Assembly: GCF_013410745.1 (NCBI RefSeq)
Contig: NZ_JACCFY010000001.1
Location: 372,001-436,000, forward strand
Direction of reading: 5' to 3'
Length of the DNA stretch: 64,000 bases
Source: Nesterenkonia xinjiangensis
Lineage (GTDB): Bacteria; Actinomycetota; Actinomycetes; Actinomycetales; Micrococcaceae
The notes under the pieces are model-generated. The model had not been told where the DNA came from. It did no database searches and saw only the letters and a program-made list of their open reading frames with translations. Below are positions 1 to 64,000 of this stretch, piece by piece. The position numbers and the translations under genes were made by a program. Positions within the stretch are counted from its first letter, which is position 1, and every line of letters begins with the position of its first letter.

Positions 1-924
1 CGGGTTGGTCATCGGCTCGCCCTGGCCCTCCTGGTAGAGGACATAGGCGCCGGCGGTGATGAAGACCGAGAGGAAGGTGAACAGTGCCAGGCTCACCGGA
101 AGCCCCAGGAAGTTTCCCGTGCGCATGGCGCGCTGGCTGCGAACGTTCCTGGCGAAGTCTCCGTAGTTGATGACCACCGCGGCGAAATAGGCGACCATGG
201 TGCCGGTCACCCCGACGAAGGCGCTGACCGCGGCCCAGCCGGTGACCTCGCCGCGCGAGAAGACACCCGCCACCGCGCTGGGCAGATCGGCGCCGACCTG
301 GACCCAGATGGCGACCAGCAGAGCGATCATCACGAGGTAGACCCCGGGGCCGGCGATGTTGAGGAACCGGCCGATACGTTCGATGCCTCCGATGAACAGG
401 GCCACCTGCAGCACCGAGGCCAGCACATAGGAGGACCAGGCGACCGCATCCATGCCCAGCACAGTCGCGCCGCCGGGCGAACCCAGCAGCGCGTTCACGG
501 CCAGGGCGATGGCCGTGGAGGCGAAGTACGTCTGGGCGCCGTACCAGAAGATTGCCACCAGGGCCCTGACAAGGGCCGGGAACTGCGCCCCGCGGACCCC
601 CATCGAGGATCGCGCCAGGACGGGGTACGGGAAGCCGTACTTCACGCTGGGCTTGCCGCTGAGGTCCACGAGGACCTGAATGATGAACCCCGCCAGCAGG
701 ATCGCGGCGAAGACATACCATCCGTTGATCCCTGCGGCGATGAACAGGCTGGCCGCCAGGGTATAGCCCGCCAGGGACTGGATGTCATTGGACCAGACGT
801 TGAAGATCTCGAAGGCACCCCAGGTGCGCTTCGCCTGGGGCAGCGGGGCGAGGCTCTCGTTGTACAGTCCCGGATCCGCGGCGGCGGGGTCGAAGGACTC
901 CGCACAGTCGGTCCCTTCGCCCAT
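1..924 (-). CDS. NCS1-family nucleobase:cation symporter, partial (C-terminus beyond window)
   Basis: The frame is open from a start at 924 to the window edge, giving the first 308 residues of a membrane permease. Residues 33-60 carry the NCS1 signature (W-x-x-F-x-x-F-N-V-W, then S-N-D-I-Q-S-L-A-G-Y-T). Repeated hydrophobic helices follow, with the WYGAQTYF element of the cytosine/allantoin/hydantoin permease family near residue 130 and a INYGDF element near 255. The family imports purines, pyrimidines, allantoin or hydantoins with Na+ or H+; the substrate cannot be fixed from sequence. The start was chosen because GGGAGG lies just upstream; earlier ATGs at 956 and 1000 are out of frame. It lies downstream of ispE on the same strand but has its own leader of about 170 nt, so it is probably separately transcribed. 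Confidence 0.85.
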   Translation of the reverse strand, partial: MGEGTDCAESFDPAAADPGLYNESLAPLPQAKRTWGAFEIFNVWSNDIQSLAGYTLAASLFIAAGINGWYVFAAILLAGFIIQVLVDLSGKPSVKYGFPYPVLARSSMGVRGAQFPALVRALVAIFWYGAQTYFASTAIALAVNALLGSPGGATVLGMDAVAWSSYVLASVLQVALFIGGIERIGRFLNIAGPGVYLVMIALLVAIWVQVGADLPSAVAGVFSRGEVTGWAAVSAFVGVTGTMVAYFAAVVINYGDFARNVRSQRAMRTGNFLGLPVSLALFTFLSVFITAGAYVLYQEGQGEPMTNP

Positions 925-1098
925 AGCTGCCTCCCGACCAACGTGGACCCCCGCATGAGTGTGCGGCCCGGTGGACTTCTCGATTCTGTGCCTCGTCATG
1001 ACGTCTCCTCATCAGCCCGCCCGGGTGCACCTGCTGCATGGCAGCTGGACACTGGTTCAGCCAGGATGCCTCGCCCATGTTTCCGGCGTGTGAAATAA

Positions 1099-1126
1099 AG
1101 TATCCAGGATGTGACAACGAGTGTAA
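1099..1126 (-). promoter_or_regulatory. Putative promoter of the NCS1 permease gene
   Basis: On the minus strand a TTACAC -35-like hexamer (1121-1126) and a GATACT -10 hexamer (1099-1104) are separated by 16 bp. The implied leader of about 165 nt before the start at 924 is long for this GC-rich region and AT-richer near the promoter. I could not fold it into a known riboswitch class. Confidence 0.35.
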
Positions 1127-1189
1127 TCCGGCTCACAGTAGGTGAAGTCAAGAGGTCACGCGAAGAGATTGGGGCCGACGGCGGCCGGT

Positions 1190-2179
1190 TCATTCCCCCG
1201 GACGGTGAGTCAGCAGATGCGCTCCTGGCGCAGGCCCACTCACCGGAATCGCCCACACCGAGGTGCGATCCTCCAGTCGAGTGGCCAGCTGACCAGCGGA
1301 TTCCGCATCGCGAGCCAGGAACAGCACGCTGGGCCCCGAGCCGGAGACCATGCCCTGCAGCGCGCCGTCCACCAGGCCGACGTCCATCATGTCCTCCAAC
1401 GAGGGCACCATGCTCACCGCCGGAGCCTGCAGGTCGTTGGACATCAGCGAGGCGATCAGCTCGGCGTCTGCGGTGGAGACCGCGCGGACCAGATCCGGGT
1501 CCAGCACCGGCTCCTCGGCCTCCACCTCGGCGTCGCCGCGCATGACGTCGAGACGGCGGTAGACCTCCGGGGTGGCGAGCCCGGTGTTCGACGGCACGAT
1601 CACCAGATGCAGCTCGCCACGGGTCAGCAGCGGGGAGAGCTCATCGCCCACGCCCTGCCCGACGGCGGCGCCGCCGAGGATCGCGAAGGGGACGTCGGCG
1701 CCGAGCTCTGAGCCGAGCTCTGCCAGCTGCTCCTTGGACAGACCGGCCTCCCACAGGGCTGAACAGGCCACCAGGGTCGCGGCGGCGTCGGCAGATCCTC
1801 CACCCATGCCCCCGGCCACCGGCACATTCTTGGTGATGGTCAAGTCCACCCCGCGACGGTGCCCCAGGCGCTGGCGCAGCAGCGTCGCCGCACGGTGGGC
1901 GAGGTTGGACTCGTCCAGCGGGATCGCCGCGGTGACGGTCTCCCCGGACTCCGGGTCCTGGAACTGCACATCGGTGAAGGCGGAACGCTCCGAGAGGCTC
2001 ACCGTGATCGCCTCGTCCTCACGGGGCGCGGCGGTGACCTCCTCGGTGAGCGAGACGGCCAGGTACAGCGTGGCGACGTCGTGATAGCCGTCCGCGCGCA
2101 GCGGACCCACTCTCAGGCTCATGTTGACCTTGCCGGGTGCGACGGCGGTGACGTGTCCGAAGAATTCACTGTCCTTCAT
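1190..2179 (-). CDS. ispE: 4-diphosphocytidyl-2-C-methyl-D-erythritol kinase
   Basis: GHMP-superfamily kinase of the methylerythritol phosphate pathway. It phosphorylates the 2-hydroxyl of CDP-methylerythritol on the way to isopentenyl diphosphate. Seen: an N-terminal substrate motif (APGKVNMSLRVG, then DGYHDV), the glycine-rich GHMP ATP loop PVAGGMGGGSADAAATL near residues 120-136, and a C-terminal GSGPSVLFL motif. At 329 aa it is slightly longer than the usual 290-310, with an insertion near residues 55-75. The start at 2179 has GAGGGA 7 nt upstream. It follows ksgA after about 110 bp, the usual actinobacterial tatD-ksgA-ispE order. Confidence 0.95.
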   Translation of the reverse strand: MKDSEFFGHVTAVAPGKVNMSLRVGPLRADGYHDVATLYLAVSLTEEVTAAPREDEAITVSLSERSAFTDVQFQDPESGETVTAAIPLDESNLAHRAATLLRQRLGHRRGVDLTITKNVPVAGGMGGGSADAAATLVACSALWEAGLSKEQLAELGSELGADVPFAILGGAAVGQGVGDELSPLLTRGELHLVIVPSNTGLATPEVYRRLDVMRGDAEVEAEEPVLDPDLVRAVSTADAELIASLMSNDLQAPAVSMVPSLEDMMDVGLVDGALQGMVSGSGPSVLFLARDAESAGQLATRLEDRTSVWAIPVSGPAPGAHLLTHRPGE

Positions 2180-2287
2180 GCGCTGTCCCTCATGCTGCCT
2201 GCCTCATCCTCCACGTCGTGCCGGGGTCTGCCGTCAGGGTGCTCCACCTGGTGCCTCAGCACTCTACCGCTCGGGGCTGACACCGCC

Positions 2288-3175
2288 TCACGCCTCGGCG
2301 TCGGGCATCTCCCGCAGCGCCGCGGCGATGCGCGTGTAGGCGGTGACGTCGAGGGTCTCCCCCCGGGCCTGGGGGTCCACTCCAGCGGCACGCAGCACCT
2401 GCTCGGCCCGCACCCCGCTGCCCACCAGCGTGGACAGCGCGGCGCGCAGGGTCTTGCGGCGCTGGGCGAAGGCGGCGTCGACGACGGCGAAGACCTCCTT
2501 CCGGGCCACGGTCTCGGAGGCGGGCTCGACGCGGTCGAACCGGACCAGCCCGGAGGAGATCCGCGGCTCCGGCCAGAAGACTCTTTTGCCGACCACCCCG
2601 GCCTTGCGCATGTGGGTGTCCCAGGCGGCCTTCACGCTGGGCACCCCGTAGATCTTCGAACCCGGGCCGGCGCAGAGTCGGTCGGCGACCTCCTCCTGGA
2701 CCATCACCAGCCCCTTGCGCAGCGAGGGCAGGATCTGCAGCAGGTGCAGCACCACCGGGACCGCCACGTTGTAGGGCAGGTTGGCCACCAGCACCTCTGG
2801 ACCGGCGTCGTCCCAGCTCAGCTGCTCCGCCGGCACGCGCAGGGCGTCATGGGCGACCACGCGCAGCGCGGTGGCCCGTTCGGGGCGCATCAGGGTCACC
2901 GTCTCGTCCAGCTGACCGGCCAACTTCGGGTCGATCTCCACGGCGGTGACCTTGGCGGCCTCGTCCAGCAGCCCCAGGGTCAGCGACCCCAGACCGGGCC
3001 CGACCTCCAGGACGTGCTCGTCCCCGGTGAGCTCGGCGAGACCCACGATGCGCCGGATGGTGTTGGGGTCGATGACGAAGTTCTGCCCCCACTGCTTGGT
3101 GGGGCGGATGCCCAGGCCCTCGGCGAGGTCCCGGATATGGGAGGCGGAGAGCAGCTCCGGGTGCTCCCCGCTCAT
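2288..3175 (-). CDS. rsmA: 16S rRNA (adenine1518-N6/adenine1519-N6)-dimethyltransferase
   Basis: KsgA/RsmA dimethylates the two adjacent adenosines in the loop of helix 45 of 16S rRNA during small-subunit assembly. Seen: the [14 protein letters not shown] opening, the SAM-binding [15 protein letters not shown] motif I, the EIDPK acidic motif and the catalytic NLPYNV motif IV. I place the start at 3175 (MSGEHPELL), whose ATG overlaps the tatD stop as ATGA and has GGGAG upstream. An in-frame start 48 nt further up would give an unlikely Pro/Arg-rich tail. The resulting length of 295 aa is typical. The overlap implies translational coupling to tatD. Confidence 0.96.
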
Positions 3176-4158
3176 GTCCAGCTCCCGTAGGCCTGGACGG
3201 TGTTGAGCATGACCTGCTGGCACAGCGAATCCAGTCCTGTCTGCCGCACCTCGGCCATCAGCCGCATGGTCTGCGGGATCAGGTACGGCGCATTGGGCCG
3301 ACCACGGTGAGGATGCGGGGTGAGGAAGGGGGTGTCGGTCTCCACCAGGATCAGCTGCGGGTCGGCGATCTCCAGGGCCTCGCGCAGGTGCTGGGCGTTC
3401 TTGAAGGTCACCGTCCCGGCGAAGGACATGTACCAGCCGTGCGCGTTGCAGATCCGGGCGAGCTCGGCGTCTCCGGAGTAGCAGTGGAACACCACCGAGC
3501 GGGGCAGCTCCGGGGCATCCTGCAGTACGGCCACGACGTCCTCGTGGGCGTCACGGTCGTGGATCTGCATTGCGAGGTCCAGCTCCACGGCCAGGGCGAT
3601 GTGCCGGCGGAAGCTCTCCTGCTGCGCGGCGACGCCGTCGGCCCCGGTGCGGAAATAGTCCAACCCGGTCTCGCCCACGGCGACCACCTGGTCCTGCCGA
3701 GCGAGTTCGGCGATCCGGGCGAAGGCGGCGTCGAACTCTCCGGCGGCGGTCAGCTGCGGGGCTTCGTTGGGGTGCAGGGCGACTGCGGCCTTCAGCCGCG
3801 GCTCGGCGGCAGACGCAGTGACGGAGAACTCGGAGGAAGCCACGTCATAGCCCACGCAGATCGCTCCCGCCACGCCGACCGCCTCGGCGGCTTCGAGGGC
3901 GGCCTCCACGGAGACGGCCACCTGCCCGTCCCGGAAGTCCAGGTGCGCATGGTTGTCGATCACCGACACGGGCAGGGGCTCCGGCGCCGGCGGGTATTCC
4001 AGCCGACGACGACGCCCCGAGCCCTCCTCGGACTCGTCACGGACCGGTGCGCCGTCCTCGGGGGCGCGCTCCGGGGCCGGGACATAGGCCTCCGGGGTCC
4101 GGCCGGGGGTCACCGGGGTCTGCTGGCGGGACTCACTCACCTGGCGGGATTCACTCAC
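3172..4158 (-). CDS. tatD: TatD-family metal-dependent hydrolase (DNase)
   Basis: Amidohydrolase-fold TIM barrel of the TatD/YcfH family, with 3'-5' exonuclease or deoxyribonuclease activity in characterised members. Metal-binding motifs are present: DNHAHLDF near residue 68, [23 protein letters not shown] and VETDTPFL. The first about 63 residues are a low-complexity Pro/Glu/Arg extension containing a duplicated SESRQ element, so the catalytic domain is of normal length and the tail is poorly conserved. The start is a GTG at 4158 with GGAG close upstream. The stop overlaps the rsmA start, so the two genes are probably cotranscribed. Confidence 0.92.
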
Positions 4159-4197
4159 AGCGCTCCAGCCTAATGCCCTGGGGCGCGAGACCCGAGC

Positions 4198-6039
4198 TCA
4201 TCGCGCGTAGAGCGCCTCGACATCCTCGGCGAAGTCGGCGATGACCTTGTGGCGCTGCAGCTTCATCGACGGGGTCAGATGCCCGGACTCCTCGGTCAGC
4301 TCCACATCCAGGATGCGGACCCTGCGGATCGACTCAGCTCGAGAGACCGTGGCGTTGGCCTCGTCCACGGCGGTCTGCACGGCCGCCCGCACACGGTCGT
4401 CGGTGCAGGCCTGCTCCAGGCTCAGCTCCCCGGCGCCCTGCTCAGCGCACCAGGCCGGCAGCGCCTCGGCGTCCAGGGTGACCAAGGCGGAGACGAAGGG
4501 ACGGTCATCACCGACGACGACGGCCTGGGCCACCAGCCGATGCGCGCGGACGGTCTCCTCCAGCGGCGCCGGGTGCACGTTCTTGCCGCCGGCGGTGACC
4601 AGCAGCTCCTTCTTCCGCCCGGTGATGGAGAGGAATCCGTCGGCGTCGAGGGCACCGAGGTCCCCGGTGCGGAAGAAGCCGTCGACGAAGGCCTCCGCTG
4701 TGGCGTCCTCGTGGTGGTCGTACCCGTCGAAGACCACCGGACCGGCCAGCAGCACCTCTCCGTCCTCGGCGATGCGCACCGTCGTACCCGGCACCGGCAG
4801 GCCCACTGACCCGATGCGCGTCGCCCCGGGGATGTTCAGCGTGATCGGAGCAGTGGTCTCGGTCAGTCCATAACCTTCCTTGACCGGCACCCCGATTCCG
4901 GTGAAGAAGTGGGCGATCTCAGGGTTCAACGGGGAGGCTCCGGAGATCATGTACTCCGCACTGCCGCCGAGCCGGGCGTGGAGCTTGGCGTAGACCAGCC
5001 GGGAGAACAGCGCACGACGGGCCTTCAGCCCCACCGAGGGGCCGGGGCCGCGGCCGGCGGCGGCATCGTCGAGGGCTCGTGAGTACTCCACAGCCGTGCG
5101 CCGGGCGGCCTCGAAGATCCGGCCCTTCCCGGCGGCCTCGGCTGCGGCCGCCGCCCCGTGGTAGACCTTCTCGAACACCCGCGGCACCCCCAGCAGCCAA
5201 CGCGGCCGGAAGCTGGCGAGGTCCTGCGCCAGGGTGGCGGTGCTGGGGCTGTGCGCCACCTGGACCCCGCGGTGCAGGCAGATCAGCTGCACCGCCCGGG
5301 CCAGCACATGGGCCAGCGGCAGGAAGAGCAGCGTGCGAGAGGGGCCCTCGCCGACGATCTCACGGACGAAGGGCATCAGGTTCGCCGCACCCTCGGCCAG
5401 GTTGCGGTGGGTGATCCGCACCCCTTTGGGCCGGCCGGTGGTGCCGGAGGTGTAGACCAGCGTGGCGACGTCGTCGAGGCCCGCAGCGGTGCGGGCACGC
5501 TCGAGGGCGGCAGCCTCGACGCCGACGCCGTAGGCCGCGATCGCCTCAAGCTCCTGGTGCGTGCGCATGCCCCGCACAGGGACCTGTGCGGTCTCGTCGC
5601 CGACCTGCTCGACGGCGGTCCGGACGGTGGCGGCGATCTCGTCACCCCCGGTGAGCACCAGCACTGCGCCCGAGTCGGCGAGCAGGTCACCCACCTGACG
5701 CGAGGAGCTGGTCTCATAGATGGGCACCGAGACCCCTCCGACGAACCAGATGGCCTGGTCCACCACGGCCCAGGAGTAGCAGGTCGGTGACATCACGGCC
5801 ACGCGCTGGCCTGGTTCGATCCCGAGGCCCAGCAGACCCTTGGCCACGGCGCGGACCTGCGCCACGAAGCTGCGGATCGAGACGTCCACCCAACCGCCTG
5901 AGCCGTTGGGGACCGCATAGACGGGACGCTCGGGCGAAGCCTCCTCCAGGGCCAGGACCCCGTCGGTGACGTTGGTGCTCGGATCCAGCTGGACGACCTG
6001 TTCGGTAGTGGCCTCGGTGAGGGGTTCGGTGGAAGTCAC
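4198..6039 (-). CDS. fadD: Long-chain fatty acid--CoA ligase (AMP-forming)
   Basis: ANL-superfamily acyl-activating enzyme that forms acyl-AMP and then acyl-CoA. Seen in order: the P-loop-like TLVYTSGTTGRPKGV near residue 190, GYGLTETTAP, the RTGDLG hinge region and the C-terminal TGRKKELLVTAGGKNVHP core with its catalytic lysine region. At about 613 aa it matches FadD15/LCFA-CoA ligase proteins of actinobacteria. There is no Shine-Dalgarno sequence. A TATAGT hexamer sits 7 nt before a GTG at 6039, so I call that GTG as a leaderless start; a GTG at 6048 would overlap the hexamer. It follows the PMT gene on the same strand but appears to have its own promoter. Confidence 0.92.
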   Translation of the reverse strand: MTSTEPLTEATTEQVVQLDPSTNVTDGVLALEEASPERPVYAVPNGSGGWVDVSIRSFVAQVRAVAKGLLGLGIEPGQRVAVMSPTCYSWAVVDQAIWFVGGVSVPIYETSSSRQVGDLLADSGAVLVLTGGDEIAATVRTAVEQVGDETAQVPVRGMRTHQELEAIAAYGVGVEAAALERARTAAGLDDVATLVYTSGTTGRPKGVRITHRNLAEGAANLMPFVREIVGEGPSRTLLFLPLAHVLARAVQLICLHRGVQVAHSPSTATLAQDLASFRPRWLLGVPRVFEKVYHGAAAAAEAAGKGRIFEAARRTAVEYSRALDDAAAGRGPGPSVGLKARRALFSRLVYAKLHARLGGSAEYMISGASPLNPEIAHFFTGIGVPVKEGYGLTETTAPITLNIPGATRIGSVGLPVPGTTVRIAEDGEVLLAGPVVFDGYDHHEDATAEAFVDGFFRTGDLGALDADGFLSITGRKKELLVTAGGKNVHPAPLEETVRAHRLVAQAVVVGDDRPFVSALVTLDAEALPAWCAEQGAGELSLEQACTDDRVRAAVQTAVDEANATVSRAESIRRVRILDVELTEESGHLTPSMKLQRHKVIADFAEDVEALYAR

Positions 6040-6052
6040 GGCAGTCACTATA
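6040..6052 (-). promoter_or_regulatory. Leaderless -10 element for the acyl-CoA ligase gene
   Basis: TATAGT at 6047-6052 on the minus strand is followed by 7 nt and then the GTG at 6039. No Shine-Dalgarno motif is visible, which fits transcription starting at or beside the start codon. Confidence 0.5.
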
Positions 6053-6145
6053 GCCGCGCAGGAAGGCGTGGATGTGAGCTGGGCGACATTGTTACTTCCG
6101 AGTAGGGCCGCGTGTCCTCGAGTCCCTGTTCACACACCCTGCCGA

Positions 6146-7738
6146 TCAGATCCAGGACGGCAGCCACATGCGCAGACGCCACTGCTCATAGGTGATCGTC
6201 TCCCCCGTCCACAGCGGCAGGAAGAAGATCGACACGGCCGTGGCCAGCAGCAGGAAGCACAGCACCACCACGGTGTTGCGCCGTCGGTTCGCCCGGATCG
6301 CCCGGGAAGAGAAGCGCGCAGGATCGGTGCCGGTCCGCAGCACCGCTGCGGCCACCGCCACCAGGGAGAGGATGAGGAACGGGTGGTAGGCGATGGTGTA
6401 GAAGAAGAACATCGTCCGGTCCGGGAACAGCAGCCAGACGGCGAAGCCGGCCGCATAGCCGGAGAGGATCGCGCCGTGCCGCCAGTCCCGGCGGCCCAGC
6501 CACAGCGCGCACACGAGCACCAGGGCTGCCAGCCCGGCCCACCAGATCACCGGATTCGCCAGGTCGAGGATGGCCTGTGAGCAGCGCGACGCGGCGCAGC
6601 CGGCCTCGCCCTGCTCGTAGGACTCGTAGTGGAAGGACACCGGCCGGCCCATGAACAGCCAGGTCCACGGCGTGGAGGCGTAGTCATGACCGGCGTCGAG
6701 GCCGGTGTGGAAGTCCGTGGCGCTGAGGTGGTACTGCCACAGCGAGCGCAGCGGGTCAGGCACCAGAGCGCCCAGCCCCTCAGCCGGGTGGCTCTCGTGC
6801 CACAGCCGCCCCCATCCGGTCTGCGAACGCAGCCATCCGCCCCAGGAGGCCAGATAGGTCAGCACCGCCACCGGCAGCACGGTGAGCACCGCGAGCCCTG
6901 CGTCGCGCAGCCCGGCCGCGCCCCAGCGCCGAGCCCCCGCGTCACGGCGGGACTGCAGATCCCAGAGGATCACCAGGACCCCGAAGACGGCGAGGAAGGC
7001 CAGCGCGGAGAGCTTCACCGCCACCGCCGCCCCCAGCAGCACCCCGGCGAGCAGCCGCCAGGGCCGCCAGGCCAGCCAAGCCTCGGGGCTGGAGTCGGCC
7101 AGCCGTCGTCGCCCCTGGTAGCGGTCCGCCAGCAGCGCGCCGAAGGCCGCCAGCACGAAGAGCATCAGGAAGATGTCCAGCAGTGCCACCCGGCTCATCA
7201 CCAGATGGTGCCCCTCCGCGGCGGTGAGCACCCCGGCGACGCCGCCGAGCAGCACCGAGCGGAACATCCGTTGGGCGATCAACGCCACCAGCAGCACGGA
7301 CAGCGTCCCGGCCACTGCCGCGGAGATCCGCCAGCCCGCGGCCGACTCCGGTCCGAGTGCCTGGATGCCCAGCGCGATGAGCCATTTGCCCAGCGGAGGG
7401 TGCACCACATAGGAGGGCTCATCTGTGGGCGCCGGGTCACCGGCCAGCCAGGCCGTGTCGGCGTCCTCGGGCCAGACCAGCTCATGACCGGCGATCAGCA
7501 GCGCGTAGGCGTCCTTGGCGTAGTAGGTCTCGTCGAAGATCAGCAGATGCGGGCGTCCCAGACCGGGCAGGCGCAGCCCGGCCGCCAGGAGCGTGGCCAG
7601 TGCGGGCACGATCCAGCCGAGCAGACCAGGACGGAACGGCTCGACGCCGAGCCGACGGCGCCGGAGGTCCCGATCGTCGGGACGCGCCCCGGTGAGGTGC
7701 GCGGCGGAGGTGCGTCGCCTGGTCAGAGTCCCGTCCAC
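6146..7738 (-). CDS. pmt: Dolichyl-phosphate-mannose--protein mannosyltransferase (PMT/GT39)
   Basis: Polytopic membrane GT-C enzyme that moves mannose from polyprenyl-phosphate-mannose onto Ser/Thr of exported proteins. Seen: a first helix followed by the acidic FDETYYAKDAYALL loop (catalytic DE pair), the HPPLGKW motif, about ten further hydrophobic segments and a C-terminal FFFYTIAYHPF region. The divergent pairing with rsmI is conserved in actinobacteria. I prefer the GTG at 7738 because a TAGCAT -10 lies 7 nt upstream and no Shine-Dalgarno motif is present. In-frame starts at 7765 and 7801 exist, but the latter would run into rsmI. The product from 7738 is 530 aa. Confidence 0.92.
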   Translation of the reverse strand: MDGTLTRRRTSAAHLTGARPDDRDLRRRRLGVEPFRPGLLGWIVPALATLLAAGLRLPGLGRPHLLIFDETYYAKDAYALLIAGHELVWPEDADTAWLAGDPAPTDEPSYVVHPPLGKWLIALGIQALGPESAAGWRISAAVAGTLSVLLVALIAQRMFRSVLLGGVAGVLTAAEGHHLVMSRVALLDIFLMLFVLAAFGALLADRYQGRRRLADSSPEAWLAWRPWRLLAGVLLGAAVAVKLSALAFLAVFGVLVILWDLQSRRDAGARRWGAAGLRDAGLAVLTVLPVAVLTYLASWGGWLRSQTGWGRLWHESHPAEGLGALVPDPLRSLWQYHLSATDFHTGLDAGHDYASTPWTWLFMGRPVSFHYESYEQGEAGCAASRCSQAILDLANPVIWWAGLAALVLVCALWLGRRDWRHGAILSGYAAGFAVWLLFPDRTMFFFYTIAYHPFLILSLVAVAAAVLRTGTDPARFSSRAIRANRRRNTVVVLCFLLLATAVSIFFLPLWTGETITYEQWRLRMWLPSWI

Positions 7739-7751
7739 CCTGGGTATGCTA
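7739..7751. promoter_or_regulatory. Shared, nearly symmetrical -10 for divergent pmt and rsmI
   Basis: The sequence TATGCTA at 7745-7751 reads as TATGCT on the plus strand (a -10 for rsmI) and TAGCAT on the minus strand (a -10 placed 7 nt before the pmt GTG). One element could therefore serve both directions. Confidence 0.4.
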
Positions 7752-7789
7752 CGTGACCGACCCATGTTCCCAGCAGAGAGTCGGCCACC

Positions 7790-8704
7790 ATGGCGTCCCA
7801 CGCCCCTTCCTCCCCCGAACCGACCTCATCCTCGACCCCGACGGCCCATTCCGGCGGGCTCTGGGACGCCCCGGTGGTGCTGGCTGCGACCCCCATCGGG
7901 AACCTCTCCGACGCCACTGGGCGACTCCGCGCCCTGCTGGAGACGGCCGAGATCATCGCCGCCGAGGACACCCGGCGCACGCGTCATCTGTGCCAGGCGT
8001 TGCGAGTGTCCGCGCCGGGCCGGATGGTGAGCCTGCATGAGCACAACGAGGCCTCGCGCTCGGAGGAGCTGGTGGCCGAGGCGGCCGACGGCGCCCGGGT
8101 CCTGGTGGTCTCCGACGCCGGCATGCCCGGGGTCTCAGACCCAGGCTTCCGGCTCGTGAGCGCCGCGATCGCCGCAGGGGTCTCCGTGACAGTCGCCCCG
8201 GGCGCCTCCGCGGTGACCACGGCGTTGGCCCTCTCCGGGCTGCCTACGGACCGGTTCACCTTCGCCGGTTTCCCCGCCCGCAAGGGCGCTGAGCGCCGGC
8301 GGCTGCTCCAGCGCCTGGCGGCCGAGGAATGGACGACGGTGCTCTTCGAGTCCCCGCATCGCACCGCCGCCACCGTGGCGGAGCTGGCCGAGGCTCTGGG
8401 GACGGGGCGTCCGGCGGCGGTCTGCCGCGAGCTGACCAAGAAGCATGAGGAGGTCCTCCGCGGGAGCCTGGGAGAGCTGGCCGAGCAGCTGGCCGACCGT
8501 GAGGTGCGCGGGGAGGTGGTCCTCGTGGTCGGCGGCGCCGAAGACACCGCGGAGGAGGCCAGCGCCGAGGAGCTGGCCGCTGAGGTGCTCCGCCGGGTGG
8601 AGGCGGGCGTGAAGCTCAAGGTCGCCGCCAAGGAGGTCGCCGCCGACCGCGGGATCAGCGCCCGGGAGCTCTACGACGCCGCATTGGCAGCTCGGAAGAA
8701 CTGA
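7790..8704 (+). CDS. rsmI: 16S rRNA (cytidine1402-2'-O)-methyltransferase
   Basis: Tetrapyrrole-methylase-fold SAM enzyme that methylates the 2'-OH of C1402 in the ribosomal P site. Seen: LAATPIGNLSDAT, the AEDTRRTRHL motif, the SDAGMPGVSDPGFRL motif and PGASAVTTALALSGLPTDRF. The length of 304 aa includes a Ser/Pro-rich N-terminal extension of about 25 residues before the conserved core, so a later start is possible, although no better start codon is visible. It is divergent from pmt and convergent with galE. Confidence 0.94.
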   Translation: MASHAPSSPEPTSSSTPTAHSGGLWDAPVVLAATPIGNLSDATGRLRALLETAEIIAAEDTRRTRHLCQALRVSAPGRMVSLHEHNEASRSEELVAEAADGARVLVVSDAGMPGVSDPGFRLVSAAIAAGVSVTVAPGASAVTTALALSGLPTDRFTFAGFPARKGAERRRLLQRLAAEEWTTVLFESPHRTAATVAELAEALGTGRPAAVCRELTKKHEEVLRGSLGELAEQLADREVRGEVVLVVGGAEDTAEEASAEELAAEVLRRVEAGVKLKVAAKEVAADRGISARELYDAALAARKN

Positions 8705-8783
8705 GTCTCAGCACAGCGCCGGTGACGCTGCCCAAGGGACACTGCCCCCGTGACGCTGCCCCCGTGACGGCGTGCTGCCATGT

Positions 8784-9722
8784 TCAGAGGTGGTTCCAGG
8801 CATCGCGGATGATGTCCTCCAGGCTGTGCCGCGGCTGCCAGCCGAGCACCTCCCGGGCCTTCTGCCCGGACGCCACCAGGGTGGCCGGGTCACCGGCGCG
8901 CCGGGGGTGCTCCTCCACGGGCACGCTGCGGCCGGTCACCCGTTCGACGGCGTCGATCACCTCGCGCACGCTGGAGCCCACCCCGGTGCCCAGGTTGAAG
9001 ATCTCGTGGGTGCCGGGTGCCACCCACTCCATGGCCTGCAGGTGTGCGGCGGCCAGGTCCAGGATGTGGATGTAGTCGCGGACCGCAGTGCCGTCGGGGG
9101 TCGGATAGTCGGTGCCGAAGAGCTTCGCGGTGTCGCCGTGGCCCGCGGCGGCCTTGAGCAGGTTCGGGATCAGATGGGTTTCGGGGTCGTGCCGTTCGGA
9201 GAGCCCGTCGCTGGCCCCGCCCACGTTGAAGTACCGCAGGCTGACCGCGGCCAGCCCGTGGGCCTTCGCCTCGGCACTGAGCATGTGGTCGATGGCGAGC
9301 TTGGAGGCCCCATAGGGGTTGATCGGCGCGGCCGGGTGGTCCTCGGCGATGGTCTCGGTGAGCGGGCTGCCGTACACCGCGGCGGTGGAGGAGAACACCA
9401 TGCGCCGCACCCCGGCGGCGCGCATCGCGTCGATCAGCCCCAGCGAGGCGACGACATTGCCGTGCCAGTAGCGCTCGGGGTGCTCCACCGACTCCCCCAC
9501 CAGCGACTTCGCCGCGAGGTGGATGACGGCGTCGACGCTGGGGTCCAGCACCTCTGCGGCGTCCTCCAGTCCACCCGGGTGCCAGATGGCCCCAGGCAGC
9601 ACTGAGTCGGCATGTCCCTTGGAGAGGTCATCGAGCACGATCACCTCGTGTCCGGCGCGCAACAGCTGTTGGGCCACCACACTGCCGATGTAGCCGGCGC
9701 CGCCGGTCACCAGAACCTTCAT
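8784..9722 (-). CDS. galE: UDP-glucose 4-epimerase
   Basis: Extended short-chain dehydrogenase that interconverts UDP-glucose and UDP-galactose, supplying galactosyl units for surface glycans. Seen: the NAD-binding VTGGAGYIGS at the N-terminus, the catalytic YGASK (YxxxK), and the NVGGASDG and RDYIHILDLA motifs typical of GalE. The start at 9722 (MKVLVTGG) has GAGGAG 7 nt upstream; upstream in-frame codons add a non-conserved tail. At 312 aa it is slightly short for the family. It is divergent from the glycosyltransferase operon and plausibly serves it. Confidence 0.94.
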   Translation of the reverse strand: MKVLVTGGAGYIGSVVAQQLLRAGHEVIVLDDLSKGHADSVLPGAIWHPGGLEDAAEVLDPSVDAVIHLAAKSLVGESVEHPERYWHGNVVASLGLIDAMRAAGVRRMVFSSTAAVYGSPLTETIAEDHPAAPINPYGASKLAIDHMLSAEAKAHGLAAVSLRYFNVGGASDGLSERHDPETHLIPNLLKAAAGHGDTAKLFGTDYPTPDGTAVRDYIHILDLAAAHLQAMEWVAPGTHEIFNLGTGVGSSVREVIDAVERVTGRSVPVEEHPRRAGDPATLVASGQKAREVLGWQPRHSLEDIIRDAWNHL

Positions 9723-9805
9723 CCGTGCTCTCCTCGGGGTCGTCGTCAGCGGCCCACAGCTAGGGGCTGCGCTCTGTTCCATCACAGGAATTCGTCGTCT
9801 GCCCC

Positions 9806-9834
9806 ATCACAGTCTCTGGAAGGACTCTACACAA
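9806..9834 (-). promoter_or_regulatory. Putative galE promoter
   Basis: On the minus strand TTGTGT (9829-9834) and TGTGAT (9806-9811) are spaced exactly 17 bp. A 9-bp direct repeat (TCTCTGGAA at 9813-9821 and 9838-9846) overlaps the spacer and may be a regulator site. Confidence 0.4.
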
Positions 9835-9964
9835 GAATCTCTGGAACCAACAGAAGTCGACATTTTCCCACAATCCTTGCCATGGTCACTCGGTGAGCCC
9901 ACAGTGCCACGACAGCCTGGGCCCGACGGGCGGGGCTGACTCGCAAGACATGGCCCGGCATCCG

Positions 9965-10008
9965 TCTCATGAACTCCTCATGTGCTTCTCATCGTTCTCT
10001 CATGAACA
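9965..10008 (+). promoter_or_regulatory. Four 11-bp-period direct repeats, OmpR/PhoB/PhoP-type site
   Basis: The hexamer TCTCAT (once CCTCAT) starts at 9965, 9976, 9987 and 9998, exactly 11 bp apart. Units 1 and 4 match over 10 bp (TCTCATGAAC). Tandem 11-bp units upstream of a -10 are the hallmark of OmpR/PhoB-family operators, including actinobacterial PhoP boxes. The array ends 24 bp before the GATACT -10 at 10033-10038, which lacks a -35, as expected of an activator-dependent promoter. Confidence 0.55.
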
Positions 10009-10032
10009 AGCCCGAGTCTGGACAGCGATGAC

Positions 10033-10038
10033 GATACT
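10033..10038 (+). promoter_or_regulatory. Putative -10 of the glycosyltransferase/ABC operon
   Basis: GATACT lies 39 bp before the ATG at 10078. No recognisable -35 lies at the expected distance; the 11-bp repeats occupy the activator position instead. Elsewhere in the 9723-10077 gap I see only the galE promoter and no further gene. Confidence 0.4.
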
Positions 10039-10077
10039 CGCACCGACGTCCCGATTGGACCTGCTGAGAGGGCACCC

Positions 10078-11292
10078 ATGAGCATCACGATCGCCATGTA
10101 CTCCCATGATTCCGTGGGCTTGGGCCATGCCCGCCGCAACCGTGCGATCGCCCACGCCCTGGCAGCCGACCTGCCGCGGCTCACCGGTGAGACGGTGGGC
10201 GGGCTGCTCATCGCCGGGCATCCCGACGCCGCCCGGGACTCCCTGCCGGCAGGCTGGGATTGGCTGGTGCTGCCGGGGTTCACCCACACCACCGCCGGGT
10301 ACGCGGCCCGGAGGATGAGCCTGCCGGCCGAGCAGATGTCTGCGCTGCGCGGCGCCACGGTGGCCGCCGCGGTCGACGCCGTCTCCCCCGACCTGTTCAT
10401 CGCCGATCGCCACCCCTTTGGCGTGGGAGGGGAGCTCACCGAGGCGCTGGATCTGCTGCGCGGCAGGCCTGACTGCCGCACCGTGCTCGGACTGCGCGAC
10501 GTCCTCGACGCCCCTGAGGCGGCAGGACGTGAATGGGACGCCGTCGGCGGCGCCGAGCGGGTCGCCGAGGCCTACGACCAGATGTGGATCTACGGCGATG
10601 CCGCTGTCTACGATCCGCGCCGCACCGGGGAGATACCGGCCGCCCTGGCGGCGAAAGGGCGCACCACCGGCTACCTCGCCCATGGCAGGCCCGATGACGA
10701 CGGCGCTCCAGCCGCCCGGCCCTATGTGCTCACCATGGTCGGCGGCGGCTCCGACGGGGCACACATCGCCCTGGCGTCCGCGCTATCCGAGCCTCCGGCG
10801 GGACACCGGCACCTCATCGTGACCGGGCCGCAGATGCCCACCGAGGACGTCGCGCGGATCCGCGAGGCCGTGGACCGCCGCCAGGAGTCCAGCCCCGGCC
10901 GGGGCGGGGAGCCGCGGGTGCAGGTGCTGCGCAGCGCGGGCAACGTGCCGGCACTGGTCCGCGACGCAACCGCCGTCGTCTCGATGGCCGGATACAACTC
11001 GGTGGCCGAGGTCATGGCCACCACGACGCCGGCTCTGCTGGTCCCCCGTCACACCCGCCGCGCGGAGCAGCCACGACGCACCGCGGCCCTGGCCGCCATC
11101 GGAGCCCTCGACTCCCTGCCCGCTGTGGAACTGAGTCCGCAGGCGCTGACCCGCTGGCTCGCCGGCGCCGTGAACCGCCGCACCCCGCGCGACCAGGTGG
11201 ACCTCGACGGGCTCACCCGCGTAGGGGGCTTCGCGGCCGAGCTGATCGGCGCAGCCCGCACCACCCCGACGGAGGTACCCGCCCATGCCTGA
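10078..11292 (+). CDS. GT-B glycosyltransferase, MurG/GT28-like
   Basis: 404-aa protein resembling predicted glycosyltransferases of the MurG-like GT28 group (COG4671 type). The N-terminal Rossmann half opens with MYSHDSVGLGHARRNRAIA, where the GLGH motif is typical, and contains PDLFIADRHPFG. The C-terminal half has VVSMAGYNSVAEVMATTTPALLVPR, the donor-binding GYNS-x-E motif shared with MurG and related enzymes. GAGAGGG lies 6 nt before the ATG. It is first in a run of overlapping genes (the next overlaps by 8 nt). Donor and acceptor are unknown. Confidence 0.8.
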   Translation: MSITIAMYSHDSVGLGHARRNRAIAHALAADLPRLTGETVGGLLIAGHPDAARDSLPAGWDWLVLPGFTHTTAGYAARRMSLPAEQMSALRGATVAAAVDAVSPDLFIADRHPFGVGGELTEALDLLRGRPDCRTVLGLRDVLDAPEAAGREWDAVGGAERVAEAYDQMWIYGDAAVYDPRRTGEIPAALAAKGRTTGYLAHGRPDDDGAPAARPYVLTMVGGGSDGAHIALASALSEPPAGHRHLIVTGPQMPTEDVARIREAVDRRQESSPGRGGEPRVQVLRSAGNVPALVRDATAVVSMAGYNSVAEVMATTTPALLVPRHTRRAEQPRRTAALAAIGALDSLPAVELSPQALTRWLAGAVNRRTPRDQVDLDGLTRVGGFAAELIGAARTTPTEVPAHA

Positions 11293-12520
11293 ATCGACCA
11301 CGCCCGTCGTCGGCTACGTGCTGAAGATGTATCCGCGCTTCTCCGAGACCTTCGTGGTCTCGGAGATCCTGGCCCGCGAGGCCCAGGGCGAGCAGATCGT
11401 GATCTTCTCCCTGCGTCCCACCACGGACAGCCGCTTCCATCCGGAGCTGGCCCGAGTGCAGGCCCCGGTGATCCACGTGCCGCGCCCCAGCTCGGCCACC
11501 CGCCTGTGGGACGCTCTCAGCTCCGGGCCGGCGTCGGGCGTGGCCGCAGCCTGGGAGGAGCTGCGCCGGCACAGCCATGACGACGCCGCCCAGGCGGTCG
11601 CCGTCGCCCGGCTGGCCCGCGAGCACGGGGTCACGCACCTCCACGCCCATTTCGCCTCGGTGGCGACCACGGTGGCACGGCTGGCCGGGCGCATCGCCGG
11701 GCTGCCCTACTCCTTCACCGCGCACGCCAAGGACATCTTCCACCAGGACGTGGACCCTACGGACCTGGAGGCCAAGCTCGCCGACGCCCACCACGCGATC
11801 ACCATCAGCGAGTACAACCTGGCCGACCTCCGCCGTCGGTTCCCTCAAGCCACCGGCACTCTGCATCTGGTGCGCAACGGCCTGGAGCTGGAACGCTTCC
11901 CCTTCACCCCCGACAGGCCCCAAGCCACCGACGTCCCGCCGCGTCTGCTCGCGGTGGGGCGCCTGGTGGAGAAGAAGGGCTTCCGTCTGCTGATCGAAGC
12001 AGTGGACGTGCTGCGCTCCCGTGACCTCGACGTCAGCGCAGACATCGCCGGCGACGGACCGCTTGCCGAGGAGCTGGCCGCGGAGATCACGCTCCGCGGG
12101 CTGGACGACCGCATCCGCCTGCTGGGCCCGCTCACCCAGGCGGAGCTCTCGAAGCGTCTCGGAACCGACGACGTCTTCGTCGCCCCCTTCGTGGTCGGCA
12201 CCGACGGCAATGCCGATGGGCTGCCCACCGTGCTGCTGGAGGCGATGGCCCGCGGCATCCGCTGCGTGGCCGCCGACGTCACCGCCGTCGGCGAGGTGGT
12301 CGTCCCGGGCGAGACCGGGTGGCTGGTGCCCAGTGACGATGCCCCCGCCCTGGCCGATGCGATCCAGGAGGCCGTGGCTGAGGCATCCGCGGAGGGCCAG
12401 ATGGTCCGTCGGGCCCGCGCTCTGGTGGAGGAGCTCTTCGCCTCCCGCCGTCAGGCCGCCGCCCTGCGCGCCCTGGTGCCCGTGGAGCGCCCCTCCGTGT
12501 CCGCCGGAGGTGCCCGATGA
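11285..12520 (+). CDS. Glycosyltransferase family 4 (exopolysaccharide type)
   Basis: GT-B retaining glycosyltransferase of 411 aa, close in layout to WcaL/AmsK-like colanic-acid enzymes. Seen: the N-terminal YVLKMYPRFSETFVVSEIL motif of that group, LHAHFASVAT, FTAHAKDIF, and a C-terminal GRLVEKKGFRLLIEA followed by an E-x7-E-like segment GLPTVLLEAMARGIRCVA. It overlaps the previous gene by 8 nt and the next by 4 nt (ATGA). Probably adds a sugar from a nucleotide donor to a lipid- or glycan-linked acceptor at the cytoplasmic face. Confidence 0.88.
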   Translation: MPESTTPVVGYVLKMYPRFSETFVVSEILAREAQGEQIVIFSLRPTTDSRFHPELARVQAPVIHVPRPSSATRLWDALSSGPASGVAAAWEELRRHSHDDAAQAVAVARLAREHGVTHLHAHFASVATTVARLAGRIAGLPYSFTAHAKDIFHQDVDPTDLEAKLADAHHAITISEYNLADLRRRFPQATGTLHLVRNGLELERFPFTPDRPQATDVPPRLLAVGRLVEKKGFRLLIEAVDVLRSRDLDVSADIAGDGPLAEELAAEITLRGLDDRIRLLGPLTQAELSKRLGTDDVFVAPFVVGTDGNADGLPTVLLEAMARGIRCVAADVTAVGEVVVPGETGWLVPSDDAPALADAIQEAVAEASAEGQMVRRARALVEELFASRRQAAALRALVPVERPSVSAGGAR

Positions 12521-13719
12521 GGATCGCCTATCTGCTCGCTGACCCGGGCATCGGCGTCTTCGGCACTAAGGGAGCCTGCGTGCACGTCCAGGAGATGGTC
12601 CGCGCCCTGCGGTCCCACAACCACGAGGTGACCGTCTATTGCACCAAGCGTGGGGACCGCCCAGGCCGGCCGGAGACCGAATCCGTCCCAGACGACCTGG
12701 CGGACCTGCCGGTGGTGGTCATCCCGGTGCCCGGGGCCAGGGACGCCGCGGCACGGGAAGCCGCCGTGGCGCAGGCCGCCGAGCAGATGGCCCGCCTGGC
12801 CGCCGCCGACGGCGCCGAAGCCGCCTATGAGCGCTACTCGCTGTTCTCCGAGGCCGGAGCCCGGCTGGTCGAGCTGACCGGCGTCCCGCTGGCGGTGGAG
12901 GTCAATGCCCCGCTGATCGAGGAGCAGCGTGACCATCGCACCCTCCACGACGAGACGACGGCCTGGAGCGCCACCCGCCGCACCTTCGCCGCCGCCGACG
13001 TCGTCTCCTGCGTCTCCGAGCCGGTGGCCCGCTGGGTGGCGCGGGTGGAGCCCTCCGCGCAGGTCGCCGTCATCCCCAACGGCGTCAACACCGAGCGGAT
13101 CCGCCCGCAGGCCGAGGACCAGGCAGGTCAGGCCACGAGACCGTTCACCATCGGTTTCGTCGGCACCCTGAAACCCTGGCACGGCACCGAGATGCTGCTG
13201 CGCGCCGTGGCGACGGCCAGCGGCCGCGAACCGGGCGGCTGGCGGCTGGAGATCTGCGGGTACGGACCGGAGCTGGCCCGGCTGCGCGCCCTGGCCGAGG
13301 AGCTCGGGCTCGAGGGCACCGTGCACTTCCTGGGAGCCGTGCCCCCGGCGCGGATCCCGCGGATCCTCGAGGGCTTCGACGTCGCTGTGGCCCCGTATCC
13401 GCGGCCCGCCTCCGGCGAGCACTATTTCTCCCCGCTGAAGGTCTACGAGTACCTCGCCGCCCAGGTCGCCGTGGTGGCCTCCGCCGTCGGGGACCTGCCC
13501 GAGGTGCTCGGCCACGGCTCCTGCGGCCTGCTCGTCAGCCCCGGCGACGTCGACGCGCTGGCCAACGCATTGGACCAGCTCGCCCGCCACCCCGAGCTGC
13601 GGGCCCGGCTGGCCGCCGCCGGCCGCGCCGCCGTCGTGGCCGAGCACAGCTGGCACCGCCGCTGCGCACAGCTGCTCACGATGCTCGGACACCGCCCCCA
13701 GGCGGTGATCCCCGGATGA
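12517..13719 (+). CDS. Glycosyltransferase family 4
   Basis: 400-aa GT-B glycosyltransferase. Seen: an N-terminal AYLLADPGIGVFGTKGACVHVQEM segment with the glycine-rich acceptor loop, YERYSLFSEAGARL, the linker VIPNGVNTERIRP, FVGTLKPWHGTEMLL, and the donor-site EGFDVAVAPYP and FSPLKVYEYLAAQVAVVAS motifs. ATGA overlaps join it to the genes on both sides. It is more like GT4 enzymes of antibiotic or exopolysaccharide gene sets than like cell-wall MurG. Substrate unknown. Confidence 0.86.
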   Translation: MRIAYLLADPGIGVFGTKGACVHVQEMVRALRSHNHEVTVYCTKRGDRPGRPETESVPDDLADLPVVVIPVPGARDAAAREAAVAQAAEQMARLAAADGAEAAYERYSLFSEAGARLVELTGVPLAVEVNAPLIEEQRDHRTLHDETTAWSATRRTFAAADVVSCVSEPVARWVARVEPSAQVAVIPNGVNTERIRPQAEDQAGQATRPFTIGFVGTLKPWHGTEMLLRAVATASGREPGGWRLEICGYGPELARLRALAEELGLEGTVHFLGAVPPARIPRILEGFDVAVAPYPRPASGEHYFSPLKVYEYLAAQVAVVASAVGDLPEVLGHGSCGLLVSPGDVDALANALDQLARHPELRARLAAAGRAAVVAEHSWHRRCAQLLTMLGHRPQAVIPG

Positions 13720-15641
13720 GCGCCGCCTCTGCCTCCGCCCGCCGCCAGCACCGCCGGGCCGTCTCCCGCACACTGCGGATGCTGGTCCCACATCTGGGAG
13801 AGCACAAGCTGCTCATCGCACTGGGGCTGCTCGCCCTGGCCGGCGACGTCGCGTTCCGCATCCTGGAGCCCTGGCCGGTGAAGTTCGCCGTCGACGCCGT
13901 CACGGAGGCCCTCGGTGCCCGTCTGGCGGAGACCACCGGGATCGCCGGCGACGTCTCCACCACAGTGGTGCTGTGGGCGCTGCTGCTGGCCGGCATCGTG
14001 GGGGGACGGGCGGTGTGCAACTACATCTCCACGATCGCCTTCGCCAAGACCGGGGTGAAGGTGGTGACCCGCCTGCGCACGAGGGTCTTCGACCACGTCC
14101 AGTCGCTGTCCCTGCGCTACCACTCCACTGCCTCGGTGGGAGACACCTCCCAGCGTCTGGTGGGAGACATGGGGCGGCTGCAGGAGGTCGCCGTCACGGC
14201 CGGACTGCCCCTGGTGGGCAATGTGATGACCCTGCTGGCGCTCTTCGTGGTGGTCATCATCATGAACCCGACCCTCTCCCTGGTGGTGCTGGTGACCGCC
14301 GGCCTGTACTTCCTCATCTCCCGAGTCTCCTCGCCGAAGATCTCCTCAGCCTCCCGGGACACCCGCAAGGGCGAGGGCCGGTTGGTCGGCGACGCCGCTG
14401 AGGCGCTGGCCGCCATCCGGGTGGTGCAGGCCTACGGACTGGAGGACACCGTGGCCGCGGGGTTCGCCGCAGGCAACGCCCAGGCGCTCAAGGCCGGGAT
14501 CAGAGCCCGGAAGCTCGCCGCCCGCCTGGAACGCTCCACCGATGTGCTCGTCGGAGTCTCCACCGCAGTGGTGCTCGGCTTCGGCGGCTGGCAGGTGCTG
14601 CGCGGGGTGATGACCCCCGGTGACATGGTGCTGTTCCTGATGTACCTGAAGATCGCGATGAAGCCGCTGCGAGACATGGCCAAGTACACCGGACGCATCG
14701 CGCGGGCGGCCGCCTCCGGCGAGCGCATCGCGGATCTCATGGACGAGCCGGTGGAGATCACGGATCCGGACCCTGCCCTGCCCATGGGCCGAGTCAGCGG
14801 CGACGTCGCGTTCTACCGGGTGAGCGCCCGCGACGGCCATGGTCGGGAGCTGTTCCGGGACCTGAGCCTGCATCTTCCCGCCGGGCAGCGGGTCGGGCTG
14901 CTGGGCCCCTCCGGGTCGGGGAAGTCCACGCTGGCCGGTTACCTGCTGCGCCTGGCCGACCCTGACGAGGGAGCGGTGCTGGTGGACGGTTGCGACACCC
15001 GCCGCGTCCGCCGAGAGGACCTGCGCCGCAACATGGCCATCCTGCTGCAGGAGTCGGTGCTCTTCGCGACCACGGTGCGCGAGAACATCCGCTACGGGCG
15101 GCTCGAGGCCACCGACGACGAGGTCGAGCAGGCCGCGCGGCGGTCGGGGGCCCACGATTTCGTCACCGCGCTGCCCCAGGGCTACGAGACGGTGCTCGGA
15201 GCCCGCGGCGACACCCTCTCCGGCGGGCAGCGGCAGCGTATCGCCATCGCCCGGGCACTGGTCCGCGACGCCCCGATCGTGATCCTCGACGAGGCCACCA
15301 CCGGCCTGGATCCCGCCTCTCGAGATCTCGTGGAGTCCTCCCTTCAGGAGCTGACCCGGGGGCGGACCACAGTCGCCATCACGCATGATCTCAGCACTCT
15401 CCAAGGTGTGGACCGCATACTCTGGCTTCAGGATGGTCGCATCGTCGAGGACGGCTCCCCGGAGGAGCTGCTCGCTCACGAGGGCAGCCGAGTCGCTCGC
15501 TGGGCCGCGGCCCAGCGGGAGTCCTCCGCCCAAGAGGAAGCCGGGCGGACTCCGGCAGAGGCCATCCACGGAACGGCGGAGACCCCCGCGGTGCAGCAGC
15601 AGCCGGAGGGGACCGCCCAGGACGAGAGGGCCAACGCGTGA
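13716..15641 (+). CDS. ABC exporter, fused permease and ATP-binding subunit
   Basis: Half-transporter of 641 aa: a six-helix type IV ABC membrane domain (about residues 20-320) followed by one nucleotide-binding domain. Seen: Walker A GLLGPSGSGKSTLAGY, Q-loop ILLQESVLFATTVRENI, signature LSGGQRQRIAIARAL, Walker B IVILDEATTGLDPAS and the H-loop AITHDLSTL. About 50 polar residues form the C-tail. It would work as a homodimer exporting a lipid-linked or peptide product. Its position between three glycosyltransferases and two kinases in one translationally coupled operon suggests it flips or exports the glycoconjugate they make. Confidence 0.88.
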   Translation: MSAASASARRQHRRAVSRTLRMLVPHLGEHKLLIALGLLALAGDVAFRILEPWPVKFAVDAVTEALGARLAETTGIAGDVSTTVVLWALLLAGIVGGRAVCNYISTIAFAKTGVKVVTRLRTRVFDHVQSLSLRYHSTASVGDTSQRLVGDMGRLQEVAVTAGLPLVGNVMTLLALFVVVIIMNPTLSLVVLVTAGLYFLISRVSSPKISSASRDTRKGEGRLVGDAAEALAAIRVVQAYGLEDTVAAGFAAGNAQALKAGIRARKLAARLERSTDVLVGVSTAVVLGFGGWQVLRGVMTPGDMVLFLMYLKIAMKPLRDMAKYTGRIARAAASGERIADLMDEPVEITDPDPALPMGRVSGDVAFYRVSARDGHGRELFRDLSLHLPAGQRVGLLGPSGSGKSTLAGYLLRLADPDEGAVLVDGCDTRRVRREDLRRNMAILLQESVLFATTVRENIRYGRLEATDDEVEQAARRSGAHDFVTALPQGYETVLGARGDTLSGGQRQRIAIARALVRDAPIVILDEATTGLDPASRDLVESSLQELTRGRTTVAITHDLSTLQGVDRILWLQDGRIVEDGSPEELLAHEGSRVARWAAAQRESSAQEEAGRTPAEAIHGTAETPAVQQQPEGTAQDERANA

Positions 15642-17026
15642 CCGCTTCACGAGCCGCATCCCAGGACCTGCCCCGGGGCGCACAGCAGATCGGCGAGGCC
15701 TCATCCGCCTCGATCGACGAGCTGGAGACCCCCATGGAGTCCCCGGAGATCCCCGCCGGCGCCGCCGATCCGGACGAACAGCTCGCGCAGGCCTCCCACC
15801 TGACGATTCCGGTGCCGCCGGTGAAGGTCCGCGCCCCGCGGGCCGCGGACGCCGACGCCGCCGTCGCCGCCCTCACGCACCTGCAGCATGCTGAGGGCCT
15901 GTTCGACGACGACGCCCTCTCCTCCTGGTTGGGCTTCCCCGTGCACGGACGCCATGTCCGGATCAAGCCCGAGCGCAGCGTGCTCATGGCCTGGGAGCGC
16001 ACCGACGGGGACCGATCCGCACCGGACGGCGCCGACGGACCCGCCCAGCACGGCTGGACGGAGGTGTCCCTGGACACCGACAAGTACGCCAAGACCCTCG
16101 CCCGCGCCGAACGGGTGGGGCGGCAGCTGACCATCCACCGGGAGGACCCGGTGTACCTCGTCTCGGGGTCGATGTGGTCGGACCGGATGCTGGGCCGCGA
16201 GCTGGCCGAGGCCCAGGACGCGCTCGGCCCCGAGGTTCCCTGGCAGGTGCTGCGCTACAACCCAGGGCGCCGGGTGGTCGCCGGCGTGCAGCTCGAGGGC
16301 GCACAGCATGTGGTGCGGGTGAGCGCCGGCGAGGTTGCTCCCCAGCTGGCGGCGGCCGACCGGTGGCGTCGGCTGGGGGTCCCCATGGAGCCGATGCAGC
16401 CCCTCGGTGAACGCGGGACCGCGGTCATCTCCCCGCGGTGGGGTCTGGGTGATCTCCTGCAGCACCCCGTGGGAGCCGCCGCCGAGACTGCCGGAATCGT
16501 CTTCGGTGAGCTCCACACCCGCTCCTCGGAGCTCGAGGTGCAGCCCGACAGCGTGCTGATCCCGGAGGTCGCCGAGGCCGTGCATGCCATCGGGCTGGTG
16601 GCCCCGTGGCTGGGGCAGCGGGCGGACATGTTGGCAGAGATGCTCTCCCCGCAGCTGGAGGACCTCGGCGAGACCGACGAGCTGGTGGAGCTCCATGGCG
16701 ACCTCTCCCCCGACCAGGTGCTGGTCTCCGACCTCGACGGCTCGCGAGTGCGGATCATCGATCTGGACCGAGCCGGCCGGGGGCCGGCGATGCGTGATGT
16801 CGGCTCCTGGGTCGCCTCCTGCCGGGCGGCCGACCATGTGGAGCTGGCCGACGCGTTCCTGCACGGTTATCGCGAGGTGGCGCCGATCGATGAGGATTCG
16901 CAGGCCGCCTGGGAGGCGTATGCGCATCTGCGCGCCGCCTTGGACTCCTTCCGCCGTCGGGAGGCGAACTGGCCCCAGCAGGCCTCCCGGCGCATGTCGA
17001 TGGCCGAGCGGGCGCTGCAGAGATGA
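15638..17026 (+). CDS. APH-fold phosphotransferase (first of a pair)
   Basis: 462-aa protein of the aminoglycoside phosphotransferase / choline-kinase superfamily. The Brenner-like catalytic loop ELHGDLSPDQVLV and metal-binding IIDLDRAGRGPAMRDVGSW lie near residues 355-390. The N-terminal 70 residues are low complexity. It begins with a GTG in a GTGA overlap with the ABC gene and ends in an ATGA overlap with the second kinase-like gene. The family phosphorylates small molecules or sugars with ATP. Here it may activate or modify a sugar of the operon's glycoconjugate; no antibiotic-resistance role is implied. Confidence 0.75.
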   Translation: MTASRAASQDLPRGAQQIGEASSASIDELETPMESPEIPAGAADPDEQLAQASHLTIPVPPVKVRAPRAADADAAVAALTHLQHAEGLFDDDALSSWLGFPVHGRHVRIKPERSVLMAWERTDGDRSAPDGADGPAQHGWTEVSLDTDKYAKTLARAERVGRQLTIHREDPVYLVSGSMWSDRMLGRELAEAQDALGPEVPWQVLRYNPGRRVVAGVQLEGAQHVVRVSAGEVAPQLAAADRWRRLGVPMEPMQPLGERGTAVISPRWGLGDLLQHPVGAAAETAGIVFGELHTRSSELEVQPDSVLIPEVAEAVHAIGLVAPWLGQRADMLAEMLSPQLEDLGETDELVELHGDLSPDQVLVSDLDGSRVRIIDLDRAGRGPAMRDVGSWVASCRAADHVELADAFLHGYREVAPIDEDSQAAWEAYAHLRAALDSFRRREANWPQQASRRMSMAERALQR

Positions 17027-18159
17027 CCCGGACGGGCACCTCGGGTTCTGTCGTGCTGCCGCCGGAGCATGCCGAGGTCGAGGGCGGAATCGTCACCATC
17101 ACCCGGGTATGGCCGGAGAAGGCCTCGACGAGCCGTGGGGCTCACGGCTCGTCGAGGCTGGCCGTCGAGGCGGTGGATGCTCAGGGTCGCCTGCGCGCCG
17201 GCTGGTTCCAGGGCGCCGGGGACGGGCGTCTCGACCTCTTCCCCGCCGGAACGGATCCTCGGCTCCCACAGCTGGAGCAGCTGAGCGGGAGCGGGGTCGT
17301 GGTGTCGCATCGTCCGCACCGCCGCGCCGTGGTGCGCACTGAGCTCGCTCCGGAGAACGCCGGTGCTGCGGGCTCCCGATTCATCAAGCTGGTCCGCCCA
17401 GGACGCGCCCAGGGGATTCTCGACGGCGTGGCGCGGGCGGCGGCCTTCGACGGCCCGTTCCGCACTCCGGAGGTGCTGGGCCATGATGAGGCCTCGGTGA
17501 CCTTCTCCGCCCTGGCCGGCTCGAGCCTGCACGAGGTCAGCGACGACGGCGCCCCCCTGGACTGGGCGCGGGCCTGGGATGAGGTGCTGGCTGCCTGGGG
17601 TGAGGCGGTGCGCCGGCCTGTGGACGGGCAGGACCTGCCGGTGCATGACGCGGCGGGGGAGGTAGCGGTGCTGCACCGGTGGACCGAACTGGCCATGCCG
17701 GTGCTGCGGGCCCGGGGCCCGGAGCCGGAGCTGTTCGTGGAGGCGGTGGCCGCGGCCGCTGAGGCCCTGGCCGGACTGCCGGTGGGGAGCCCCCGCCCGG
17801 CGCACCGGGACCTGCATGACAAGCAGGTGCTGTGGTCCGCCGAACTGGGGCCGGGGCTGCTCGACGTCGACACCGCCTGCCTGGCGGATCCTGCCCTGGA
17901 CCTGGGCAATCTGCGCGCGCACGCCACCTGGCGGCAGCGTCAGGGCGTGTGGAGCACCGCGCAGGCCGAGACCGTGCGCGGATGTGTGGACGCCACGGCC
18001 GAGAAGCTCTCCGGCGCGTCGGGTGCCTCCGTGGCGGAGGCGGTGGCCGTCTACGAGCAAGCGAGCCTGCTGCGTCTGCTGTGCGTCTACGCCTTCCGTC
18101 CTCAGTACACGGGGCTGGTCGACCAGCTGCGGGGCGAGCTGCGACCGGGGCGGGCGTGA
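17023..18159 (+). CDS. APH-fold phosphotransferase (second of a pair)
   Basis: 378-aa kinase-like protein. The catalytic loop PAHRDLHDKQVLW and the metal site LLDVDTACLADPALDLGNL are intact (about residues 262-292). A conserved VRPGRAQGILDG segment near 126 may include the ATP-site region, although the N-lobe lysine is not obvious to me. It is the last gene of the six-gene overlapping operon that starts at 10078. It is only distantly similar to its upstream partner, so the two probably act on different substrates or form a complex. The GTGA at its stop could couple it to the next gene. Confidence 0.75.
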   Translation: MTRTGTSGSVVLPPEHAEVEGGIVTITRVWPEKASTSRGAHGSSRLAVEAVDAQGRLRAGWFQGAGDGRLDLFPAGTDPRLPQLEQLSGSGVVVSHRPHRRAVVRTELAPENAGAAGSRFIKLVRPGRAQGILDGVARAAAFDGPFRTPEVLGHDEASVTFSALAGSSLHEVSDDGAPLDWARAWDEVLAAWGEAVRRPVDGQDLPVHDAAGEVAVLHRWTELAMPVLRARGPEPELFVEAVAAAAEALAGLPVGSPRPAHRDLHDKQVLWSAELGPGLLDVDTACLADPALDLGNLRAHATWRQRQGVWSTAQAETVRGCVDATAEKLSGASGASVAEAVAVYEQASLLRLLCVYAFRPQYTGLVDQLRGELRPGRA

Positions 18160-18173
18160 TCGACGACGACTAC

Positions 18174-18185
18174 TACCCTGGACCC
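18174..18185 (+). promoter_or_regulatory. Leaderless -10 element for the 5-FCL gene
   Basis: TACCCT (18174-18179) is followed by GGACCC and then the ATG at 18186. There is no Shine-Dalgarno motif. The same GGACCC-ATG arrangement recurs at 48305-48313. Confidence 0.45.
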
Positions 18186-18800
18186 ATGGGAGAGATCGGG
18201 GCGGCCAAACGTCAGGTCCGAGGGCGGGTCCGCGACGCCCGACGCGCCCTGGGCGCCGAGGCTCGACGACGTCTCGGCGACGCCCTGGCTCGGGTCCTGG
18301 AGGAGCACGTGCCGGCCGGATCCCGTGTGGCGGCCTATCTGCCGATGCCGGAGGAGCCGGACGTGCGCCCATTCCTGGCACACCACCTGGCTCGCGGCGG
18401 GGAGGTGGCCCTGCCCCGAGTGGCGGAGACGGCGGAGCCGCAGCTGGAATGGGTGGACTGGACCCTGGAGGCGCCGACTCGCCGTCACCCGGTGCTGCCG
18501 CTGGACGAGCCGGAGGGCCCGGGCCGGGAGATCGAGCGGCTGCTTGACCAGGGGCCGCTGCTGATGCTGCTGCCCGCCCTGGCGGTGGACACCCGGGGGC
18601 ACCGGCTGGGCCAGGGCGGCGGGTACTACGACCGGCTCTTCGCCCGACTGGACGCGGCAGGACGACTCACCGACGTCGCCGCCTGGGCGGTGGTGGGCCC
18701 CGGTGAGGTGCTCCCGCCGGGCACGTTCCCGGTGGAGGCTCATGACCTGCAGGTGGAAGCCGTGGTGACTCCCGAGCGGCTGCGTCGGCTTGTCCTCTGA
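18186..18800 (+). CDS. 5-formyltetrahydrofolate cyclo-ligase
   Basis: Converts 5-formyl-THF to 5,10-methenyl-THF with ATP in one-carbon metabolism. Seen: an N-terminal KRQVRGRVRDARRAL basic segment, VAAYLPMPEEPDVRPFL, and the diagnostic DTRGHRLGQGGGYYDRLFARL near residues 137-157. I call the ATG at 18186 because a -10-like TACCCT sits 6 nt upstream. A GTG at 18156, overlapping the previous stop as GTGA, would add ten residues (start with MIDDDYYPGP) and is a real alternative. The length of 204 aa is normal for the family. Confidence 0.93.
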   Translation: MGEIGAAKRQVRGRVRDARRALGAEARRRLGDALARVLEEHVPAGSRVAAYLPMPEEPDVRPFLAHHLARGGEVALPRVAETAEPQLEWVDWTLEAPTRRHPVLPLDEPEGPGREIERLLDQGPLLMLLPALAVDTRGHRLGQGGGYYDRLFARLDAAGRLTDVAAWAVVGPGEVLPPGTFPVEAHDLQVEAVVTPERLRRLVL

Positions 18801-18935
18801 GCGCTGAACGGCATCCGCTGTGATGCCGCGTGCGGAGCCGTGCCGCTGAGCGGTATAGAATCAGTGGTCGGCAGATGTCTCCGTGGCGGCCTGTGCAGCA
18901 TGGGTCCGCCGCCTGTCCCCAGACCGAGGAATCCG

Positions 18936-19217
18936 ATGCCCACCTATTCGTACGCCTGCAAGGACTGCACCCACTCCTTCGACATCGTCCAGTCGTTCAG
19001 TGACGACTCGCTGACCCTGTGCCCGGAGTGCTCCGGCACTCTGCGCAAGAAGTTCGGCAGCGTCGGCGTCAGCTTCAAGGGCTCAGGGTTCTACCGGACC
19101 GACTCCCGCAGCGCGGCCAGCTCCTCGGCCAGCTCCAGCTCCGACTCGTCGACATCCACCTCGGACTCGTCGAGCTCCGCCAGCAAGACTCCGGCGGCGG
19201 CCACCGCGGCCGACTGA
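18936..19217 (+). CDS. FmdB-family zinc-ribbon protein
   Basis: 93-aa regulatory-type small protein (FmdB / putative regulatory protein family). The first about 50 residues form a zinc ribbon with two CxxC pairs (C-K-D-C and C-P-E-C) and the family GSGFY(R/K)TD ending. The rest is a long Ser-rich, low-complexity tail, common in actinobacterial members. GAGGA lies 6 nt before the ATG. A TAGAAT -10-like hexamer at 18856-18861 may be its promoter. Molecular function is unknown. It is convergent with the CpaB-like gene, only 14 bp away. Confidence 0.88.
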   Translation: MPTYSYACKDCTHSFDIVQSFSDDSLTLCPECSGTLRKKFGSVGVSFKGSGFYRTDSRSAASSSASSSSDSSTSTSDSSSSASKTPAAATAAD

Positions 19218-19231
19218 GTCACCACCTCCTC

Positions 19232-20095
19232 TCACCCCACCAGGCTCAGGTGAAGGTGCCCCTCGTGGGCGGCCTGCGCGATGTCCTGAGCCGTGGACGG
19301 GCTGACGCCGATGACCACCACCTGTCCGCCGTCACCGGGTTGGGGGAACCAGTCGTCCCCCTCCCCCGAGGGCGTCCACAGCACCGGCGCCGCACGCGCC
19401 ACGGTCCTTGAGGAGGTGCCCTCCTCCAGCGACTCTGCCGAGAGGATCACATCCACCTCCTGGCCTGGGGTGAGCATCCCCACGAGAGCCGTGTCCGCCG
19501 GACGGACCGGCACCGCCACATCCCCCTCGGGCTGACCCGCCAGCAAGCCCGGCCCGACGAGCAGCGAGGTCAGCACCACCGCGCCACTGGGCAGCGGCAC
19601 CGCCGCCTGCCGCCCCGCAACCTCCTCGGCGGTGGCGGGTTCCCCACCCGGGACCGCCTCGGCGTCCACACTGACCTCTTCCAACATGCCGACGGCCAGC
19701 TCCTCCCCCGCGGGCACGTCCTGGGTGACGCGCACGGCGGTGACGGTCTCTCCCTGGGACTCGACGCCGGCGAGCAGCCCCGCCGCGACCGCGCTGAGAC
19801 CGCACAGCAGCGCCAGCGGGATCCGCAGACGACGCACCCAGAGGCCCAGCCCTGTGCCGCGCAGACGCCGGGCCACGCGCGGCCGACGCCGCCGCAGCGG
19901 CTGAGCCGAGCGCCCACGGGACGACGTGCCGGAACGAGATCTGCGGCGGCGGGTCCGTCGGGATCCTGCGGCTGGAGCCTGCGGGTACGCCCTATGCCGC
20001 GCGGCAGGCGTGGACGCACCCCCATCGGAGGAGCCCGCGCGGGGTCGCACGGCAGGGGGCGCGGGGAATCGGCGGGGTTCGGCGGTGAGGGTCAT
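19232..20095 (-). CDS. CpaB/RcpC-like SAF-domain protein
   Basis: 287-aa protein with a long Arg/Ser-rich cytoplasmic N-terminus (about 100 residues), one transmembrane helix (LALLCGLSAVAAGLLAGV), a SAF domain starting at VTQDVPAGEELAVGML, and an RcpC-like region (ALVGMLTPGQEVDVILS). In Flp/Tad pili, CpaB is a periplasmic or cell-wall assembly factor, and the SAF domain can bind glycans or peptidoglycan. No other tad genes are nearby, so a pilus role is only inferred. Start chosen at 20095 with GGAGG very close upstream; an in-frame start at 20182 would add a non-conserved tail. Confidence 0.75.
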   Translation of the reverse strand: MTLTAEPRRFPAPPAVRPRAGSSDGGASTPAARHRAYPQAPAAGSRRTRRRRSRSGTSSRGRSAQPLRRRRPRVARRLRGTGLGLWVRRLRIPLALLCGLSAVAAGLLAGVESQGETVTAVRVTQDVPAGEELAVGMLEEVSVDAEAVPGGEPATAEEVAGRQAAVPLPSGAVVLTSLLVGPGLLAGQPEGDVAVPVRPADTALVGMLTPGQEVDVILSAESLEEGTSSRTVARAAPVLWTPSGEGDDWFPQPGDGGQVVVIGVSPSTAQDIAQAAHEGHLHLSLVG

Positions 20096-20204
20096 GCCCT
20101 CCACTGTGCGAGCACCAGCCGGTCCCGACCATCCCGCCGGGCATGGCTGGGGAGCGTTCGGCGTGTCGGCCCCTGTGCCCACCCCGCTGTGGAGGAAGAG
20201 CCGC

Positions 20205-20555
20205 TCAGCCCCAGTGCGGAGGCCGCTGGTCCAGGATCCAGCGATCGCGAGGGCTCAGTGCAGGCGCGTTCGCCGATGTGCTCTCCGGCTTCTTCGTCCC
20301 CGCGGTCTCCTCGGAATTCGTCTCACCGCGGGTCCTGTCCTCCGAGGGCTCTTCTTCCGAGACTTTTCGATCAGCGGCCGCGCCGCCCTCGGGCCCCTGG
20401 TCAGCGGCCTTCGGGGAGGTCTCCTCGCGTGCCTCGCCGGCCTCCAGCGAGGCCGAGCGGAACACCTGCGACTCGACCTCCTCCGGCTGCCCGGAGGTCG
20501 CCGGGGCGACCACACGACGCCGTCCGCGCCGGCCCCGGGGCTTCTCTGTGCTCAC
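20205..20555 (-). CDS. Small conserved actinobacterial protein of unknown function
   Basis: About 116 aa: a basic start (EKPRGRRGRRR), a long acidic/Ser-rich disordered centre and a conserved-looking end DRWILDQRPPHWG. I recognise that RPPHW ending from hypothetical proteins of Micrococcales but know no function. The GTG at 20555 overlaps the stop of the upstream helicase-like gene as GTGA, which I take as the start; an ATG at 20564 is the alternative. Translational coupling suggests a partner role for the helicase-like protein. Confidence 0.6.
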   Translation of the reverse strand: MSTEKPRGRRGRRRVVAPATSGQPEEVESQVFRSASLEAGEAREETSPKAADQGPEGGAAADRKVSEEEPSEDRTRGETNSEETAGTKKPESTSANAPALSPRDRWILDQRPPHWG

Positions 20556-23500
20556 CGCACCCACTTGCCGCGCTCCCGCGGCGAGGCCCAGGTGGTCGCT
20601 CGGCGGTGCGAGTCCTCGTCCTCGGCGTCGGCGGCACCGCCGAAGCGGACCCGGGAGCCGGCGCCGTCGCGCGGCAGCCGCTCCGCGAGCGCCCCGGTGG
20701 TGTTCAGCGCGATGCGTCCATGCTCGGCGAACTCCGGCCCTTCAGCCAGGCCCACCTTCTCGGCCACCACCTCGGTGCAACGGATCGGATCCGAGAAGAC
20801 CTCGATGGTCCACAGCACCAGGTAGTTCCAGCCCAACGCCTCGAAGTCGGCAGGTCGCTGCCTGGACCGCTCGCGCACGCTCATCTCCGCGTAGCTGTCC
20901 GTGCCGTCGGAGACCATCGCCAGCGGAGTCACCGGAGACTGCGGGCTGATCTTGCGCGGGCAGGCCGCCAGGTCCAGCGTGCCGCGGAAGCCGTCCTCCA
21001 CCCGTCCGCCGCGTGCACGGATCCGATCCACCAGGTCCAGCACCAGCGGGTCGGTCAGCGAGCCTGAGGCGGTCGGGTTGTCCGTCCCCTCCAGCCCGAG
21101 GGTGATCAGTCGGTGCATCAGGGCCGCACCACGCTCCAGACCGGCGGGATCCAGGTCCCCCGGCGCCAAGGAGGTCACCACGGTCAGCTCACCGCGGGCG
21201 CGCGTGGTGGCCACCGCGAAGAGCTCCTCCCCCCGAGCTTCGGAGAGGTCCCCGAAGTGATGCACGGGCTCGCCCTTGATGCTGCGGCCGTAGCCCAGCG
21301 AGAAGATGACCCGGTCCCGCACCAGGTGATGGGCGCGCTCCACCGGGGCGACGACGAAGCCCTCGCCCTCCTCCGTCTCGAAGAACGGGCGCGCCCACGT
21401 GTGGTTGGCCAGGTTCACCCGGATCGCGTCGGCCACCCGGCGGGCGTGCCACTCCGAGCCGGTGATCACCGCCAGGGAGCTGTCCTTGCGGGTGCGCACG
21501 TGGTCGAAGACCATGTCCACCACCCGGTTGACCTCCACGGTCGGAGACTCCACCGAGTCCCGCGCCCCGGGCCGGCCCAGCGCATCACCGAGGTGCTCGA
21601 CCACCAGACGGCGGCCCTGCCCGGTCAGCTGTGCGGCGTCCGGGATGCGCAGCAGCTCGCCGTCGTAGAGCGCCTCGGAGAGCAGCCCGGTGAGCTCCTG
21701 GTCCACCCCGCGGTGCACTCGGCGGAGCTGATGCTGAGGCAGCACCTCGACCAGCTCCGAGAAGATCGACGCCGGCACCTGCTGCTCGGCCTCCCGGGCC
21801 ACCGGGTCCGCCGAGACGTGGAAGGGCTTCGGGGTCCCCGAGACCGGGTCTCCGAAGGCGATGACCTGGTCCGCCCGGGAGATCGCCCCCAGGGCGGCCG
21901 GCACAGAGAGGGTCTCGGCATCGAGCAGGATGACGGCGTCGAAGCGGGCCTCCGCCGGGAACTGCTCGGAGAGTCCCAGCGGCGAGGTCGTCCACACCGG
22001 CACCAGCGGTTGGATCAGGGCGTCGTCGACGGCTCCCAGTCCGGCCACGGTCGGTTCGGCGTCGCGCAGCAGCGTCTTCAGCCGCGTGGCGGCCTCGGCG
22101 TGGGACTCGACCGCGGACTTCCAACGCACCGCGAGGGCATGGGTCAGCCGTTGGGCGCCGGTCTCGACGTGCGCGGCGTCGGCCTCACGGAACTCGGATT
22201 CGATGGTGCGCAGATTCTCCCCGGTGGTCATCGCCAGGTAGTCGTCCCCGGAGATCATCGCCTCCAGCGCGGACTGCCACCAGGCCAGCTCCATCTCGTC
22301 GGCGACCTGCGCCGCGGGGACCTCCCGCTCGGCGAAGTCCTCCATCAGCTCCCGGAAGCCCTGCTCGCGCAGCTGCTCGGTGACGAGGGTGCGCTCGGGC
22401 AGGGTCTCCAGGGGCTTCTCATCCTCGGCGAGGGTCTCCACCGTGGCGATCATCGTCTCGGCCGGCATGTCCAGCAGGTCGTGGTCCGTGGCGTCGTCGG
22501 GGTCCACCGGGCGCAGCACGCCCACCAGCTTCTCCAGCCGGGTCTGCACATGCCCGATGGTGTCGGCCAGCCGGTCCAGGCTCTTGGGCACCTTCGGCAG
22601 GGACTCCTCCACCGCCTGCCGGGCCCATTCCTCCCGCTCGGCCTGGACGTCGATCAACGAGGAGTGCAGGTCGTTGATGGACACACCGGAACGCACGTAC
22701 TCCTTGGCCACGCGGCGCAGCCGGGAGCGGACCATGGAGGTCATCTCCACCCCGTGCTGCCGGCGCCACCAGCCGGGAGCGGTGGCGGCGATCAGGTCGT
22801 CCACCGGCTTGGCGTAGACGTCGTGGCTGAACCGTCCCAGGGACTCCTGGACACGCTGGAAGAGCAGCACCTGGGCGTGCCAGGCGGAGAAGCTCTCCCC
22901 CAGCTTCACCCCCGTCACCGCCGTGGCGACCTCCATCTGGGCCTTCAGCTTCGGCAGCTCCTCACGGAGGTCCTGCACCAGGGCCATGGCGTCCTCGGTC
23001 TCCTGCCGGTTCCGCAGCCGAGCGTTGTACCAGGGGCTGCTGCGGGTCTCGGAGGCGAAGGCCCCCAGCTCCGCGGCACGGCGAAGCTTCACCGTGACCT
23101 GGCTGCGGTCCACGGTGTTGTCCAGCACTGACCGTTTCAGACGCACAGGGGTCGACGGCGCTGGGCTCAGCGAGGTCAGCGCAGCCAGAGCCTGCATCGC
23201 CTGATAGGGCGAGCAGGACCAGCGGGTGCGCAGGTTGTGCAGCGACTTCACGTGGTCAAGCAGCTGGTGCCGGCGATCGACCAGGCGCTGGTGCAGCGCG
23301 CCCAGTCGCGGCGGCTCGGCCCGCTCGGCCCGCTTGATCGCGCGGACCATCTGCTCGCGAAGATCCTGGCCCCCGGCGGAGGCGGGCACGTGCAGCGCCA
23401 AGGTGCCCAGGCGGACGTCCTTCATGCGGAGGCGGAACTCCTCCAGGGTGGAGGCGCGTTCGGCGACCACGAGTGTGCGTTTCCCCGTCCAGGCCAGCGC

Positions 23501-24523
23501 CGCGGCCGCGTTGATCGCCGTCTGCGTCTGACCGGTGCCCGGAGGCGCGGAGACCACCACGGAGGCGCCCGCCTCGATGGCGTCCAGGGCCTTCTGCTGG
23601 TCCGGGTCGGCGTCGGCGACCAGCTTCTCCTCCCGCGGGTCGCGGGCATCCAGCGGCACCGCCTCCACGGCGGGAGCGTCGAGGCGATCCGAGGTGGCCA
23701 GGGCGCGCAGCACCGGGTGTTCACGGTCCAGCGCCTCAGGGTTCCCCAGGTCTGCCAGGTCCGCGAACGTGGAGATGTAGGTCTGCCGCCACACCTGCAG
23801 CGCGTCGACCGATTCGGAGACGAGCCGGCTAAGCAGGTCCGCGGTGCGCACTGGGTCGAAGCGCGCTGTGGCGTAGCCGGTGGCGTGGAACTCCTCGGCG
23901 TCGAGGGTGATCCCGTGCCTGCCGAGCATGTGCCGAGCCAGGGCGGGGTTCAGCCTGGCCGGAGCGGTGAACTGAACCTCGTAGTCATCGTGCTCCGCAC
24001 GTGGCCGCAGGGCGACCGGCACGAGCATCACCGGAGCGGTGAACTGCTCCGCCCCAGCATCGGTGGTCTCGGTCCAGGAGGCGACACCGGCCGCCAGGAA
24101 GCCGACGTCGATGCCCCGTTCCGTGGACATCTCCCGCACCTTGGCCCGGATGCGGCGCGCCGCCTCCTGCCCCGCGGCGAAGGCCCCGGACTCGTTGAGC
24201 AGGGTGGAGAGCCGTGTCTTGCGGCCGGCCAGCAGCTGCATGAGCCCTGAGGAGTTCGACTCGGTGAGGTCGATGGCGTTGTGCTGCGAGGGAGTGAAAC
24301 GCAGCATCGTGTCGTTCTCCGTGCCGGAGTGCAGCGCCTCCACCCAGGCGGTCACCGGATCATCGGTCACCGAGGTGCGGATCTCCGCCAGCTCGCTCTG
24401 GGTGAACTCAGAGGTGTCCGCGGGCTGGAAGTCATCGGCCTGCGACTCGGCCTCGGCCGCCGCTTCGATCTCTGCGTCGGACAGCGGGATACGCTCCTCA
24501 GACGTGGATTCGTCTCTGCTCAC
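20552..24523 (-). CDS. DUF4011/SF1-helicase-like protein with degenerate ATPase motifs
   Basis: 1323-aa protein with the layout of large DUF4011-AAA_11/12 helicases. Residues 60-260 resemble DUF4011 (TPSQHNAIDLTESN, VMLVPVAL). An SF1 core follows, and the C-terminus resembles the Vsr-like nuclease domain (VSDGTDSYAEMSVRERSRQR, ALGWNYLVLWTIEVFSDP). The core looks catalytically decayed: Walker A reads APPGTGQTQT (residues 326-335), with Gln instead of the essential Lys. The Walker B position reads VILLDAETL rather than a DEA(S/H) type, and the GDPKQLPP position reads GDPVSGTP. The Q-motif (DPDQQKALDA) and a TRAR element remain. GGAAGG precedes the GTG start. Likely a scaffold or defence/repair-related pseudo-helicase. 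Confidence 0.75.
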   Translation of the reverse strand: MSRDESTSEERIPLSDAEIEAAAEAESQADDFQPADTSEFTQSELAEIRTSVTDDPVTAWVEALHSGTENDTMLRFTPSQHNAIDLTESNSSGLMQLLAGRKTRLSTLLNESGAFAAGQEAARRIRAKVREMSTERGIDVGFLAAGVASWTETTDAGAEQFTAPVMLVPVALRPRAEHDDYEVQFTAPARLNPALARHMLGRHGITLDAEEFHATGYATARFDPVRTADLLSRLVSESVDALQVWRQTYISTFADLADLGNPEALDREHPVLRALATSDRLDAPAVEAVPLDARDPREEKLVADADPDQQKALDAIEAGASVVVSAPPGTGQTQTAINAAAALAWTGKRTLVVAERASTLEEFRLRMKDVRLGTLALHVPASAGGQDLREQMVRAIKRAERAEPPRLGALHQRLVDRRHQLLDHVKSLHNLRTRWSCSPYQAMQALAALTSLSPAPSTPVRLKRSVLDNTVDRSQVTVKLRRAAELGAFASETRSSPWYNARLRNRQETEDAMALVQDLREELPKLKAQMEVATAVTGVKLGESFSAWHAQVLLFQRVQESLGRFSHDVYAKPVDDLIAATAPGWWRRQHGVEMTSMVRSRLRRVAKEYVRSGVSINDLHSSLIDVQAEREEWARQAVEESLPKVPKSLDRLADTIGHVQTRLEKLVGVLRPVDPDDATDHDLLDMPAETMIATVETLAEDEKPLETLPERTLVTEQLREQGFRELMEDFAEREVPAAQVADEMELAWWQSALEAMISGDDYLAMTTGENLRTIESEFREADAAHVETGAQRLTHALAVRWKSAVESHAEAATRLKTLLRDAEPTVAGLGAVDDALIQPLVPVWTTSPLGLSEQFPAEARFDAVILLDAETLSVPAALGAISRADQVIAFGDPVSGTPKPFHVSADPVAREAEQQVPASIFSELVEVLPQHQLRRVHRGVDQELTGLLSEALYDGELLRIPDAAQLTGQGRRLVVEHLGDALGRPGARDSVESPTVEVNRVVDMVFDHVRTRKDSSLAVITGSEWHARRVADAIRVNLANHTWARPFFETEEGEGFVVAPVERAHHLVRDRVIFSLGYGRSIKGEPVHHFGDLSEARGEELFAVATTRARGELTVVTSLAPGDLDPAGLERGAALMHRLITLGLEGTDNPTASGSLTDPLVLDLVDRIRARGGRVEDGFRGTLDLAACPRKISPQSPVTPLAMVSDGTDSYAEMSVRERSRQRPADFEALGWNYLVLWTIEVFSDPIRCTEVVAEKVGLAEGPEFAEHGRIALNTTGALAERLPRDGAGSRVRFGGAADAEDEDSHRRATTWASPRERGKWVR

Positions 24524-24570
24524 TTCTGACCTTCCGGCAGGATCACCTTCACGTGGACGACGATGCTAGA

Positions 24571-26178
24571 TCATTCCCATTCGATGGTCCCCGGGGGCTT
24601 CGAGGTGACGTCGAGGGTTACCCGGTTGATCTCCTCCACCTCATTGGTGATGCGGTTGGAGATGCGCGCCAGCAGATCGAAGGGCAGCCGCGACCAGTCA
24701 GCGGTCATGGCATCCTCTGAGCTGACCGGACGCAGCACCACCGGGTGACCATAGGTGCGGCCGTCTCCCTGCACGCCCACGGAGCGGACGTCGGCGAGCA
24801 GCACCACCGGCATCTGCCAGACCTCACCGTCCAGGCCGGCCGCCGTCAGCTCCTCGCGGGCGATCGCGTCGGCACGGCGCAGGATCTCCAGACGCTCCGC
24901 CGTGACCGCTCCGATGATGCGGATGCCCAGCCCGGGCCCCGGGAACGGCTGGCGCTGGACGATCTCGGCGGGCAAGCCCAGTTCGGCGCCGACGGCACGC
25001 ACCTCGTCCTTGAAGAGGCTGCGCAGCGGCTCGACGAGCTTGAACTCCATGTCCTCGGGCAGTCCGCCCACATTGTGGTGGGACTTGATGTTGGCCGCGC
25101 CCTCACCTCCGCCGGACTCGACGACGTCGGGGTAGAGGGTCCCCTGGACGAGGAACTCCACCCGGGCGCCGTCGGCGGCGGCCTCCTGCAGCACCGCGGC
25201 CTCGGCGGCCTCAAAGGCGCGGATGAACTCCCGGCCGATGATCTTGCGCTTCTGCTCGGGATCGGTCACTCCGGCCAGCGCGCTCAGGAAGCGGTCTCGC
25301 TCGTCAGCGACGTGCAGCCTGGCACCGGTGGCGGCGACGAAGTCGCGCTCCACCTGCTCGGCCTCACCCTGCCGCAGCAGCCCGTGGTCGATGAACACGC
25401 AGGTCAGCTGCTCCCCCACAGCCTTCTGGACAAGGGCCGCGGCCACTGCGGAGTCCACACCGCCGGAGAGGCCGCAGATGACGCGAGCCTCGCCGACCTG
25501 CTCACGGATCGCGGAGACCTGCTCTTCGACGATGTTGCCGGTGGTCCACTCCGGGGTGAGACCGGCGCCGTCGTAGAGGAAGTTCTCCAGCACACGCTGG
25601 CCCTGGGGAGAGTGCTTGACCTCGGGGTGCCACTGGACGCCGTATAGACGGCGAGCCTCGTCGGCGAAGGCGGCGACAGGGGCGCCGTCGGAGGCGGCCA
25701 GCACCTCGAAGCCCTCGGGCGCGGCCTGTACGGAGTCCGAATGGGACATCCAGGTGGTCTGTACCGCTTCGGTGCCGTCCAACAGCGAGTGCGGCGCGTT
25801 GGTGGCGCGGACCTCCGTCTTGCCGTACTCGCGGTCCCCGGTGCGGGCGACCTCCCCGCCCAGGGCGTGGGCCATGGCCTGGAAGCCGTAGCAGATGCCC
25901 AGCACAGGAACCCCGGCTTCGAAGAGCTCGGCCTGCACCGACGGGGCGCCCTCGGCATAGACGCTGGAGGGGCCGCCGGAGAGGATCACCGCGGAGGGGC
26001 GACGATCCAGGATCTCCTGGGCCGAGAGCGTATGCGGGACGACCTCGGAGTAGACGCGTGCCTCACGGACACGACGGGCGATCAGCTGGGCATACTGGGC
26101 GCCGTAGTCGACCACCAGCACGGTCTGCGCGCTGTGTGTCGGACGTTCGGCGGCGGGGGCGGGGCTCTCAGATGTCAC
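24571..26178 (-). CDS. guaA: GMP synthase (glutamine-hydrolysing)
   Basis: Last step of GMP synthesis: amination of XMP using ammonia released from glutamine. Residues 18-205 form the class I glutaminase, with the nucleophile in [15 protein letters not shown] and the VQWHPEV histidine motif. Next come the PP-loop [14 protein letters not shown] and the C-terminal dimerisation domain ending in a KPPGTIEWE tail. The length of 535 aa is standard. The GTG start at 26178 has TAGGAT 6 nt upstream and no Shine-Dalgarno motif, so it is probably leaderless. In related genomes guaA usually sits near DUF3817/SURF1; here about 20 kb of sugar genes intervene. Confidence 0.97.
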
Positions 26179-26190
26179 CCGGCCATCCTA
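26179..26190 (-). promoter_or_regulatory. Leaderless -10 element for guaA
   Basis: TAGGAT at 26185-26190 on the minus strand is followed by GGCCGG and then the GTG at 26178. The 6-nt gap matches the other leaderless candidates in this window. Confidence 0.45.
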
Positions 26191-26240
26191 CCGGTGCGGC
26201 ACACCCCTCGCCGAGCCGCCGTCCCGCCCCTGCTCGGCAA

Positions 26241-27233
26241 TCACTGCTTGACGGAGCCGAGCATGATCCCGCGCACGAAATACTTCTGCAGAAACGGATA
26301 CAGACAGATAATCGGCAACGTGGTCAACAACATCGTCACCGCCCGCACATTGGAAGCGATCTGAGTGGCCTCCGCAGCCTCACCACCCATCTGCTCAGTA
26401 CCAGTAGCCCCAGCCAACAGATTCCGCAGATACACCGTCACCGGATACAGCTCCCGCCGATCCAGATACAAAAACGCCTGAAACCACGCATTCCAGAAAC
26501 TGACCGCATAGAAGAGCACCATCGTGGCGATCACCGCCTTCGACAACGGGATCACGATCCGCCACAACACCCCATAGGTGCTCAGCCCATCGATCTGCGC
26601 AGCCTCCTCCAACTCCGTGGAGAAGTTCTCGAAGAAGGCCTTCATCACCAACAGGTTGAAGATGCTGATCGCATTGGGCAACACGATCGCCCACATCGTG
26701 TTCGTCATCCCCAACGCATTGATCAGCACGTAGTTCGGGATCAGCCCACCATTGAAGAACATGGTGAACACCGCGACCCCGATGAAGAACCCCCGGCCCT
26801 TCAGATGCCGCTTCGAGAGCGCATAGGCAAAGCTGGTGGTCAGCACCATCGCGATCGCCGTAGCCACCACCGTATAGATGACCGTGTTCGCATAATTGCG
26901 CCAGAACATCGAATCCGACATCACCACATCGAAAGTAGTGATGTTGAACCCGCGCGGGATGATGCTGACCTGCCCAGAGTTGATGTACCCCTCGGAGGAG
27001 AAGGCCTGAGCGATGATGTTCAGGAACGGATACAGCGTCGCCGCGCAGATCAGGATGATCGCCAACCCATTGACCACCCGGAAGGCGGTATAGGACCTCG
27101 TGTCCTGGATGGCAGTGGAACGGGTGCCCCGCTTCGAGACGAGGACCTGCTCCTCAGGGTTCTGCTGGCCGGGATCCGGGACCGGACCAGCCGGAGGCCG
27201 GGCCCCGGGGACCTCGGTATTGATGGCTACCAC
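26241..27233 (-). CDS. Carbohydrate ABC transporter permease, LplC/YtcP type
   Basis: 330-aa type I ABC importer subunit with six predicted helices. The EAA loop reads ELEEAAQIDGLSTYGVLWRIVIPLSKAV, and the end PFLQKYFVRGIMLGSVKQ is the hallmark of LplC/YtcP-type permeases of the CUT1 class. These typically import oligosaccharides, often uronic-acid or arabinose-containing plant fragments. The start is a GTG that overlaps the LplB-type gene by 7 nt. Third codon positions favour G and T (TTG, TAT, ATT, CGG), unlike most genes here. No ATPase gene is in the operon, so a shared MsmK/UgpC-type ATPase is presumably encoded elsewhere. Confidence 0.9.
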   Translation of the reverse strand: MVAINTEVPGARPPAGPVPDPGQQNPEEQVLVSKRGTRSTAIQDTRSYTAFRVVNGLAIILICAATLYPFLNIIAQAFSSEGYINSGQVSIIPRGFNITTFDVVMSDSMFWRNYANTVIYTVVATAIAMVLTTSFAYALSKRHLKGRGFFIGVAVFTMFFNGGLIPNYVLINALGMTNTMWAIVLPNAISIFNLLVMKAFFENFSTELEEAAQIDGLSTYGVLWRIVIPLSKAVIATMVLFYAVSFWNAWFQAFLYLDRRELYPVTVYLRNLLAGATGTEQMGGEAAEATQIASNVRAVTMLLTTLPIICLYPFLQKYFVRGIMLGSVKQ

Positions 27234-28261
27234 AGGCTGTTGCCTCCCATCTTCCGGGCGATCCCATTAGCACTCAGGATCAGGATGAGTCCGATGATGG
27301 CCTCAAACAGGCCGATGGCTGTCGCATAAGAGAAGTTCGAACTGGTGATACCCACCCGATAGACATAGGTGGCGATGATGTCCGCGGTCGAATAGATCAG
27401 CGGGTTATACAACAGCAACACCTTCTCGAAGCCCACCGCCATGAAGGTACCCACATTAAGGATCAGCAGCACCACCATCGTCGGAGCGATCCCGGGCAGG
27501 GTCACATGCCACATCTGCTTCCACCGATTAGCCCCATCGATACGTGCTGCTTCATAGAGCTGAGGATCGATAGTGGTCAGCGCGGCCAGATACAGGATCG
27601 TGCCCCACCCCACCGTCTGCCATACCTCCGAGGAGACATAGATCGTGCGGAACCATTGCGGCTGCTGCATGAACGCGACGCTCTCCGCCCCGAAGAGCCC
27701 CAGGATCTGATTGAAGGTCCCATTGAGCGAGGTCAGCTGCAGCACGATCCCGGCCACGATCACGATCGACATGAAGTGCGGCAGATACGAGATCGACTGA
27801 GCCACCCGCTTGAAAGCGTTCGAGCGCAGCTCATTGAACATCAGCGCCAGAATGATCGGCAGCGGGAAACAGATCGCCAGAGTCAGTCCACCCAGGATCA
27901 CGGTGTTCCAGAAGACCCGCCAGAAGGTGGGGTCATTGATGAACATCTCGATGTAATGGAACCCGACCCACTCATCACCAAAGATGCTGGACCCAGGACG
28001 GAACCGCCGGAAAGCGATGACATTGCCCGCCATCGGCAGATAACGAAAGATCAGCAGAAACACCAGAGGCAGGACCAGCAAGCTATAAAGCCGCCAATCC
28101 TTCTTCAACGCATACCGCCAGGTATTCGTATTGTTCGTCCCGGCATACAGACTCCGACGCCGGGACCCACGCCGGGGCTCCGACACCAGATCATCGACGA
28201 CGGCGGCCTCCGCCGCGCCGCGTCCCGGGAGGGTGCCGGGACCGGACTGGATGGTCGTCAT
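27227..28261 (-). CDS. Carbohydrate ABC transporter permease, LplB type
   Basis: 344-aa partner permease. A cytoplasmic Arg/Ser-rich N-terminus leads into WRYALKKDWRLYSLLVLPLVF, typical of LplB/PotB-like CUT1 permeases. The EAA loop reads YEAARIDGANRWKQMWHVTLPGI. The start at 28261 was chosen because its ATG overlaps the stop of the binding-protein gene (TGATG). The longer frame upstream has no coding character. It shares the G/T-ending codon bias of its partner, which the neighbouring binding proteins lack. Confidence 0.9.
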   Translation of the reverse strand: MTTIQSGPGTLPGRGAAEAAVVDDLVSEPRRGSRRRSLYAGTNNTNTWRYALKKDWRLYSLLVLPLVFLLIFRYLPMAGNVIAFRRFRPGSSIFGDEWVGFHYIEMFINDPTFWRVFWNTVILGGLTLAICFPLPIILALMFNELRSNAFKRVAQSISYLPHFMSIVIVAGIVLQLTSLNGTFNQILGLFGAESVAFMQQPQWFRTIYVSSEVWQTVGWGTILYLAALTTIDPQLYEAARIDGANRWKQMWHVTLPGIAPTMVVLLILNVGTFMAVGFEKVLLLYNPLIYSTADIIATYVYRVGITSSNFSYATAIGLFEAIIGLILILSANGIARKMGGNSLW

Positions 28262-29940
28262 CACTCGCCCTCCGCCTGCCCCTCGGCCTCGTCGAGCTCG
28301 TCGAGCATCTCCTGACCCCGCTGGTATGCCTCGTTGGCGAGCTCGACGTACTCGGTCATGTTCCGCGCCTCGAGCTCCGCCACGTAGGTGTCCCAGTCGT
28401 CCAGGTCCCGCTGGCCCAGGATGAACTGGGCTGTGGCCTGGTTGACCTGGTCCGTCAAGGAGTTCTGCCACAGCGCAGCCTGTTCCAGCTCGAGCTCGTC
28501 GAACGGGATGTTCGGCTGCAGGGGCAGCTCCTCCTTATCGGCCATCTGATCCTGCAGCTCGACGATCTCGTCGCTCATCAGCGACAGGAAGATCTCGGTG
28601 TCAGACCCGAAATTGTGCGTGAACACGCCGTTGTAGAAGCCATGATCGATGGAGAGATGCTCCTCGGCACCGGAGTTGAAACCCTTGATATCCACGTCCT
28701 CGGCCAGCTGCCGCTCACCATCGTCGTCGATCTCATAGGTCTCGCCCTCCACACCCCAGGTGGCGAAGACCAGTCCCTCGTCGGAGTAGTAGAGCCAGTC
28801 GAGGAACTGCAGCATGGCGATGAAGTCCTCACGTTCCGCCGTGTGGGCTCCGATCACCATCCCGACGTCGAAGCGACCGCCGCTGGCCACGTTGTCGCCT
28901 GCAGGCCCGGCAGGCACCCGGATCATCCGAACCTCCGCGTCGTCCTCACCGATCTCCTCGAAGGCGGTGCGCAGGGTCTCCAGCTCCTCCTCGTTGGAGG
29001 CGATCGCCGCCGACTGCCCGGAGGCGAACTTCTGCACGGCCGAGTCGTCGTCCTGGGTCAGCGACTCGGAATCCAACAGGCCGTCCTGGGTCAGTCCGGC
29101 GAAGTACTCCAGCATCTGACGGTACTCGTCAGTGGCGCCGGTGAAGACCAACTCATCAGCCTCGGCGTCGTAGTAGAGGCCGTTGCCCAGCCCCCACCCA
29201 CCGGTGGTGTCGAAGTTGGGGCCGGCGAGGTTCAGGGTGGCGTTCATCTCCCACCGGTCAGACCACGGAACCATCTCCGGATGCTCGGCACGGATCTGCT
29301 CCAGCTGGCCCTGGAACTCGTCCCACGTCTCAGGATCCCCGAACCCCATGTCCTGCCAGATGTCATCCCGGATGGCCACGCTCCAGTTGTGGAACGGGTC
29401 CTCCCGCATGCCCGGCAGGATGTAGGCCCTACCGTCGTCCTGTCGCAGGTTGTCGAACTCCTCCTGCAGGTCCCACCGCTCAAGCTTGTCGGTGAAGTTC
29501 GGCATGTACTCCAGGTAGTCGCTCACGGGCAGCAGCGCCCCTCCGGAGATGTAGGGGATCTCATCCCCCGGCCACATCACGGGCACATAGTCGGGGATCT
29601 CCCCGGAACCGATGAGCACCGAGCGCCGATCCTCGAAGTCGCTCAGCGGCGCCACCACAGGATCCAGAGTGACCCCATGCTCCTCCTCCAGAAGTTCGAG
29701 GATCATCCAGTCGTCCTGCAGCGGGTAGTTGGGGTGGTCCCGATACAGCAGCGAGACGGTGATCGGCTCCTCGGCGATGAAGGTCTCACCGACGGAGTAG
29801 TCCCCCATCGCGCCCACTCCCTGGGCCTCCTCGTCGATCTCGGCCTGCTCGGAGGCTGTTCCGGAACCGCAGCCGGCCAGCAGCAGGGAGGTCACTCCCA
29901 GCACAGCGGCCGATGTTCTCCAGCGTCGCATCTCAGGCAT
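28261..29940 (-). CDS. Sugar ABC transporter substrate-binding lipoprotein (second tandem copy)
   Basis: 559-aa extracellular binding protein of the LplA/LipO type, larger than ordinary CUT1 binding proteins as expected for this class. The signal peptide ends in the lipobox LLLAGC near residue 33, followed by an acidic linker and the mature domain beginning PITVSLLYRDHPNYPLQDDW. It is clearly paralogous to the upstream gene along its whole length (shared SLLYR, APLSDFE, PVSDYLEY, NFTDKL, FDTTGGWG). Start MPEMRRW at 29940 has GAGGA close upstream and overlaps the previous stop by 8 nt; MRRW at 29931 is possible. The C-terminus is rich in Glu and Gln. Confidence 0.9.
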   Translation of the reverse strand: MPEMRRWRTSAAVLGVTSLLLAGCGSGTASEQAEIDEEAQGVGAMGDYSVGETFIAEEPITVSLLYRDHPNYPLQDDWMILELLEEEHGVTLDPVVAPLSDFEDRRSVLIGSGEIPDYVPVMWPGDEIPYISGGALLPVSDYLEYMPNFTDKLERWDLQEEFDNLRQDDGRAYILPGMREDPFHNWSVAIRDDIWQDMGFGDPETWDEFQGQLEQIRAEHPEMVPWSDRWEMNATLNLAGPNFDTTGGWGLGNGLYYDAEADELVFTGATDEYRQMLEYFAGLTQDGLLDSESLTQDDDSAVQKFASGQSAAIASNEEELETLRTAFEEIGEDDAEVRMIRVPAGPAGDNVASGGRFDVGMVIGAHTAEREDFIAMLQFLDWLYYSDEGLVFATWGVEGETYEIDDDGERQLAEDVDIKGFNSGAEEHLSIDHGFYNGVFTHNFGSDTEIFLSLMSDEIVELQDQMADKEELPLQPNIPFDELELEQAALWQNSLTDQVNQATAQFILGQRDLDDWDTYVAELEARNMTEYVELANEAYQRGQEMLDELDEAEGQAEGE

Positions 29941-31651
29941 CGTCCTCACCCTGCTCCTCGGCCTGCTCCTCGATCTGTTCCTCGATCTGTTCCTGGGCCC
30001 GCTCATAGGCCTCGTTGGCCATGTCCACCAGGCTCTGCATGTTCAGGCTCTCCAGCTCGGCCACATAGGCGTCCCAGTCGTCGACGCTGCGCTGCCCCAG
30101 GATGAACTGAGCGGTGGCCGTCTGGACGTGATCCGTCAGGCTGGTGGACCACAGGCCCAACTGCTCCAGCTCGAGATCGGTGAAGGGATACGCCGGTGTC
30201 ACCGGGCGCTCCTCCTTGTGCTGCATGCTCTCCTGCCACTCGATGACATGCGGACGCAGGCCCGAGTGGACGAACTCCGTCAGCGAGCCCGCGGCATGCA
30301 TGAACGGCTGGTTGTGGAACCCGTAGTCACGCAGCAGATGCTCCTCGGCATCAGGGTGGAGGCTGTTGAGGTCGATGTCCTCGCCCAGCGCGATCGCACC
30401 ATCCTCATCACGCTCGTAGGTCTCGCCCTCCACTCCCCATGTGGCGAACTCGAGTCCGTCGTCCGAGTAATAGAGCCAGTCGATGAACTGCAGCAGCGCC
30501 AGGAAGTCGTCCTCGTCAGCGACCGAGTTGGAGATCATCAACCCGGAGTCGGTCCGGGCCCCGCTGTGCACGAAGTCACCGTCACGACCCCCAGGGATGG
30601 GGATGAGCCGAGCTTCGGCTCCTTCGGTGCCGAGCTCCTCGAATCCGCGGTGATAGATGGTCGTGGACTCGTCGTTGCCTCCGATGACGAAGGAGTCCCC
30701 GGCGGAGAACTTCTGCTCCGCCATCTGGTCGTCCTGGGTCATGGTCTCGGCATCCATGAGCCCTTCCTCCACCAGACCGGCGAAGAACTCCACGAGATCG
30801 CGGTACTCGTCCGAGGCACCGGCGTAGATGAACTCGTCGTTCTCATGGTCGAAGTACAGACCTTGCCCGTAGCCCCAGCCTGCCACGGTGTCGAAGTTGG
30901 CCGAGGCGATGTTCAGGGTGCTCTGCAGCTCCCACCGGTCGGACATCGGGGTCACATCCGGGTAGGCGTCCTTGACCTCGCGCAGCTGGTCGGCCAGCTC
31001 GTCCCAGGTCTCGGGGTTCTCCAGTCCCAGCTCGTCCCAGATGTCTCCGCGGACCACCATGCTGAAGATGTAGAAGGGGTCCTCGCGGAGCCCTGGGAGC
31101 ATGTAGGCCTTGCCGTCCTCCTGACGCAGCGCGTCGAACTCATCCCAGAGCTCCCACTGGTCCAGCTTGTCGGTGAAGTTCGGCAGATACTCCAGGTAGT
31201 CGCTGACCGGCAGCACGGCGCCCCCGCCCAGATAGGGGACCTCCTGGCCGGGATAGGTCACCGGGACGTAGTCCGGCATCTCCCCGGCGCCGATGAGCAG
31301 GGAGCGCTGCTCCTCGAAGTCGCTCAGCGGCGCATCGACCAGGCTCAGGGAGACGTTGTGCTCTTCCTCGAGCTGCTCGAAGAACATCCAGTCCTCATCG
31401 AGGCCGTGATCGGGGTTGTTGCGGTAGAGCAGGGAGATGTCCACGGGCTCGGTGGCGACGAAGGTGTCGCCGACGCCGAAGTCCTCCATGGCGCCACGGC
31501 CGACATGGTCCTCGTCCACCTCGACGCCGTTCTCCTCAGCGCTTCCCGCTCCCCCGCAGGAGGTCAGCAGCAGGGCCCCGGTGATCGCCAGGGCTGTGGT
31601 GGTCCTCCACGGGCAGATCCCCCCGGATCGGTTGTGCGCAGCATGCCTCAT
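29933..31651 (-). CDS. Sugar ABC transporter substrate-binding lipoprotein (first tandem copy)
   Basis: 572-aa LplA-type lipoprotein, first gene of the four-gene importer operon. Signal peptide with lipobox LLLTSC near residue 32; the mature part begins with an acidic stretch and then DISLLYRNNPDHGLDEDW. By eye it is roughly half identical to the next gene, so a tandem duplication followed by divergence is likely, perhaps widening substrate range. The C-terminus is a repetitive coiled stretch of IEEQ/AEEQ units. AAGGGA lies 9 nt before the ATG. A promoter and inverted repeat lie upstream at 31696-31727. Confidence 0.9.
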   Translation of the reverse strand: MRHAAHNRSGGICPWRTTTALAITGALLLTSCGGAGSAEENGVEVDEDHVGRGAMEDFGVGDTFVATEPVDISLLYRNNPDHGLDEDWMFFEQLEEEHNVSLSLVDAPLSDFEEQRSLLIGAGEMPDYVPVTYPGQEVPYLGGGAVLPVSDYLEYLPNFTDKLDQWELWDEFDALRQEDGKAYMLPGLREDPFYIFSMVVRGDIWDELGLENPETWDELADQLREVKDAYPDVTPMSDRWELQSTLNIASANFDTVAGWGYGQGLYFDHENDEFIYAGASDEYRDLVEFFAGLVEEGLMDAETMTQDDQMAEQKFSAGDSFVIGGNDESTTIYHRGFEELGTEGAEARLIPIPGGRDGDFVHSGARTDSGLMISNSVADEDDFLALLQFIDWLYYSDDGLEFATWGVEGETYERDEDGAIALGEDIDLNSLHPDAEEHLLRDYGFHNQPFMHAAGSLTEFVHSGLRPHVIEWQESMQHKEERPVTPAYPFTDLELEQLGLWSTSLTDHVQTATAQFILGQRSVDDWDAYVAELESLNMQSLVDMANEAYERAQEQIEEQIEEQAEEQGEDDA

Positions 31652-31695
31652 GGTGCAGTTCCCTTCAGGTGCGATGGAAGGTGCGGTGCCACGGT

Positions 31696-31727
31696 CTTAT
31701 GTTTTGTTGTGACATGAGGCACAATAA
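31696..31727 (-). promoter_or_regulatory. Promoter and inverted-repeat operator of the LplABC-type operon
   Basis: On the minus strand TTGTGC (31719-31724) and CATAAG (31696-31701) are 17 bp apart. Between and over them lies an imperfect inverted repeat: TTGTTGTG at 31704-31711 and CACAATAA at 31720-31727, 7 of 8 positions pairing. A repressor bound here would block the promoter. No regulator gene is adjacent to this operon. Confidence 0.4.
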
Positions 31728-31822
31728 GCGGAGACCTCACACTGTGCAACAGCTCACAGTGCGGAACGAGCGATTCCACGCCCGGCGACGCGGGGCGCGG
31801 TCAGCGTGCCTGGAAACGGCCC

Positions 31823-31855
31823 TCGCCGGGCAAGCAGATTCGCCGGGCAAGCAGA
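31823..31855. repeat. Perfect 16-bp tandem direct repeat
   Basis: TCGCCGGGCAAGCAGA occurs at 31823-31838 and again at 31840-31855, period 17 bp, directly beside the hairpin at 31857. It lies in the non-coding gap 31652-32034, which also holds the upstream operon's promoter and two hairpins but no credible gene. Confidence 0.7.
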
Positions 31856-31856
31856 A

Positions 31857-31883
31857 CAGCCCCCGCCGTGACGGCAGGGGCTG
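31857..31883. terminator. Strong hairpin, probable bidirectional terminator
   Basis: Arms CAGCCCCCGCCG (31857-31868) and CGGCAGGGGCTG (31872-31883) pair at 11 of 12 positions with a 3-nt loop. It stands between the 3' end of the isomerase gene and the promoter of the next minus-strand operon. There is no long T-run, as is common in GC-rich actinobacteria. Confidence 0.5.
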
Positions 31884-31991
31884 CTTCTCGGGGACGTGTC
31901 GGCTGAGGGAACACGCGTGCGGAGCAGGCTCACCCCCCCCAGTATCGGCCCACGGCCCTCGGATCGGCCTGGATATCACGGCCGACGATGC

Positions 31992-32013
31992 CACCGTCAT
32001 GTGGCTGACGGTG
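31992..32013 (-). terminator. Hairpin just 3' of the isomerase gene
   Basis: CACCGTCA (31992-31999) and TGACGGTG (32006-32013) are perfect 8-bp arms around a 6-nt loop, 22 bp past the stop at 32035. It is suited to ending the seven-gene minus-strand operon. Confidence 0.4.
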
Positions 32014-32034
32014 CGGCGGCGACCTCCTGACTCC

Positions 32035-32820
32035 TCACGCAGGATTCCCCCGGCGGAACCAGGAGGCGGCCGGGGGAAGCGCCTCAGCCAGCGGGGCGAT
32101 CTGCGGGTGCCAGCGACGCTCCCACTCCAGGGACACCCAGCCCGTGAAATCCTGCAGCAGGCGCGCCTGCTGCAGGACGGGAACCTGCCCTTCGCCCACG
32201 ACCACCGGCACCCACGTCCCGTCCCGCCAGACGGCGTCCTTGACCTGGAAGTACGCGAGGTGGTCGCCGAGCAGCTCCCTGGTCTCCTCCGGGTCCTCTC
32301 CGCTGCGCCAGGGGTGCAGACCATCCCACAGCACGGCCGCCAGGCGGGGCTCCCCGAGCTCCTGCACCAGCCGCAGGGCCTGGCGCCCCGTGGGGTGACT
32401 GTCATGGGTCTCCACCAGCAGCCGGACCCCTGCCGCGCGCAGCTGCGGAAGCACCGCGGCGATCCGGTCCTGCGCGCCCGCGTCAGCCTCGTCCTCGCCG
32501 CCGGGGAACACTCGGACAGCCTCGGCCCCGGTGACCTCGGCCAGCCGGATCAGTGCACGCAGCTCCTCCACCACCCTCGCGTCCTCACCAGGGCGGCAGA
32601 CCCGCACGTACCCGGCCAGCGCGGAGATGGCGAGGCCCGCAGCTCGGACCTGCTCACCGATGCCTGCCGCCTCCGGCTCGGAGAGACCCAAATGGAGGAA
32701 CTCCTCCTCATGGACACGCAGCTCCACCCCCTGCGCGTCGTTCTCGGCAGCCAGACCCAGGACATCCTCCAGGGAGGCTCCGGGGCAGCCCAGCGTGCTG
32801 AACGCGAACCTCCAGCTCAC
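32035..32820 (-). CDS. Sugar phosphate isomerase/epimerase family TIM-barrel protein
   Basis: 261-aa xylose-isomerase-like (AP-endonuclease 2 fold) protein. Seen: FSTLGCPGASLEDVLGLA at the N-terminus, GVELRVHE, LLVETHDSHPTG with candidate metal-binding Glu and His, LWDGLHPW and YFQVKDAVW. Family members isomerise or epimerise sugars, inositols or keto acids using a divalent metal; the substrate is unknown. Its GTG start overlaps the DUF2264 stop (GTGA), and it is last in the operon that begins with a binding protein at 39099. It probably works on the imported sugar acid together with the dehydrogenase. Confidence 0.85.
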   Translation of the reverse strand: MSWRFAFSTLGCPGASLEDVLGLAAENDAQGVELRVHEEEFLHLGLSEPEAAGIGEQVRAAGLAISALAGYVRVCRPGEDARVVEELRALIRLAEVTGAEAVRVFPGGEDEADAGAQDRIAAVLPQLRAAGVRLLVETHDSHPTGRQALRLVQELGEPRLAAVLWDGLHPWRSGEDPEETRELLGDHLAYFQVKDAVWRDGTWVPVVVGEGQVPVLQQARLLQDFTGWVSLEWERRWHPQIAPLAEALPPAASWFRRGNPA

Positions 32821-34787
32821 GCCGCACCCCCGGCGGTACGGGTCACGGCCACCGGGTCCAGGGACACCACCGTGTCCTGGGTGTCCCCCGCCCAGCCGAA
32901 GACGACCGAGTCTTCGGCGATCCGCAGATCACGGATGATCTCCGCCGCGTCGGAGACGGCGCCGTCGTCATGGGTCAAGGCCGCCAGTGCGACGAAGACC
33001 TGTGTGGAATCCGGCTCTGTGGCCGCACGCAGCCGCGGCACTCGTGCCGAGGCGACATGAGCGGTGCCGGTGGGGGCAGCCACCTCGTCGAGCTGCTTCC
33101 ATCCGGCCAGCGGCAGCAGCACCGAACGCAGGTCGGTCTCGAGCTGAGGACCGGCGACGGCCCAGCCGGTGGACTCCACCGTGGCACCGATCGGGCAGCC
33201 GGCGACCTGATGGATACGCAGCTCATAGGCGCCTCGTGCCACCACGATGCTGTCCACGCGCAGTCCCGGCACCGCGGAGGACGCTCCTCCGCCGAAGATC
33301 GGCTTGTGCCAGGAGGCCGCCCATCCCCAGTCCCCGTATGACGCCGCGCCCAGGCTGCGGGCTCTGACTCGAGAACCGCGACGCTCGCGCCAGATGACGG
33401 CGAGATCGTTGTCCGGCTGGTTGTGCCGGGCAGTGGGGCCGGTGTGCGAGGAGTAGGACCAGCGGGCATAGAGAGGGTCCGGGGCCGCGGCGGCCTCGCC
33501 GGACTCCTCGCGCAGAGGATCGGTGCCGTGGTTGTGCATGCGGGCCACACCGTCTGCCACAGTGGACTGCAGCAGGAAGCCGGCGCTGGGCACCGCGACC
33601 ACGTGGTCCTGCAGCTCTGTGGGCATCGGCTCCTCGGTGGCCGTCCATAGCGGATGGTCCGCCGGAGCCAACAGGGCGGAGAACGCCTTGGAGGCCCAAT
33701 ACGGTGAGGCCGGGCCCGAGTAGGGCTGCAGGCTGGCCTCATGCTCGCCGAACCAGCCTAGGCTCAGCAGCCCGTGCTCGTTGAGCGCCCCCTGGTCCAG
33801 GAAGCAGCGCAGCGTCCCGGACATGATCCGCCGGGAGGCGCCCGGGGTCAGCGGGGAGACGTCAGCCGCGGCTCCGAGCCCCACCGCCGAGGCGGCTGCG
33901 AACCGGTAGGTCATTGACCGGCCCATATAGATCGGCGCCCCGTTGGGCGCGAAGAAATGGCTGAAGGTCTCCAGGTGCTCGCTGAGCCGGTCACCGTAGA
34001 TGCCGGCGATCGGCTCGGGGGCGTTACCGGATTCACGGGCGGACATGACCGCGTCCAACACCGGGTAGAGGTGCAGGGCCCAGCCGATGTAGTAGTCGAT
34101 GCCGCCGCGGTCGCCGTCGGTGTACCAACCCTCTCCCTGGTACCAGCTCTCCAGCAGGTCGAGACCACGGCGCCGGATGCGGGCGGTCTCCGCATCGCCT
34201 CGTCCCACCGATTCGAGGAACCCGGCCACCGTGTAGGGGAAGAGGTACCAGTTGTTCGGCGCAGGCAGGGAGCGGAGGGAGCCGCGCAGCCAGTGCTCGA
34301 TCTTCTCCTGCTGGATCTCGTTGAGCTGATCCCACAGCCAGGGCCTCGTGAGCCGCAGGCCGATGGCCACCGAGGCGGACTCCACCATGGGCTGGCCGAA
34401 CACGTCGAAGTCGCGGATGATCGGCCAGGACTCGGGGTCGTCGGCCCCCGCGTTCTCGGTGCCTGCCACCACGCCCGAGGCGTAGCGGTCCACCCAGTTA
34501 TGCGGGTCCGCGCCGCCGGCCCCGGCCACCCGGAACGCAGCAGCCAGGAAGGTGCGGGCGTAGCCCTCGAGCCCGTCGGAGCGCACGCCGGAGCGCGAGC
34601 TGCGGCCAGGAAGGTCCAGACGACCTCCGCGCGGCGAGGCCCAGCGCCACGCGTTGGCCACCATGCCGTCGGCGGCGGCCTCCCAATGCTCGCGTGTGAA
34701 GCCTGTGTACGGGCTCAGCGTCCGGTGTTCCGCCGGCAGAGTGAGTCCCGTGTACTGCAGGGTGTCGTGGGTGGTCGAGGTGGTCAT
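32817..34787 (-). CDS. DUF2264 domain protein (putative glycan-degrading enzyme)
   Basis: 656-aa protein matching the DUF2264 family through DGLEGYARTFLAAAFR, FGQPMVESASVAIGL, NWYLFPYTVAGFLESVG and the YTDGDRGGIDYYIGWALHLYP stretch. The N-terminal half is an alpha/alpha barrel of the kind found in unsaturated glucuronyl hydrolases and heparinases; the C-terminal half looks beta-rich. I see no signal peptide, so it should act on imported oligosaccharide. Start at 34787 is set by the ATGA overlap with the dehydrogenase gene. Catalytic specificity is unknown; the context suggests pectin- or uronate-type substrates. Confidence 0.85.
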   Translation of the reverse strand: MTTSTTHDTLQYTGLTLPAEHRTLSPYTGFTREHWEAAADGMVANAWRWASPRGGRLDLPGRSSRSGVRSDGLEGYARTFLAAAFRVAGAGGADPHNWVDRYASGVVAGTENAGADDPESWPIIRDFDVFGQPMVESASVAIGLRLTRPWLWDQLNEIQQEKIEHWLRGSLRSLPAPNNWYLFPYTVAGFLESVGRGDAETARIRRRGLDLLESWYQGEGWYTDGDRGGIDYYIGWALHLYPVLDAVMSARESGNAPEPIAGIYGDRLSEHLETFSHFFAPNGAPIYMGRSMTYRFAAASAVGLGAAADVSPLTPGASRRIMSGTLRCFLDQGALNEHGLLSLGWFGEHEASLQPYSGPASPYWASKAFSALLAPADHPLWTATEEPMPTELQDHVVAVPSAGFLLQSTVADGVARMHNHGTDPLREESGEAAAAPDPLYARWSYSSHTGPTARHNQPDNDLAVIWRERRGSRVRARSLGAASYGDWGWAASWHKPIFGGGASSAVPGLRVDSIVVARGAYELRIHQVAGCPIGATVESTGWAVAGPQLETDLRSVLLPLAGWKQLDEVAAPTGTAHVASARVPRLRAATEPDSTQVFVALAALTHDDGAVSDAAEIIRDLRIAEDSVVFGWAGDTQDTVVSLDPVAVTRTAGGAA

Positions 34788-35839
34788 GCGGTCAGCTCCA
34801 GAGTCTCGTGACGGACAGGGTGAAGGAGGGGTTCGCCGGCGACGGCGCGCGCCAGGTCGGCCAGGGCGGAGCGGCGCATTCGGATCAGCTCGTTGCCCTG
34901 TGAACCGGCAAGATGCGGTGTGATCAGCACGTTCTCGCATCCCCACAGGGGATGCTCCGGCGGAAGCGTCTCGGGGTCGGTGACATCGAGCACCGCACGA
35001 ATACGTCCGGCCACGGCGGCCTCGGTCAGCGCGTCCTGATCCACCACCGCACCGCGAGCGGTGTTGATCAGCGTGGCTCCAGGCTTCATGGCTGCGATCA
35101 GCTCCGCACTGACCAGTCCGCGGGTGGCCGCGAGCAAGGGGGTGTGCAGGGAGACGATGTCGCTGCGTGCGAAGAGGTCCTCATTGGTGACCAGCTCCGC
35201 GCCCCACCCTGCGGCTTCGTCCGCCTCGACGTAAGGGTCCGCCACGAGCAGGTCCATGTCGTGCCACGCAAGACGCTCCAGCACCCCCCGGCCGATGAGC
35301 GAGGCGGAGAGTACCCCTACCGTGGTCCCATGGTTGCCCAGCCCCCGGGGAATCTCCCCCAGCGACGGCTGGCGACAGGTCCGGGCGTAGGCTTGGGCTC
35401 GAGGCAGCACCTTCTTGCCCTCGAGAAGGATCATCGCCAGGGTGTATTCGATGACAGGCTTGGCATTGGCCGCCGCCGCCGAGGAGACCACGATCCCGCG
35501 AGCGAAAACCTCCGGTCCCACATGCCCGCGCACCGAGCCGGCAGTATGGATGATGGCGCGCAGCTTCGGTGCCGCGGCGAGCTGTGCCTCCCCCACCGGA
35601 GGGCACCCCCACCCGGTGATGAGGACCTCGACATCGCCGAGCAGCGCCTCGGCCTCCGGGGTGCTGAAGTCGGTCAACGGCATATCGGTCAGCAACCGTG
35701 CGTGCTCGGCGATCTCCGCCCGCCCGGCCTCGCCGATGAGCGCCTCATCGGTCGCCGGGGCCATGGCCAGCAGGGCGGTCGGCGTCGTCGTCATGTTTTC
35801 CATGGTCCCGTTTCTGCGCGGAGTCTGCCCTGCGCTCAT
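34784..35839 (-). CDS. D-isomer-specific 2-hydroxyacid dehydrogenase
   Basis: 351-aa NAD(P)-dependent dehydrogenase of the PGDH/FDH family. Catalytic Arg in NTARGAVVDQDAL, Glu in DPETLPPEHPLW and His in LITPHLAGSQGNE are all present. The Rossmann fingerprint is altered: the segment reads VGVLSASLIGR where GxGxxG is usual, a variant I associate with a subgroup of this family. I take the ATG at 35839, which overlaps the permease stop as ATGA; ATGs at 35803 and 35794 are alternatives, the former with GGGA close upstream. It probably reduces or oxidises a sugar acid from the imported glycan. Confidence 0.85.
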   Translation of the reverse strand: MSAGQTPRRNGTMENMTTTPTALLAMAPATDEALIGEAGRAEIAEHARLLTDMPLTDFSTPEAEALLGDVEVLITGWGCPPVGEAQLAAAPKLRAIIHTAGSVRGHVGPEVFARGIVVSSAAAANAKPVIEYTLAMILLEGKKVLPRAQAYARTCRQPSLGEIPRGLGNHGTTVGVLSASLIGRGVLERLAWHDMDLLVADPYVEADEAAGWGAELVTNEDLFARSDIVSLHTPLLAATRGLVSAELIAAMKPGATLINTARGAVVDQDALTEAAVAGRIRAVLDVTDPETLPPEHPLWGCENVLITPHLAGSQGNELIRMRRSALADLARAVAGEPLLHPVRHETLELTA

Positions 35840-36777
35840 TTCACCGACCCCGCGGTCAGGCCGGCCTTCCAGAACCGCTGCAGCAGCATGAACGCCAGGA
35901 TCAGGGGCAGCAGGCCCAGCAACGAGCCCGTGATGACCACCAGCTGGTACTCCGGTGAGACCGTGGCCATGGAGTTCCAGTTGTACAGGCCCAGAGCCAC
36001 CGGGTAGAGCTCCTGGTCGGAGAGCATCACCATCGGCAGGAAGAAGTTGTTCCAGATGGCGGTCAGCTGGAACAGGAAGACGGTCATCACGCCGGGGGCG
36101 AGCATCTTCAGCGCCACGGTGAAGAACATCTTCACCTCTCCCGAACCGTCCATACGTGCGGCATCGAGCACCTCGTCGGGGATGTACCCCTCGGAGAAGA
36201 TGCGGCCCAGGTAGACGCCGAAGGGATTGAACAGCACGGGGATGAACACCGCCCAGAACGTGTTGACCAGGCCGATCTCTGAAGCGATCAGGTACAGCGG
36301 CAGCGCCAGCACCGTCTGCGGGACCATCACGGCCAGGAGCACCAGCCCGAAGAGCTTCTCCTTGTGCCGGTAGTCGTATTTGTCGAACGCGTAGCCGGCG
36401 GCCACACTGATCAGCGAAGCAAGGATGCCGCCGAGGGCCGCATACAGGATGGTGTTGAGATACCAACGGGCGTAGAGCCCTCCATCGGTGGCGAACAGCT
36501 CCCGAATATTGTCGAAGAGGGCGAACTCGCGGAGGCTGAACACCTGTGCCGAGGAGAGCGCGTCCGCATCGGAGGCGGCGGCGAAGAACAGCCAGGCCAC
36601 CGGGGCCAAGGTGTAGATGACGAACACGCCCAGGACCAGGTAGACCACCGGCCGCCCCAGCAGGAACGGGCGGCGTGGCCTCGTCGTCATCGGCGCGGAT
36701 CCTCCCGCGCCGGAGCTGGAGCGCTCAGCAGGGGCTTCTTGCCCGCTGCGAAGCGGATCAGTGATGGTGGTGCTCAT
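35836..36777 (-). CDS. Carbohydrate ABC transporter permease, MalG type
   Basis: 313-aa CUT1 permease with six helices. The EAA loop reads EVLDAARMDGSGEVKMFFTVALKMLAPG, and the end FWKAGLTAGSVK is the typical MalG-type C-terminus. AAGGA lies 7 nt before the ATG. It pairs with the MalF-type gene immediately upstream and the binding protein at 37768-39099. No ATPase gene is in the operon. Confidence 0.9.
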   Translation of the reverse strand: MSTTITDPLRSGQEAPAERSSSGAGGSAPMTTRPRRPFLLGRPVVYLVLGVFVIYTLAPVAWLFFAAASDADALSSAQVFSLREFALFDNIRELFATDGGLYARWYLNTILYAALGGILASLISVAAGYAFDKYDYRHKEKLFGLVLLAVMVPQTVLALPLYLIASEIGLVNTFWAVFIPVLFNPFGVYLGRIFSEGYIPDEVLDAARMDGSGEVKMFFTVALKMLAPGVMTVFLFQLTAIWNNFFLPMVMLSDQELYPVALGLYNWNSMATVSPEYQLVVITGSLLGLLPLILAFMLLQRFWKAGLTAGSVK

Positions 36778-36778
36778 G

Positions 36779-37771
36779 TCAACGTCCTTCCTGCCGCTGG
36801 AGCCGATTCGACAGCTTGGTCAGCCCGAAGGACAGTGCCATGGTCGCCACCATGAGCACGACGGCGGCAGCTGCGGCCAGACCGTAGTTGTTGCGGGTGA
36901 AGGCGGCGTCATAGATGTACATCGACGGGGAGAACCGAGAATTGATGGCCGGCGTCGACTGGCTCAGCAGCATCGGCTCGGTGAACAGCTGCAGGGTCCA
37001 GATCATGGCGAAGAGCAGCACCATCACCAGTGAGGACGTGATCATCGGCAGCTTCACCAGGGTGGCGATGCGCACCGGACCGGCGCCGTCCATGCGGGCG
37101 GCCTCCAGCACCTCCCCGGGGACCGCCTGCAGGGCGGCGTAGAAGATCACGGAGAAGTAGCCCAGCGAGGACCACACCGCGATGTTGATGATCGAGGGGA
37201 CCACCATGTTCACGCCCAGGAAGTTGATCTCCAGATCCAATCGGGACAGCGCCTCCGTGACCGGGCTGATGCCGGGGGTGTAGAGGTAGAGCCAGATGAT
37301 GGCGGCGATGATGCCGGGCACGGCATGGGGCAGGAAGAGACCCAGCTGGATCACCGAGCGCAGCCGGGAGATCCCAGAGTCCAACAGCAGCGCCAGCAGC
37401 AGGGCGCCCACAGCGACCACTGGAATGTAGACCACGCAGAAGAGCAGGATCAGCCCCAGCGATCCCATGAAGGTGGGGTCGGAGAACACCGCCACGTAGC
37501 TGCGCAGCCCCACGAAGGTCTGTTCAGGGGCGCCGAAGCCGAGCCCCGTGTTGTCCTGGGAGAAGAAGCTCATGTAGAGCGCCATGGCCAACGGGGCGAC
37601 GAACACCCCCGCCATGAGCAGGAAGAACGGGGCCATCAGCATCCCGGAGGCGCGCAGCTTCTGCCTGCGCCCCGGGGACCCTGCGGGGAGATGTCCTCCC
37701 GCCGGCCCTGTGGACCGCGACGGGTCAGGCGGGGCCGGCGCCGTCGTCGGGCGGTGGTCTGTCACACTCAT
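36779..37771 (-). CDS. Carbohydrate ABC transporter permease, MalF type
   Basis: 330-aa CUT1 permease. A Pro-rich cytoplasmic N-terminus is followed by SGMLMAPFFLLMAGVFVAPLAMALYMSFF and the EAA loop GEVLEAARMDGAGPVRIATLVKLPMI. Its ATG overlaps the stop of the binding-protein gene (ATGA). It is separated from the MalG-type gene by a single base pair, so the pair is surely cotranscribed. Confidence 0.9.
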   Translation of the reverse strand: MSVTDHRPTTAPAPPDPSRSTGPAGGHLPAGSPGRRQKLRASGMLMAPFFLLMAGVFVAPLAMALYMSFFSQDNTGLGFGAPEQTFVGLRSYVAVFSDPTFMGSLGLILLFCVVYIPVVAVGALLLALLLDSGISRLRSVIQLGLFLPHAVPGIIAAIIWLYLYTPGISPVTEALSRLDLEINFLGVNMVVPSIINIAVWSSLGYFSVIFYAALQAVPGEVLEAARMDGAGPVRIATLVKLPMITSSLVMVLLFAMIWTLQLFTEPMLLSQSTPAINSRFSPSMYIYDAAFTRNNYGLAAAAAVVLMVATMALSFGLTKLSNRLQRQEGR

Positions 37772-39099
37772 CCTGTCACCTCTCTGACCGACAGTCCCAG
37801 GGCGCGCAGGTCGGGCACGGTGCCGGCCTGGGAGGCACGCACCGCATCCAGCAGGGTGTCCTCACCGGCGGGGACACGGGCGAAATTGTCCTGCATCACC
37901 TGCAGGGTGGATGTCATGCGTGGCCCCCAATTCCAGTCGTCGCGCACTTTGGGCGCCTCCTGGGCGAAAAGGCTGTAGATGTCCTGGCCGCCGTAGTAGG
38001 ACTCGTCGAAGGCCTCACGTGCCACCTCCACCAGCTCTTCGACCACCGGGAACATGCTCGAGGTCCCGGCAGAGAGGCGCGCGGCCATGGAGTCTGGGTG
38101 GCTCACCTGCCACCGGATGAACTCCAGGGCGGCCTCGGGCTCGCGGCTGTCTCCGGTCAGGGCGAAGGTCGATCCGCCATGGTCGCCCAGAGATGCTTCG
38201 CCCTGGGACCACTGCGGCAGCGGGGCTATCCGCCAGAGTCCGGCCTGGCCGGGCCGTGCGCCCATCTGGGCACCGGCGTCCCAGGCGCCGGAGAGCCGGG
38301 TGAGGATCCGGTCGGAGCTGAGCAGCGCATCGAACTCCTGGCCGTCCGGCATGATGCGGACGATGTCCTCATCGATCATGGACTGCCAGAACTGGGCGAC
38401 CCTGCGAGTCTCCTCGTCGGCCATCTCGACGTGCCACGCGTCGTCACGGGTGTCGAACCACCGACCTCCGGCCTGCTGGCTGTAACCGGCGAAGTAGGTG
38501 CCGCCGTTCGTCGGGAAGATGGCGATGCGTCTGCCGTCGCGCTCGTCGCGGATGCGCCGGCCCAGTTCAGCGAACTCGTCCCAGGTGGCGGGGATCCCGT
38601 ATCCGCGGTCCGTGAAGATGTCGTCGCGGTAGTGCATCACCAGCGGCTCCAGGTCGTTGGGGACGGCGTAGATCCCGTCCCCGTACGTGGTGCGGGCCAG
38701 CGCCGCAGGCAGCAGCTGGTCGTGGAAATCCGGGCTCATCATCGAGCTGATGTCCTGGGCGATGCCGTCCACCACGAACTCGGGCACCTGGGGGTACTCA
38801 AGGGTGACCACGTCCGGAGCGTTGCCAGCACGGGAGGCATTGCGCAGGATCGCGTACCCGCCCTCGCCTCCGGTGGGTATCTGGTTGAAGACGACCTCGA
38901 TGTCATCGTGGGTGTCGTTGAAGGCCTGGACCACCTCGTGACTGCCGCGCAGCGAGGACCAGAAGGTCACCTGCGTCTTCCCTCCGGGGCGCGGACGGGT
39001 GCCGGATGTTCCTCCCGGGCCGCAGGCGGTGAGACCGCCCAGCAGCGGCAGGGCCAGCCCCATGCTCAGCAGGCTCCGGCGGTTGACGGCCTCTGACAT
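37768..39099 (-). CDS. Sugar ABC transporter substrate-binding lipoprotein, Tat-type signal
   Basis: 443-aa extracellular binding protein (family 1). The signal has a twin-arginine motif (VNRRSLLSMG) and a lipobox GGLTAC near residue 27, so it is probably a Tat-exported lipoprotein. The mature domain begins KTQVTFWSSLRGSHEVVQAFN and contains PDVVTLEYPQVPEF and YAVPNDLEPLVMHYRDD, typical of CUT1 binding proteins. GGAGG lies 6 nt before the ATG. It is the first gene of a seven-gene minus-strand operon, facing a divergent regulator, with TCAAACGATC operators over its -35. Confidence 0.92.
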   Translation of the reverse strand: MSEAVNRRSLLSMGLALPLLGGLTACGPGGTSGTRPRPGGKTQVTFWSSLRGSHEVVQAFNDTHDDIEVVFNQIPTGGEGGYAILRNASRAGNAPDVVTLEYPQVPEFVVDGIAQDISSMMSPDFHDQLLPAALARTTYGDGIYAVPNDLEPLVMHYRDDIFTDRGYGIPATWDEFAELGRRIRDERDGRRIAIFPTNGGTYFAGYSQQAGGRWFDTRDDAWHVEMADEETRRVAQFWQSMIDEDIVRIMPDGQEFDALLSSDRILTRLSGAWDAGAQMGARPGQAGLWRIAPLPQWSQGEASLGDHGGSTFALTGDSREPEAALEFIRWQVSHPDSMAARLSAGTSSMFPVVEELVEVAREAFDESYYGGQDIYSLFAQEAPKVRDDWNWGPRMTSTLQVMQDNFARVPAGEDTLLDAVRASQAGTVPDLRALGLSVREVTG

Positions 39100-39155
39100 G
39101 TCGACCTCCACATCCTTTCCCCATCATGTGATGCCTGACACAGCGGACGGTGATA

Positions 39156-39198
39156 AGTATCATTATCGATCTCATATCAGTCAAACGATCAAACGATC
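39156..39198 (-). promoter_or_regulatory. Promoter of the sugar-acid importer operon with overlapping TCAAACGATC operators
   Basis: On the minus strand TTGACT (39179-39184) and GATACT (39156-39161) are spaced exactly 17 bp. The repeat TCAAACGATC (read on the plus strand) occurs at 39181-39190 and 39189-39198, covering the -35. This is a good operator position for repression by the adjacent DeoR-type regulator. Confidence 0.6.
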
Positions 39199-39332
39199 TC
39201 TTATGGAAACATGAGCCCCCAGGCTGTCCTCGTAGATGGCGAGTGATTCTGCTCGTGCGCGTCGACCGGCACCTCCCCTCAGTCGCCGAACCTGCGATGG
39301 GGAGGGCACGCCTGATCGCACCTATACTTCAC

Positions 39333-39342
39333 TCAAACGATC
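39333..39342 (+). promoter_or_regulatory. Third TCAAACGATC site, near the regulator's own start
   Basis: A third perfect copy of TCAAACGATC lies 24 bp before the GTG at 39366 and just after a TATACT -10-like hexamer (39323-39328), suggesting autoregulation of the divergent regulator. Confidence 0.5.
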
Positions 39343-39365
39343 ATCCATGCACAGAAGGAGCCGAG

Positions 39366-40478
39366 GTGCGAGAGTCTGCGGAGGATCGACGTCAGAGGAT
39401 TCTGGAGATCATCGACCACCGTGATGAGGTCAAGGTCGCGCATCTGGCAGCCCTGCTGGGAGTCTCCATGGTGACCGTCCGGCGGGACCTGGAGGCCCTG
39501 ACCCGTCAGGGCGCGGTGGTGAGGCTGCACGGGAAGGTGACCGCACCGCGGCGCACCACCGGAGAACCGGCAGCTGCCGACGGCGCGGCGGGGACGGTGT
39601 CGATCATCTCCCCGGAGAGGCATCCCTACCTGAACGAAGTGGTGCAGAGCGCACGACAGTCCCTGCAGCATGCCGGATATCGCGTGGTGCTGCATCTCAC
39701 CCCGAACGAGCGCACCCCCGCGGACCACCAGTGGCGGCATCTGATCGACGACGAATCCGACGGGCTGCTGCTGGCCCCGCGGTGGCGCTCGGCGGAGGTG
39801 ATGCAGGCAGAGGCACAGGCACTGAAGGACGTGGCGCTCCCCACGGTGCTCATGGAGCGCCGGCCGCCCCGAGGTCCGGCATGGCAGCACTTGGACGCAG
39901 TCTCCAGCGACCATGAGCACGGGGTCTCCCTGGCGGTGGAGCACCTGGTGGACCTGGGGCACCGCAGGATCCTGCTGGCGACCCGGCAGGACTCCCCCAC
40001 GGCGCGCGCCGTGAGCACGGCCTTCGCCTCAGTCGCCGCCGCGCACCCTCAGGTGGAGCACCACATGAGCGTGCTCAGCTCCCCCGATGCTGCCGGAGAG
40101 GACCATGGCGCGGTGGTAGGAGCAGTTCAGGTGGCCTACCCGGACCACGACGACCCGTCATGGCTGCCCCGGCTGCTGAAGGATCAGGGATTCACCGCCG
40201 CACTGATCCACAGCGACGAGAACGCCTTGGTGCTTGCCCATCGCCTCACCGCAGCAGGGCTATCCCTGCCGGAGGACTGCGCGGTGGTGGCCTATGACGA
40301 CGTCGTCGCCGGACTGGGCTCCGTGCCGCTGACGGCAGTCGCTCCGCCGAAGGCGGCGGTGGGCCAGGTGGCGGCACAGCTGCTCATCGAACGCATCCGC
40401 ACCCAGCGCAAGGAGCAGTCATGGACCCCGCGCCGCATCGAGCTGCTGCCGACTCTCGAGGTCCGCGACTCCACCTGA
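39366..40478 (+). CDS. Hybrid regulator: DeoR-type HTH with LacI-type sugar-sensing domain
   Basis: 370-aa transcription factor. Residues 1-60 form a DeoR-family winged helix (RRQRILEIIDHRDEVKVAHLAALLGVSMVTVRRDLEAL). From about residue 80 it follows a LacI/periplasmic-binding-protein fold (GTVSIISPERHPYLNEVVQSA, HGVSLAVEHLVDLGHRRILLAT, ALIHSDENALVLAHRLTAAGLSLPEDCAVVAYDD). True DeoR proteins have a sugar-phosphate isomerase-like sensor instead, so this is the less common hybrid type. AAGGAG sits 6 nt before the GTG start. It is divergent from the importer operon and probably represses it until the sugar binds. Confidence 0.88.
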   Translation: MRESAEDRRQRILEIIDHRDEVKVAHLAALLGVSMVTVRRDLEALTRQGAVVRLHGKVTAPRRTTGEPAAADGAAGTVSIISPERHPYLNEVVQSARQSLQHAGYRVVLHLTPNERTPADHQWRHLIDDESDGLLLAPRWRSAEVMQAEAQALKDVALPTVLMERRPPRGPAWQHLDAVSSDHEHGVSLAVEHLVDLGHRRILLATRQDSPTARAVSTAFASVAAAHPQVEHHMSVLSSPDAAGEDHGAVVGAVQVAYPDHDDPSWLPRLLKDQGFTAALIHSDENALVLAHRLTAAGLSLPEDCAVVAYDDVVAGLGSVPLTAVAPPKAAVGQVAAQLLIERIRTQRKEQSWTPRRIELLPTLEVRDST

Positions 40479-40506
40479 CGGCCAGCCACCGGCCCGACGA
40501 TCCCGC

Positions 40507-40577
40507 TGAGCACGCCGTTCAGCACCTCCGGACCGCCTCTGGATTGGTGTGGACGTCGCGGCGCACCTCGGCGGCGA
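40507..40577 (-). pseudogene. Displaced duplicate of the DUF3817 gene 3' end (71-bp direct repeat, copy A)
   Basis: This 71-bp stretch matches 46765-46835 at 66 of 71 positions in the same orientation. Read on the minus strand it still encodes AAEVRRDVHTNPEAVRRC and a stop, versus ...AVRRY and a stop in the intact DUF3817 gene. Two of the differences are synonymous. It is a leftover gene end, not a functional gene, and forms the left boundary of the GH127 cassette. Confidence 0.85.
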
Positions 40578-40614
40578 GCACATCATGCGTCCGACGAGCT
40601 CACCGGCTGGTGCC

Positions 40615-42549
40615 CTACTGGATCGCGGCGGGGACCTCCGGAATCCAGACTCGCATGGTGGAGGGGCCCCGATTGGCCCTGCGGTGATAGGGAATCATGG
40701 GCACATGAGCCAGCGGCGTCTCGTCATCGGGCTCCTGGGGGCGCCGCGCGGGGAAGGGCCACTGCGATTCGGAGTTCCGGTGCCGGCGCACCGGCAGCAT
40801 GACCTGCCCCTCGGTGAGGGTCAGGGGGTGGCGCGGATCGGCACGGACCGTCGCAACATCGGCGTCCGCTGCCTCGACGGCGTCCGGAGCCGCTGCCGCA
40901 ACGTCCGGCGACTCCAGCGCCATGACCAGAGGCCCGCACTCGACGGCGACGTGGCCGCGCACCGCATCCACGCGCGGATCCGCCCACGACCACCGCGGGG
41001 CCACCGGCAGATCCAGGGTCACGGTTTCGCCGGCGCGCAGAGGTCGGGGCAGCTCAAACATGCCGGGTTCGACCATCTGAGGAGCTTCTCCCGTGATCCA
41101 GGCCCTGGCACCGTCGGCCCAGCTCGGGATGCGCATGCTCAGCGTCCACGCCTGAGGGGCCTGTTCCACCCGCACCTGGATGTTCCCGTGGTGGGGGTAG
41201 TCGGTCTCCACCAGCAGCCGGAGGGGTTCTCCGTGCAGCTCCGTGGTGATCGTTCCCTGCGCGTACTGGTGGATCTGGAGGCCCTGGTCATCCGCCGTGG
41301 CGACGTAGGCGGCCAGGGAGGCCAGCGTGCGGGTGAGGTTGGTGGGACAGCACGACACGTCGAACCAGGGGGCTCGCATGCCGGAGGCCGCACGCGGGCT
41401 GGCCTCGCCTGCTGGAGGCCGCCTGCCTGCCTCGCGCTGGTGCAGGGTGTTGGTGTAGAAGAAGCTGTGCCCGTCCTCGGCCACTGCTGCAGCCACCACA
41501 TTGAACAGGGTGCGCTCCACCGCATCGGCGTGCAACGGGTCTCCGGTCGCCAGCAGCAGCCTGTGGTTGAGCTGGACCGAGGCGATCCCGGCGCAGGTCT
41601 CTGAATAGGACCTGTCGGGGGGCAGCGCGAAGTCGGCCCCGAAGGACTCGCCCTCATGCTGTGCTCCCATCCCTCCGGTGATGTAGGTGCGTCGGGCGAG
41701 GGTGCGCCGGACCTGCTGCGCCGCGGCGGTGAGCAGTCCATCGTCATCGGTGTCCATGGCCACGTCCACAGCTCCGGCGGAGAGATAGAGGGCCCGCACT
41801 GCATGACCGCGCAGGATCTCGGCTGCGCGTACGGGGGTGTCATCCTGGAAATACTCCTGGCCGAGGAAGATCTTGCCCAGGTTTCCGTGGCCGCGCCGCT
41901 CCACGAACTTCTTGGCCTGCTGGAGGTACTTCGGCCGACCGGTGGCCCGGGCGAGCTCGGCCAGCGCGGTTTCGATCTCCGGGTGTCCGCAGACGCGGGT
42001 GTCACCCTCATCGCCGAACTCCCTGCAGACGTGGTCTGCTGCGGCAACTGCGGTGCGCACCAAGAGGTCCTCGCCATAGGTGCGCAGTCGTGCCACACCT
42101 GCCTGGATCAGGTGCCCATAGCAGTAGAGCTCGTGGCCCCATTCCAGGTCCGAGTATCTCGGCCGTTGCCCTGGACGGCCGAAGGCCGTGCTCAGGTAGC
42201 CGTCGGCCTCCTGAGCAGAGGCCACTCGCCGGCTCAACCTGGCGAATCGTTCTTCCATCTCCGGGTTCGGACGGCGCCCCAGCTCCCAGGCCATACCTTC
42301 GAGCAGCTTGTAGACCTCCGAATCGGCGAACTCTCGGCCGCTGCGGCCCTCGGGAAGACCCCCTGTCACGGCCAGGTCGAAGTTCCCCGCCCACCCCAGG
42401 CGCTCCAGCCAGTGCTCCACATGCGGAATGATCTCCTCCGCGTTCAGCTGCTGGCGGTCCCCCCAGAACCCGGGGTCAAGCGTCACCTCGTGGATGCCGA
42501 GGGGTCGCAGCCGGGGATGATCGGGCATGACAGGTGTTGGGGTGCTCAT
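40615..42549 (-). CDS. GH127 beta-L-arabinofuranosidase (DUF1680)
   Basis: 644-aa glycoside hydrolase of family 127. The zinc/cysteine active site is complete: the Glu of GESFGADFALP, the Glu and Cys of YSETCAGIAS, and the CysCys pair of FDVSCCPTN, matching the Glu/Cys ligands known from HypBA1. An N-terminal alpha/alpha barrel is followed by beta domains (residues about 440-640). No signal peptide is visible, so it should hydrolyse imported beta-L-arabinofuranosyl oligosaccharides in the cytoplasm. AAGGAG lies 6 nt before the ATG at 42549; the longer upstream frame is a shadow of the permease gene. It is last in the operon starting at 45561. Confidence 0.93.
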   Translation of the reverse strand: MSTPTPVMPDHPRLRPLGIHEVTLDPGFWGDRQQLNAEEIIPHVEHWLERLGWAGNFDLAVTGGLPEGRSGREFADSEVYKLLEGMAWELGRRPNPEMEERFARLSRRVASAQEADGYLSTAFGRPGQRPRYSDLEWGHELYCYGHLIQAGVARLRTYGEDLLVRTAVAAADHVCREFGDEGDTRVCGHPEIETALAELARATGRPKYLQQAKKFVERRGHGNLGKIFLGQEYFQDDTPVRAAEILRGHAVRALYLSAGAVDVAMDTDDDGLLTAAAQQVRRTLARRTYITGGMGAQHEGESFGADFALPPDRSYSETCAGIASVQLNHRLLLATGDPLHADAVERTLFNVVAAAVAEDGHSFFYTNTLHQREAGRRPPAGEASPRAASGMRAPWFDVSCCPTNLTRTLASLAAYVATADDQGLQIHQYAQGTITTELHGEPLRLLVETDYPHHGNIQVRVEQAPQAWTLSMRIPSWADGARAWITGEAPQMVEPGMFELPRPLRAGETVTLDLPVAPRWSWADPRVDAVRGHVAVECGPLVMALESPDVAAAAPDAVEAADADVATVRADPRHPLTLTEGQVMLPVRRHRNSESQWPFPARRPQEPDDETPLAHVPMIPYHRRANRGPSTMRVWIPEVPAAIQ

Positions 42550-42572
42550 GGTGAAGGCTCCTTGTGTCGGCA

Positions 42573-43388
42573 CTACTTCACCGCGCCGACGGTCAGTCCG
42601 TCGCGCAGCAGGCGGTAGCTGGAGATGAAGACGATCAGGATGGGGATGGACGTCAGGACGGCCAGAGCCATCAGGCCCGGCCAGTCGATTCCGAAGGCGG
42701 ACACCTGCTGGGACAGCAGCGCGGACAGCGGATACCCTCCGGGGCTGAGCATGAAGCTCACCGCGTAGAGGAATTCGCCCCAGGCCAGCAGGAAGGTGAT
42801 GGAGCTGATGGTCAGCACTCCGTTGCGCGCCAGCGGCAGGACGATCAGCCAAAAGGTACGGAACAGCCCTGCCCCGTCCAATGCCCCGGATTCCTCCAGA
42901 GACATGGGCACCGCTCGGAAGAACGGCCGAAGCAGCAGAGTGGCGAACGGTGTGAGCAGCGCGGCGTCGGCGATGATCACCCCGGCCAGCGAGTCCAGCA
43001 GTCCCCAGTCGCCGAAGAGCCTGAACAGGGGGATGACCATGGCTGTCTGAGGCATCATCTGCAGGACGATGAGCGCGATCAGCCCGACCGTGACCGACCA
43101 ATGAGTCACTCTGGCCAGTGCGTAGGCGGCAGGGACGGAGATCAGGAGCACCAGAACGGTGGCCCCGACAGCGATCGCCACAGACTGACCGAGCGCATCG
43201 ATGAGATTGCTGTTCACGTTCCGTGTATAGGCCTGGGCTGTCGGTTCGAAGAGCAGCGCCGACGAAGGTTCGAACACGTCCGCGGAGTCTTTGAACGAGG
43301 TCAGAACGATCCACAGCAGCGGCACTCCGTAGAGCACCGTGAAGAACAGCTTGGTGACGATCGCCACCGGCCCGGCGTGGAAATTCAT
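42573..43388 (-). CDS. Carbohydrate ABC transporter permease, MalG type (GH127 operon)
   Basis: 271-aa permease. EAA loop SLEESGALDGAGLFRTFWLIVLPLARNG; the end YRLLRDGLTVGAVK is the MalG-type C-terminus. The start at 43388 forms an ATGA overlap with the MalF-type stop. It partners with the next gene upstream and the binding protein, and supplies arabinosides to GH127. Confidence 0.9.
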   Translation of the reverse strand: MNFHAGPVAIVTKLFFTVLYGVPLLWIVLTSFKDSADVFEPSSALLFEPTAQAYTRNVNSNLIDALGQSVAIAVGATVLVLLISVPAAYALARVTHWSVTVGLIALIVLQMMPQTAMVIPLFRLFGDWGLLDSLAGVIIADAALLTPFATLLLRPFFRAVPMSLEESGALDGAGLFRTFWLIVLPLARNGVLTISSITFLLAWGEFLYAVSFMLSPGGYPLSALLSQQVSAFGIDWPGLMALAVLTSIPILIVFISSYRLLRDGLTVGAVK

Positions 43389-44296
43389 GTCCTCTCCTCC
43401 CGGCGGATCGTCCAGGCGTAGGCGCCGGCGAGCGCCAGCACGCCGACGACCGCCAGGAAAGAGGTCGCCGATCCGAGCCCATAGTCGTAGCGGTTGAACG
43501 CCTGCAGGTACCCGAGAAACGGCAGGGTGGCTGTGGCGGTGCCCGGGCCTCCGAAGGTCATCACGTAGATGTAGTCGAAGCTGCGGAACCCGTAGACCAC
43601 GGTGAGCACGAACAGCACCAGGGTGGTGCCGCGGACGGCCGGCACCATGATGAAGCGAATCTCCTGGAACTTGCTTGCCCCGTCCACGGCAGCAGCCTCG
43701 AACACCTCCGGGGGAATGGCCATCAGCGCGGCCCGGAAGACCAGGGCGTTGAAGGGGATGACGGCGAAGGCCGCCACGGAGGCGACCGAGATCAGCGCCC
43801 ATTGCGGGTCGTAGAGGAAGGGGAGGGTGTCCAATCCGAGGGCGCCCAGCACAGTGTTGAACAGGCCGCGTTCGGCCAGCAGGAACTTCCAGACCGAGCC
43901 GTTGACCACCGGCGGCAGCGCCCAGACGAACACCATCAGCGCCAGCAGCGCCGCGGACCACCATCCGGAGGTCCGCATGGCGATCGCCGCGACGAACCCG
44001 AGCAGCATGCCCGCGGTGGTGACGACCGCGACGACGACCAAGGTCCTGTTCACCGCGGCCGCGCTCTCACCGGCGGTGAAGCCCCTGATGAAGTTCTCCA
44101 GACCGACGAACTCCCACCCTGGGACGTTGAGCGTCGCCTGGGTGACATCGTGGACGCTCATCCACGCCAGCTGGAGCAGCGGATAGACAGCGAATGCGGC
44201 CATGAACGCGGCAGCGGGGATCAGGAAGACCAGGTGCCGCCGCGAGTTCTGGAACCCGCGGCGGCTCCTGGGGGTCGTCAGGGGTGCTGTGGTCAC
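43385..44296 (-). CDS. Carbohydrate ABC transporter permease, MalF type (GH127 operon)
   Basis: 303-aa permease with six helices, opening RHLVFLIPAAAFMAAFAVYPLLQLAWMS. EAA loop PPEVFEAAAVDGASKFQEIRFIMVPAV. Its GTG start overlaps the binding-protein stop as GTGA. Like the other two importers in this window, no ATP-binding subunit is encoded nearby. Confidence 0.9.
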   Translation of the reverse strand: MTTAPLTTPRSRRGFQNSRRHLVFLIPAAAFMAAFAVYPLLQLAWMSVHDVTQATLNVPGWEFVGLENFIRGFTAGESAAAVNRTLVVVAVVTTAGMLLGFVAAIAMRTSGWWSAALLALMVFVWALPPVVNGSVWKFLLAERGLFNTVLGALGLDTLPFLYDPQWALISVASVAAFAVIPFNALVFRAALMAIPPEVFEAAAVDGASKFQEIRFIMVPAVRGTTLVLFVLTVVYGFRSFDYIYVMTFGGPGTATATLPFLGYLQAFNRYDYGLGSATSFLAVVGVLALAGAYAWTIRREERT

Positions 44297-45561
44297 TGTT
44301 CGAGCAGACTCTCGAGCGTGGCCATCGCCTCGGCGGCGGCCTCCTCAGGTGAAGACTGCTTGCCGATCACCGCGCTCCACGCCTGTGCCATGCTGACCTG
44401 CACATCTCCCACCGCTTCGGGCGGCAGCACCGTATCCGGGTAGTTCGCCCCGAGCTCCGTGACGGTCTCGCTGAAGGCGGAAAGAATCTCATCTTCGGTG
44501 ACCAGATCGTCTTCGGCAGAGTCCGAGCGAGATGGCAGGGACCCTACGATCTCCAGCGCATGAAGCTGTCCCTCGGCGTCGAGAAGGGTGCTCTCGAGGT
44601 AATCCCATGCCAAGTCGGGATTCTCACTGTTGACGCCGATGCCCTGGCCTTCGCCGCCCAGGTACACCCCACCGCTCTCACCCAACGGCAGCGGCGCCAC
44701 ACCGTAGTCGAAGTCAGCGTCGGCTTCGGCGTTGCCGCGCTGCCAGTTGCCGTTCACGGCGAAGGCGGTGTCTCCGGAGGCCCATTCCTGGAACGGCACC
44801 GTCTGGTCCCACGTCACCGCTTCCTGGGAGAGCCACCCCTCGTCGACCCACGTCTCCGCGCGGGTCAGAGCCTCGACCAGTGCCTCTTCATCGGGGGACT
44901 CGTAGCTGAAGCCGGCAGCCGTGAGCCAGGGGTAGGCCTGCCATTCACCCTGGGAATTGGGCAGTCCGGTCAGCGTAATGCCCCGGTATCCGGCCTCCTC
45001 AGCGGCGCCCATGGCGGATTCGAGCTCGTCGATGGTGGTCGGCGGCTCCTCTCCGAGCTCGTCGAGGATCTCTGCGTTGTACCACAGCCCCAGCAGGTTG
45101 ACGTAGCCCTGGACGGCGTAGATGTCCCCGTCGATCTGGTGCAGCACGGATTCTTGGACGAGGTCGGCGTCGTCGAAGCTGTCCCAGTAATCGTTGATCG
45201 GGGTCAGCGCACCACCCAGGGCGATGATCGACGTCTCTGCGCCGTTGAAGAAGGCGACGTCGGGCCCTTCTCCGGCGCCTGCGGCGTTGACCAGGCGCGA
45301 ATTCATCTGGTCATAGGGGACGTAGACGTTCTCGACCGTCACGTCGTCGCGCTGCGCTTCGAACTCCTCGGCGTAGGTGTCCATCAGCTCCACCTGTGCA
45401 TCCTCGGACTGGTAGTGCCAGACGGTCAGCGTCTGCGGACCCTCCTGGGCTCCGGAGTCGCCGGGCGCGTCACCATCGCCGTCACCTCCGCAGGCAGTGA
45501 TCGTGAGCAGCGTCGCGACGCTGGCGATGCCTAGAGCTCGGCCGCCGTTGTTCGTTGACAT
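44293..45561 (-). CDS. Sugar ABC transporter substrate-binding lipoprotein (GH127 operon)
   Basis: 422-aa binding protein of family 1. Signal peptide with lipobox LLTITAC near residue 24, a Gly/Asp-rich linker, then LTVWHYQSEDAQVELMDTYAEEFEAQ and GEGPDVAFFNGAE, typical of CUT1 binding proteins. GGAGGA lies 5 nt before the ATG. Probable ligand: arabinofuranosyl oligosaccharides, inferred from the GH127 gene in the operon. Expression is probably controlled by the LacI regulator across the divergent promoter. Confidence 0.92.
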   Translation of the reverse strand: MSTNNGGRALGIASVATLLTITACGGDGDGDAPGDSGAQEGPQTLTVWHYQSEDAQVELMDTYAEEFEAQRDDVTVENVYVPYDQMNSRLVNAAGAGEGPDVAFFNGAETSIIALGGALTPINDYWDSFDDADLVQESVLHQIDGDIYAVQGYVNLLGLWYNAEILDELGEEPPTTIDELESAMGAAEEAGYRGITLTGLPNSQGEWQAYPWLTAAGFSYESPDEEALVEALTRAETWVDEGWLSQEAVTWDQTVPFQEWASGDTAFAVNGNWQRGNAEADADFDYGVAPLPLGESGGVYLGGEGQGIGVNSENPDLAWDYLESTLLDAEGQLHALEIVGSLPSRSDSAEDDLVTEDEILSAFSETVTELGANYPDTVLPPEAVGDVQVSMAQAWSAVIGKQSSPEEAAAEAMATLESLLEQ

Positions 45562-45604
45562 GAGTTCCTCCGGGTGCGAGTGCGAGCGGTGATGGAAACT
45601 TTTG

Positions 45605-45616
45605 GAAAACGTTTTC
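45605..45616. promoter_or_regulatory. Palindromic LacI-family operator
   Basis: GAAAACGTTTTC is a perfect 12-bp palindrome with the central CG typical of LacI/GalR operators. It lies 5 nt downstream of the -10 of the minus-strand importer operon, straddling the expected transcription start. Confidence 0.75.
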
Positions 45617-45620
45617 GGTC

Positions 45621-45649
45621 ACGCTAGCAGTGACATCACTCACATACAA
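45621..45649 (-). promoter_or_regulatory. Promoter of the GH127 importer operon
   Basis: Minus-strand TTGTAT (45644-45649) and TAGCGT (45621-45626) are spaced 17 bp, immediately upstream of the palindromic operator. Confidence 0.5.
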
Positions 45650-45709
45650 GGGTCGCTCTCCGGCGGTTCCAGGCTATTCTTGACTGACCAGCGATCAAGG
45701 ATGGGCTCA

Positions 45710-46738
45710 GTGAACGAAACAGAAGCACCGCTTCGACGGCGGGTGACGCTGCGGGATGTCGCCGCCCTGGCAGGCGTCTCGCCCAGCACCGCGTCGAAGG
45801 CCCTCAACGATCGTCCGGGACAGGTCAGCACCTCCACGAAGGAACGCGTTCGAGAGGTCGCCGAGAGGCTGGGCTTCACCCCCAATGCACTGGCTCAGGC
45901 CATGCACAGCAGCCGCACCGGCACGGTGGGGCTGATCACCGATGATCTGGAGGGCCGATTCAGCCTGCCGATCCTGATGGGTGCCGAGGATGCCTTCGGT
46001 GCGGGACGAACCTCAGTGTTCCTCTGCGACGGGCGAGGTGACCCCATCCGGGAGAGCCACCACCTCAAGGCCCTGGTCGGGCGGGACGTGGATGGCCTGA
46101 TCGTCGTCGGGGCGCGCCCCGACGCCCGGCCATCGGTCAGTCACCGTGTGCCCATGCCGGTGGTCTACGCCTACGCGCCCTCCGAGGACTCGCAGGATCT
46201 GGCCGTCGTGCCGGACAATACGCGTGCCGGCGAGCTGGCAGCTGAACACCTCGTGGCGATGGGCCGTACCCGTATCGCCCACATCTCCGGTGACCCCACA
46301 TATTCTGCCGCCCAGAACCGTGCTGCCGGCATCGCGACGGTTCTGGACGCCCATGGCCTGGAGCAGGTCGGGCCCACCCAGTTCGGAGCCTGGGATGAGC
46401 CATGGGGACGAGCCGCGACTCGCAACCTCCTGGAGCACCGCACCGCAGTGGATGCCATCATCGGAGGCAGCGACCGCATCACCCGGGGAATCATCGAGAC
46501 CGTGCGAGCCTCGGGCAGGGAGATCCCCTCCGACATCGCCATCGTCAGTTTCGACAACTGGGAGCCCCTGATCAGTGGGTCACAGCCCAGTCTGACCAGC
46601 GTGGACTTCGGCTTCAAACAGATCGGCCGACGCGCGGCGCATCTGCTGTCTGCCGCGTTGGACGGGCAGCCCCCCGCACAACGTGTCGAGACGGTCACTC
46701 CCAAGCTGGTGATTCGCAATTCGTCGACCGGAACATAG
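45710..46738 (+). CDS. LacI-family transcriptional regulator
   Basis: 342-aa repressor. N-terminal HTH VTLRDVAALAGVSPSTASKALNDRPGQVSTSTKERV, hinge FTPNALAQAMHS, then a type I periplasmic-binding-protein sensor domain (GTVGLITDDLEGRFSLPILMG ... IIGGSDRITRGIIETVRASGREIPSDIAIVSFDNW). I prefer the GTG at 45710 because AAGGA lies 8 nt upstream; the in-frame ATG at 45701 overlaps that AAGGA. It is divergent from the GH127 importer operon and is the natural ligand-responsive repressor binding the palindrome at 45605-45616. Confidence 0.92.
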   Translation: MNETEAPLRRRVTLRDVAALAGVSPSTASKALNDRPGQVSTSTKERVREVAERLGFTPNALAQAMHSSRTGTVGLITDDLEGRFSLPILMGAEDAFGAGRTSVFLCDGRGDPIRESHHLKALVGRDVDGLIVVGARPDARPSVSHRVPMPVVYAYAPSEDSQDLAVVPDNTRAGELAAEHLVAMGRTRIAHISGDPTYSAAQNRAAGIATVLDAHGLEQVGPTQFGAWDEPWGRAATRNLLEHRTAVDAIIGGSDRITRGIIETVRASGREIPSDIAIVSFDNWEPLISGSQPSLTSVDFGFKQIGRRAAHLLSAALDGQPPAQRVETVTPKLVIRNSSTGT

Positions 46739-46764
46739 CCATGCCAGCTGCCCGACACTCACCA

Positions 46765-46835
46765 TGAGCACCCCGCTCAGTACCTCCGGACCGCCTCCGG
46801 GTTGGTGTGGACGTCGCGGCGCACCTCGGCGGCGA
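46765..46835 (-). repeat. 71-bp direct repeat, copy B (3' end of the intact DUF3817 gene)
   Basis: Same-orientation match to 40507-40577 with five mismatches over 71 bp. It includes the DUF3817 stop codon at 46777-46779 and 12 bp of flanking sequence beyond it, so the homology runs past the gene end. Confidence 0.85.
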
Positions 46836-47283
46836 TGCGACGCTCGACGATGAAGCTCAGGAACGGCACCACCCCGCCCAGCACGATGGTCACCAGCCGG
46901 GAGAAGCGCCAGTTCATCAGGAACCAGAGACGGAAGCCGGCGATCACGTAGACCACATAGATCCAGCCGTGCACCACGGCCGTCCAGTAGGAGATTCCTG
47001 TGCCGTCGACCACTGACTCCTTCGGATGGAAGCCCAGCGTGTTGTCTGCGCCCGCAGCCGTGGTGCCGCCGGCATAGAGCTCGTAGCCGAAGCCGTAGTC
47101 CATGATCATCTTGGCCACCAGGATCAGCAGCATGATCCCGGTGGTGAAGGCGAAGATCTTATAGAAGGTCAGGGAGCCGTTGATCTGCTGCATCGTGCCC
47201 TGGAAGCGGCGCTTCTGCGGGCGCTTCGGCGCGGCGGGCACCTCGGGTGCGGTGCCCTGGAGGGATCCGGTGTTCTCGGTCAT
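46777..47283 (-). CDS. DUF3817 integral membrane protein
   Basis: 168-aa membrane protein of the DUF3817 family: a cytoplasmic basic/Pro-rich start, then about three hydrophobic segments (FAFTTGIMLLILVAKMIMDY; WTAVVHGWIYVVYVIAGF; LVTIVLGGVVPFLSF) and the end FIVERRIAAEVRRDVHTNPEA. Function unknown. Its ATG overlaps the SURF1 stop (ATGA). In related actinobacteria this gene usually sits close to guaA. The 3' end carries the repeat that marks insertion of the sugar cassette. Confidence 0.88.
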   Translation of the reverse strand: MTENTGSLQGTAPEVPAAPKRPQKRRFQGTMQQINGSLTFYKIFAFTTGIMLLILVAKMIMDYGFGYELYAGGTTAAGADNTLGFHPKESVVDGTGISYWTAVVHGWIYVVYVIAGFRLWFLMNWRFSRLVTIVLGGVVPFLSFIVERRIAAEVRRDVHTNPEAVRRY

Positions 47284-48173
47284 CGTGCGTCCTTCTCGTC
47301 AAGCGTGCGTGCCGCCTCATCCGTGGCGGTCTGTTCGGCCTGCTCCGGGCTCTGCCCGGACTCGATCGCGGCCAGGTACTCGAGCCGCCACTGCTCCTCC
47401 CACTCGGTGTCGAGCGCGGAGGCCTCCTGCTCCTTCTCGTGGGCGTCCTTGACCAGGCGCCACCAGAGATAGAAGGCGAAGCCGGCGAAGACCACCCACT
47501 CCACGGCATAGAACAGGTTCAGCCAGTTCACCGAGGAGCCCTCCGGCTGTGGCCCCACCCAGACCGGCTCCAAGGGCGAGGCCGGGTCCTCGGCACCGAT
47601 CTCCTGACCGGAGGCGTCGACGACGTCGAAGGCCACCAGGAACCCGGAGTAGGAGGGCAGGTCCCAGACGTTGATCAGCTCCGCCGGAGAGAGGCTCGAG
47701 AAGACGTGTGCGGCCTCGCGCTCCCCCGGGATCGGCGCCTCCGGGGGCAGCAGACGCCCCTGCAGCTCGAGCTGCCGGCCGGCCGGCAGGGAGTCCACCG
47801 CGTCGACGTCGTCGGTCCAGCCGCGCACCACCGGGATCACCTCATCCGCCGGGGCACCGTCGACGGCGAAGGCCCCGACGACCCACCAGCCGGACTCGCC
47901 GTCCTGCAGGCGCTCATCGATGAGCACCTGGGTCTCTTCGATGAACTCGCCGGAGAGGGTCACGATGCGGTCCGCCTGCTCCAGGGCCATCGGCTGCTCG
48001 GGCTCGTGGACCTCGGTCAGCGGGACCGGCTCCTCGGTGATCTCCTCCGAGGGAGCACTCTCCGTACGGGACTGGCCGAACTGCCAGGCGCTGAGCACCA
48101 CGAACACAGTGGCCAGGATCAGGGCCAGGGCGAGCATCGCGATCCACTTGGGCTGCAGCGCGGTCTTGAGCAC
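47280..48173 (-). CDS. SURF1-family cytochrome oxidase assembly protein
   Basis: SURF1/Shy1-like protein of about 297 aa that helps assemble heme-copper oxidase. Seen: an N-terminal transmembrane helix after LKTALQPKWIAMLALALILATVF, the WQFGQS motif (W-Q-x-x-R/Q-type), the GWWVVGAFAVDG and VVRGWTDD segments, and a second helix NWLNLFYAVEWVVFAGFAFYLWW. The C-tail is charged. I choose the GTG at 48173 because TATCCT lies 6 nt upstream with no Shine-Dalgarno motif (leaderless pattern) and conservation begins there. The frame stays open to 48290 but is not conserved-looking. Confidence 0.85.
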   Translation of the reverse strand: MLKTALQPKWIAMLALALILATVFVVLSAWQFGQSRTESAPSEEITEEPVPLTEVHEPEQPMALEQADRIVTLSGEFIEETQVLIDERLQDGESGWWVVGAFAVDGAPADEVIPVVRGWTDDVDAVDSLPAGRQLELQGRLLPPEAPIPGEREAAHVFSSLSPAELINVWDLPSYSGFLVAFDVVDASGQEIGAEDPASPLEPVWVGPQPEGSSVNWLNLFYAVEWVVFAGFAFYLWWRLVKDAHEKEQEASALDTEWEEQWRLEYLAAIESGQSPEQAEQTATDEAARTLDEKDAR

Positions 48174-48185
48174 CGCACCAGGATA
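48174..48185 (-). promoter_or_regulatory. Leaderless -10 element for the SURF1 gene
   Basis: TATCCT at 48180-48185 (minus strand) is followed by GGTGCG and then the GTG at 48173. Confidence 0.45.
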
Positions 48186-48298
48186 CGCGTGACAGCTGCG
48201 ACCCGCTCCAGAGGCTCCGATTATTTCTACTTTCGGTAGAAGAAACCCCAGGTCGTCACGAAGATGACCCCGATTGGTGACGAGGAGCACGCTGGTGT

Positions 48299-48310
48299 CA
48301 GTATGGACCC
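48299..48310 (+). promoter_or_regulatory. Leaderless -10 element for the VOC gene
   Basis: CAGTAT (48299-48304) is followed by GGACCC and then the ATG at 48311, the same spacing and the same GGACCC as before the 5-FCL gene. No Shine-Dalgarno motif is present. Confidence 0.4.
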
Positions 48311-48955
48311 ATGATGCGCTTGGATCACGTCTCTTATGCGGTCGGCCCGGATGGCATGGACGCCACGGTCGAGAGGATCGTCCATGAGCTGGGCGTGGAA
48401 CGAGTCAAGGGTGGTATCCACCCGCGCTTCGGCACACGCAGCTCGATCATCCCGCTGCGAAACCGCCAGTACCTGGAGATCGTCGAGGTTCTCGACCACC
48501 CCTCCGCCAACAAGGCACCGTTCGGCCAGGCGGTGCGCAACCGCTCCCAGGTGGGCGGCGGCTGGATGGGCTGGTGCGTGACGGTGGACGACCTCTCCCA
48601 CTTCGAGGAGCGGCTGGGCCGCAAGGCCGTGCCGGGCAATCGCAAGTTCCCTGACGGCCAGGAGCTCACCTGGCAGCAGATCGGCATCAAGGGTCTTATC
48701 GCTGACCCCCAGGTGCCCTATCTGCTCCGGTGGGACGAGGGCACCGAAGACCTGCACCCCTCCCAGGCCTACCCGCCGCAGGCGGAGCTGGTGCGGCTCT
48801 CCATCGCCGGTTCCCCGGACCGGGTGGCCGACTGGCTGGCCTGTCCCAACGGCGATCCCTTCCAGGACGTCGCAGTGGACTGGGTGGCCCCCTCGGGCAC
48901 GCCCGGGCTCATGTCAGTCACCTTCCGGACCCCCAAGGGCGACATCACCATCTGA
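48311..48955 (+). CDS. VOC/glyoxalase-like domain protein
   Basis: 214-aa protein of the glyoxalase_3-like VOC group. Seen: the opening MRLDHVSYAVGPDGMDATVERI, FGTRSSIIPLRNRQYLEIVEVLDHP in the first beta-alpha module, GGGWMGWCVTVDD in the middle and a second beta-rich module. The His in LDHVSYAV and Glu in YLEIVEV are candidate metal ligands. Substrate unknown. There are two adjacent ATG codons (48311 and 48314). Convergent with the next gene. Confidence 0.85.
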   Translation: MMRLDHVSYAVGPDGMDATVERIVHELGVERVKGGIHPRFGTRSSIIPLRNRQYLEIVEVLDHPSANKAPFGQAVRNRSQVGGGWMGWCVTVDDLSHFEERLGRKAVPGNRKFPDGQELTWQQIGIKGLIADPQVPYLLRWDEGTEDLHPSQAYPPQAELVRLSIAGSPDRVADWLACPNGDPFQDVAVDWVAPSGTPGLMSVTFRTPKGDITI

Positions 48956-48986
48956 TCAGTCGGCCCCTGCGAGCCTCGCCTGGACT

Positions 48987-50156
48987 TCAGGCGGGGTCGG
49001 ACAGGTGCCGGCGGGCGCGCTCGAGCACAGCCTGCGCCGCCTGCTCGGCGCCGTCGGAGAACGGCTCCCGCGGGCCGGCCAGTTCCGCGCCGCGAGCGTC
49101 CATGGTCTCCAGCGCTGCGGTGAGCCGGGCGCGCAGACGGTCGACGTCGTGCGGGCCCTCCAGCTCCTCGCGCAGACCCCAGCCGGCATCGGCGGCGCGC
49201 ACCGCTCGAGTGCGCAGCGCCTGCTGCTGCTCGGGGCGCAGCCGACGCCGCGAGCGACGGGCCGCCCCGCGGAGGGGCTCCTCACCGGCAGGTCCCTCGG
49301 TGAGCCATAGGGCCGGCACCCCGGCGGGCACCCAGGTGTGCAGGGCCCGGAATCCCGGGACTGCCAGCGCCGCCACGGTGCGAGCCACCAGTTCAGGCGT
49401 CAGCCCACCGGCGACCTTCTCGGCTCCTGCGGGCACGCGCCGGGCCACGGCGCTGTCCAGCAGGGCGACAGTCCACTGCTTCTGATGCGCAGCGAACCAC
49501 TCCAGGGCCAGGTCCTCGGCCGCGGCGGCGGTGTCCGGGCTCAGCCCGGCCAGATCCACGACCACCGTGGGCCGTGCGGTGGCGTCTCCGGCGAGGTTCG
49601 CCTCGGCGTTCTGTGCGCTCCCCGCGGCGGCATCCAGCACGGCGGCGTCCAGCACGGGGTCCACCTCGACGCGGCTGTGCGCGGCGGTTCCGGAGGAGCG
49701 TGAGGTGAGGCGGCCGTCCACCAGCTCACCGACCTCGATGGTGAGTTCGGCGGTGCGCGGGGCCGCTCCGCTGCGCTCCTGGGCGTCCATCGCGGAGACG
49801 ACGTCGACCCACGACACGCCGTGGGTGCGACGCAGCCGGTCCAGCAGCCAGGCGGGGAAGTCGCCGTCGACCACGAGAACGTCCGGCTCGAAGCCGCCGA
49901 TGAGCCGGTCCAGGCGAGGAAGGAGGTAGTCCTTCGCCCACGTCTCGGGATCCATGTTCAGCCGGCGCGCCGAGCCGATGCGCTGCAGCGGGAAGGGCGG
50001 ACCCTGCGGCCCGGGCGGCTCGGTGGAGGACAGCGTCGCCATGACCACGTCGGCCTGGCTGTGGAGCTTCTCTCCGATGCGCGTGAGGCGGCGCAGGGTG
50101 CCGGTGACGGCGTCGTCGTCGCTGAGCAGCAGCACGCGGGGACGGGTGTGCGGCAT
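48987..50156 (-). CDS. GT-B-like protein of unknown substrate (putative glycosyltransferase)
   Basis: 389-aa protein that I cannot place in a named family. The N-terminus RPRVLLLSDDDAVTGTLRRLTRIGEKL and FEPDVLVVDGDFPAWLLDRL look like the first Rossmann half of a GT-B glycosyltransferase. Later, VPGFRALHTWVPAGVPALWLTEG resembles a donor-site loop. The C-terminal about 100 residues are Arg/Glu-rich and helical. AAGGA lies 8 nt before the ATG. It lies 44 bp downstream of the nucleotide-sugar dehydrogenase on the same strand and is probably cotranscribed, so it may transfer the uronic acid that enzyme makes. Confidence 0.55.
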   Translation of the reverse strand: MPHTRPRVLLLSDDDAVTGTLRRLTRIGEKLHSQADVVMATLSSTEPPGPQGPPFPLQRIGSARRLNMDPETWAKDYLLPRLDRLIGGFEPDVLVVDGDFPAWLLDRLRRTHGVSWVDVVSAMDAQERSGAAPRTAELTIEVGELVDGRLTSRSSGTAAHSRVEVDPVLDAAVLDAAAGSAQNAEANLAGDATARPTVVVDLAGLSPDTAAAAEDLALEWFAAHQKQWTVALLDSAVARRVPAGAEKVAGGLTPELVARTVAALAVPGFRALHTWVPAGVPALWLTEGPAGEEPLRGAARRSRRRLRPEQQQALRTRAVRAADAGWGLREELEGPHDVDRLRARLTAALETMDARGAELAGPREPFSDGAEQAAQAVLERARRHLSDPA

Positions 50157-50200
50157 GGTTCGTTCCTTCGTCTCGGCGAGATGTCGTCCAGCCCTGGGGC

Positions 50201-51520
50201 TCAGAGTCTCTCGATGCCCTCAGCAGTGGTCGCTCCACGCGTGTCGAAGAGCAACTCCGCAGACGCAGCAATAGCTTCCAAGTCATAGACCGCATGCGGC
50301 TGCAGAACCACCACGATATCCGCCTCCCCCAAAGCCTCATCCAGATCCGGAACCCGCTGCAGCGACCCACCACCCACAAACCAGGTCTCCACATACGGAT
50401 CATGAAAAGACACCAACGCCTTCTTCTCCCGCAGCACCTTCGCCACCGGCACCGCCGGAGACTCCCGCTGATCCGCAATATCCGGCTTATACGTCACCCC
50501 CAACAACAACACCTTCGACCCATTGAGCGGCTTACGCACCTCATTGAGCGCCTCACCGATCCGCGCAGCCACATACGTCGGCATCGAGTTGTTGATCTCC
50601 TGAGCCAACTCCACGAACCGGAACTGATACCCCAGAGTCTTACGCACCTGAAAGCTCAAATAATTCGGATCGATCGGAATGCAATGACCCCCCACGCCAG
50701 GACCAGGAGTGAACTTCTGGAACCCGAACGGCTTCGTCCCAGCCCCCCGGATCACCTCCCAGATATCAATGTCCAGATCATGACAGAACCGCGCCATCTC
50801 ATTGACCAACGCGATGTTCACATGCCGATACGTGTTCTCCAGCAGCTTCGCCGTCTCCGCCTCCTTGGTGCCCGAGACCGGCACCACCTCCTCGACGAAC
50901 CGGCCATAGAACCCCGACGCCACCCGCGTAGCCTCCGCAGAAAGCCCACCCACCAGCTTCGGAGTGTTCGTGATCCCATACCTCGTAGACCCAGGATCCA
51001 CCCGCTCCGGCGAGTAGGCCAACAGAAAGTCCTCACCATGGACCAGCCCTGAAGACTCCAGAATCGGCAGCACCACATCCTCAGTGGTCCCCGGATACGT
51101 CGTCGACTCCAGAATCACCGTGGTCCCCGGCACCAGATGCTCAGCAATCGTGCGCGCAGAAGCCTCCACCGCCCGCAGATCCGGACCACCCTCCTCACTG
51201 AGCGGAGTCGGCACACAGATCACAATCACCGAAGCCCCCGCCAGATCCCCCGGATCCACACTGGCCCTAAACCCCTGGGAGAGCATCACCGCGACATCCT
51301 CATCACTGAGGTCATCCACATGCGAGACACCAGCGTTGAGCTGATCCACCAACGACTCCGAGACATCAAAACCCACCGTGGGAATCCCCACCGCCACAGC
51401 CGCCTGAGCCAACGGAAGACCCACATACCCCTGCCCCACAATCACAGCAGGACGCTCGTGGGCGTCCTCGGCGCCGGTGACTGAGAGGGCGTCGGCAGGG
51501 TGATTCGATGCAGGTGTCAC
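50201..51520 (-). CDS. Nucleotide-sugar 6-dehydrogenase (WecC/TviB/UDP-Glc DH family)
   Basis: 439-aa UDP-sugar dehydrogenase that oxidises C6 of a UDP-hexose or UDP-HexNAc to the uronic acid. Seen: the NAD motif VGQGYVGLPLAQAA, VPTPLSEEGGPDL, ESTTYPGTT, AYSPERVDPG, NTYRHVNIALVNEMA and the catalytic cysteine in PGVGGHCIPIDPNYL. The WecC/TviB/WbpA subgroup fits best, so UDP-GlcNAcA or UDP-ManNAcA is as likely as UDP-GlcA. The GTG at 51520 has AAGGA 6 nt upstream. Third codon positions favour G/T (TTG, TAT, GAT, ATT, CGG), unlike neighbours, suggesting a separate origin. It opens the uronate side of the ATP-grasp locus. Confidence 0.92.
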   Translation of the reverse strand: MTPASNHPADALSVTGAEDAHERPAVIVGQGYVGLPLAQAAVAVGIPTVGFDVSESLVDQLNAGVSHVDDLSDEDVAVMLSQGFRASVDPGDLAGASVIVICVPTPLSEEGGPDLRAVEASARTIAEHLVPGTTVILESTTYPGTTEDVVLPILESSGLVHGEDFLLAYSPERVDPGSTRYGITNTPKLVGGLSAEATRVASGFYGRFVEEVVPVSGTKEAETAKLLENTYRHVNIALVNEMARFCHDLDIDIWEVIRGAGTKPFGFQKFTPGPGVGGHCIPIDPNYLSFQVRKTLGYQFRFVELAQEINNSMPTYVAARIGEALNEVRKPLNGSKVLLLGVTYKPDIADQRESPAVPVAKVLREKKALVSFHDPYVETWFVGGGSLQRVPDLDEALGEADIVVVLQPHAVYDLEAIAASAELLFDTRGATTAEGIERL

Positions 51521-51617
51521 GCAGGTCCTTCGTTCCGAGGGGGTCTCCACCGGGGAGGCGTCCTCCGTCCGGCTGAGCCCACTGTATCGCCCGCAGCTGA
51601 GACTCCTGAGATGCGCC

Positions 51618-52524
51618 ATGCTCGTGATCGCAAGTTGCCTCAGAATGCGCTCCGAGCACGCACGCGAGCCGGCCGAGAATCGTCCGCGAAACGGGGAGGT
51701 CCTGATCGCAACGATCGCGCTCGTCGTCTTCGCGCTGATCAACGCGCACCGCGGCGGAGGCCCAGCCCGGCTGCAGTCCTTCAGGCGTATGCTCATGCCC
51801 CTTGCGATGGCCAGCCTCCTGGTCGACACGTGCTCCCTCACCCCGGGGCACGCTGCAGAACCTCTCTCCGGCGTGCCCTCCTGATGTGGTTCCGTGGGCC
51901 GGAGTCCTCACCATCGTCGTGCTCGCCCCATGGGCCATCATCGGATTCGACAACATTCCCCAGACTGCGGAGAAGCTCCGGCTTTCCCCGGCGAAGGCCT
52001 TCCGACTGATCGTCGGCTCCCTCATCCCAGCGACGGCGGTCTATCGCGCGATGATCGTCACCACCACGGCCGGAGCCCCGTGGCAGGCGGAGCAGGAGCG
52101 GCAGCCGGTGTGGGGCCTGGTTCACCGTGGCCGTCTGACTGATCGCTCCATGGTTCGGCCGCACAGCGCTCACCTGAATGGTCGACATGGCGTCCATCGG
52201 CTTCATGTTCGCCTTCGCGCACGCGTGCCTCTGGGCCAACCGGATGTTCCGCTGGACCGGTCAGCCCGAGTGGGTAGAGCCTGCCGCGTCGACCCCTCTC
52301 AAGCTGCTGGCCGCGGCCGGGCTCCTGGTGGCCCTAGCCTTCACCGTGCCGCTACTCGCGCCCCGGTTCTCCGGCACAGCTGACCGTCCCGCCGTTCGTC
52401 GCGCTCAGCGCGTGGATCCCGCTCGGTATGGTGCTCTTCGCGGGCCAGAGAAACCACAGCCGCACCGTTACCGACGAGGTCGACACTGCGGTGCTGGCGG
52501 CGGCCCGACCGCGCCGGGTCAGGT
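51618..52524 (+). pseudogene. Broken APC-superfamily amino acid permease
   Basis: Three reading frames successively show pieces of one APC-type permease. The first holds helix IATIALVVFALINAHRG near 51700. The next frame holds VPWAGVLTIVVLAPWAIIGFDNIPQTAEKL (from about 51895). A third frame holds MVDMASIGFMFAFAHACLWANRMFRW (from 52178), preceded by in-frame stops at 52136 and 52175. A final shift gives VALSAWIPLGMVLFAGQ and a stop at 52522-52524. With at least three frameshifts it cannot make a transporter. It occupies the gap between the dehydrogenase and the ATP-grasp genes. Confidence 0.75.
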
Positions 52525-54342
52525 GAGCGGGTGCGACGCGGTCACCGATGAGCTGTTCTGCGCGATCCACCGCACGAGGTCCACGAGGCTGCCGCCGATC
52601 ACCTGATGCCCAGCGACGAGTTTCGGCCGGGACACCATCCCCTCGACCAGCGGGCGTGCCCAGGGCCGGCCCGCGGCACGGCGCGGGATCACCACGTCGA
52701 CGGGTGCCCAGCGCAGCTCAGGGACCGACCGCACAGCACGGACGGCCGCCCGTGCTGCTGTCTCGATGACCTCCTCGGGTAGGAGCTCCTGACGCCTGGC
52801 GGCCGTCACCCACAAGACCTCGTCACGGGTGGCGTACAGCCGGATCCGGGCACCGGCCGGACGTGTCTGGACGAGCCACTCCCCCTTCGACTCCTCCAGG
52901 AGCTCCACAGCCTCAGGGAGTCGGAGCCTGCGCTGTCTGGGATCGCCCCACCGTGCCTTGGGCGGAGTGAGCACCAGCGGTGCCGTGCTGTCTGCGAAGA
53001 TCCGCCGGCAGTCCTCGGCATTGGAGACTACGGCGCCGCGGGGGCGCAGGATGAGGGACTCGCCGAGCAGCTGGCGGACCAGCTCATGCCGCCGCAGTAT
53101 CCGGCGGGTGGAGAGCATGTCCTGGGTCGTGGGACCGCTGCGGAGGAACCAGAGCTCGCTCCCGGCTCCATCGCGGGCCTGCTTCACGGCGCCCCACGAA
53201 GTCACTCCCCAGCCGTCAGCGGCCAGGACCGCGCGCATGACGTCTCCGAGCAGCAGGCCGTTCGTCCCATCCGGCCAGTCTTCCGGGACCTCGTCCCTCA
53301 CCGCACAAGGCGCTGCAGGTGCGGGAGGAGCCGCCCGGCCCAACGGGGCGTCCGTCGAGCCCTGCTCGCGACGGATCTCCCAGATCGCCCCTGCCACATC
53401 CTGAGGGCGCCCTTGCACCGGGTGGGTGGCGCCGCCGTAGCCCGCGCTGACGTTGGCCTCCAGGACGCAGGGCGCCCCGGTCCTTTGGTCGATCACGACG
53501 TCCACGCCGCCCCAGTGCAGGCCCGGGATCGCCTTGGCGGCCTCCACAGCGAGCCTCGGAACGCGGGGGTCCACGGTGTCCGACACCTCGTGGGGCTCGC
53601 CGCCGCCGGAGATGCCCCCGACATTGCGCACCAGGACCTCGTGGCCCGGGTTCACCACGGAGGTGAGGTCCAGCCCCTGCGCCGCCAGCACGGTGTCCAC
53701 CACGCTGTCCTTGGGGATCGGGATGCGCTCCAGCATGGGGTTCCGTCGCCGTTCCTCGTTCTTGGCATCGATCAGCGCCTCGAGGGATCTCACCCCATCC
53801 CCGATGACGCGCGGCAGCACCCGGCGGACGACGGCGAAGCACCGCTGGGGAGTCACCAGGCAGCGGTACTCCTCCGCAAACTCGATCTGTTCCTCCACCA
53901 CGACTCCCTGACGGTGCTTCGCTGCGCGGTGGAACGCCCTGACGATGCTCTCCGGGTCGGTGAGACGGACACTCACGCCGCGGCCGGCCGACCCGACACG
54001 GGGCTTCACGACGACGGGAGCTCCGCGGCTCTCTGCCCAGGCCACCGCCTCGTCGGCGTCCATGACCAGGCGTCCTTGGGGCGTGCTGACCCCTGCGGCG
54101 CGGAGGAAGCGCCGTGCCAGCTCCTTGTCGTCCACGATCAGGGCCGCCACCGATGACTCATGGTTGATGGCCCCGTCGATCAGGTAGCGCCGCCCTCGGG
54201 ACTGCAGGACACCCTGGCGAGTGCTGAGCCAGGTGACCTCGCCGCCGTCGCGGGCTCCCGCTGTGGCGGCGAGCTGCCCAGCCACCCTGTTCAGCGTCGG
54301 CGACCAGATCAGCTCCTGGACATCAACGTCTCGCAGATCCAT
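52519..54342 (-). CDS. Two-lobed ATP-grasp amide ligase (ATP-grasp no. 3)
   Basis: 607-aa protein related to the ATP-grasp module of cyanophycin and glutathione synthetases. The N-terminal half is a full ATP-grasp: FLRAAGVSTPQGRLV, VVVKPRVGSAGRGVSV (nucleotide lysine and glycine loop), VIGDGVRSLEALIDAKN, and the metal site VLEANVSAGYGG. The C-terminal half (about 360-607) repeats the fold in degenerate form (HELVRQLLGESLILRPRG, PVDVVIPRR) without a clear glycine loop. There is no Mur-ligase domain, so it is not cyanophycin synthetase. Start at 54342 has AAGGTGGGGG upstream; 54393 is an alternative. Predicted to join an amino acid to a carboxylate via acyl phosphate. Confidence 0.75.
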   Translation of the reverse strand: MDLRDVDVQELIWSPTLNRVAGQLAATAGARDGGEVTWLSTRQGVLQSRGRRYLIDGAINHESSVAALIVDDKELARRFLRAAGVSTPQGRLVMDADEAVAWAESRGAPVVVKPRVGSAGRGVSVRLTDPESIVRAFHRAAKHRQGVVVEEQIEFAEEYRCLVTPQRCFAVVRRVLPRVIGDGVRSLEALIDAKNEERRRNPMLERIPIPKDSVVDTVLAAQGLDLTSVVNPGHEVLVRNVGGISGGGEPHEVSDTVDPRVPRLAVEAAKAIPGLHWGGVDVVIDQRTGAPCVLEANVSAGYGGATHPVQGRPQDVAGAIWEIRREQGSTDAPLGRAAPPAPAAPCAVRDEVPEDWPDGTNGLLLGDVMRAVLAADGWGVTSWGAVKQARDGAGSELWFLRSGPTTQDMLSTRRILRRHELVRQLLGESLILRPRGAVVSNAEDCRRIFADSTAPLVLTPPKARWGDPRQRRLRLPEAVELLEESKGEWLVQTRPAGARIRLYATRDEVLWVTAARRQELLPEEVIETAARAAVRAVRSVPELRWAPVDVVIPRRAAGRPWARPLVEGMVSRPKLVAGHQVIGGSLVDLVRWIAQNSSSVTASHPLT

Positions 54343-54508
54343 GTCCCCCACCTTGTCAACTTCATCTGTGCGTTGCGCCACGTCCTGCCTCATCTTCGGC
54401 CGGCGGCCCCGGGCGTGCCGTCACTGATCCGGTATGTGCCCAGCTGGCTGTCGAGGAATTTCACCGACGGCCCTCGGCGCCAGGCCTCCAGAGTGAGGCC
54501 CAGGCTCG

Positions 54509-55759
54509 TTAGCCGTCCGCCCCGGTGGAGAACCCGGACACACCGGTGGCCGACGCCGGCCGGGAGTCCACACACATGAGGTGCTCACCGGCGAGGGTCC
54601 CGGCGACGGCCAGCTCGTTGAACAGGGCGACGGCTGCCGCAGATCCCTCCAGGTGGCCCCGGGCGATCCCGCCCACCACGTCCTCGGCCCGCGCGTAACC
54701 ACGCAGTCCGGAGCCGGCCGCGGCCCTGGCGAGGTGCTCCAGAAAGTCCTCCATCACGGAGACGCCCTCCCAGCGGACATCGAGGGCGACGGTCGCCTGC
54801 GGCTCTCCGAACGCCTCGCCCGCCCCCTCGGCCACCGTGCGGGCCAAGATCCGACGAGCCAGTTCGAGGCTCCAGGCGGGGTCCTCGGCGGACTGCATAG
54901 ACAGCCACGGTCGCTCAGAGACATCCACGACGACGACGTCCTGGGTCTCCAGAGGGCTCTTCGCCCCTCGGCTGAGGACGACGTCGACGGCGATCACCGC
55001 GAGCCCGGGGAAGACGGATGCGACCTCCTCCGAGTGGGTGACCAGCGACGGGTGGATCGTGGAGCGCACCTCTGCCCCGCCTCCGCCGGTGCCCCAGGCT
55101 CCAGCCGGCGAGTGGAAGGCCGAGACGACCTCACCGGCGATGAGCAGGAAACGGACGAACTCCCCACGGACCTGCTCCTCGATCAGGTACCGGTAGTTCT
55201 TCCGTGTCCTGGTCTGGTCATCCTCCCGCGGAGTATGGATCGCCGTGAAGGCGTAGGAGGCCGTGGTGTAGTCCGGGCGCAGCTGGGGAGCCACGCGCAG
55301 ATCACGGATGCCTTCCAGCAGGTCTTCGGTGCTGGTGATCCCGGTGCGGGTCTCGATGGTGTTGTCGCCCACCATGGGCTTGAGCACCACAGGGAAACCG
55401 CGCCGCTCGGCGAAGGCCAGGGCGGCGCGGGTGCCGCCGCCGATGGTGAACGTGGCACCCTCGGGCACCCGGATGCGATGCTGCTCGAGCATGGCACGAC
55501 GCACCCGCCGGTCCTGGACCAGGGTCGCGGTGGAGAGCTGGGTCTGCTGCGGGACGCCATGGGCGAAGGAGCCGCCGTCGAGGGTGCCGTCCTCATGGGT
55601 CAGCAGCAGAGCCTGCCCCGGGAAGAGCAGGGTCCCACAGCCGGCCTGCAGCGCGGCAGCGTGCACGAGCCAGCCGTCGGTGAGCTCGGGAGGGCAGTCT
55701 GCGGCGAGGGCCGCTGACGTCTCCCCTGCGGTCTGAGGCGAGCGAGGTGAGGTGGACAT
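54509..55759 (-). CDS. Degenerate ATP-grasp protein with acylphosphatase-like tail (ATP-grasp no. 2)
   Basis: 416-aa paralogue of the flanking ATP-grasp genes (RRAMLEQHRIRVPEGATF and FAERRGFPVVLKP align with them). Key parts look altered: after VVLKP the glycine-rich loop is GDNTIETRTGI, and the E-x-N metal motif is replaced by VVVDVSERPWLS. The last about 90 residues (VRWEGVSVMEDFLEHLARAAA, LRGYARAEDVVGGIARGHLEG) resemble an acylphosphatase fold lacking the catalytic Arg. It may be a regulatory or carrier subunit of its neighbours. The ATG overlaps the fusion gene's stop (TGATG), so stoichiometric coupled expression is likely. Confidence 0.65.
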   Translation of the reverse strand: MSTSPRSPQTAGETSAALAADCPPELTDGWLVHAAALQAGCGTLLFPGQALLLTHEDGTLDGGSFAHGVPQQTQLSTATLVQDRRVRRAMLEQHRIRVPEGATFTIGGGTRAALAFAERRGFPVVLKPMVGDNTIETRTGITSTEDLLEGIRDLRVAPQLRPDYTTASYAFTAIHTPREDDQTRTRKNYRYLIEEQVRGEFVRFLLIAGEVVSAFHSPAGAWGTGGGGAEVRSTIHPSLVTHSEEVASVFPGLAVIAVDVVLSRGAKSPLETQDVVVVDVSERPWLSMQSAEDPAWSLELARRILARTVAEGAGEAFGEPQATVALDVRWEGVSVMEDFLEHLARAAAGSGLRGYARAEDVVGGIARGHLEGSAAAVALFNELAVAGTLAGEHLMCVDSRPASATGVSGFSTGADG

Positions 55760-58700
55760 CAGTTCCCCTTCCTGACCAGACGGGCTGCGCGCCGTGTCAC
55801 CGCCGAGGTGATGCGGGCGGGGTCGCGCAGCACACGGGCTGCGCGGACGGGATCGCTCAGTGCCCGTCTCGCCCGTGCCGACGCGCTTCGGGAGGCGTCC
55901 TGCCCGGCGACGGGATTCTTCCGGATCTCGAAGCCCTCGACCCCCGGGTCCTGCACGTGCACGGTGGTCACCGAGGTCGGACGGGCGCGCCGGGGGCCCA
56001 GCACCGCGGCGGTGGCCAGGGCGGCGACCGCGTCTGTGGGCCCCGACACCACGGCCTCCACGGACCGGTCGGACTTGCGGCGGATCCATCCGGTGCAGCC
56101 GAACTCGGCGGCACGACGGCTGAACCAGCCCCGGTACCCCACGCCGACGACCCTCCCCCGAGCACGGATGCGCACGCTGAGCCTCTCGGCCCGCTCCGGG
56201 AGGACGTGCAGGCCGAACTCTCCGGCGGCCCGACGCAGGAACTGGCTGGAGACCCGACGCGGGGTGCCGAACATGGGGTACTCGGCCACCGGGAGCGCCG
56301 CCACGGCGTTGAGCTCGCAGATCGCACCCTCCTGCTCATCGAGCGGGCGGGTATGGTCCTCCAGCAGGAAGTCCACTCCGCAGTAGGCCAGCCCGGGGAC
56401 GGCCTTCACCGCCTCCACCGAGGCCTTCAGGATGCTGGGGTGGATCTCGTCGAGTATCTCGATGGAGTCTCCGCCCTGGGTGAGGTTGTTCCCGCTGTTG
56501 AGCAGGACCCGCTCCCCGGCGGGGATCACGCTGTCCCCCTGATACCCGGCCTTCGCGCTCTCATGCCGAGCGGTGGCGTTCCACTTCAGCTTCAGCGTGG
56601 CCAGGTGGGAGTTCTGCTTGCGGGCGGCGTTCTTCGCCAGGATCAGCTCGATCAGCGTGGAGGTCCCGTCTCCCACCACGGAGGCGGGCACTCGCTCGAC
56701 GGCGGCCACGACCTCATCGCCGAGCACCATGATCCGATAGTCGCGCCCATGGATGTGCTTCTCCACGATGAAGTCCCCCGAGCCCATGACGCTCTGCCTC
56801 ATACGGTCCAGGGCGGAGCCCAGCTCCTCGGCGTTGACGATGTTGGCGGTGACGCCCACACCCATGGATCCAGCGGCAGGTTTGAGGACCACCGGGAAGC
56901 CGATGCGCTCCGCGTACTGCAGGGCGCTGCCGGCGTCGCCGTTGCTGAAGGTGCGTCCGAGCGGAACCGGGCAGCCGTTGCGGTGCAGCAGGATCCGGGT
57001 GGACTCCTTGTGCCGGACGATGGAGGCCGCCACCACGCTGGAGAGCGGCCAGCGGGCGGTGCGGAACGACAGCGGCGACCGTTCACCGTCATCGGCCTGG
57101 AATGTCGATTTGTTGAACCGGCGGGTGTTCAGCCCGTAGGCCAGAGCTTCCCGCTCCACGATGTGCCCGTGCACCGCGTAGGACCCCATGGGGCGGATGT
57201 AGTCGACGTCGTCGTAGGTCAGCGCAGGGCGGCCCTCCAGCGTCGGGGCCGGCGGGGTCGGGTAGGTGGCGTAGTGGACGACGACGCCCACGAGATTCTC
57301 GTAGGCGAGATCGACGCCCAGTCCCGGGACCGAAGGGACGACGACCTGGTGGAGCACATCATCGGCGTCGTACTCCGGCTCGTACTCGGTCTCGTCATCC
57401 TCCTCGACCTCGTCGTCGACGTCGTGGCCGCCCTCGCGCGGTCCGGTGTCGTCATCCTCATCGTCGGTCCGCGCCGCCCGGCGTGCAGACTCGAGCTCCG
57501 CATCGGCGTCCGTCTCGACGTCGGCCGCGACGCCCACCCCAATGGCGGTCTCCGACTCGGCGGCGGTCTCCGTCTCGGCGGCAGCCTCACTCTCCGCGGA
57601 GTCTCCATCAGCACCTTCGGCGAGCGCGTCGTCCTCGATCGGCTCCTCGGCCCCCTCCCAGCCGAAGTCCGCCTCCTGCTCCTCCGTCCGGCGGCTCGCG
57701 GTCTCGGCAGCCGCCTGCGCCTCTTCCGCCTGGGCGTCGGCGGCGGCCTCTCGGGCTGCGGCCAGGGCCGCCTGCTCCGGGTCCAGGACTCGGGTGGTGA
57801 TCTCCACATGGTTCTCCACCACGGCGGCCAGCCGGGCGGAATCGATGCGCGGCAGGGCCAGCGCCAGGTGCCGCAGCGCGGAGGTGGTCAGGCGGCTGGC
57901 GCCGACCATGCGGGTCAGGGCCACGGTGGCGTCGGGGTTCGCACGCAGCACAGCCTCGGCCAGATCGATGCTCTCCAACAGGCCACCGGCCTGGGCGGGA
58001 CGGACGTTGACCGCCCGCAGGGGACGCCCTCCGTGCCCGGCGACGACGTCGGCGGCGTCCCACATCGAGCCGTCGCCCATGATGCGCAGGTCCACCTGGC
58101 GGTCACGCCTCAGCCAGGTCTGACGGTCGGCACGGCGCTGCAGGGACCGCAGCTGATCACCGTCCCCGGAGGGGACCGGCTGGCCCAGCACCAGCTGGGA
58201 GGGCAGGCGACCGCGGCTCATCTCACGGGCCAGTCGGCCGACCAGCCGGTGGGCCTCCTGGGAGCTGAGCGTACGGGCCACGGTGACCCAGAGCGGTCGG
58301 TCAGCAGCCTCCTCCCCGGCGGCCCGGTTGGCGGCCGTCACGTCCGTCAGGAAGGCCAGAGCCTCGTCGACGTCGGCGGGCACGGTCACCCGGCTGTGGT
58401 CGTAGCGCTCACGCTGGCCGTCCAGGCGGTCGAGCACCCGCTGGTGGTCGGCGCGCGGGGACACTGTGGTGGGAGCCAGGGGGGCGGCATCCCGACGACG
58501 TCCCAGCAGGTCGACCAGTGGGAGGTCGTGGGCTCGGGACGCCAGGTCGAGCAGAGCGACCTCGAGTCCGAGCAGCGTCCCGCGGAACGGCCGGGTGTGA
58601 CCGTCCCGGCCCTGAGCGGAGGCCAGGGCACGCAGCCGGGCCATGGATTGGCGGATGGCGTGCAGAGTATCGGCAGGCGTCGCCACCGCCAGGGTGTGCC

Positions 58701-58971
58701 CTTGCAGGGATTCCACCGCCGTCTGGGCGAACGCCCAGGAGTCGCCGGCGTCGTCACCGGTGCGGCCGCCACGGGGCTGTCCCTCTCCCTGCCCACGGAT
58801 CTCGGAGCCGTCTGCGGTGACGGCGCCGAGGGCGAAGATGATGTTGCTGGGCCGCACGGAGGACCGACGACGCGGCACCCGATAGGACAGCGCGCGGGCG
58901 AAGGTGATGCGGATGGTGCCCTCAGGGGCCGTCGGGGATCCCGCGACCTCAGTGGCGTCAGAGTGGGTCAT
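55759..58971 (-). CDS. Three-part fusion: enolase-superfamily domain, ATP-grasp ligase, acylphosphatase domain
   Basis: 1070-aa multidomain protein. Residues about 20-390 match the enolase superfamily (dipeptide-epimerase/OSB-synthase type): RGTLLGLEVALLDLASRAHDLPLVDLLG, QPVPSGDGDQLRSL, VNVRPAQAGGLLESIDLAE, LALALPRIDS. Its acid-base Lys and most metal ligands are replaced, so it is probably inactive. Residues 400-538 are an Ala/Glu then strongly acidic linker. Residues about 600-925 are a complete ATP-grasp (PVVLKPAAGSMGVGV, VVGDGTSTLIELILAKN, metal motif ICELNAVAA). Residues about 930-1018 are acylphosphatase-like (RGRVVGVGYRGWFSRRA, GFEIRKN), with the catalytic Arg but Arg in place of Asn. 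No good Shine-Dalgarno motif; a TAGCAT -10 lies in the 5' gap. Confidence 0.8.
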   Translation of the reverse strand: MTHSDATEVAGSPTAPEGTIRITFARALSYRVPRRRSSVRPSNIIFALGAVTADGSEIRGQGEGQPRGGRTGDDAGDSWAFAQTAVESLQGHTLAVATPADTLHAIRQSMARLRALASAQGRDGHTRPFRGTLLGLEVALLDLASRAHDLPLVDLLGRRRDAAPLAPTTVSPRADHQRVLDRLDGQRERYDHSRVTVPADVDEALAFLTDVTAANRAAGEEAADRPLWVTVARTLSSQEAHRLVGRLAREMSRGRLPSQLVLGQPVPSGDGDQLRSLQRRADRQTWLRRDRQVDLRIMGDGSMWDAADVVAGHGGRPLRAVNVRPAQAGGLLESIDLAEAVLRANPDATVALTRMVGASRLTTSALRHLALALPRIDSARLAAVVENHVEITTRVLDPEQAALAAAREAAADAQAEEAQAAAETASRRTEEQEADFGWEGAEEPIEDDALAEGADGDSAESEAAAETETAAESETAIGVGVAADVETDADAELESARRAARTDDEDDDTGPREGGHDVDDEVEEDDETEYEPEYDADDVLHQVVVPSVPGLGVDLAYENLVGVVVHYATYPTPPAPTLEGRPALTYDDVDYIRPMGSYAVHGHIVEREALAYGLNTRRFNKSTFQADDGERSPLSFRTARWPLSSVVAASIVRHKESTRILLHRNGCPVPLGRTFSNGDAGSALQYAERIGFPVVLKPAAGSMGVGVTANIVNAEELGSALDRMRQSVMGSGDFIVEKHIHGRDYRIMVLGDEVVAAVERVPASVVGDGTSTLIELILAKNAARKQNSHLATLKLKWNATARHESAKAGYQGDSVIPAGERVLLNSGNNLTQGGDSIEILDEIHPSILKASVEAVKAVPGLAYCGVDFLLEDHTRPLDEQEGAICELNAVAALPVAEYPMFGTPRRVSSQFLRRAAGEFGLHVLPERAERLSVRIRARGRVVGVGYRGWFSRRAAEFGCTGWIRRKSDRSVEAVVSGPTDAVAALATAAVLGPRRARPTSVTTVHVQDPGVEGFEIRKNPVAGQDASRSASARARRALSDPVRAARVLRDPARITSAVTRRAARLVRKGN

Positions 58972-59124
58972 CGTCTCAGCGGCGCTCTCGTCGATCAGTC
59001 TCGTGGGGTGCTCCGGCCAGTTGGGCCGGGCAGTCGATCGGGCAGGGACCAGACCGCTGCGATGCTATCACCGCAGCCATCCCGGATCGGGGCACAGAGG
59101 ACGCGATTCAGCAGCAGCTCAGCC

Positions 59125-59541
59125 TCATTCCCCTGCTCCGCCTCCGGTCAGGCGGCGAAGCCGTCTCAGCGTGCTGCGGAGGGCTCTTCCGAGGCCGCTG
59201 CCCGAGGCTCCCTGCCGAGCAGCCGTCGTCGTGGCGTGCACAGCCTGCCGAGCCTCCTCGGGGCCGTCGGCCCGCAGCACCCGCTCCGGTCCGAAGCGGC
59301 CCAGCGCCTCCTGATGCAGCTCAGTGACGGAGTCCGTCTCCGACGCAGGGACTGCGATATGCGTGACCAGCACCGCGGCGGGAGCGTCCAGGTCTGCGAG
59401 GCTCTCCACCCAGAGCACGGACGGGCAGCCGGTGTGTTCGCCGCGGATCAGCGCCTCCAGCGTCTGCGGGTCCGGGGCGTCGTCGAGACCTCGCGCCGCC
59501 TTCCCCGCGTGCAGCAGCAGCGGCAGTTCTCGGGTGCTCAT
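59125..59541 (-). CDS. Small protein of unknown function in the ATP-grasp locus
   Basis: 138-aa protein. It begins STRELPLLLHAGKAARGLDD; the middle has alternating hydrophobic strands (PSVLWVESLAD, APAAVLVTHIAVPAS), and the end is a basic tail LGRALRSTLRRLRRLTGG. I recognise no family. It starts 10 bp after the amide-synthase gene and is presumably cotranscribed with it. The basic tail could contact membrane or an acidic polymer, which is speculation. Confidence 0.55.
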   Translation of the reverse strand: MSTRELPLLLHAGKAARGLDDAPDPQTLEALIRGEHTGCPSVLWVESLADLDAPAAVLVTHIAVPASETDSVTELHQEALGRFGPERVLRADGPEEARQAVHATTTAARQGASGSGLGRALRSTLRRLRRLTGGGAGE

Positions 59542-59550
59542 GATGCCTCC

Positions 59551-61248
59551 TCAGCCGCGCCGCAGCGGGGTGGGATCGGTCTCAGTCAGGCGGTTCTCAT
59601 GCCGACGCAGCCACAGCGCCAGCAGGGCGAGTCCGCGGATCAGGTGCTGGGCCCGGGTACGGGTGAGCTGACGGCGCCACAGCTCGGCGTCGCCGTCGCG
59701 CAGCTTCTCCCCGAGCAGGGCCGCCGCCGGGGAGGCCATGACAAGCTCCCGATACCAGGCGGCCGCGTCCAGCGAGGCGCCGCGGCGCACATGCTGACGG
59801 CCCGTGGTGAGGTCCGCGGCGGTGGGGATGTCGTCGAACTCAGGACGCACCCGGCGCAGCAGGTCCGGGTACCAGCGGCCGTCCCGTTTCGCCGCGGGCT
59901 CCACACGCAGAGCCTGCGAGACCACCTGGTGGGACATGATCGGCACCGCCGTCGGCCGGCTTCCGCCCAGCACGGCGGCTGGGGCCATGCTGATGCCGGG
60001 CAGCGTGCGGGTCAGGTAGGCCGTGAGCGTCGCCCCCTGCGGGTGCTCGGCCAAGGGTTCGGCGATCGTCATGAAGTCATCGCGCCCTGCGGCGGTCAAC
60101 GCGCCCGCCACTCCCGGGGCGAGGAGCTCCTCGGCCACCTGCAGGTATCGGGCCAGGCGGCCGAACCGGGAGGTCATCAGCTCCTGCGACCCGCCTCCCT
60201 CCTGGAGCACGGCAGGATCGTCGGGGAATCCGCCGCCCAGGAAGACCCCTCCGCCGAGACCGTCGAGCACGGTCCCCTGCTGACGGGCCAGCTCACGTGC
60301 CACCGGCATGAGCCACACATGGAAGGAGGCCTGATGCCCCGTCACCTCAGCGTAGTCCGCGAAGTCCTGCGCGAAGCCGTCGTGCCGGCCGGGCACGATC
60401 CGCTGCCGGATTCCCAGACCGGAGGCGATCCGGGCCGCGGTGAGCTCCTCCAGAGTCGTGCCGGTGTCGGAGCTGGTGGTCCAGGCGGTCAGCCCGCCGG
60501 GCTGGCCCAACTCGTCTGCGAGGCCGGTCAGCAGCCGGGAGTCACGGCCTCCGGAGAGCATCGGCTGCAGCGGGCCGCTCTCGCCGAGCGCGGCGACCTG
60601 ACCACGCATCGCCTCCAGGACTTCGCTGGTGAGGCTCTCCGGGGTCAGGCCCGGTTCCGGGGTGATCTGCTCCCAGGGCCAGGTCACACGGCTGCGGCGC
60701 GGAGCGCCGCCGCGCTCCAGACGCACCTGCTCCATGGGGCCCAGACGGCGGATCCCCTCCACGGTGGTGCGTCCGGCCAGGGGCGCGCCGATGCCGATGA
60801 TCTGTGCCCAGCCGGTCCAGTCGGGGGCGAGCGGCCCCGGCGCGGTGTCCACCAGCAGATTCAGCTGGGTGGCGAAGTAGACGACGTCCTCATGCTGCTC
60901 CACGTAGACGGGCTGGACCCCGGAGATGCCGGTGTGCAGGACCGTCGCGCCGTCAGGCTCCAGGACCACTCCCGCGACGTCGGCGTCACGGGCGGCGTGC
61001 TCCCACCGCACCGGCGCGGTCCCGAGCCCCGCGGGCTCCGGAGTGGCGGTGGAGAACATCCAGGCCTCGCCACAGTCCTCGGGGCGGGCCCGCAGCGCGG
61101 TGCTGCCGATGAGCAGCGCCGCAGGACGGTCGACGATCACCGCGGTGCCACTCTCCTGTGGAGTGAGTCCGGCCGCGCCGGCCATGCGCCGCACACGCGC
61201 AGGATCGCCGGCTCCGAGCATGCCGCAGACTCGGGTCGTCTCGGTCAC
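59551..61248 (-). CDS. Asparagine-synthetase-like amide-bond synthase
   Basis: 565-aa protein of the asparagine synthetase class B superfamily. The N-terminal Ntn-hydrolase-like domain has CGMLGAG, and GISGVQPVYVEQHEDVVYFATQLNLLV aligns with the usual LGIRPLYY region. The synthetase domain has the PP-loop PMLSGGRDSRLL near residues 229-240. The glutaminase Cys is at position 8, not 2, so it cannot act as an N-terminal nucleophile unless processed. Synthetase-only relatives include beta-lactam synthetases and lasso-peptide cyclases, which adenylate a carboxylate for intramolecular or intermolecular amide formation. The GTG at 61248 has AAGGAG at the ideal 6 nt; an ATG at 61254 abuts that motif. 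Confidence 0.78.
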   Translation of the reverse strand: MTETTRVCGMLGAGDPARVRRMAGAAGLTPQESGTAVIVDRPAALLIGSTALRARPEDCGEAWMFSTATPEPAGLGTAPVRWEHAARDADVAGVVLEPDGATVLHTGISGVQPVYVEQHEDVVYFATQLNLLVDTAPGPLAPDWTGWAQIIGIGAPLAGRTTVEGIRRLGPMEQVRLERGGAPRRSRVTWPWEQITPEPGLTPESLTSEVLEAMRGQVAALGESGPLQPMLSGGRDSRLLTGLADELGQPGGLTAWTTSSDTGTTLEELTAARIASGLGIRQRIVPGRHDGFAQDFADYAEVTGHQASFHVWLMPVARELARQQGTVLDGLGGGVFLGGGFPDDPAVLQEGGGSQELMTSRFGRLARYLQVAEELLAPGVAGALTAAGRDDFMTIAEPLAEHPQGATLTAYLTRTLPGISMAPAAVLGGSRPTAVPIMSHQVVSQALRVEPAAKRDGRWYPDLLRRVRPEFDDIPTAADLTTGRQHVRRGASLDAAAWYRELVMASPAAALLGEKLRDGDAELWRRQLTRTRAQHLIRGLALLALWLRRHENRLTETDPTPLRRG

Positions 61249-61406
61249 AGACATCTCCTTGCGCGCCCGGTGCCCGGACGCCGACTCTTCGGGGACCTCG
61301 GATGCACGAGGATGGCAGAGGCCCGGGGCGTCGGCGAAGCACCGCGCCTCCGGCTTGGTACGATCCTAACGCTCGTGAACCCCTGCACCTGGAGGCGACC
61401 ACACCG

Positions 61407-62645
61407 ATGGATTCCGCGGCCGACCACGGACGGCACCCCGCCCCAGACGGTGCGGCACAGCCCGTGCCCTCGCCGACGCCTCCCCCGCCCTCCTTCCCCC
61501 GGAAGGTGGTGCGGAAGTCCCGGCAGATCGCCCGCAAGGCGGACCACAAGCGCCGCAACTGGCGCAAGGAGGTGCGCAAATCACGTCGCTGGGCCGAGGA
61601 CTACCGGAAGTTCCTCCGCAAGGAGTTCCGGTGGGAGACCTCACCGGATATGCGTCGCCCTCAGTGGTGGGCCCAGGGTTTCCTCTCCCGTTCCGTGACC
61701 CTCTACGACCTCCCCAATGAGGACCAGCAGGACTACGTCACCGATGTCCAGCGATACACGCGCACCAAGCGGATGGTGCACCCCCACCTGCAGGAGATCC
61801 TTGACAACAAGTTCTCCTTCTTCCTGCTGATGAATCAGCTCGGGCTCGATTCCGACGTCGTGCCGCTGCTGGGCCTCTACTCCCGAGGAGAGGTCCACGT
61901 CTTCCCGAACGACGACCAGGTCCCCCTCCGGGAGTTCCTCGAGACCCGCCTGGAGGTCGGCCAGCGAGTCTTCGTCAAGCCCCTGCGGGGTGCGGAGGGG
62001 CGGTTCGTCGTCTCGGTCCGCCGCACCGCGGACGGCTGGAGGATGAACGGCCAGGATCGCAGCTTCGAGGACGTCGCCTCCTGGATCGAGGCTCGCCCCA
62101 AGCCGATGATCTTCGAAGCCGCCGTCCCGCAGGCCGAGTCCCAGGCCCAGCTCAATCCGCATTCCACCAACACACTGCGGGTGCTGACCATGCCGGACCT
62201 CACCCAGGGCAAAGAGCCGTTCATCGCCGTCGCGGTCCAGCGCATCGGCACCTCCCGCTCGGCCCATGTGGACAACTGGACCCAGGGCGGGCTCAGCGCG
62301 AAGATCGACATCGCCACGGGCACCCTCTCCCGCGCCGGGCAGCTTCCCGACGACCACACCCCGGTGTGGCACACCGTGCATCCGGACTCCGGGGCGCAGA
62401 TCGAAGGCGCGACTGTCCCCTTTTGGGAGGAGACCAAGGCGCTGGTGCTCGAGGGCGCGAAGCGGCTGAACTTCATGGAGTACATCGGCTGGGACATCAT
62501 CGTCAGCCCCACGGGCCCGGTCATCCTCGAGGCCAACGTCAACTCCGGGATGAACGTGCTGCAGGTCCACGGCCCGCTGTTGAAGGACGAGCGGGTGCGG
62601 CGCTACTTCGAGAAGCGCGGAGTGGTTCCCAAGAAGCGCAACTGA
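61407..62645 (+). CDS. Sugar-transfer-associated ATP-grasp protein (TupA-like)
   Basis: 412-aa protein resembling the ATPgrasp_ST / TupA-like group found in polysaccharide loci. A very basic N-terminal segment (residues 30-80, many KR/RK pairs) precedes the domain. ATP-grasp features: QRVFVKPLRGAEGRFVVSV (nucleotide Lys), MNGQDRSFEDVASWI, NTLRVLTMPD, DNWTQGGLSAKID and the metal site VILEANVNSGMNVLQVHGPLL. TupA is linked to teichuronopeptide synthesis in alkaliphilic Bacillus. The ATG at 61407 has GGAGG 11 nt upstream; a TACGAT -10-like hexamer is at 61359-61364. It is divergent from the amide synthase and convergent with the next gene. Confidence 0.82.
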   Translation: MDSAADHGRHPAPDGAAQPVPSPTPPPPSFPRKVVRKSRQIARKADHKRRNWRKEVRKSRRWAEDYRKFLRKEFRWETSPDMRRPQWWAQGFLSRSVTLYDLPNEDQQDYVTDVQRYTRTKRMVHPHLQEILDNKFSFFLLMNQLGLDSDVVPLLGLYSRGEVHVFPNDDQVPLREFLETRLEVGQRVFVKPLRGAEGRFVVSVRRTADGWRMNGQDRSFEDVASWIEARPKPMIFEAAVPQAESQAQLNPHSTNTLRVLTMPDLTQGKEPFIAVAVQRIGTSRSAHVDNWTQGGLSAKIDIATGTLSRAGQLPDDHTPVWHTVHPDSGAQIEGATVPFWEETKALVLEGAKRLNFMEYIGWDIIVSPTGPVILEANVNSGMNVLQVHGPLLKDERVRRYFEKRGVVPKKRN

Positions 62646-62678
62646 ACCTCCCCCGCTGGCGACTCAGAGGGGCGGACC

Positions 62679-63821
62679 TCAGAGTGTGGTGGCCAGGTGG
62701 ATCCTGCGCAGCCGGTCCAGGGCCGTGGGCAGCTCGGCGGCACGGATCCGGGTGCTCGCCCCATAGCCCATGAGCAGCTCCGCGCTCCAACCGGTGCCCG
62801 GCTCCTCCGGACGGTGCAGCACGACGACTCCGTCCAGCCCGTCGGGCACCGGCTGCTCCTCCTGCTGCTGGTCGGTGATGAGCAGCAGCGGCCCGGCCGC
62901 ACCGACGGCCCGAGCGGCGCCCTCCCCTGCGGCACGGAGCAGCGCCTGATGCAGCCGCTCGGCCGTGGGACCGGCGGCCTCAGCCCGGCCTATGCGCACC
63001 ACTGACCATCCGGACTCCGAGGCCCAGCCCTGCAGCGCCTCGCCGGCGGTGACGCCGTCGGCGACGATGACCCCGGCAGAGTCCCCGCCGATGACGGTGA
63101 CCGTCGGAGTGAAACCCTCACCGAGGTCCAGCTGCCGAGCGAGGCCGTCCTCGAGGGCTCCCCGCCACCAGCCGCGCAGGGCCCTCTCCTCCTGAGAAGC
63201 CGACCCACCAGCCTGCGGCCCCTCGGGCAGCGCCTGGCGGGCCAGCTCTGCGGCGGTGGACATGATCTTCTCCGGCGCCCGAGAGAAGGCTCCCACCCGG
63301 GCGATGTCCGCCAGGACCTGCTCAGGGCTCTCGGGGGCCAACACCAGCGAGGCGCCGTACTGCCGGCGCGCCCACTCCAGGTGGTCGACGGCGGCCGGGA
63401 GCCAGTTCTCCCCCTGCAGCGCGGCCCAGTCGGCCTCACCGAGCAGGTGTTCCACGGTCCAGTCCACAGTACGCACGGGCGCGCTGGTCGGCACATCGGT
63501 GACGACCACCATGCGGAAGGCATAGGTGGCCTCACGGATGATCTCCACGGCCCGAGTCAGCGCGGCGTGCAGCGAGGCGCTGCGCCGTGTCATCACCGCC
63601 ATCACGACCGGCAGCTCGTAGAAGGTCTGGGGGCGCAGGGTGCCCAGCGGAGCGAAGTCCATCGTGCTCGCCACGGTCAGCACCTTCTCACCGTGACGGC
63701 CGCGGGCCCAGGTCTCCAGGCTCGTGGACCAGGAGTCCGCGGAGGCGGCGCCGGCCGGCGCCTGACCGACGCGCGTGTCACTGGTCGGCGTCGAGCTGCT
63801 CGACGTGGAGGAGGTCTGCAT
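62679..63821 (-). CDS. Unrecognised protein in the ATP-grasp locus
   Basis: 380-aa protein with no family I can name. A Ser/Thr-rich start of about 25 residues is followed by ETWARGRHGEKVLTVASTMDFAPLGTLRPQTFYELPVVMAVMTRRSASLH, an alpha/beta region (TVTVIGGDSAGVIVADGVTAGEALQ) and a final strand-helix unit (GPLLLITDQQQEE, LDGVVVLHRPEEPG). The C-terminal half may be a Rossmann-like or GT-B-like module. AGGAG lies 8 nt before the ATG, which overlaps the upstream stop (TGATG). It is convergent with the TupA-like gene. Confidence 0.6.
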   Translation of the reverse strand: MQTSSTSSSSTPTSDTRVGQAPAGAASADSWSTSLETWARGRHGEKVLTVASTMDFAPLGTLRPQTFYELPVVMAVMTRRSASLHAALTRAVEIIREATYAFRMVVVTDVPTSAPVRTVDWTVEHLLGEADWAALQGENWLPAAVDHLEWARRQYGASLVLAPESPEQVLADIARVGAFSRAPEKIMSTAAELARQALPEGPQAGGSASQEERALRGWWRGALEDGLARQLDLGEGFTPTVTVIGGDSAGVIVADGVTAGEALQGWASESGWSVVRIGRAEAAGPTAERLHQALLRAAGEGAARAVGAAGPLLLITDQQQEEQPVPDGLDGVVVLHRPEEPGTGWSAELLMGYGASTRIRAAELPTALDRLRRIHLATTL

Positions 63822-64000
63822 CAGCGGGACTCCTGTCCTTCCCTGGGTGCATGGTGTGCGAGCGGGGCCTCCGCGGCGGTCCCGGGGGCCCTCGGCAGCT
63901 GGGAGGGCGTCATCACGCGACGGAAGCAGCTGGCCACCCGAGGCTCGGGGGCGACGTCGTCGCCGGCGCGGCCGCGCACCCAGGTGCCCGGGACATCGGC
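63821..64000 (-). CDS. C-terminal end of an unrecognised protein, partial
   Basis: The last 59 codons of a gene that enters from beyond the window. The stop (63821-63823) overlaps the next gene's ATG as TGATG. The visible part (starting DVPGTWVRGRAGDD, then RVASCFRRVMTPSQLP) has W-x-RGR-x-GD, faintly like the W-ARGRHG segment of the following protein, so the two could be related. Function unknown. Confidence 0.5.
   Translation of the reverse strand, partial: ADVPGTWVRGRAGDDVAPEPRVASCFRRVMTPSQLPRAPGTAAEAPLAHHAPREGQESR

What the first reader, a model, noticed from the sequence alone, without database searches (positions are those of the whole stretch)
48987..64000. Candidate undescribed pathway for an amino-acid- or peptide-decorated acidic glycopolymer
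Seen in one locus: a nucleotide-sugar 6-dehydrogenase, a GT-B-like protein, two ATP-grasp proteins plus an ATP-grasp fusion, an asparagine-synthetase-like amide synthase, a TupA-like sugar-transfer-associated ATP-grasp protein and several unknown proteins. Established: ATP-grasp and AsnB-like enzymes make amide bonds by activating carboxylates, TupA-like proteins occur in teichuronopeptide synthesis in alkaliphiles, and 6-dehydrogenases supply uronic acids with free carboxylates. Inference: uronate carboxyls are amidated with amino acids or short peptides, giving a wall or capsule polymer. I know of no described actinobacterial pathway with this exact gene set.
Basis: partly seen in the sequence, partly recalled or inferred. 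Interest (0 to 1): 0.9.

Follow-up and report, generated by a model that had tools for sequence, protein, structure and literature searches.

The report
Likely peptide-decorated wall polymer gene cluster
A bacterium related to Nesterenkonia carries a large, duplicated gene cluster, conserved in some relatives, that most likely builds an acidic cell-surface sugar polymer bearing amide-linked amino acids or peptides, a kind of polymer known from alkali-loving bacilli.

Summary
Window 48987-63821 of a Nesterenkonia-like genome encodes a UDP-sugar dehydrogenase, a GT-B-like protein, an AsnB-like ligase, a PF14397 sugar-transfer ATP-grasp and three more ATP-grasp proteins. One of these fuses an enolase fold, a cyanophycin-synthetase-type ATP-grasp and an acylphosphatase. 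The set recurs 37 kb downstream in the same order, with four large double glycosyltransferases and more ATP-grasp genes between. It also recurs in other Nesterenkonia, Ruania and Phytoactinopolyspora. In 30 genomes of the genus the AsnB-like and PF14397 genes occur together in 13, neither in 16, and PF14397 alone in one incomplete genome. Some relatives' loci add an Asp/cysteate-type racemase, a teichoic-acid-type ABC exporter, an LCP transferase, UppP, or capsule-type PGA_cap domains fused to ligases. The host has a UDP-GlcNAc 2-epimerase and an exporter at another locus. Best reading: a uronate-containing (perhaps ManNAcA) surface polymer with amide-linked acidic amino acids or peptides, related in kind to teichuronopeptide. 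No chemistry is shown. No enolase domain examined keeps both catalytic lysines, so epimerisation is not supported. Substrates, polymer and linkage are inferred.

The parts
48987..50156 (-). A: GT-B-fold protein, probable glycosyltransferase, diverged from its paralogue A2 at ext 86111-87310 (27% identity over 301 aa)
   Evidence: No Pfam/NCBIfam hit; AF2 model pLDDT 56.6 matches GT-B enzymes; an A2-like domain forms the C-terminus of J-like proteins in 4 Jiangellaceae-type loci; identity
50201..51520 (-). B: UDP-sugar 6-dehydrogenase; nearest named equivalogs are UDP-ManNAc dehydrogenases, below their cut-offs
   Evidence: TIGR03026 412 bits, NF040825 259 (cut-off 750), PRK11064 236 (cut-off 459), TuaD 127; 1259 bp 99.5% identical to the second copy
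52519..54342 (-). C: ATP-grasp ligase with a degenerate second half
   Evidence: Pfam ATP-grasp families; closest NCBIfam cyanophycin synthetase 1.2e-55, below its cut-off; second half by inspection only
54509..55759 (-). D: ATP-grasp plus acylphosphatase-fold partner of E, overlapping its gene by one base
   Evidence: No Pfam hit; hhalign 99.9% to E; next to an E gene in most mapped loci
55759..58971 (-). E: enolase-like + cyanophycin-synthetase-like ATP-grasp + acylphosphatase fusion; window copy has lost two enolase metal ligands and the acylphosphatase Asn
   Evidence: this family; model of the relative P0005
59125..59541 (-). F: small protein of unknown function between G and E
   Evidence: No Pfam hit; 34% over 64 aa to F2; F2-like short ORFs beside G in several other loci
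59551..61254 (-). G: AsnB-like ligase, PP-loop SGG[RW]DS kept, glutaminase half degenerate
   Evidence: PF00733 2.6e-7; alignment of 20 sequences, two of them fragments; in 13 of 30 genomes of the genus
61302..62645 (+). H: sugar-transfer-associated ATP-grasp (PF14397); start 61407 favoured by my gene caller
   Evidence: PF14397 5.5e-35; 14 of 30 genomes of the genus; gene
62679..63821 (-). I: protein of unknown function, paralogue I2 downstream
   Evidence: No hit; 36% to I2, 38% over 351 aa to a G138 ORF
63821..64000 (-). J: 3' part of a GT-B-like glycosyltransferase gene that runs from ext 65428
   Evidence: PF13524 below cut-off; J-like ORFs beside G and H in other loci

Best explanation
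This is one half of a large, duplicated biosynthetic system for an acidic cell-surface glycopolymer whose uronic acid carboxyls, and probably an attached oligo- or poly-(acidic amino acid) chain, are joined by amide-forming ligases. Proposed steps: (1) UDP-GlcNAc 2-epimerase (other locus) and dehydrogenase B make UDP-ManNAcA [inferred from families]. (2) GT-B and double GT proteins build the glycan, presumably on a lipid carrier [inferred]. (3) H activates the uronate C6 carboxyl with ATP and joins it to an amine, as the TupA-like domain of Campylobacter Cj1438 does to GlcA [inferred by analogy]. (4) E, D, C and the further ATP-grasp enzymes ligate amino acids, acidic ones most likely (cyanophycin-synthetase-type domain; Asp/cysteate-type racemase in some relatives); the AsnB-like G makes another amide by adenylation [inferred]. 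(5) A TagGH-type ABC exporter moves the chain out, and an LCP transferase may anchor it to the wall [genes seen in some relatives' loci]. Shown here: gene content, duplication, co-occurrence, order across families, catalytic residues of the E ligase. Everything chemical is inferred.
For: Duplicate cluster in the same order. Of 30 genomes of the genus: 13 have both AsnB-like and PF14397 genes, 1 PF14397 only, 16 neither (Fisher 1.2e-7, not corrected for relatedness). Order G-J-H-racemase-E-D in 7 of 7 mapped Ruania and Jiangellaceae-type loci. E ligase: ATP-grasp Lys, Glu and Asn kept in 31 of 31 sequences, 30 distinct. Of 11 functional CphA1 positions, six (R309, R323, K220, K261, D431, E450) kept in 30 of 30 (positions from PMC9427784, passages). 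Best Foldseek matches are cyanophycin synthetases. Of 21 genomes with fetched regions: both exporter genes in 10 and the membrane gene alone in 1; racemase in 10; LCP in 4; UppP in 3. PGA_cap fused to enolase and ATP-grasp (PF09587 8.9e-48, one protein); BLAST-similar ORFs in 10 of 21. UDP-GlcNAc 2-epimerase, exporter pair and a PF14305 protein in this genome. Precedent for uronate amidation: PMC11800379 (passages).
Against: No polymer composition or enzyme assay. In the host the exporter and 2-epimerase lie at 3.55 Mb (about 3.1 Mb away along the contig, about 0.45 Mb if it is circular), no racemase is in the locus, and LCP was not sought outside the fetched locus. Of the 11 CphA1 positions, E215, H267, G456 and R458 are not kept and N394 is N in 12 and S in 18 of 30, so the substrate need not be aspartate. 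No E sequence keeps both enolase lysines, and only 10 of 31 keep three acidic metal positions. In 11 of 21 genomes no racemase, and in 10 no exporter gene, was found in the fetched regions. No repeat-unit polymerase was identified. The host's only PGA_cap match is weak and far away, at 751310. The racemase passes the cut-off of a model named cysteate racemase.
Confidence: 0.6

Rival explanations
1. A secreted small-molecule peptide (natural product or siderophore-like) assembled by ATP-grasp ligases and cyclised by the AsnB-like enzyme, with glycosylation as tailoring.
For: Best NCBIfam hit of G is a macrolactam cyclase (40 bits, cut-off 300); linked ATP-grasp ligases are said to make peptide metabolites as well as wall polymers (PMC4431377, one passage); an MFS gene of family fam5 in 8 genomes' maps; patchy distribution.
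Against: TagH-like exporter, UppP, LCP and PGA_cap context in some relatives; UDP-sugar dehydrogenase and many GTs; 2-epimerase in the genome.
Confidence: 0.17
2. A modified poly-gamma-glutamate or polyaspartate capsule in which the glycan genes serve only as primer or anchor.
For: PGA_cap domains fused to the ligases in relatives; cyanophycin-synthetase-like ATP-grasp.
Against: No Mur-type ligase domain among the Pfam matches of E, E2, C, C2, D or D2; the host itself has only one weak PGA_cap hit, far away; four large double GTs in the locus.
Confidence: 0.12
3. An intracellular compatible solute or storage dipeptide, like N-acetylglutaminylglutamine or cyanophycin.
For: NCBIfam similarity of C and E2 to NAGGN synthetase and cyanophycin synthetase, and of G to NAGGN amidotransferase, all below cut-off; halotolerant host group (recalled).
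Against: No GNAT or Mur domain among the Pfam matches of the ligases; exporter and glycan genes.
Confidence: 0.06
4. Modification of the peptidoglycan cross-bridge by acidic amino acids.
For: D-Asp ligases for cross-bridges are ATP-grasp enzymes (recalled, no call).
Against: Same cluster in groups with different peptidoglycan types (recalled); dehydrogenase, GTs and exporter are not needed for it.
Confidence: 0.05

Closest known systems
Teichuronopeptide of alkaliphilic Bacillus halodurans (TupA)
   Same: Acidic wall polymer joining uronate and acidic amino acids; ATP-grasp enzyme (recalled; Aono 1990 seen only as a reference in PMC2824669); one carrier here is named an alkaliphile, Phytoactinopolyspora alkaliphila
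   Different: Only tupA is tied to it (recalled); window H is PF14397, not PF14305; here a dozen ATP-grasp genes, an AsnB-like ligase and an enolase fusion
Campylobacter jejuni HS:2 capsule amidation (Cj1438 C-terminal TupA-like ATP-grasp)
   Same: ATP-grasp domain reported to amidate a uronic acid C6 carboxyl on a growing capsule chain (PMC11800379, passages)
   Different: There the amine is serinol-P or ethanolamine-P and one ATP-grasp acts; no sequence comparison with H was made here
Cyanophycin synthetase CphA1/CphA2 G domain
   Same: E's ATP-grasp domain is nearest by sequence and fold; phosphate, Mg and two Arg sites kept
   Different: No Mur ligase match in the same protein; the Arg that binds aspartate's alpha-carboxyl is not kept
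Dipeptide epimerase / muconate cycloisomerase fold
   Different: No member of 31 keeps both catalytic lysines; three acidic metal positions in 10 of 31
Micrococcus luteus teichuronic acid
   Same: Same bacterial family (recalled for Micrococcus; Nesterenkonia); ManNAcA-Glc wall polymer (PMC3005890, start of abstract in listing); ManNAcA supply predicted here
   Different: No amino acid decoration in the part of the abstract seen; Micrococcus genes were not compared here
Poly-gamma-glutamate capsule protein CapA (PGA_cap)
   Same: PGA_cap domain fused to enolase and ATP-grasp at relatives' loci
   Different: Not in the host's locus; no CapB/CapC among the proteins scanned, and the genome was not searched for them

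Membership tests
Teichuronopeptide pathway | polymer of polyglucuronate and polyglutamate in the wall | not testable with these tools
   needs wall chemistry
Teichuronopeptide pathway | TupA gene (PF14305) in the cluster | tested here: not met
   window H is PF14397; a PF14305 gene is at G000:C1:3.53 Mb (L120:1521-2984, 48.5 bits, cut-off 25); a strong one (119.6 bits) sits in the G165 locus
Sugar-transfer-associated ATP-grasp (PF14397) | score above curated cut-off | tested here: met
   121.4 bits against 31.4
Cyanophycin synthetase | ATP-grasp G domain with Lys220/Lys261/Asp431/Glu450/Arg309/Arg323 | tested here: met
   30 of 30 sequences
Cyanophycin synthetase | MurE-like ligase domain in the same protein | tested here: not met
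   no Mur hit in E or E2
Cyanophycin synthetase | Arg458 binding Asp alpha-carboxyl | tested here: not met
   0 of 30 Arg; loop alignment could be shifted
Cyanophycin synthetase | Asn394 binding Asp beta-carboxyl | tested here: inconclusive
   Asn in 12, Ser in 18 of 30
Dipeptide epimerase (enolase superfamily) | fold | tested here: met
Dipeptide epimerase (enolase superfamily) | catalytic Lys on strand 2 (second Lys of K-x-K) and on strand 6 | tested here: not met
   strand-2 Lys in 1 of 31 (E2 of this genome), strand-6 Lys in 2 of 31 (P0012, G246), both in none; pairing read
Acylphosphatase | catalytic Arg and Asn | tested here: met
   Arg 28 of 31, Asn 22 of 31, both 21 of 31 in the E family; window copy has lost Asn
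Glutamine-dependent asparagine synthetase | PP-loop SGGxDS | tested here: met
   present in 19 of 20 sequences; the other is a fragment without that region
Glutamine-dependent asparagine synthetase | N-terminal catalytic Cys and glutamine site | tested here: not met
   Cys-Gly only in some sequences, absent in others; no glutaminase signature recognised by inspection
NAGGN biosynthesis | GNAT domain fused to ATP-grasp; NCBIfam cut-off | tested here: not met
   no GNAT hit; E2 143 bits against 569
Poly-gamma-glutamate capsule (CapA) | PGA_cap protein in the locus | tested here: inconclusive
   in relatives' loci, not in the host's

The most novel reading that the evidence does not exclude
A new class of wall-polymer machinery: about a dozen ATP-grasp ligases, arranged as two diverged clusters, plus an AsnB-like ligase, that build a defined, template-free peptide containing D- and L-acidic residues on the carboxyl of a ManNAcA-containing teichuronic acid; the enolase-fold and acylphosphatase domains act as substrate-binding and acyl-phosphate proof-reading modules rather than as an epimerase, and the two copies make two different decorations.
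Probability: 0.2. Interest if true: 0.9.

Novelty: new variant of a known kind. Interest (0 to 1): 0.72.

Why it matters
Teichuronopeptide and similar acidic polymers are thought to help alkaliphiles keep protons at the cell surface (recalled), yet to my knowledge only tupA has been tied to making one. A gene set conserved across three families would make the genetics testable, would show a new use of cyanophycin-synthetase-type ligases beside sugar polymers, and could offer enzymes for making amide-linked polyanionic glycopolymers.

Tried and rejected
Not supported: the enolase domain as an ordinary dipeptide epimerase (no sequence of 31 keeps both lysines). E2 of this genome keeps the strand-2 Lys and acidic metal positions, so some other chemistry there is open. 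Rejected: H as TupA proper (PF14305); it is PF14397. Rejected: PanD at ext 101682 as a dedicated second aspartate decarboxylase; it is the only PanD found in the genome. Set aside as housekeeping flank: SMC, IleRS, FolC and NDK near relatives' loci. Not resolved: F and I. Sequence searches of A2 and H against solved structures gave nothing at E 0.1. Paper searches with no paper: ATP-grasp+acylphosphatase+enolase+peptide, polyaspart+cell wall+ATP-grasp (78), ATP-grasp+actinobacteria+polysaccharide+asparagine synthase+gene cluster (79), 'sugar-transfer associated ATP-grasp' (86). Searches listed papers; by title none describes such an actinobacterial cluster, but most were not opened. Iyer et al. 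2009, the amidoligase survey, is not held, so a mention of this neighbourhood there cannot be excluded. Structural search of the A model was by Foldseek against the PDB only.

Rows left out of counts: the '21 genomes' are those whose fetched regions hold a member of the cluster; fetched regions of G199 and G001 (ATP-grasp-only matches) were dropped, and L043 was dropped as the same contig as G526. One search left out P0001, identical to the window's E. An earlier count said 0 of 11 for genus g82; one search shows 0 of 12.
Full report
Setting. The window is G000:C1:372001-436000 of a 3.57 Mb single-contig genome. A named relative, Nesterenkonia sp. PF2B19, encodes E at 81% identity in its best segment, which places the genome in or near Nesterenkonia (Micrococcaceae). 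I write 'ext' for window numbering continued past 64000, using stretches fetched. Gene calls past the tool's ORF list come from my own simple codon-based script and are approximate at starts.

What is in the window. Reading from 48987: A, a GT-B-type protein without a Pfam or NCBIfam hit; B, a UDP-sugar dehydrogenase, nearest among named equivalogs to UDP-ManNAc dehydrogenases but below their cut-offs; a stretch 51521-52518 in which I saw no clear gene; C, an ATP-grasp protein; D, no Pfam hit; E, 1070 aa; F, 138 aa, no hit; G, AsnB-like; H, PF14397; I, no hit. D aligns by profile to the ATP-grasp plus acylphosphatase half of E (99.9%), so it is a diverged ATP-grasp protein. A's model is of low confidence (pLDDT 56.6, 3 sequences); its Foldseek matches are GT-B enzymes, with TM-scores near 0.4.

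The system is duplicated and larger. At ext 86111-101679 the genes A2, B2, C2, D2, E2, F2, G2, H2, I2, J2 follow in the same order. Protein identities between the copies are 27-65% in the aligned parts (F only over 64 aa), except the dehydrogenase, which is 100% over 418 aa and 99.5% over 1259 bp of DNA: an old duplication with one recently copied or converted gene. Between the copies are four proteins of 901-974 aa, in two tandem pairs, each with a GT-B-like and a GT2 match, an 820-aa ATP-grasp with an acylphosphatase match below cut-off, and two further ATP-grasp proteins. I count 12 ATP-grasp genes in ext 52519-105796 (C, D, E, H, L, O1, O2, C2, D2, E2, H2 and a 195-aa one). D and D2 are counted by the profile match alone, and O2 and the 195-aa protein have only matches below Pfam's cut-offs.

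Co-occurrence. In 30 held genomes of the genus, the PF14397 protein is found in 14 (E 1e-15) and the AsnB-like protein in 13 (E 1e-10). All 13 are among the 14, and the odd one out is an 82% complete assembly in 500 contigs. In one of the 13, G299 (62% complete), the genes are in pieces with stops. Fisher's exact test gives 1.2e-7, ignoring shared ancestry. With a profile of E and E2, 29 of 295 genomes of the family match at 1e-20; 11 reach the acylphosphatase end and 18 match the ATP-grasp part only. At 1e-60 with a broader profile, 8 of 394 genomes of the class match, and 6 of 22 of one other family: 5 of 5 of genus g107, 1 of 1 of g65, 0 of 12 of g82, and 0 of 4 of the rest. One g107 genome has a contig of the same length, 230301, as the named Phytoactinopolyspora alkaliphila contig, so this family is taken to be Jiangellaceae.

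Order and neighbours elsewhere. In Ruania rhizosphaerae and six Jiangellaceae-type genomes the order is G, (F), J, H, racemase, E, D in 7 of 7 mapped loci (F was not called in one). In Nesterenkonia loci the same genes lie together in partly different order. The racemase is of the Asp/Glu type: PF01177 3.5e-40, with TIGR00035 and the cysteate racemase equivalog both above cut-off in 3 of 3 proteins tested. It is in the fetched regions of 10 of 21 genomes and not in the host's. A TagGH-like ABC exporter pair (closest TagH-type model 226 bits, cut-off 538) is in 10 of 21, and one further region holds only the membrane gene, at its edge. An LCP glycopolymer transferase is in 4 of 21 and UppP in 3 of 21, all Jiangellaceae-type. 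Regions differ in length and some cut the locus, so a miss is not proof of absence. A 1204-aa protein of P. alkaliphila directly after D joins an enolase-like domain, a PGA_cap capsule domain (8.9e-48) and an ATP-grasp match below cut-off. BLAST finds PGA_cap-like ORFs in the fetched regions of 10 of 21 genomes, several also matching ATP-grasp proteins, some of the matches weak. PGA_cap itself is common in the genus (23 of 30 genomes, mostly outside these loci), so only the fusions and in-locus copies are evidence.

The host's other locus. At 3.53-3.56 Mb the host has a UDP-GlcNAc 2-epimerase (PF02350 3.9e-116), a PF14305 TupA-like protein, an ATP-grasp protein and the exporter pair (53% and 69% identical to those beside the cluster in G165) next to SMC, NDK, FolC and IleRS (the last three by similarity of neighbourhood). 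This is where G165 and others carry parts of the system. With dehydrogenase B this points to UDP-ManNAcA, the uronate of Micrococcus luteus teichuronic acid (PMC3005890, start of abstract in the listing).

The three-domain enzyme. An AlphaFold2 model of a Nesterenkonia suensis member (P0005; pLDDT 80.8, pTM 0.75) matches cyanophycin synthetases first, and dipeptide epimerases and muconate cycloisomerases for the N-terminal domain. Over 31 sequences (30 distinct) the ATP-grasp Lys, Glu and Asn are invariant; the acylphosphatase Arg is kept in 28 and Asn in 22. The enolase metal positions are D in 17, E in 19 and D in 16, and all three are acidic in 10. The strand-6 Lys is Arg in 28 and Lys in 2; the strand-2 catalytic Lys is present only in E2 of this genome; no sequence has both. 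The window copy has lost the strand-3 and strand-4 metal ligands and the acylphosphatase Asn, while E2 keeps acidic ligands and both acylphosphatase residues. So the activity conserved throughout is the ligase. Against the aspartate-bound cyanophycin synthetase (positions from PMC9427784, passages seen), R309, R323, K220, K261, D431 and E450 are kept in 30 of 30; N394 is N in 12 and S in 18; E215, H267, G456 and R458 are not kept. The two Arg are, as I recall, widespread in RimK-type ligases, so they do not fix the substrate.

Mechanism. PMC11800379 (passages) states that the TupA-like ATP-grasp domain of Cj1438 forms an amide on the C6 carboxyl of glucuronic acid during capsule synthesis. PMC4431377 (one passage) states that linked ATP-grasp ligases often make successive ligations, naming teichuronopeptides among the products. 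On this basis H is the likely link between uronate and amino acid, and E, D, C and the others extend or cap the chain. The AsnB-like G keeps the ATP-binding loop but not a recognisable glutaminase site, so it probably joins a carboxylate to an amine rather than using glutamine. These are inferences.

Limits. The protein database search returned 14 matches at 1e-10, the window's own protein included, among 8000 scored candidates; remote relatives may be missed. Region counts depend on contig breaks. I compiled no growth-pH data, so the link to alkaline life is a suggestion from organism names.

Noticed in passing
window 39366-46738: Sugar-use island: GH127 beta-L-arabinofuranosidase (PF07944 1.6e-77), a sugar-binding protein (PF13416), and LacI- and DeoR-type regulators; two ORFs between look like ABC permeases by inspection only.
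   Followed up: partly
window 51521-52518: About 1 kb between B and C with no clear gene, possibly the remains of one; only looked at.
   Followed up: no
window 50200-51458 and ext 87319-88577: 1259 bp at 99.5% identity between the two dehydrogenase copies, with lower GC and GC3 than neighbours, while neighbouring paralogues are 27-65% identical in protein: a sign of gene conversion or recent copying.
   Followed up: partly
ext 101682-102515 (L009:1682-2515): The only aspartate 1-decarboxylase found in the genome (PanD, 277 aa, with a long extra tail) sits directly beside J2.
   Followed up: partly
ext 102667-104067 (L009:2667-4067): Protein with a Lit (lipoprotein intramolecular transacylase) domain beside the second copy.
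   Followed up: no
ext 69249-82333: Four 901-974 aa proteins in two tandem pairs, the other three 45-53% identical to the first, each with a GT-B-like and a GT2 match.
   Followed up: partly
L043:13903-17517: Enolase-like + PGA_cap + ATP-grasp fusion in Phytoactinopolyspora alkaliphila.
   Followed up: partly
G000:C1:3530001-3569370 (L120, L121): Second glycan locus of the host: UDP-GlcNAc 2-epimerase, PF14305 protein, two acyltransferase-SGNH proteins, ATP-grasp protein and ABC-2 exporter pair.
   Followed up: partly
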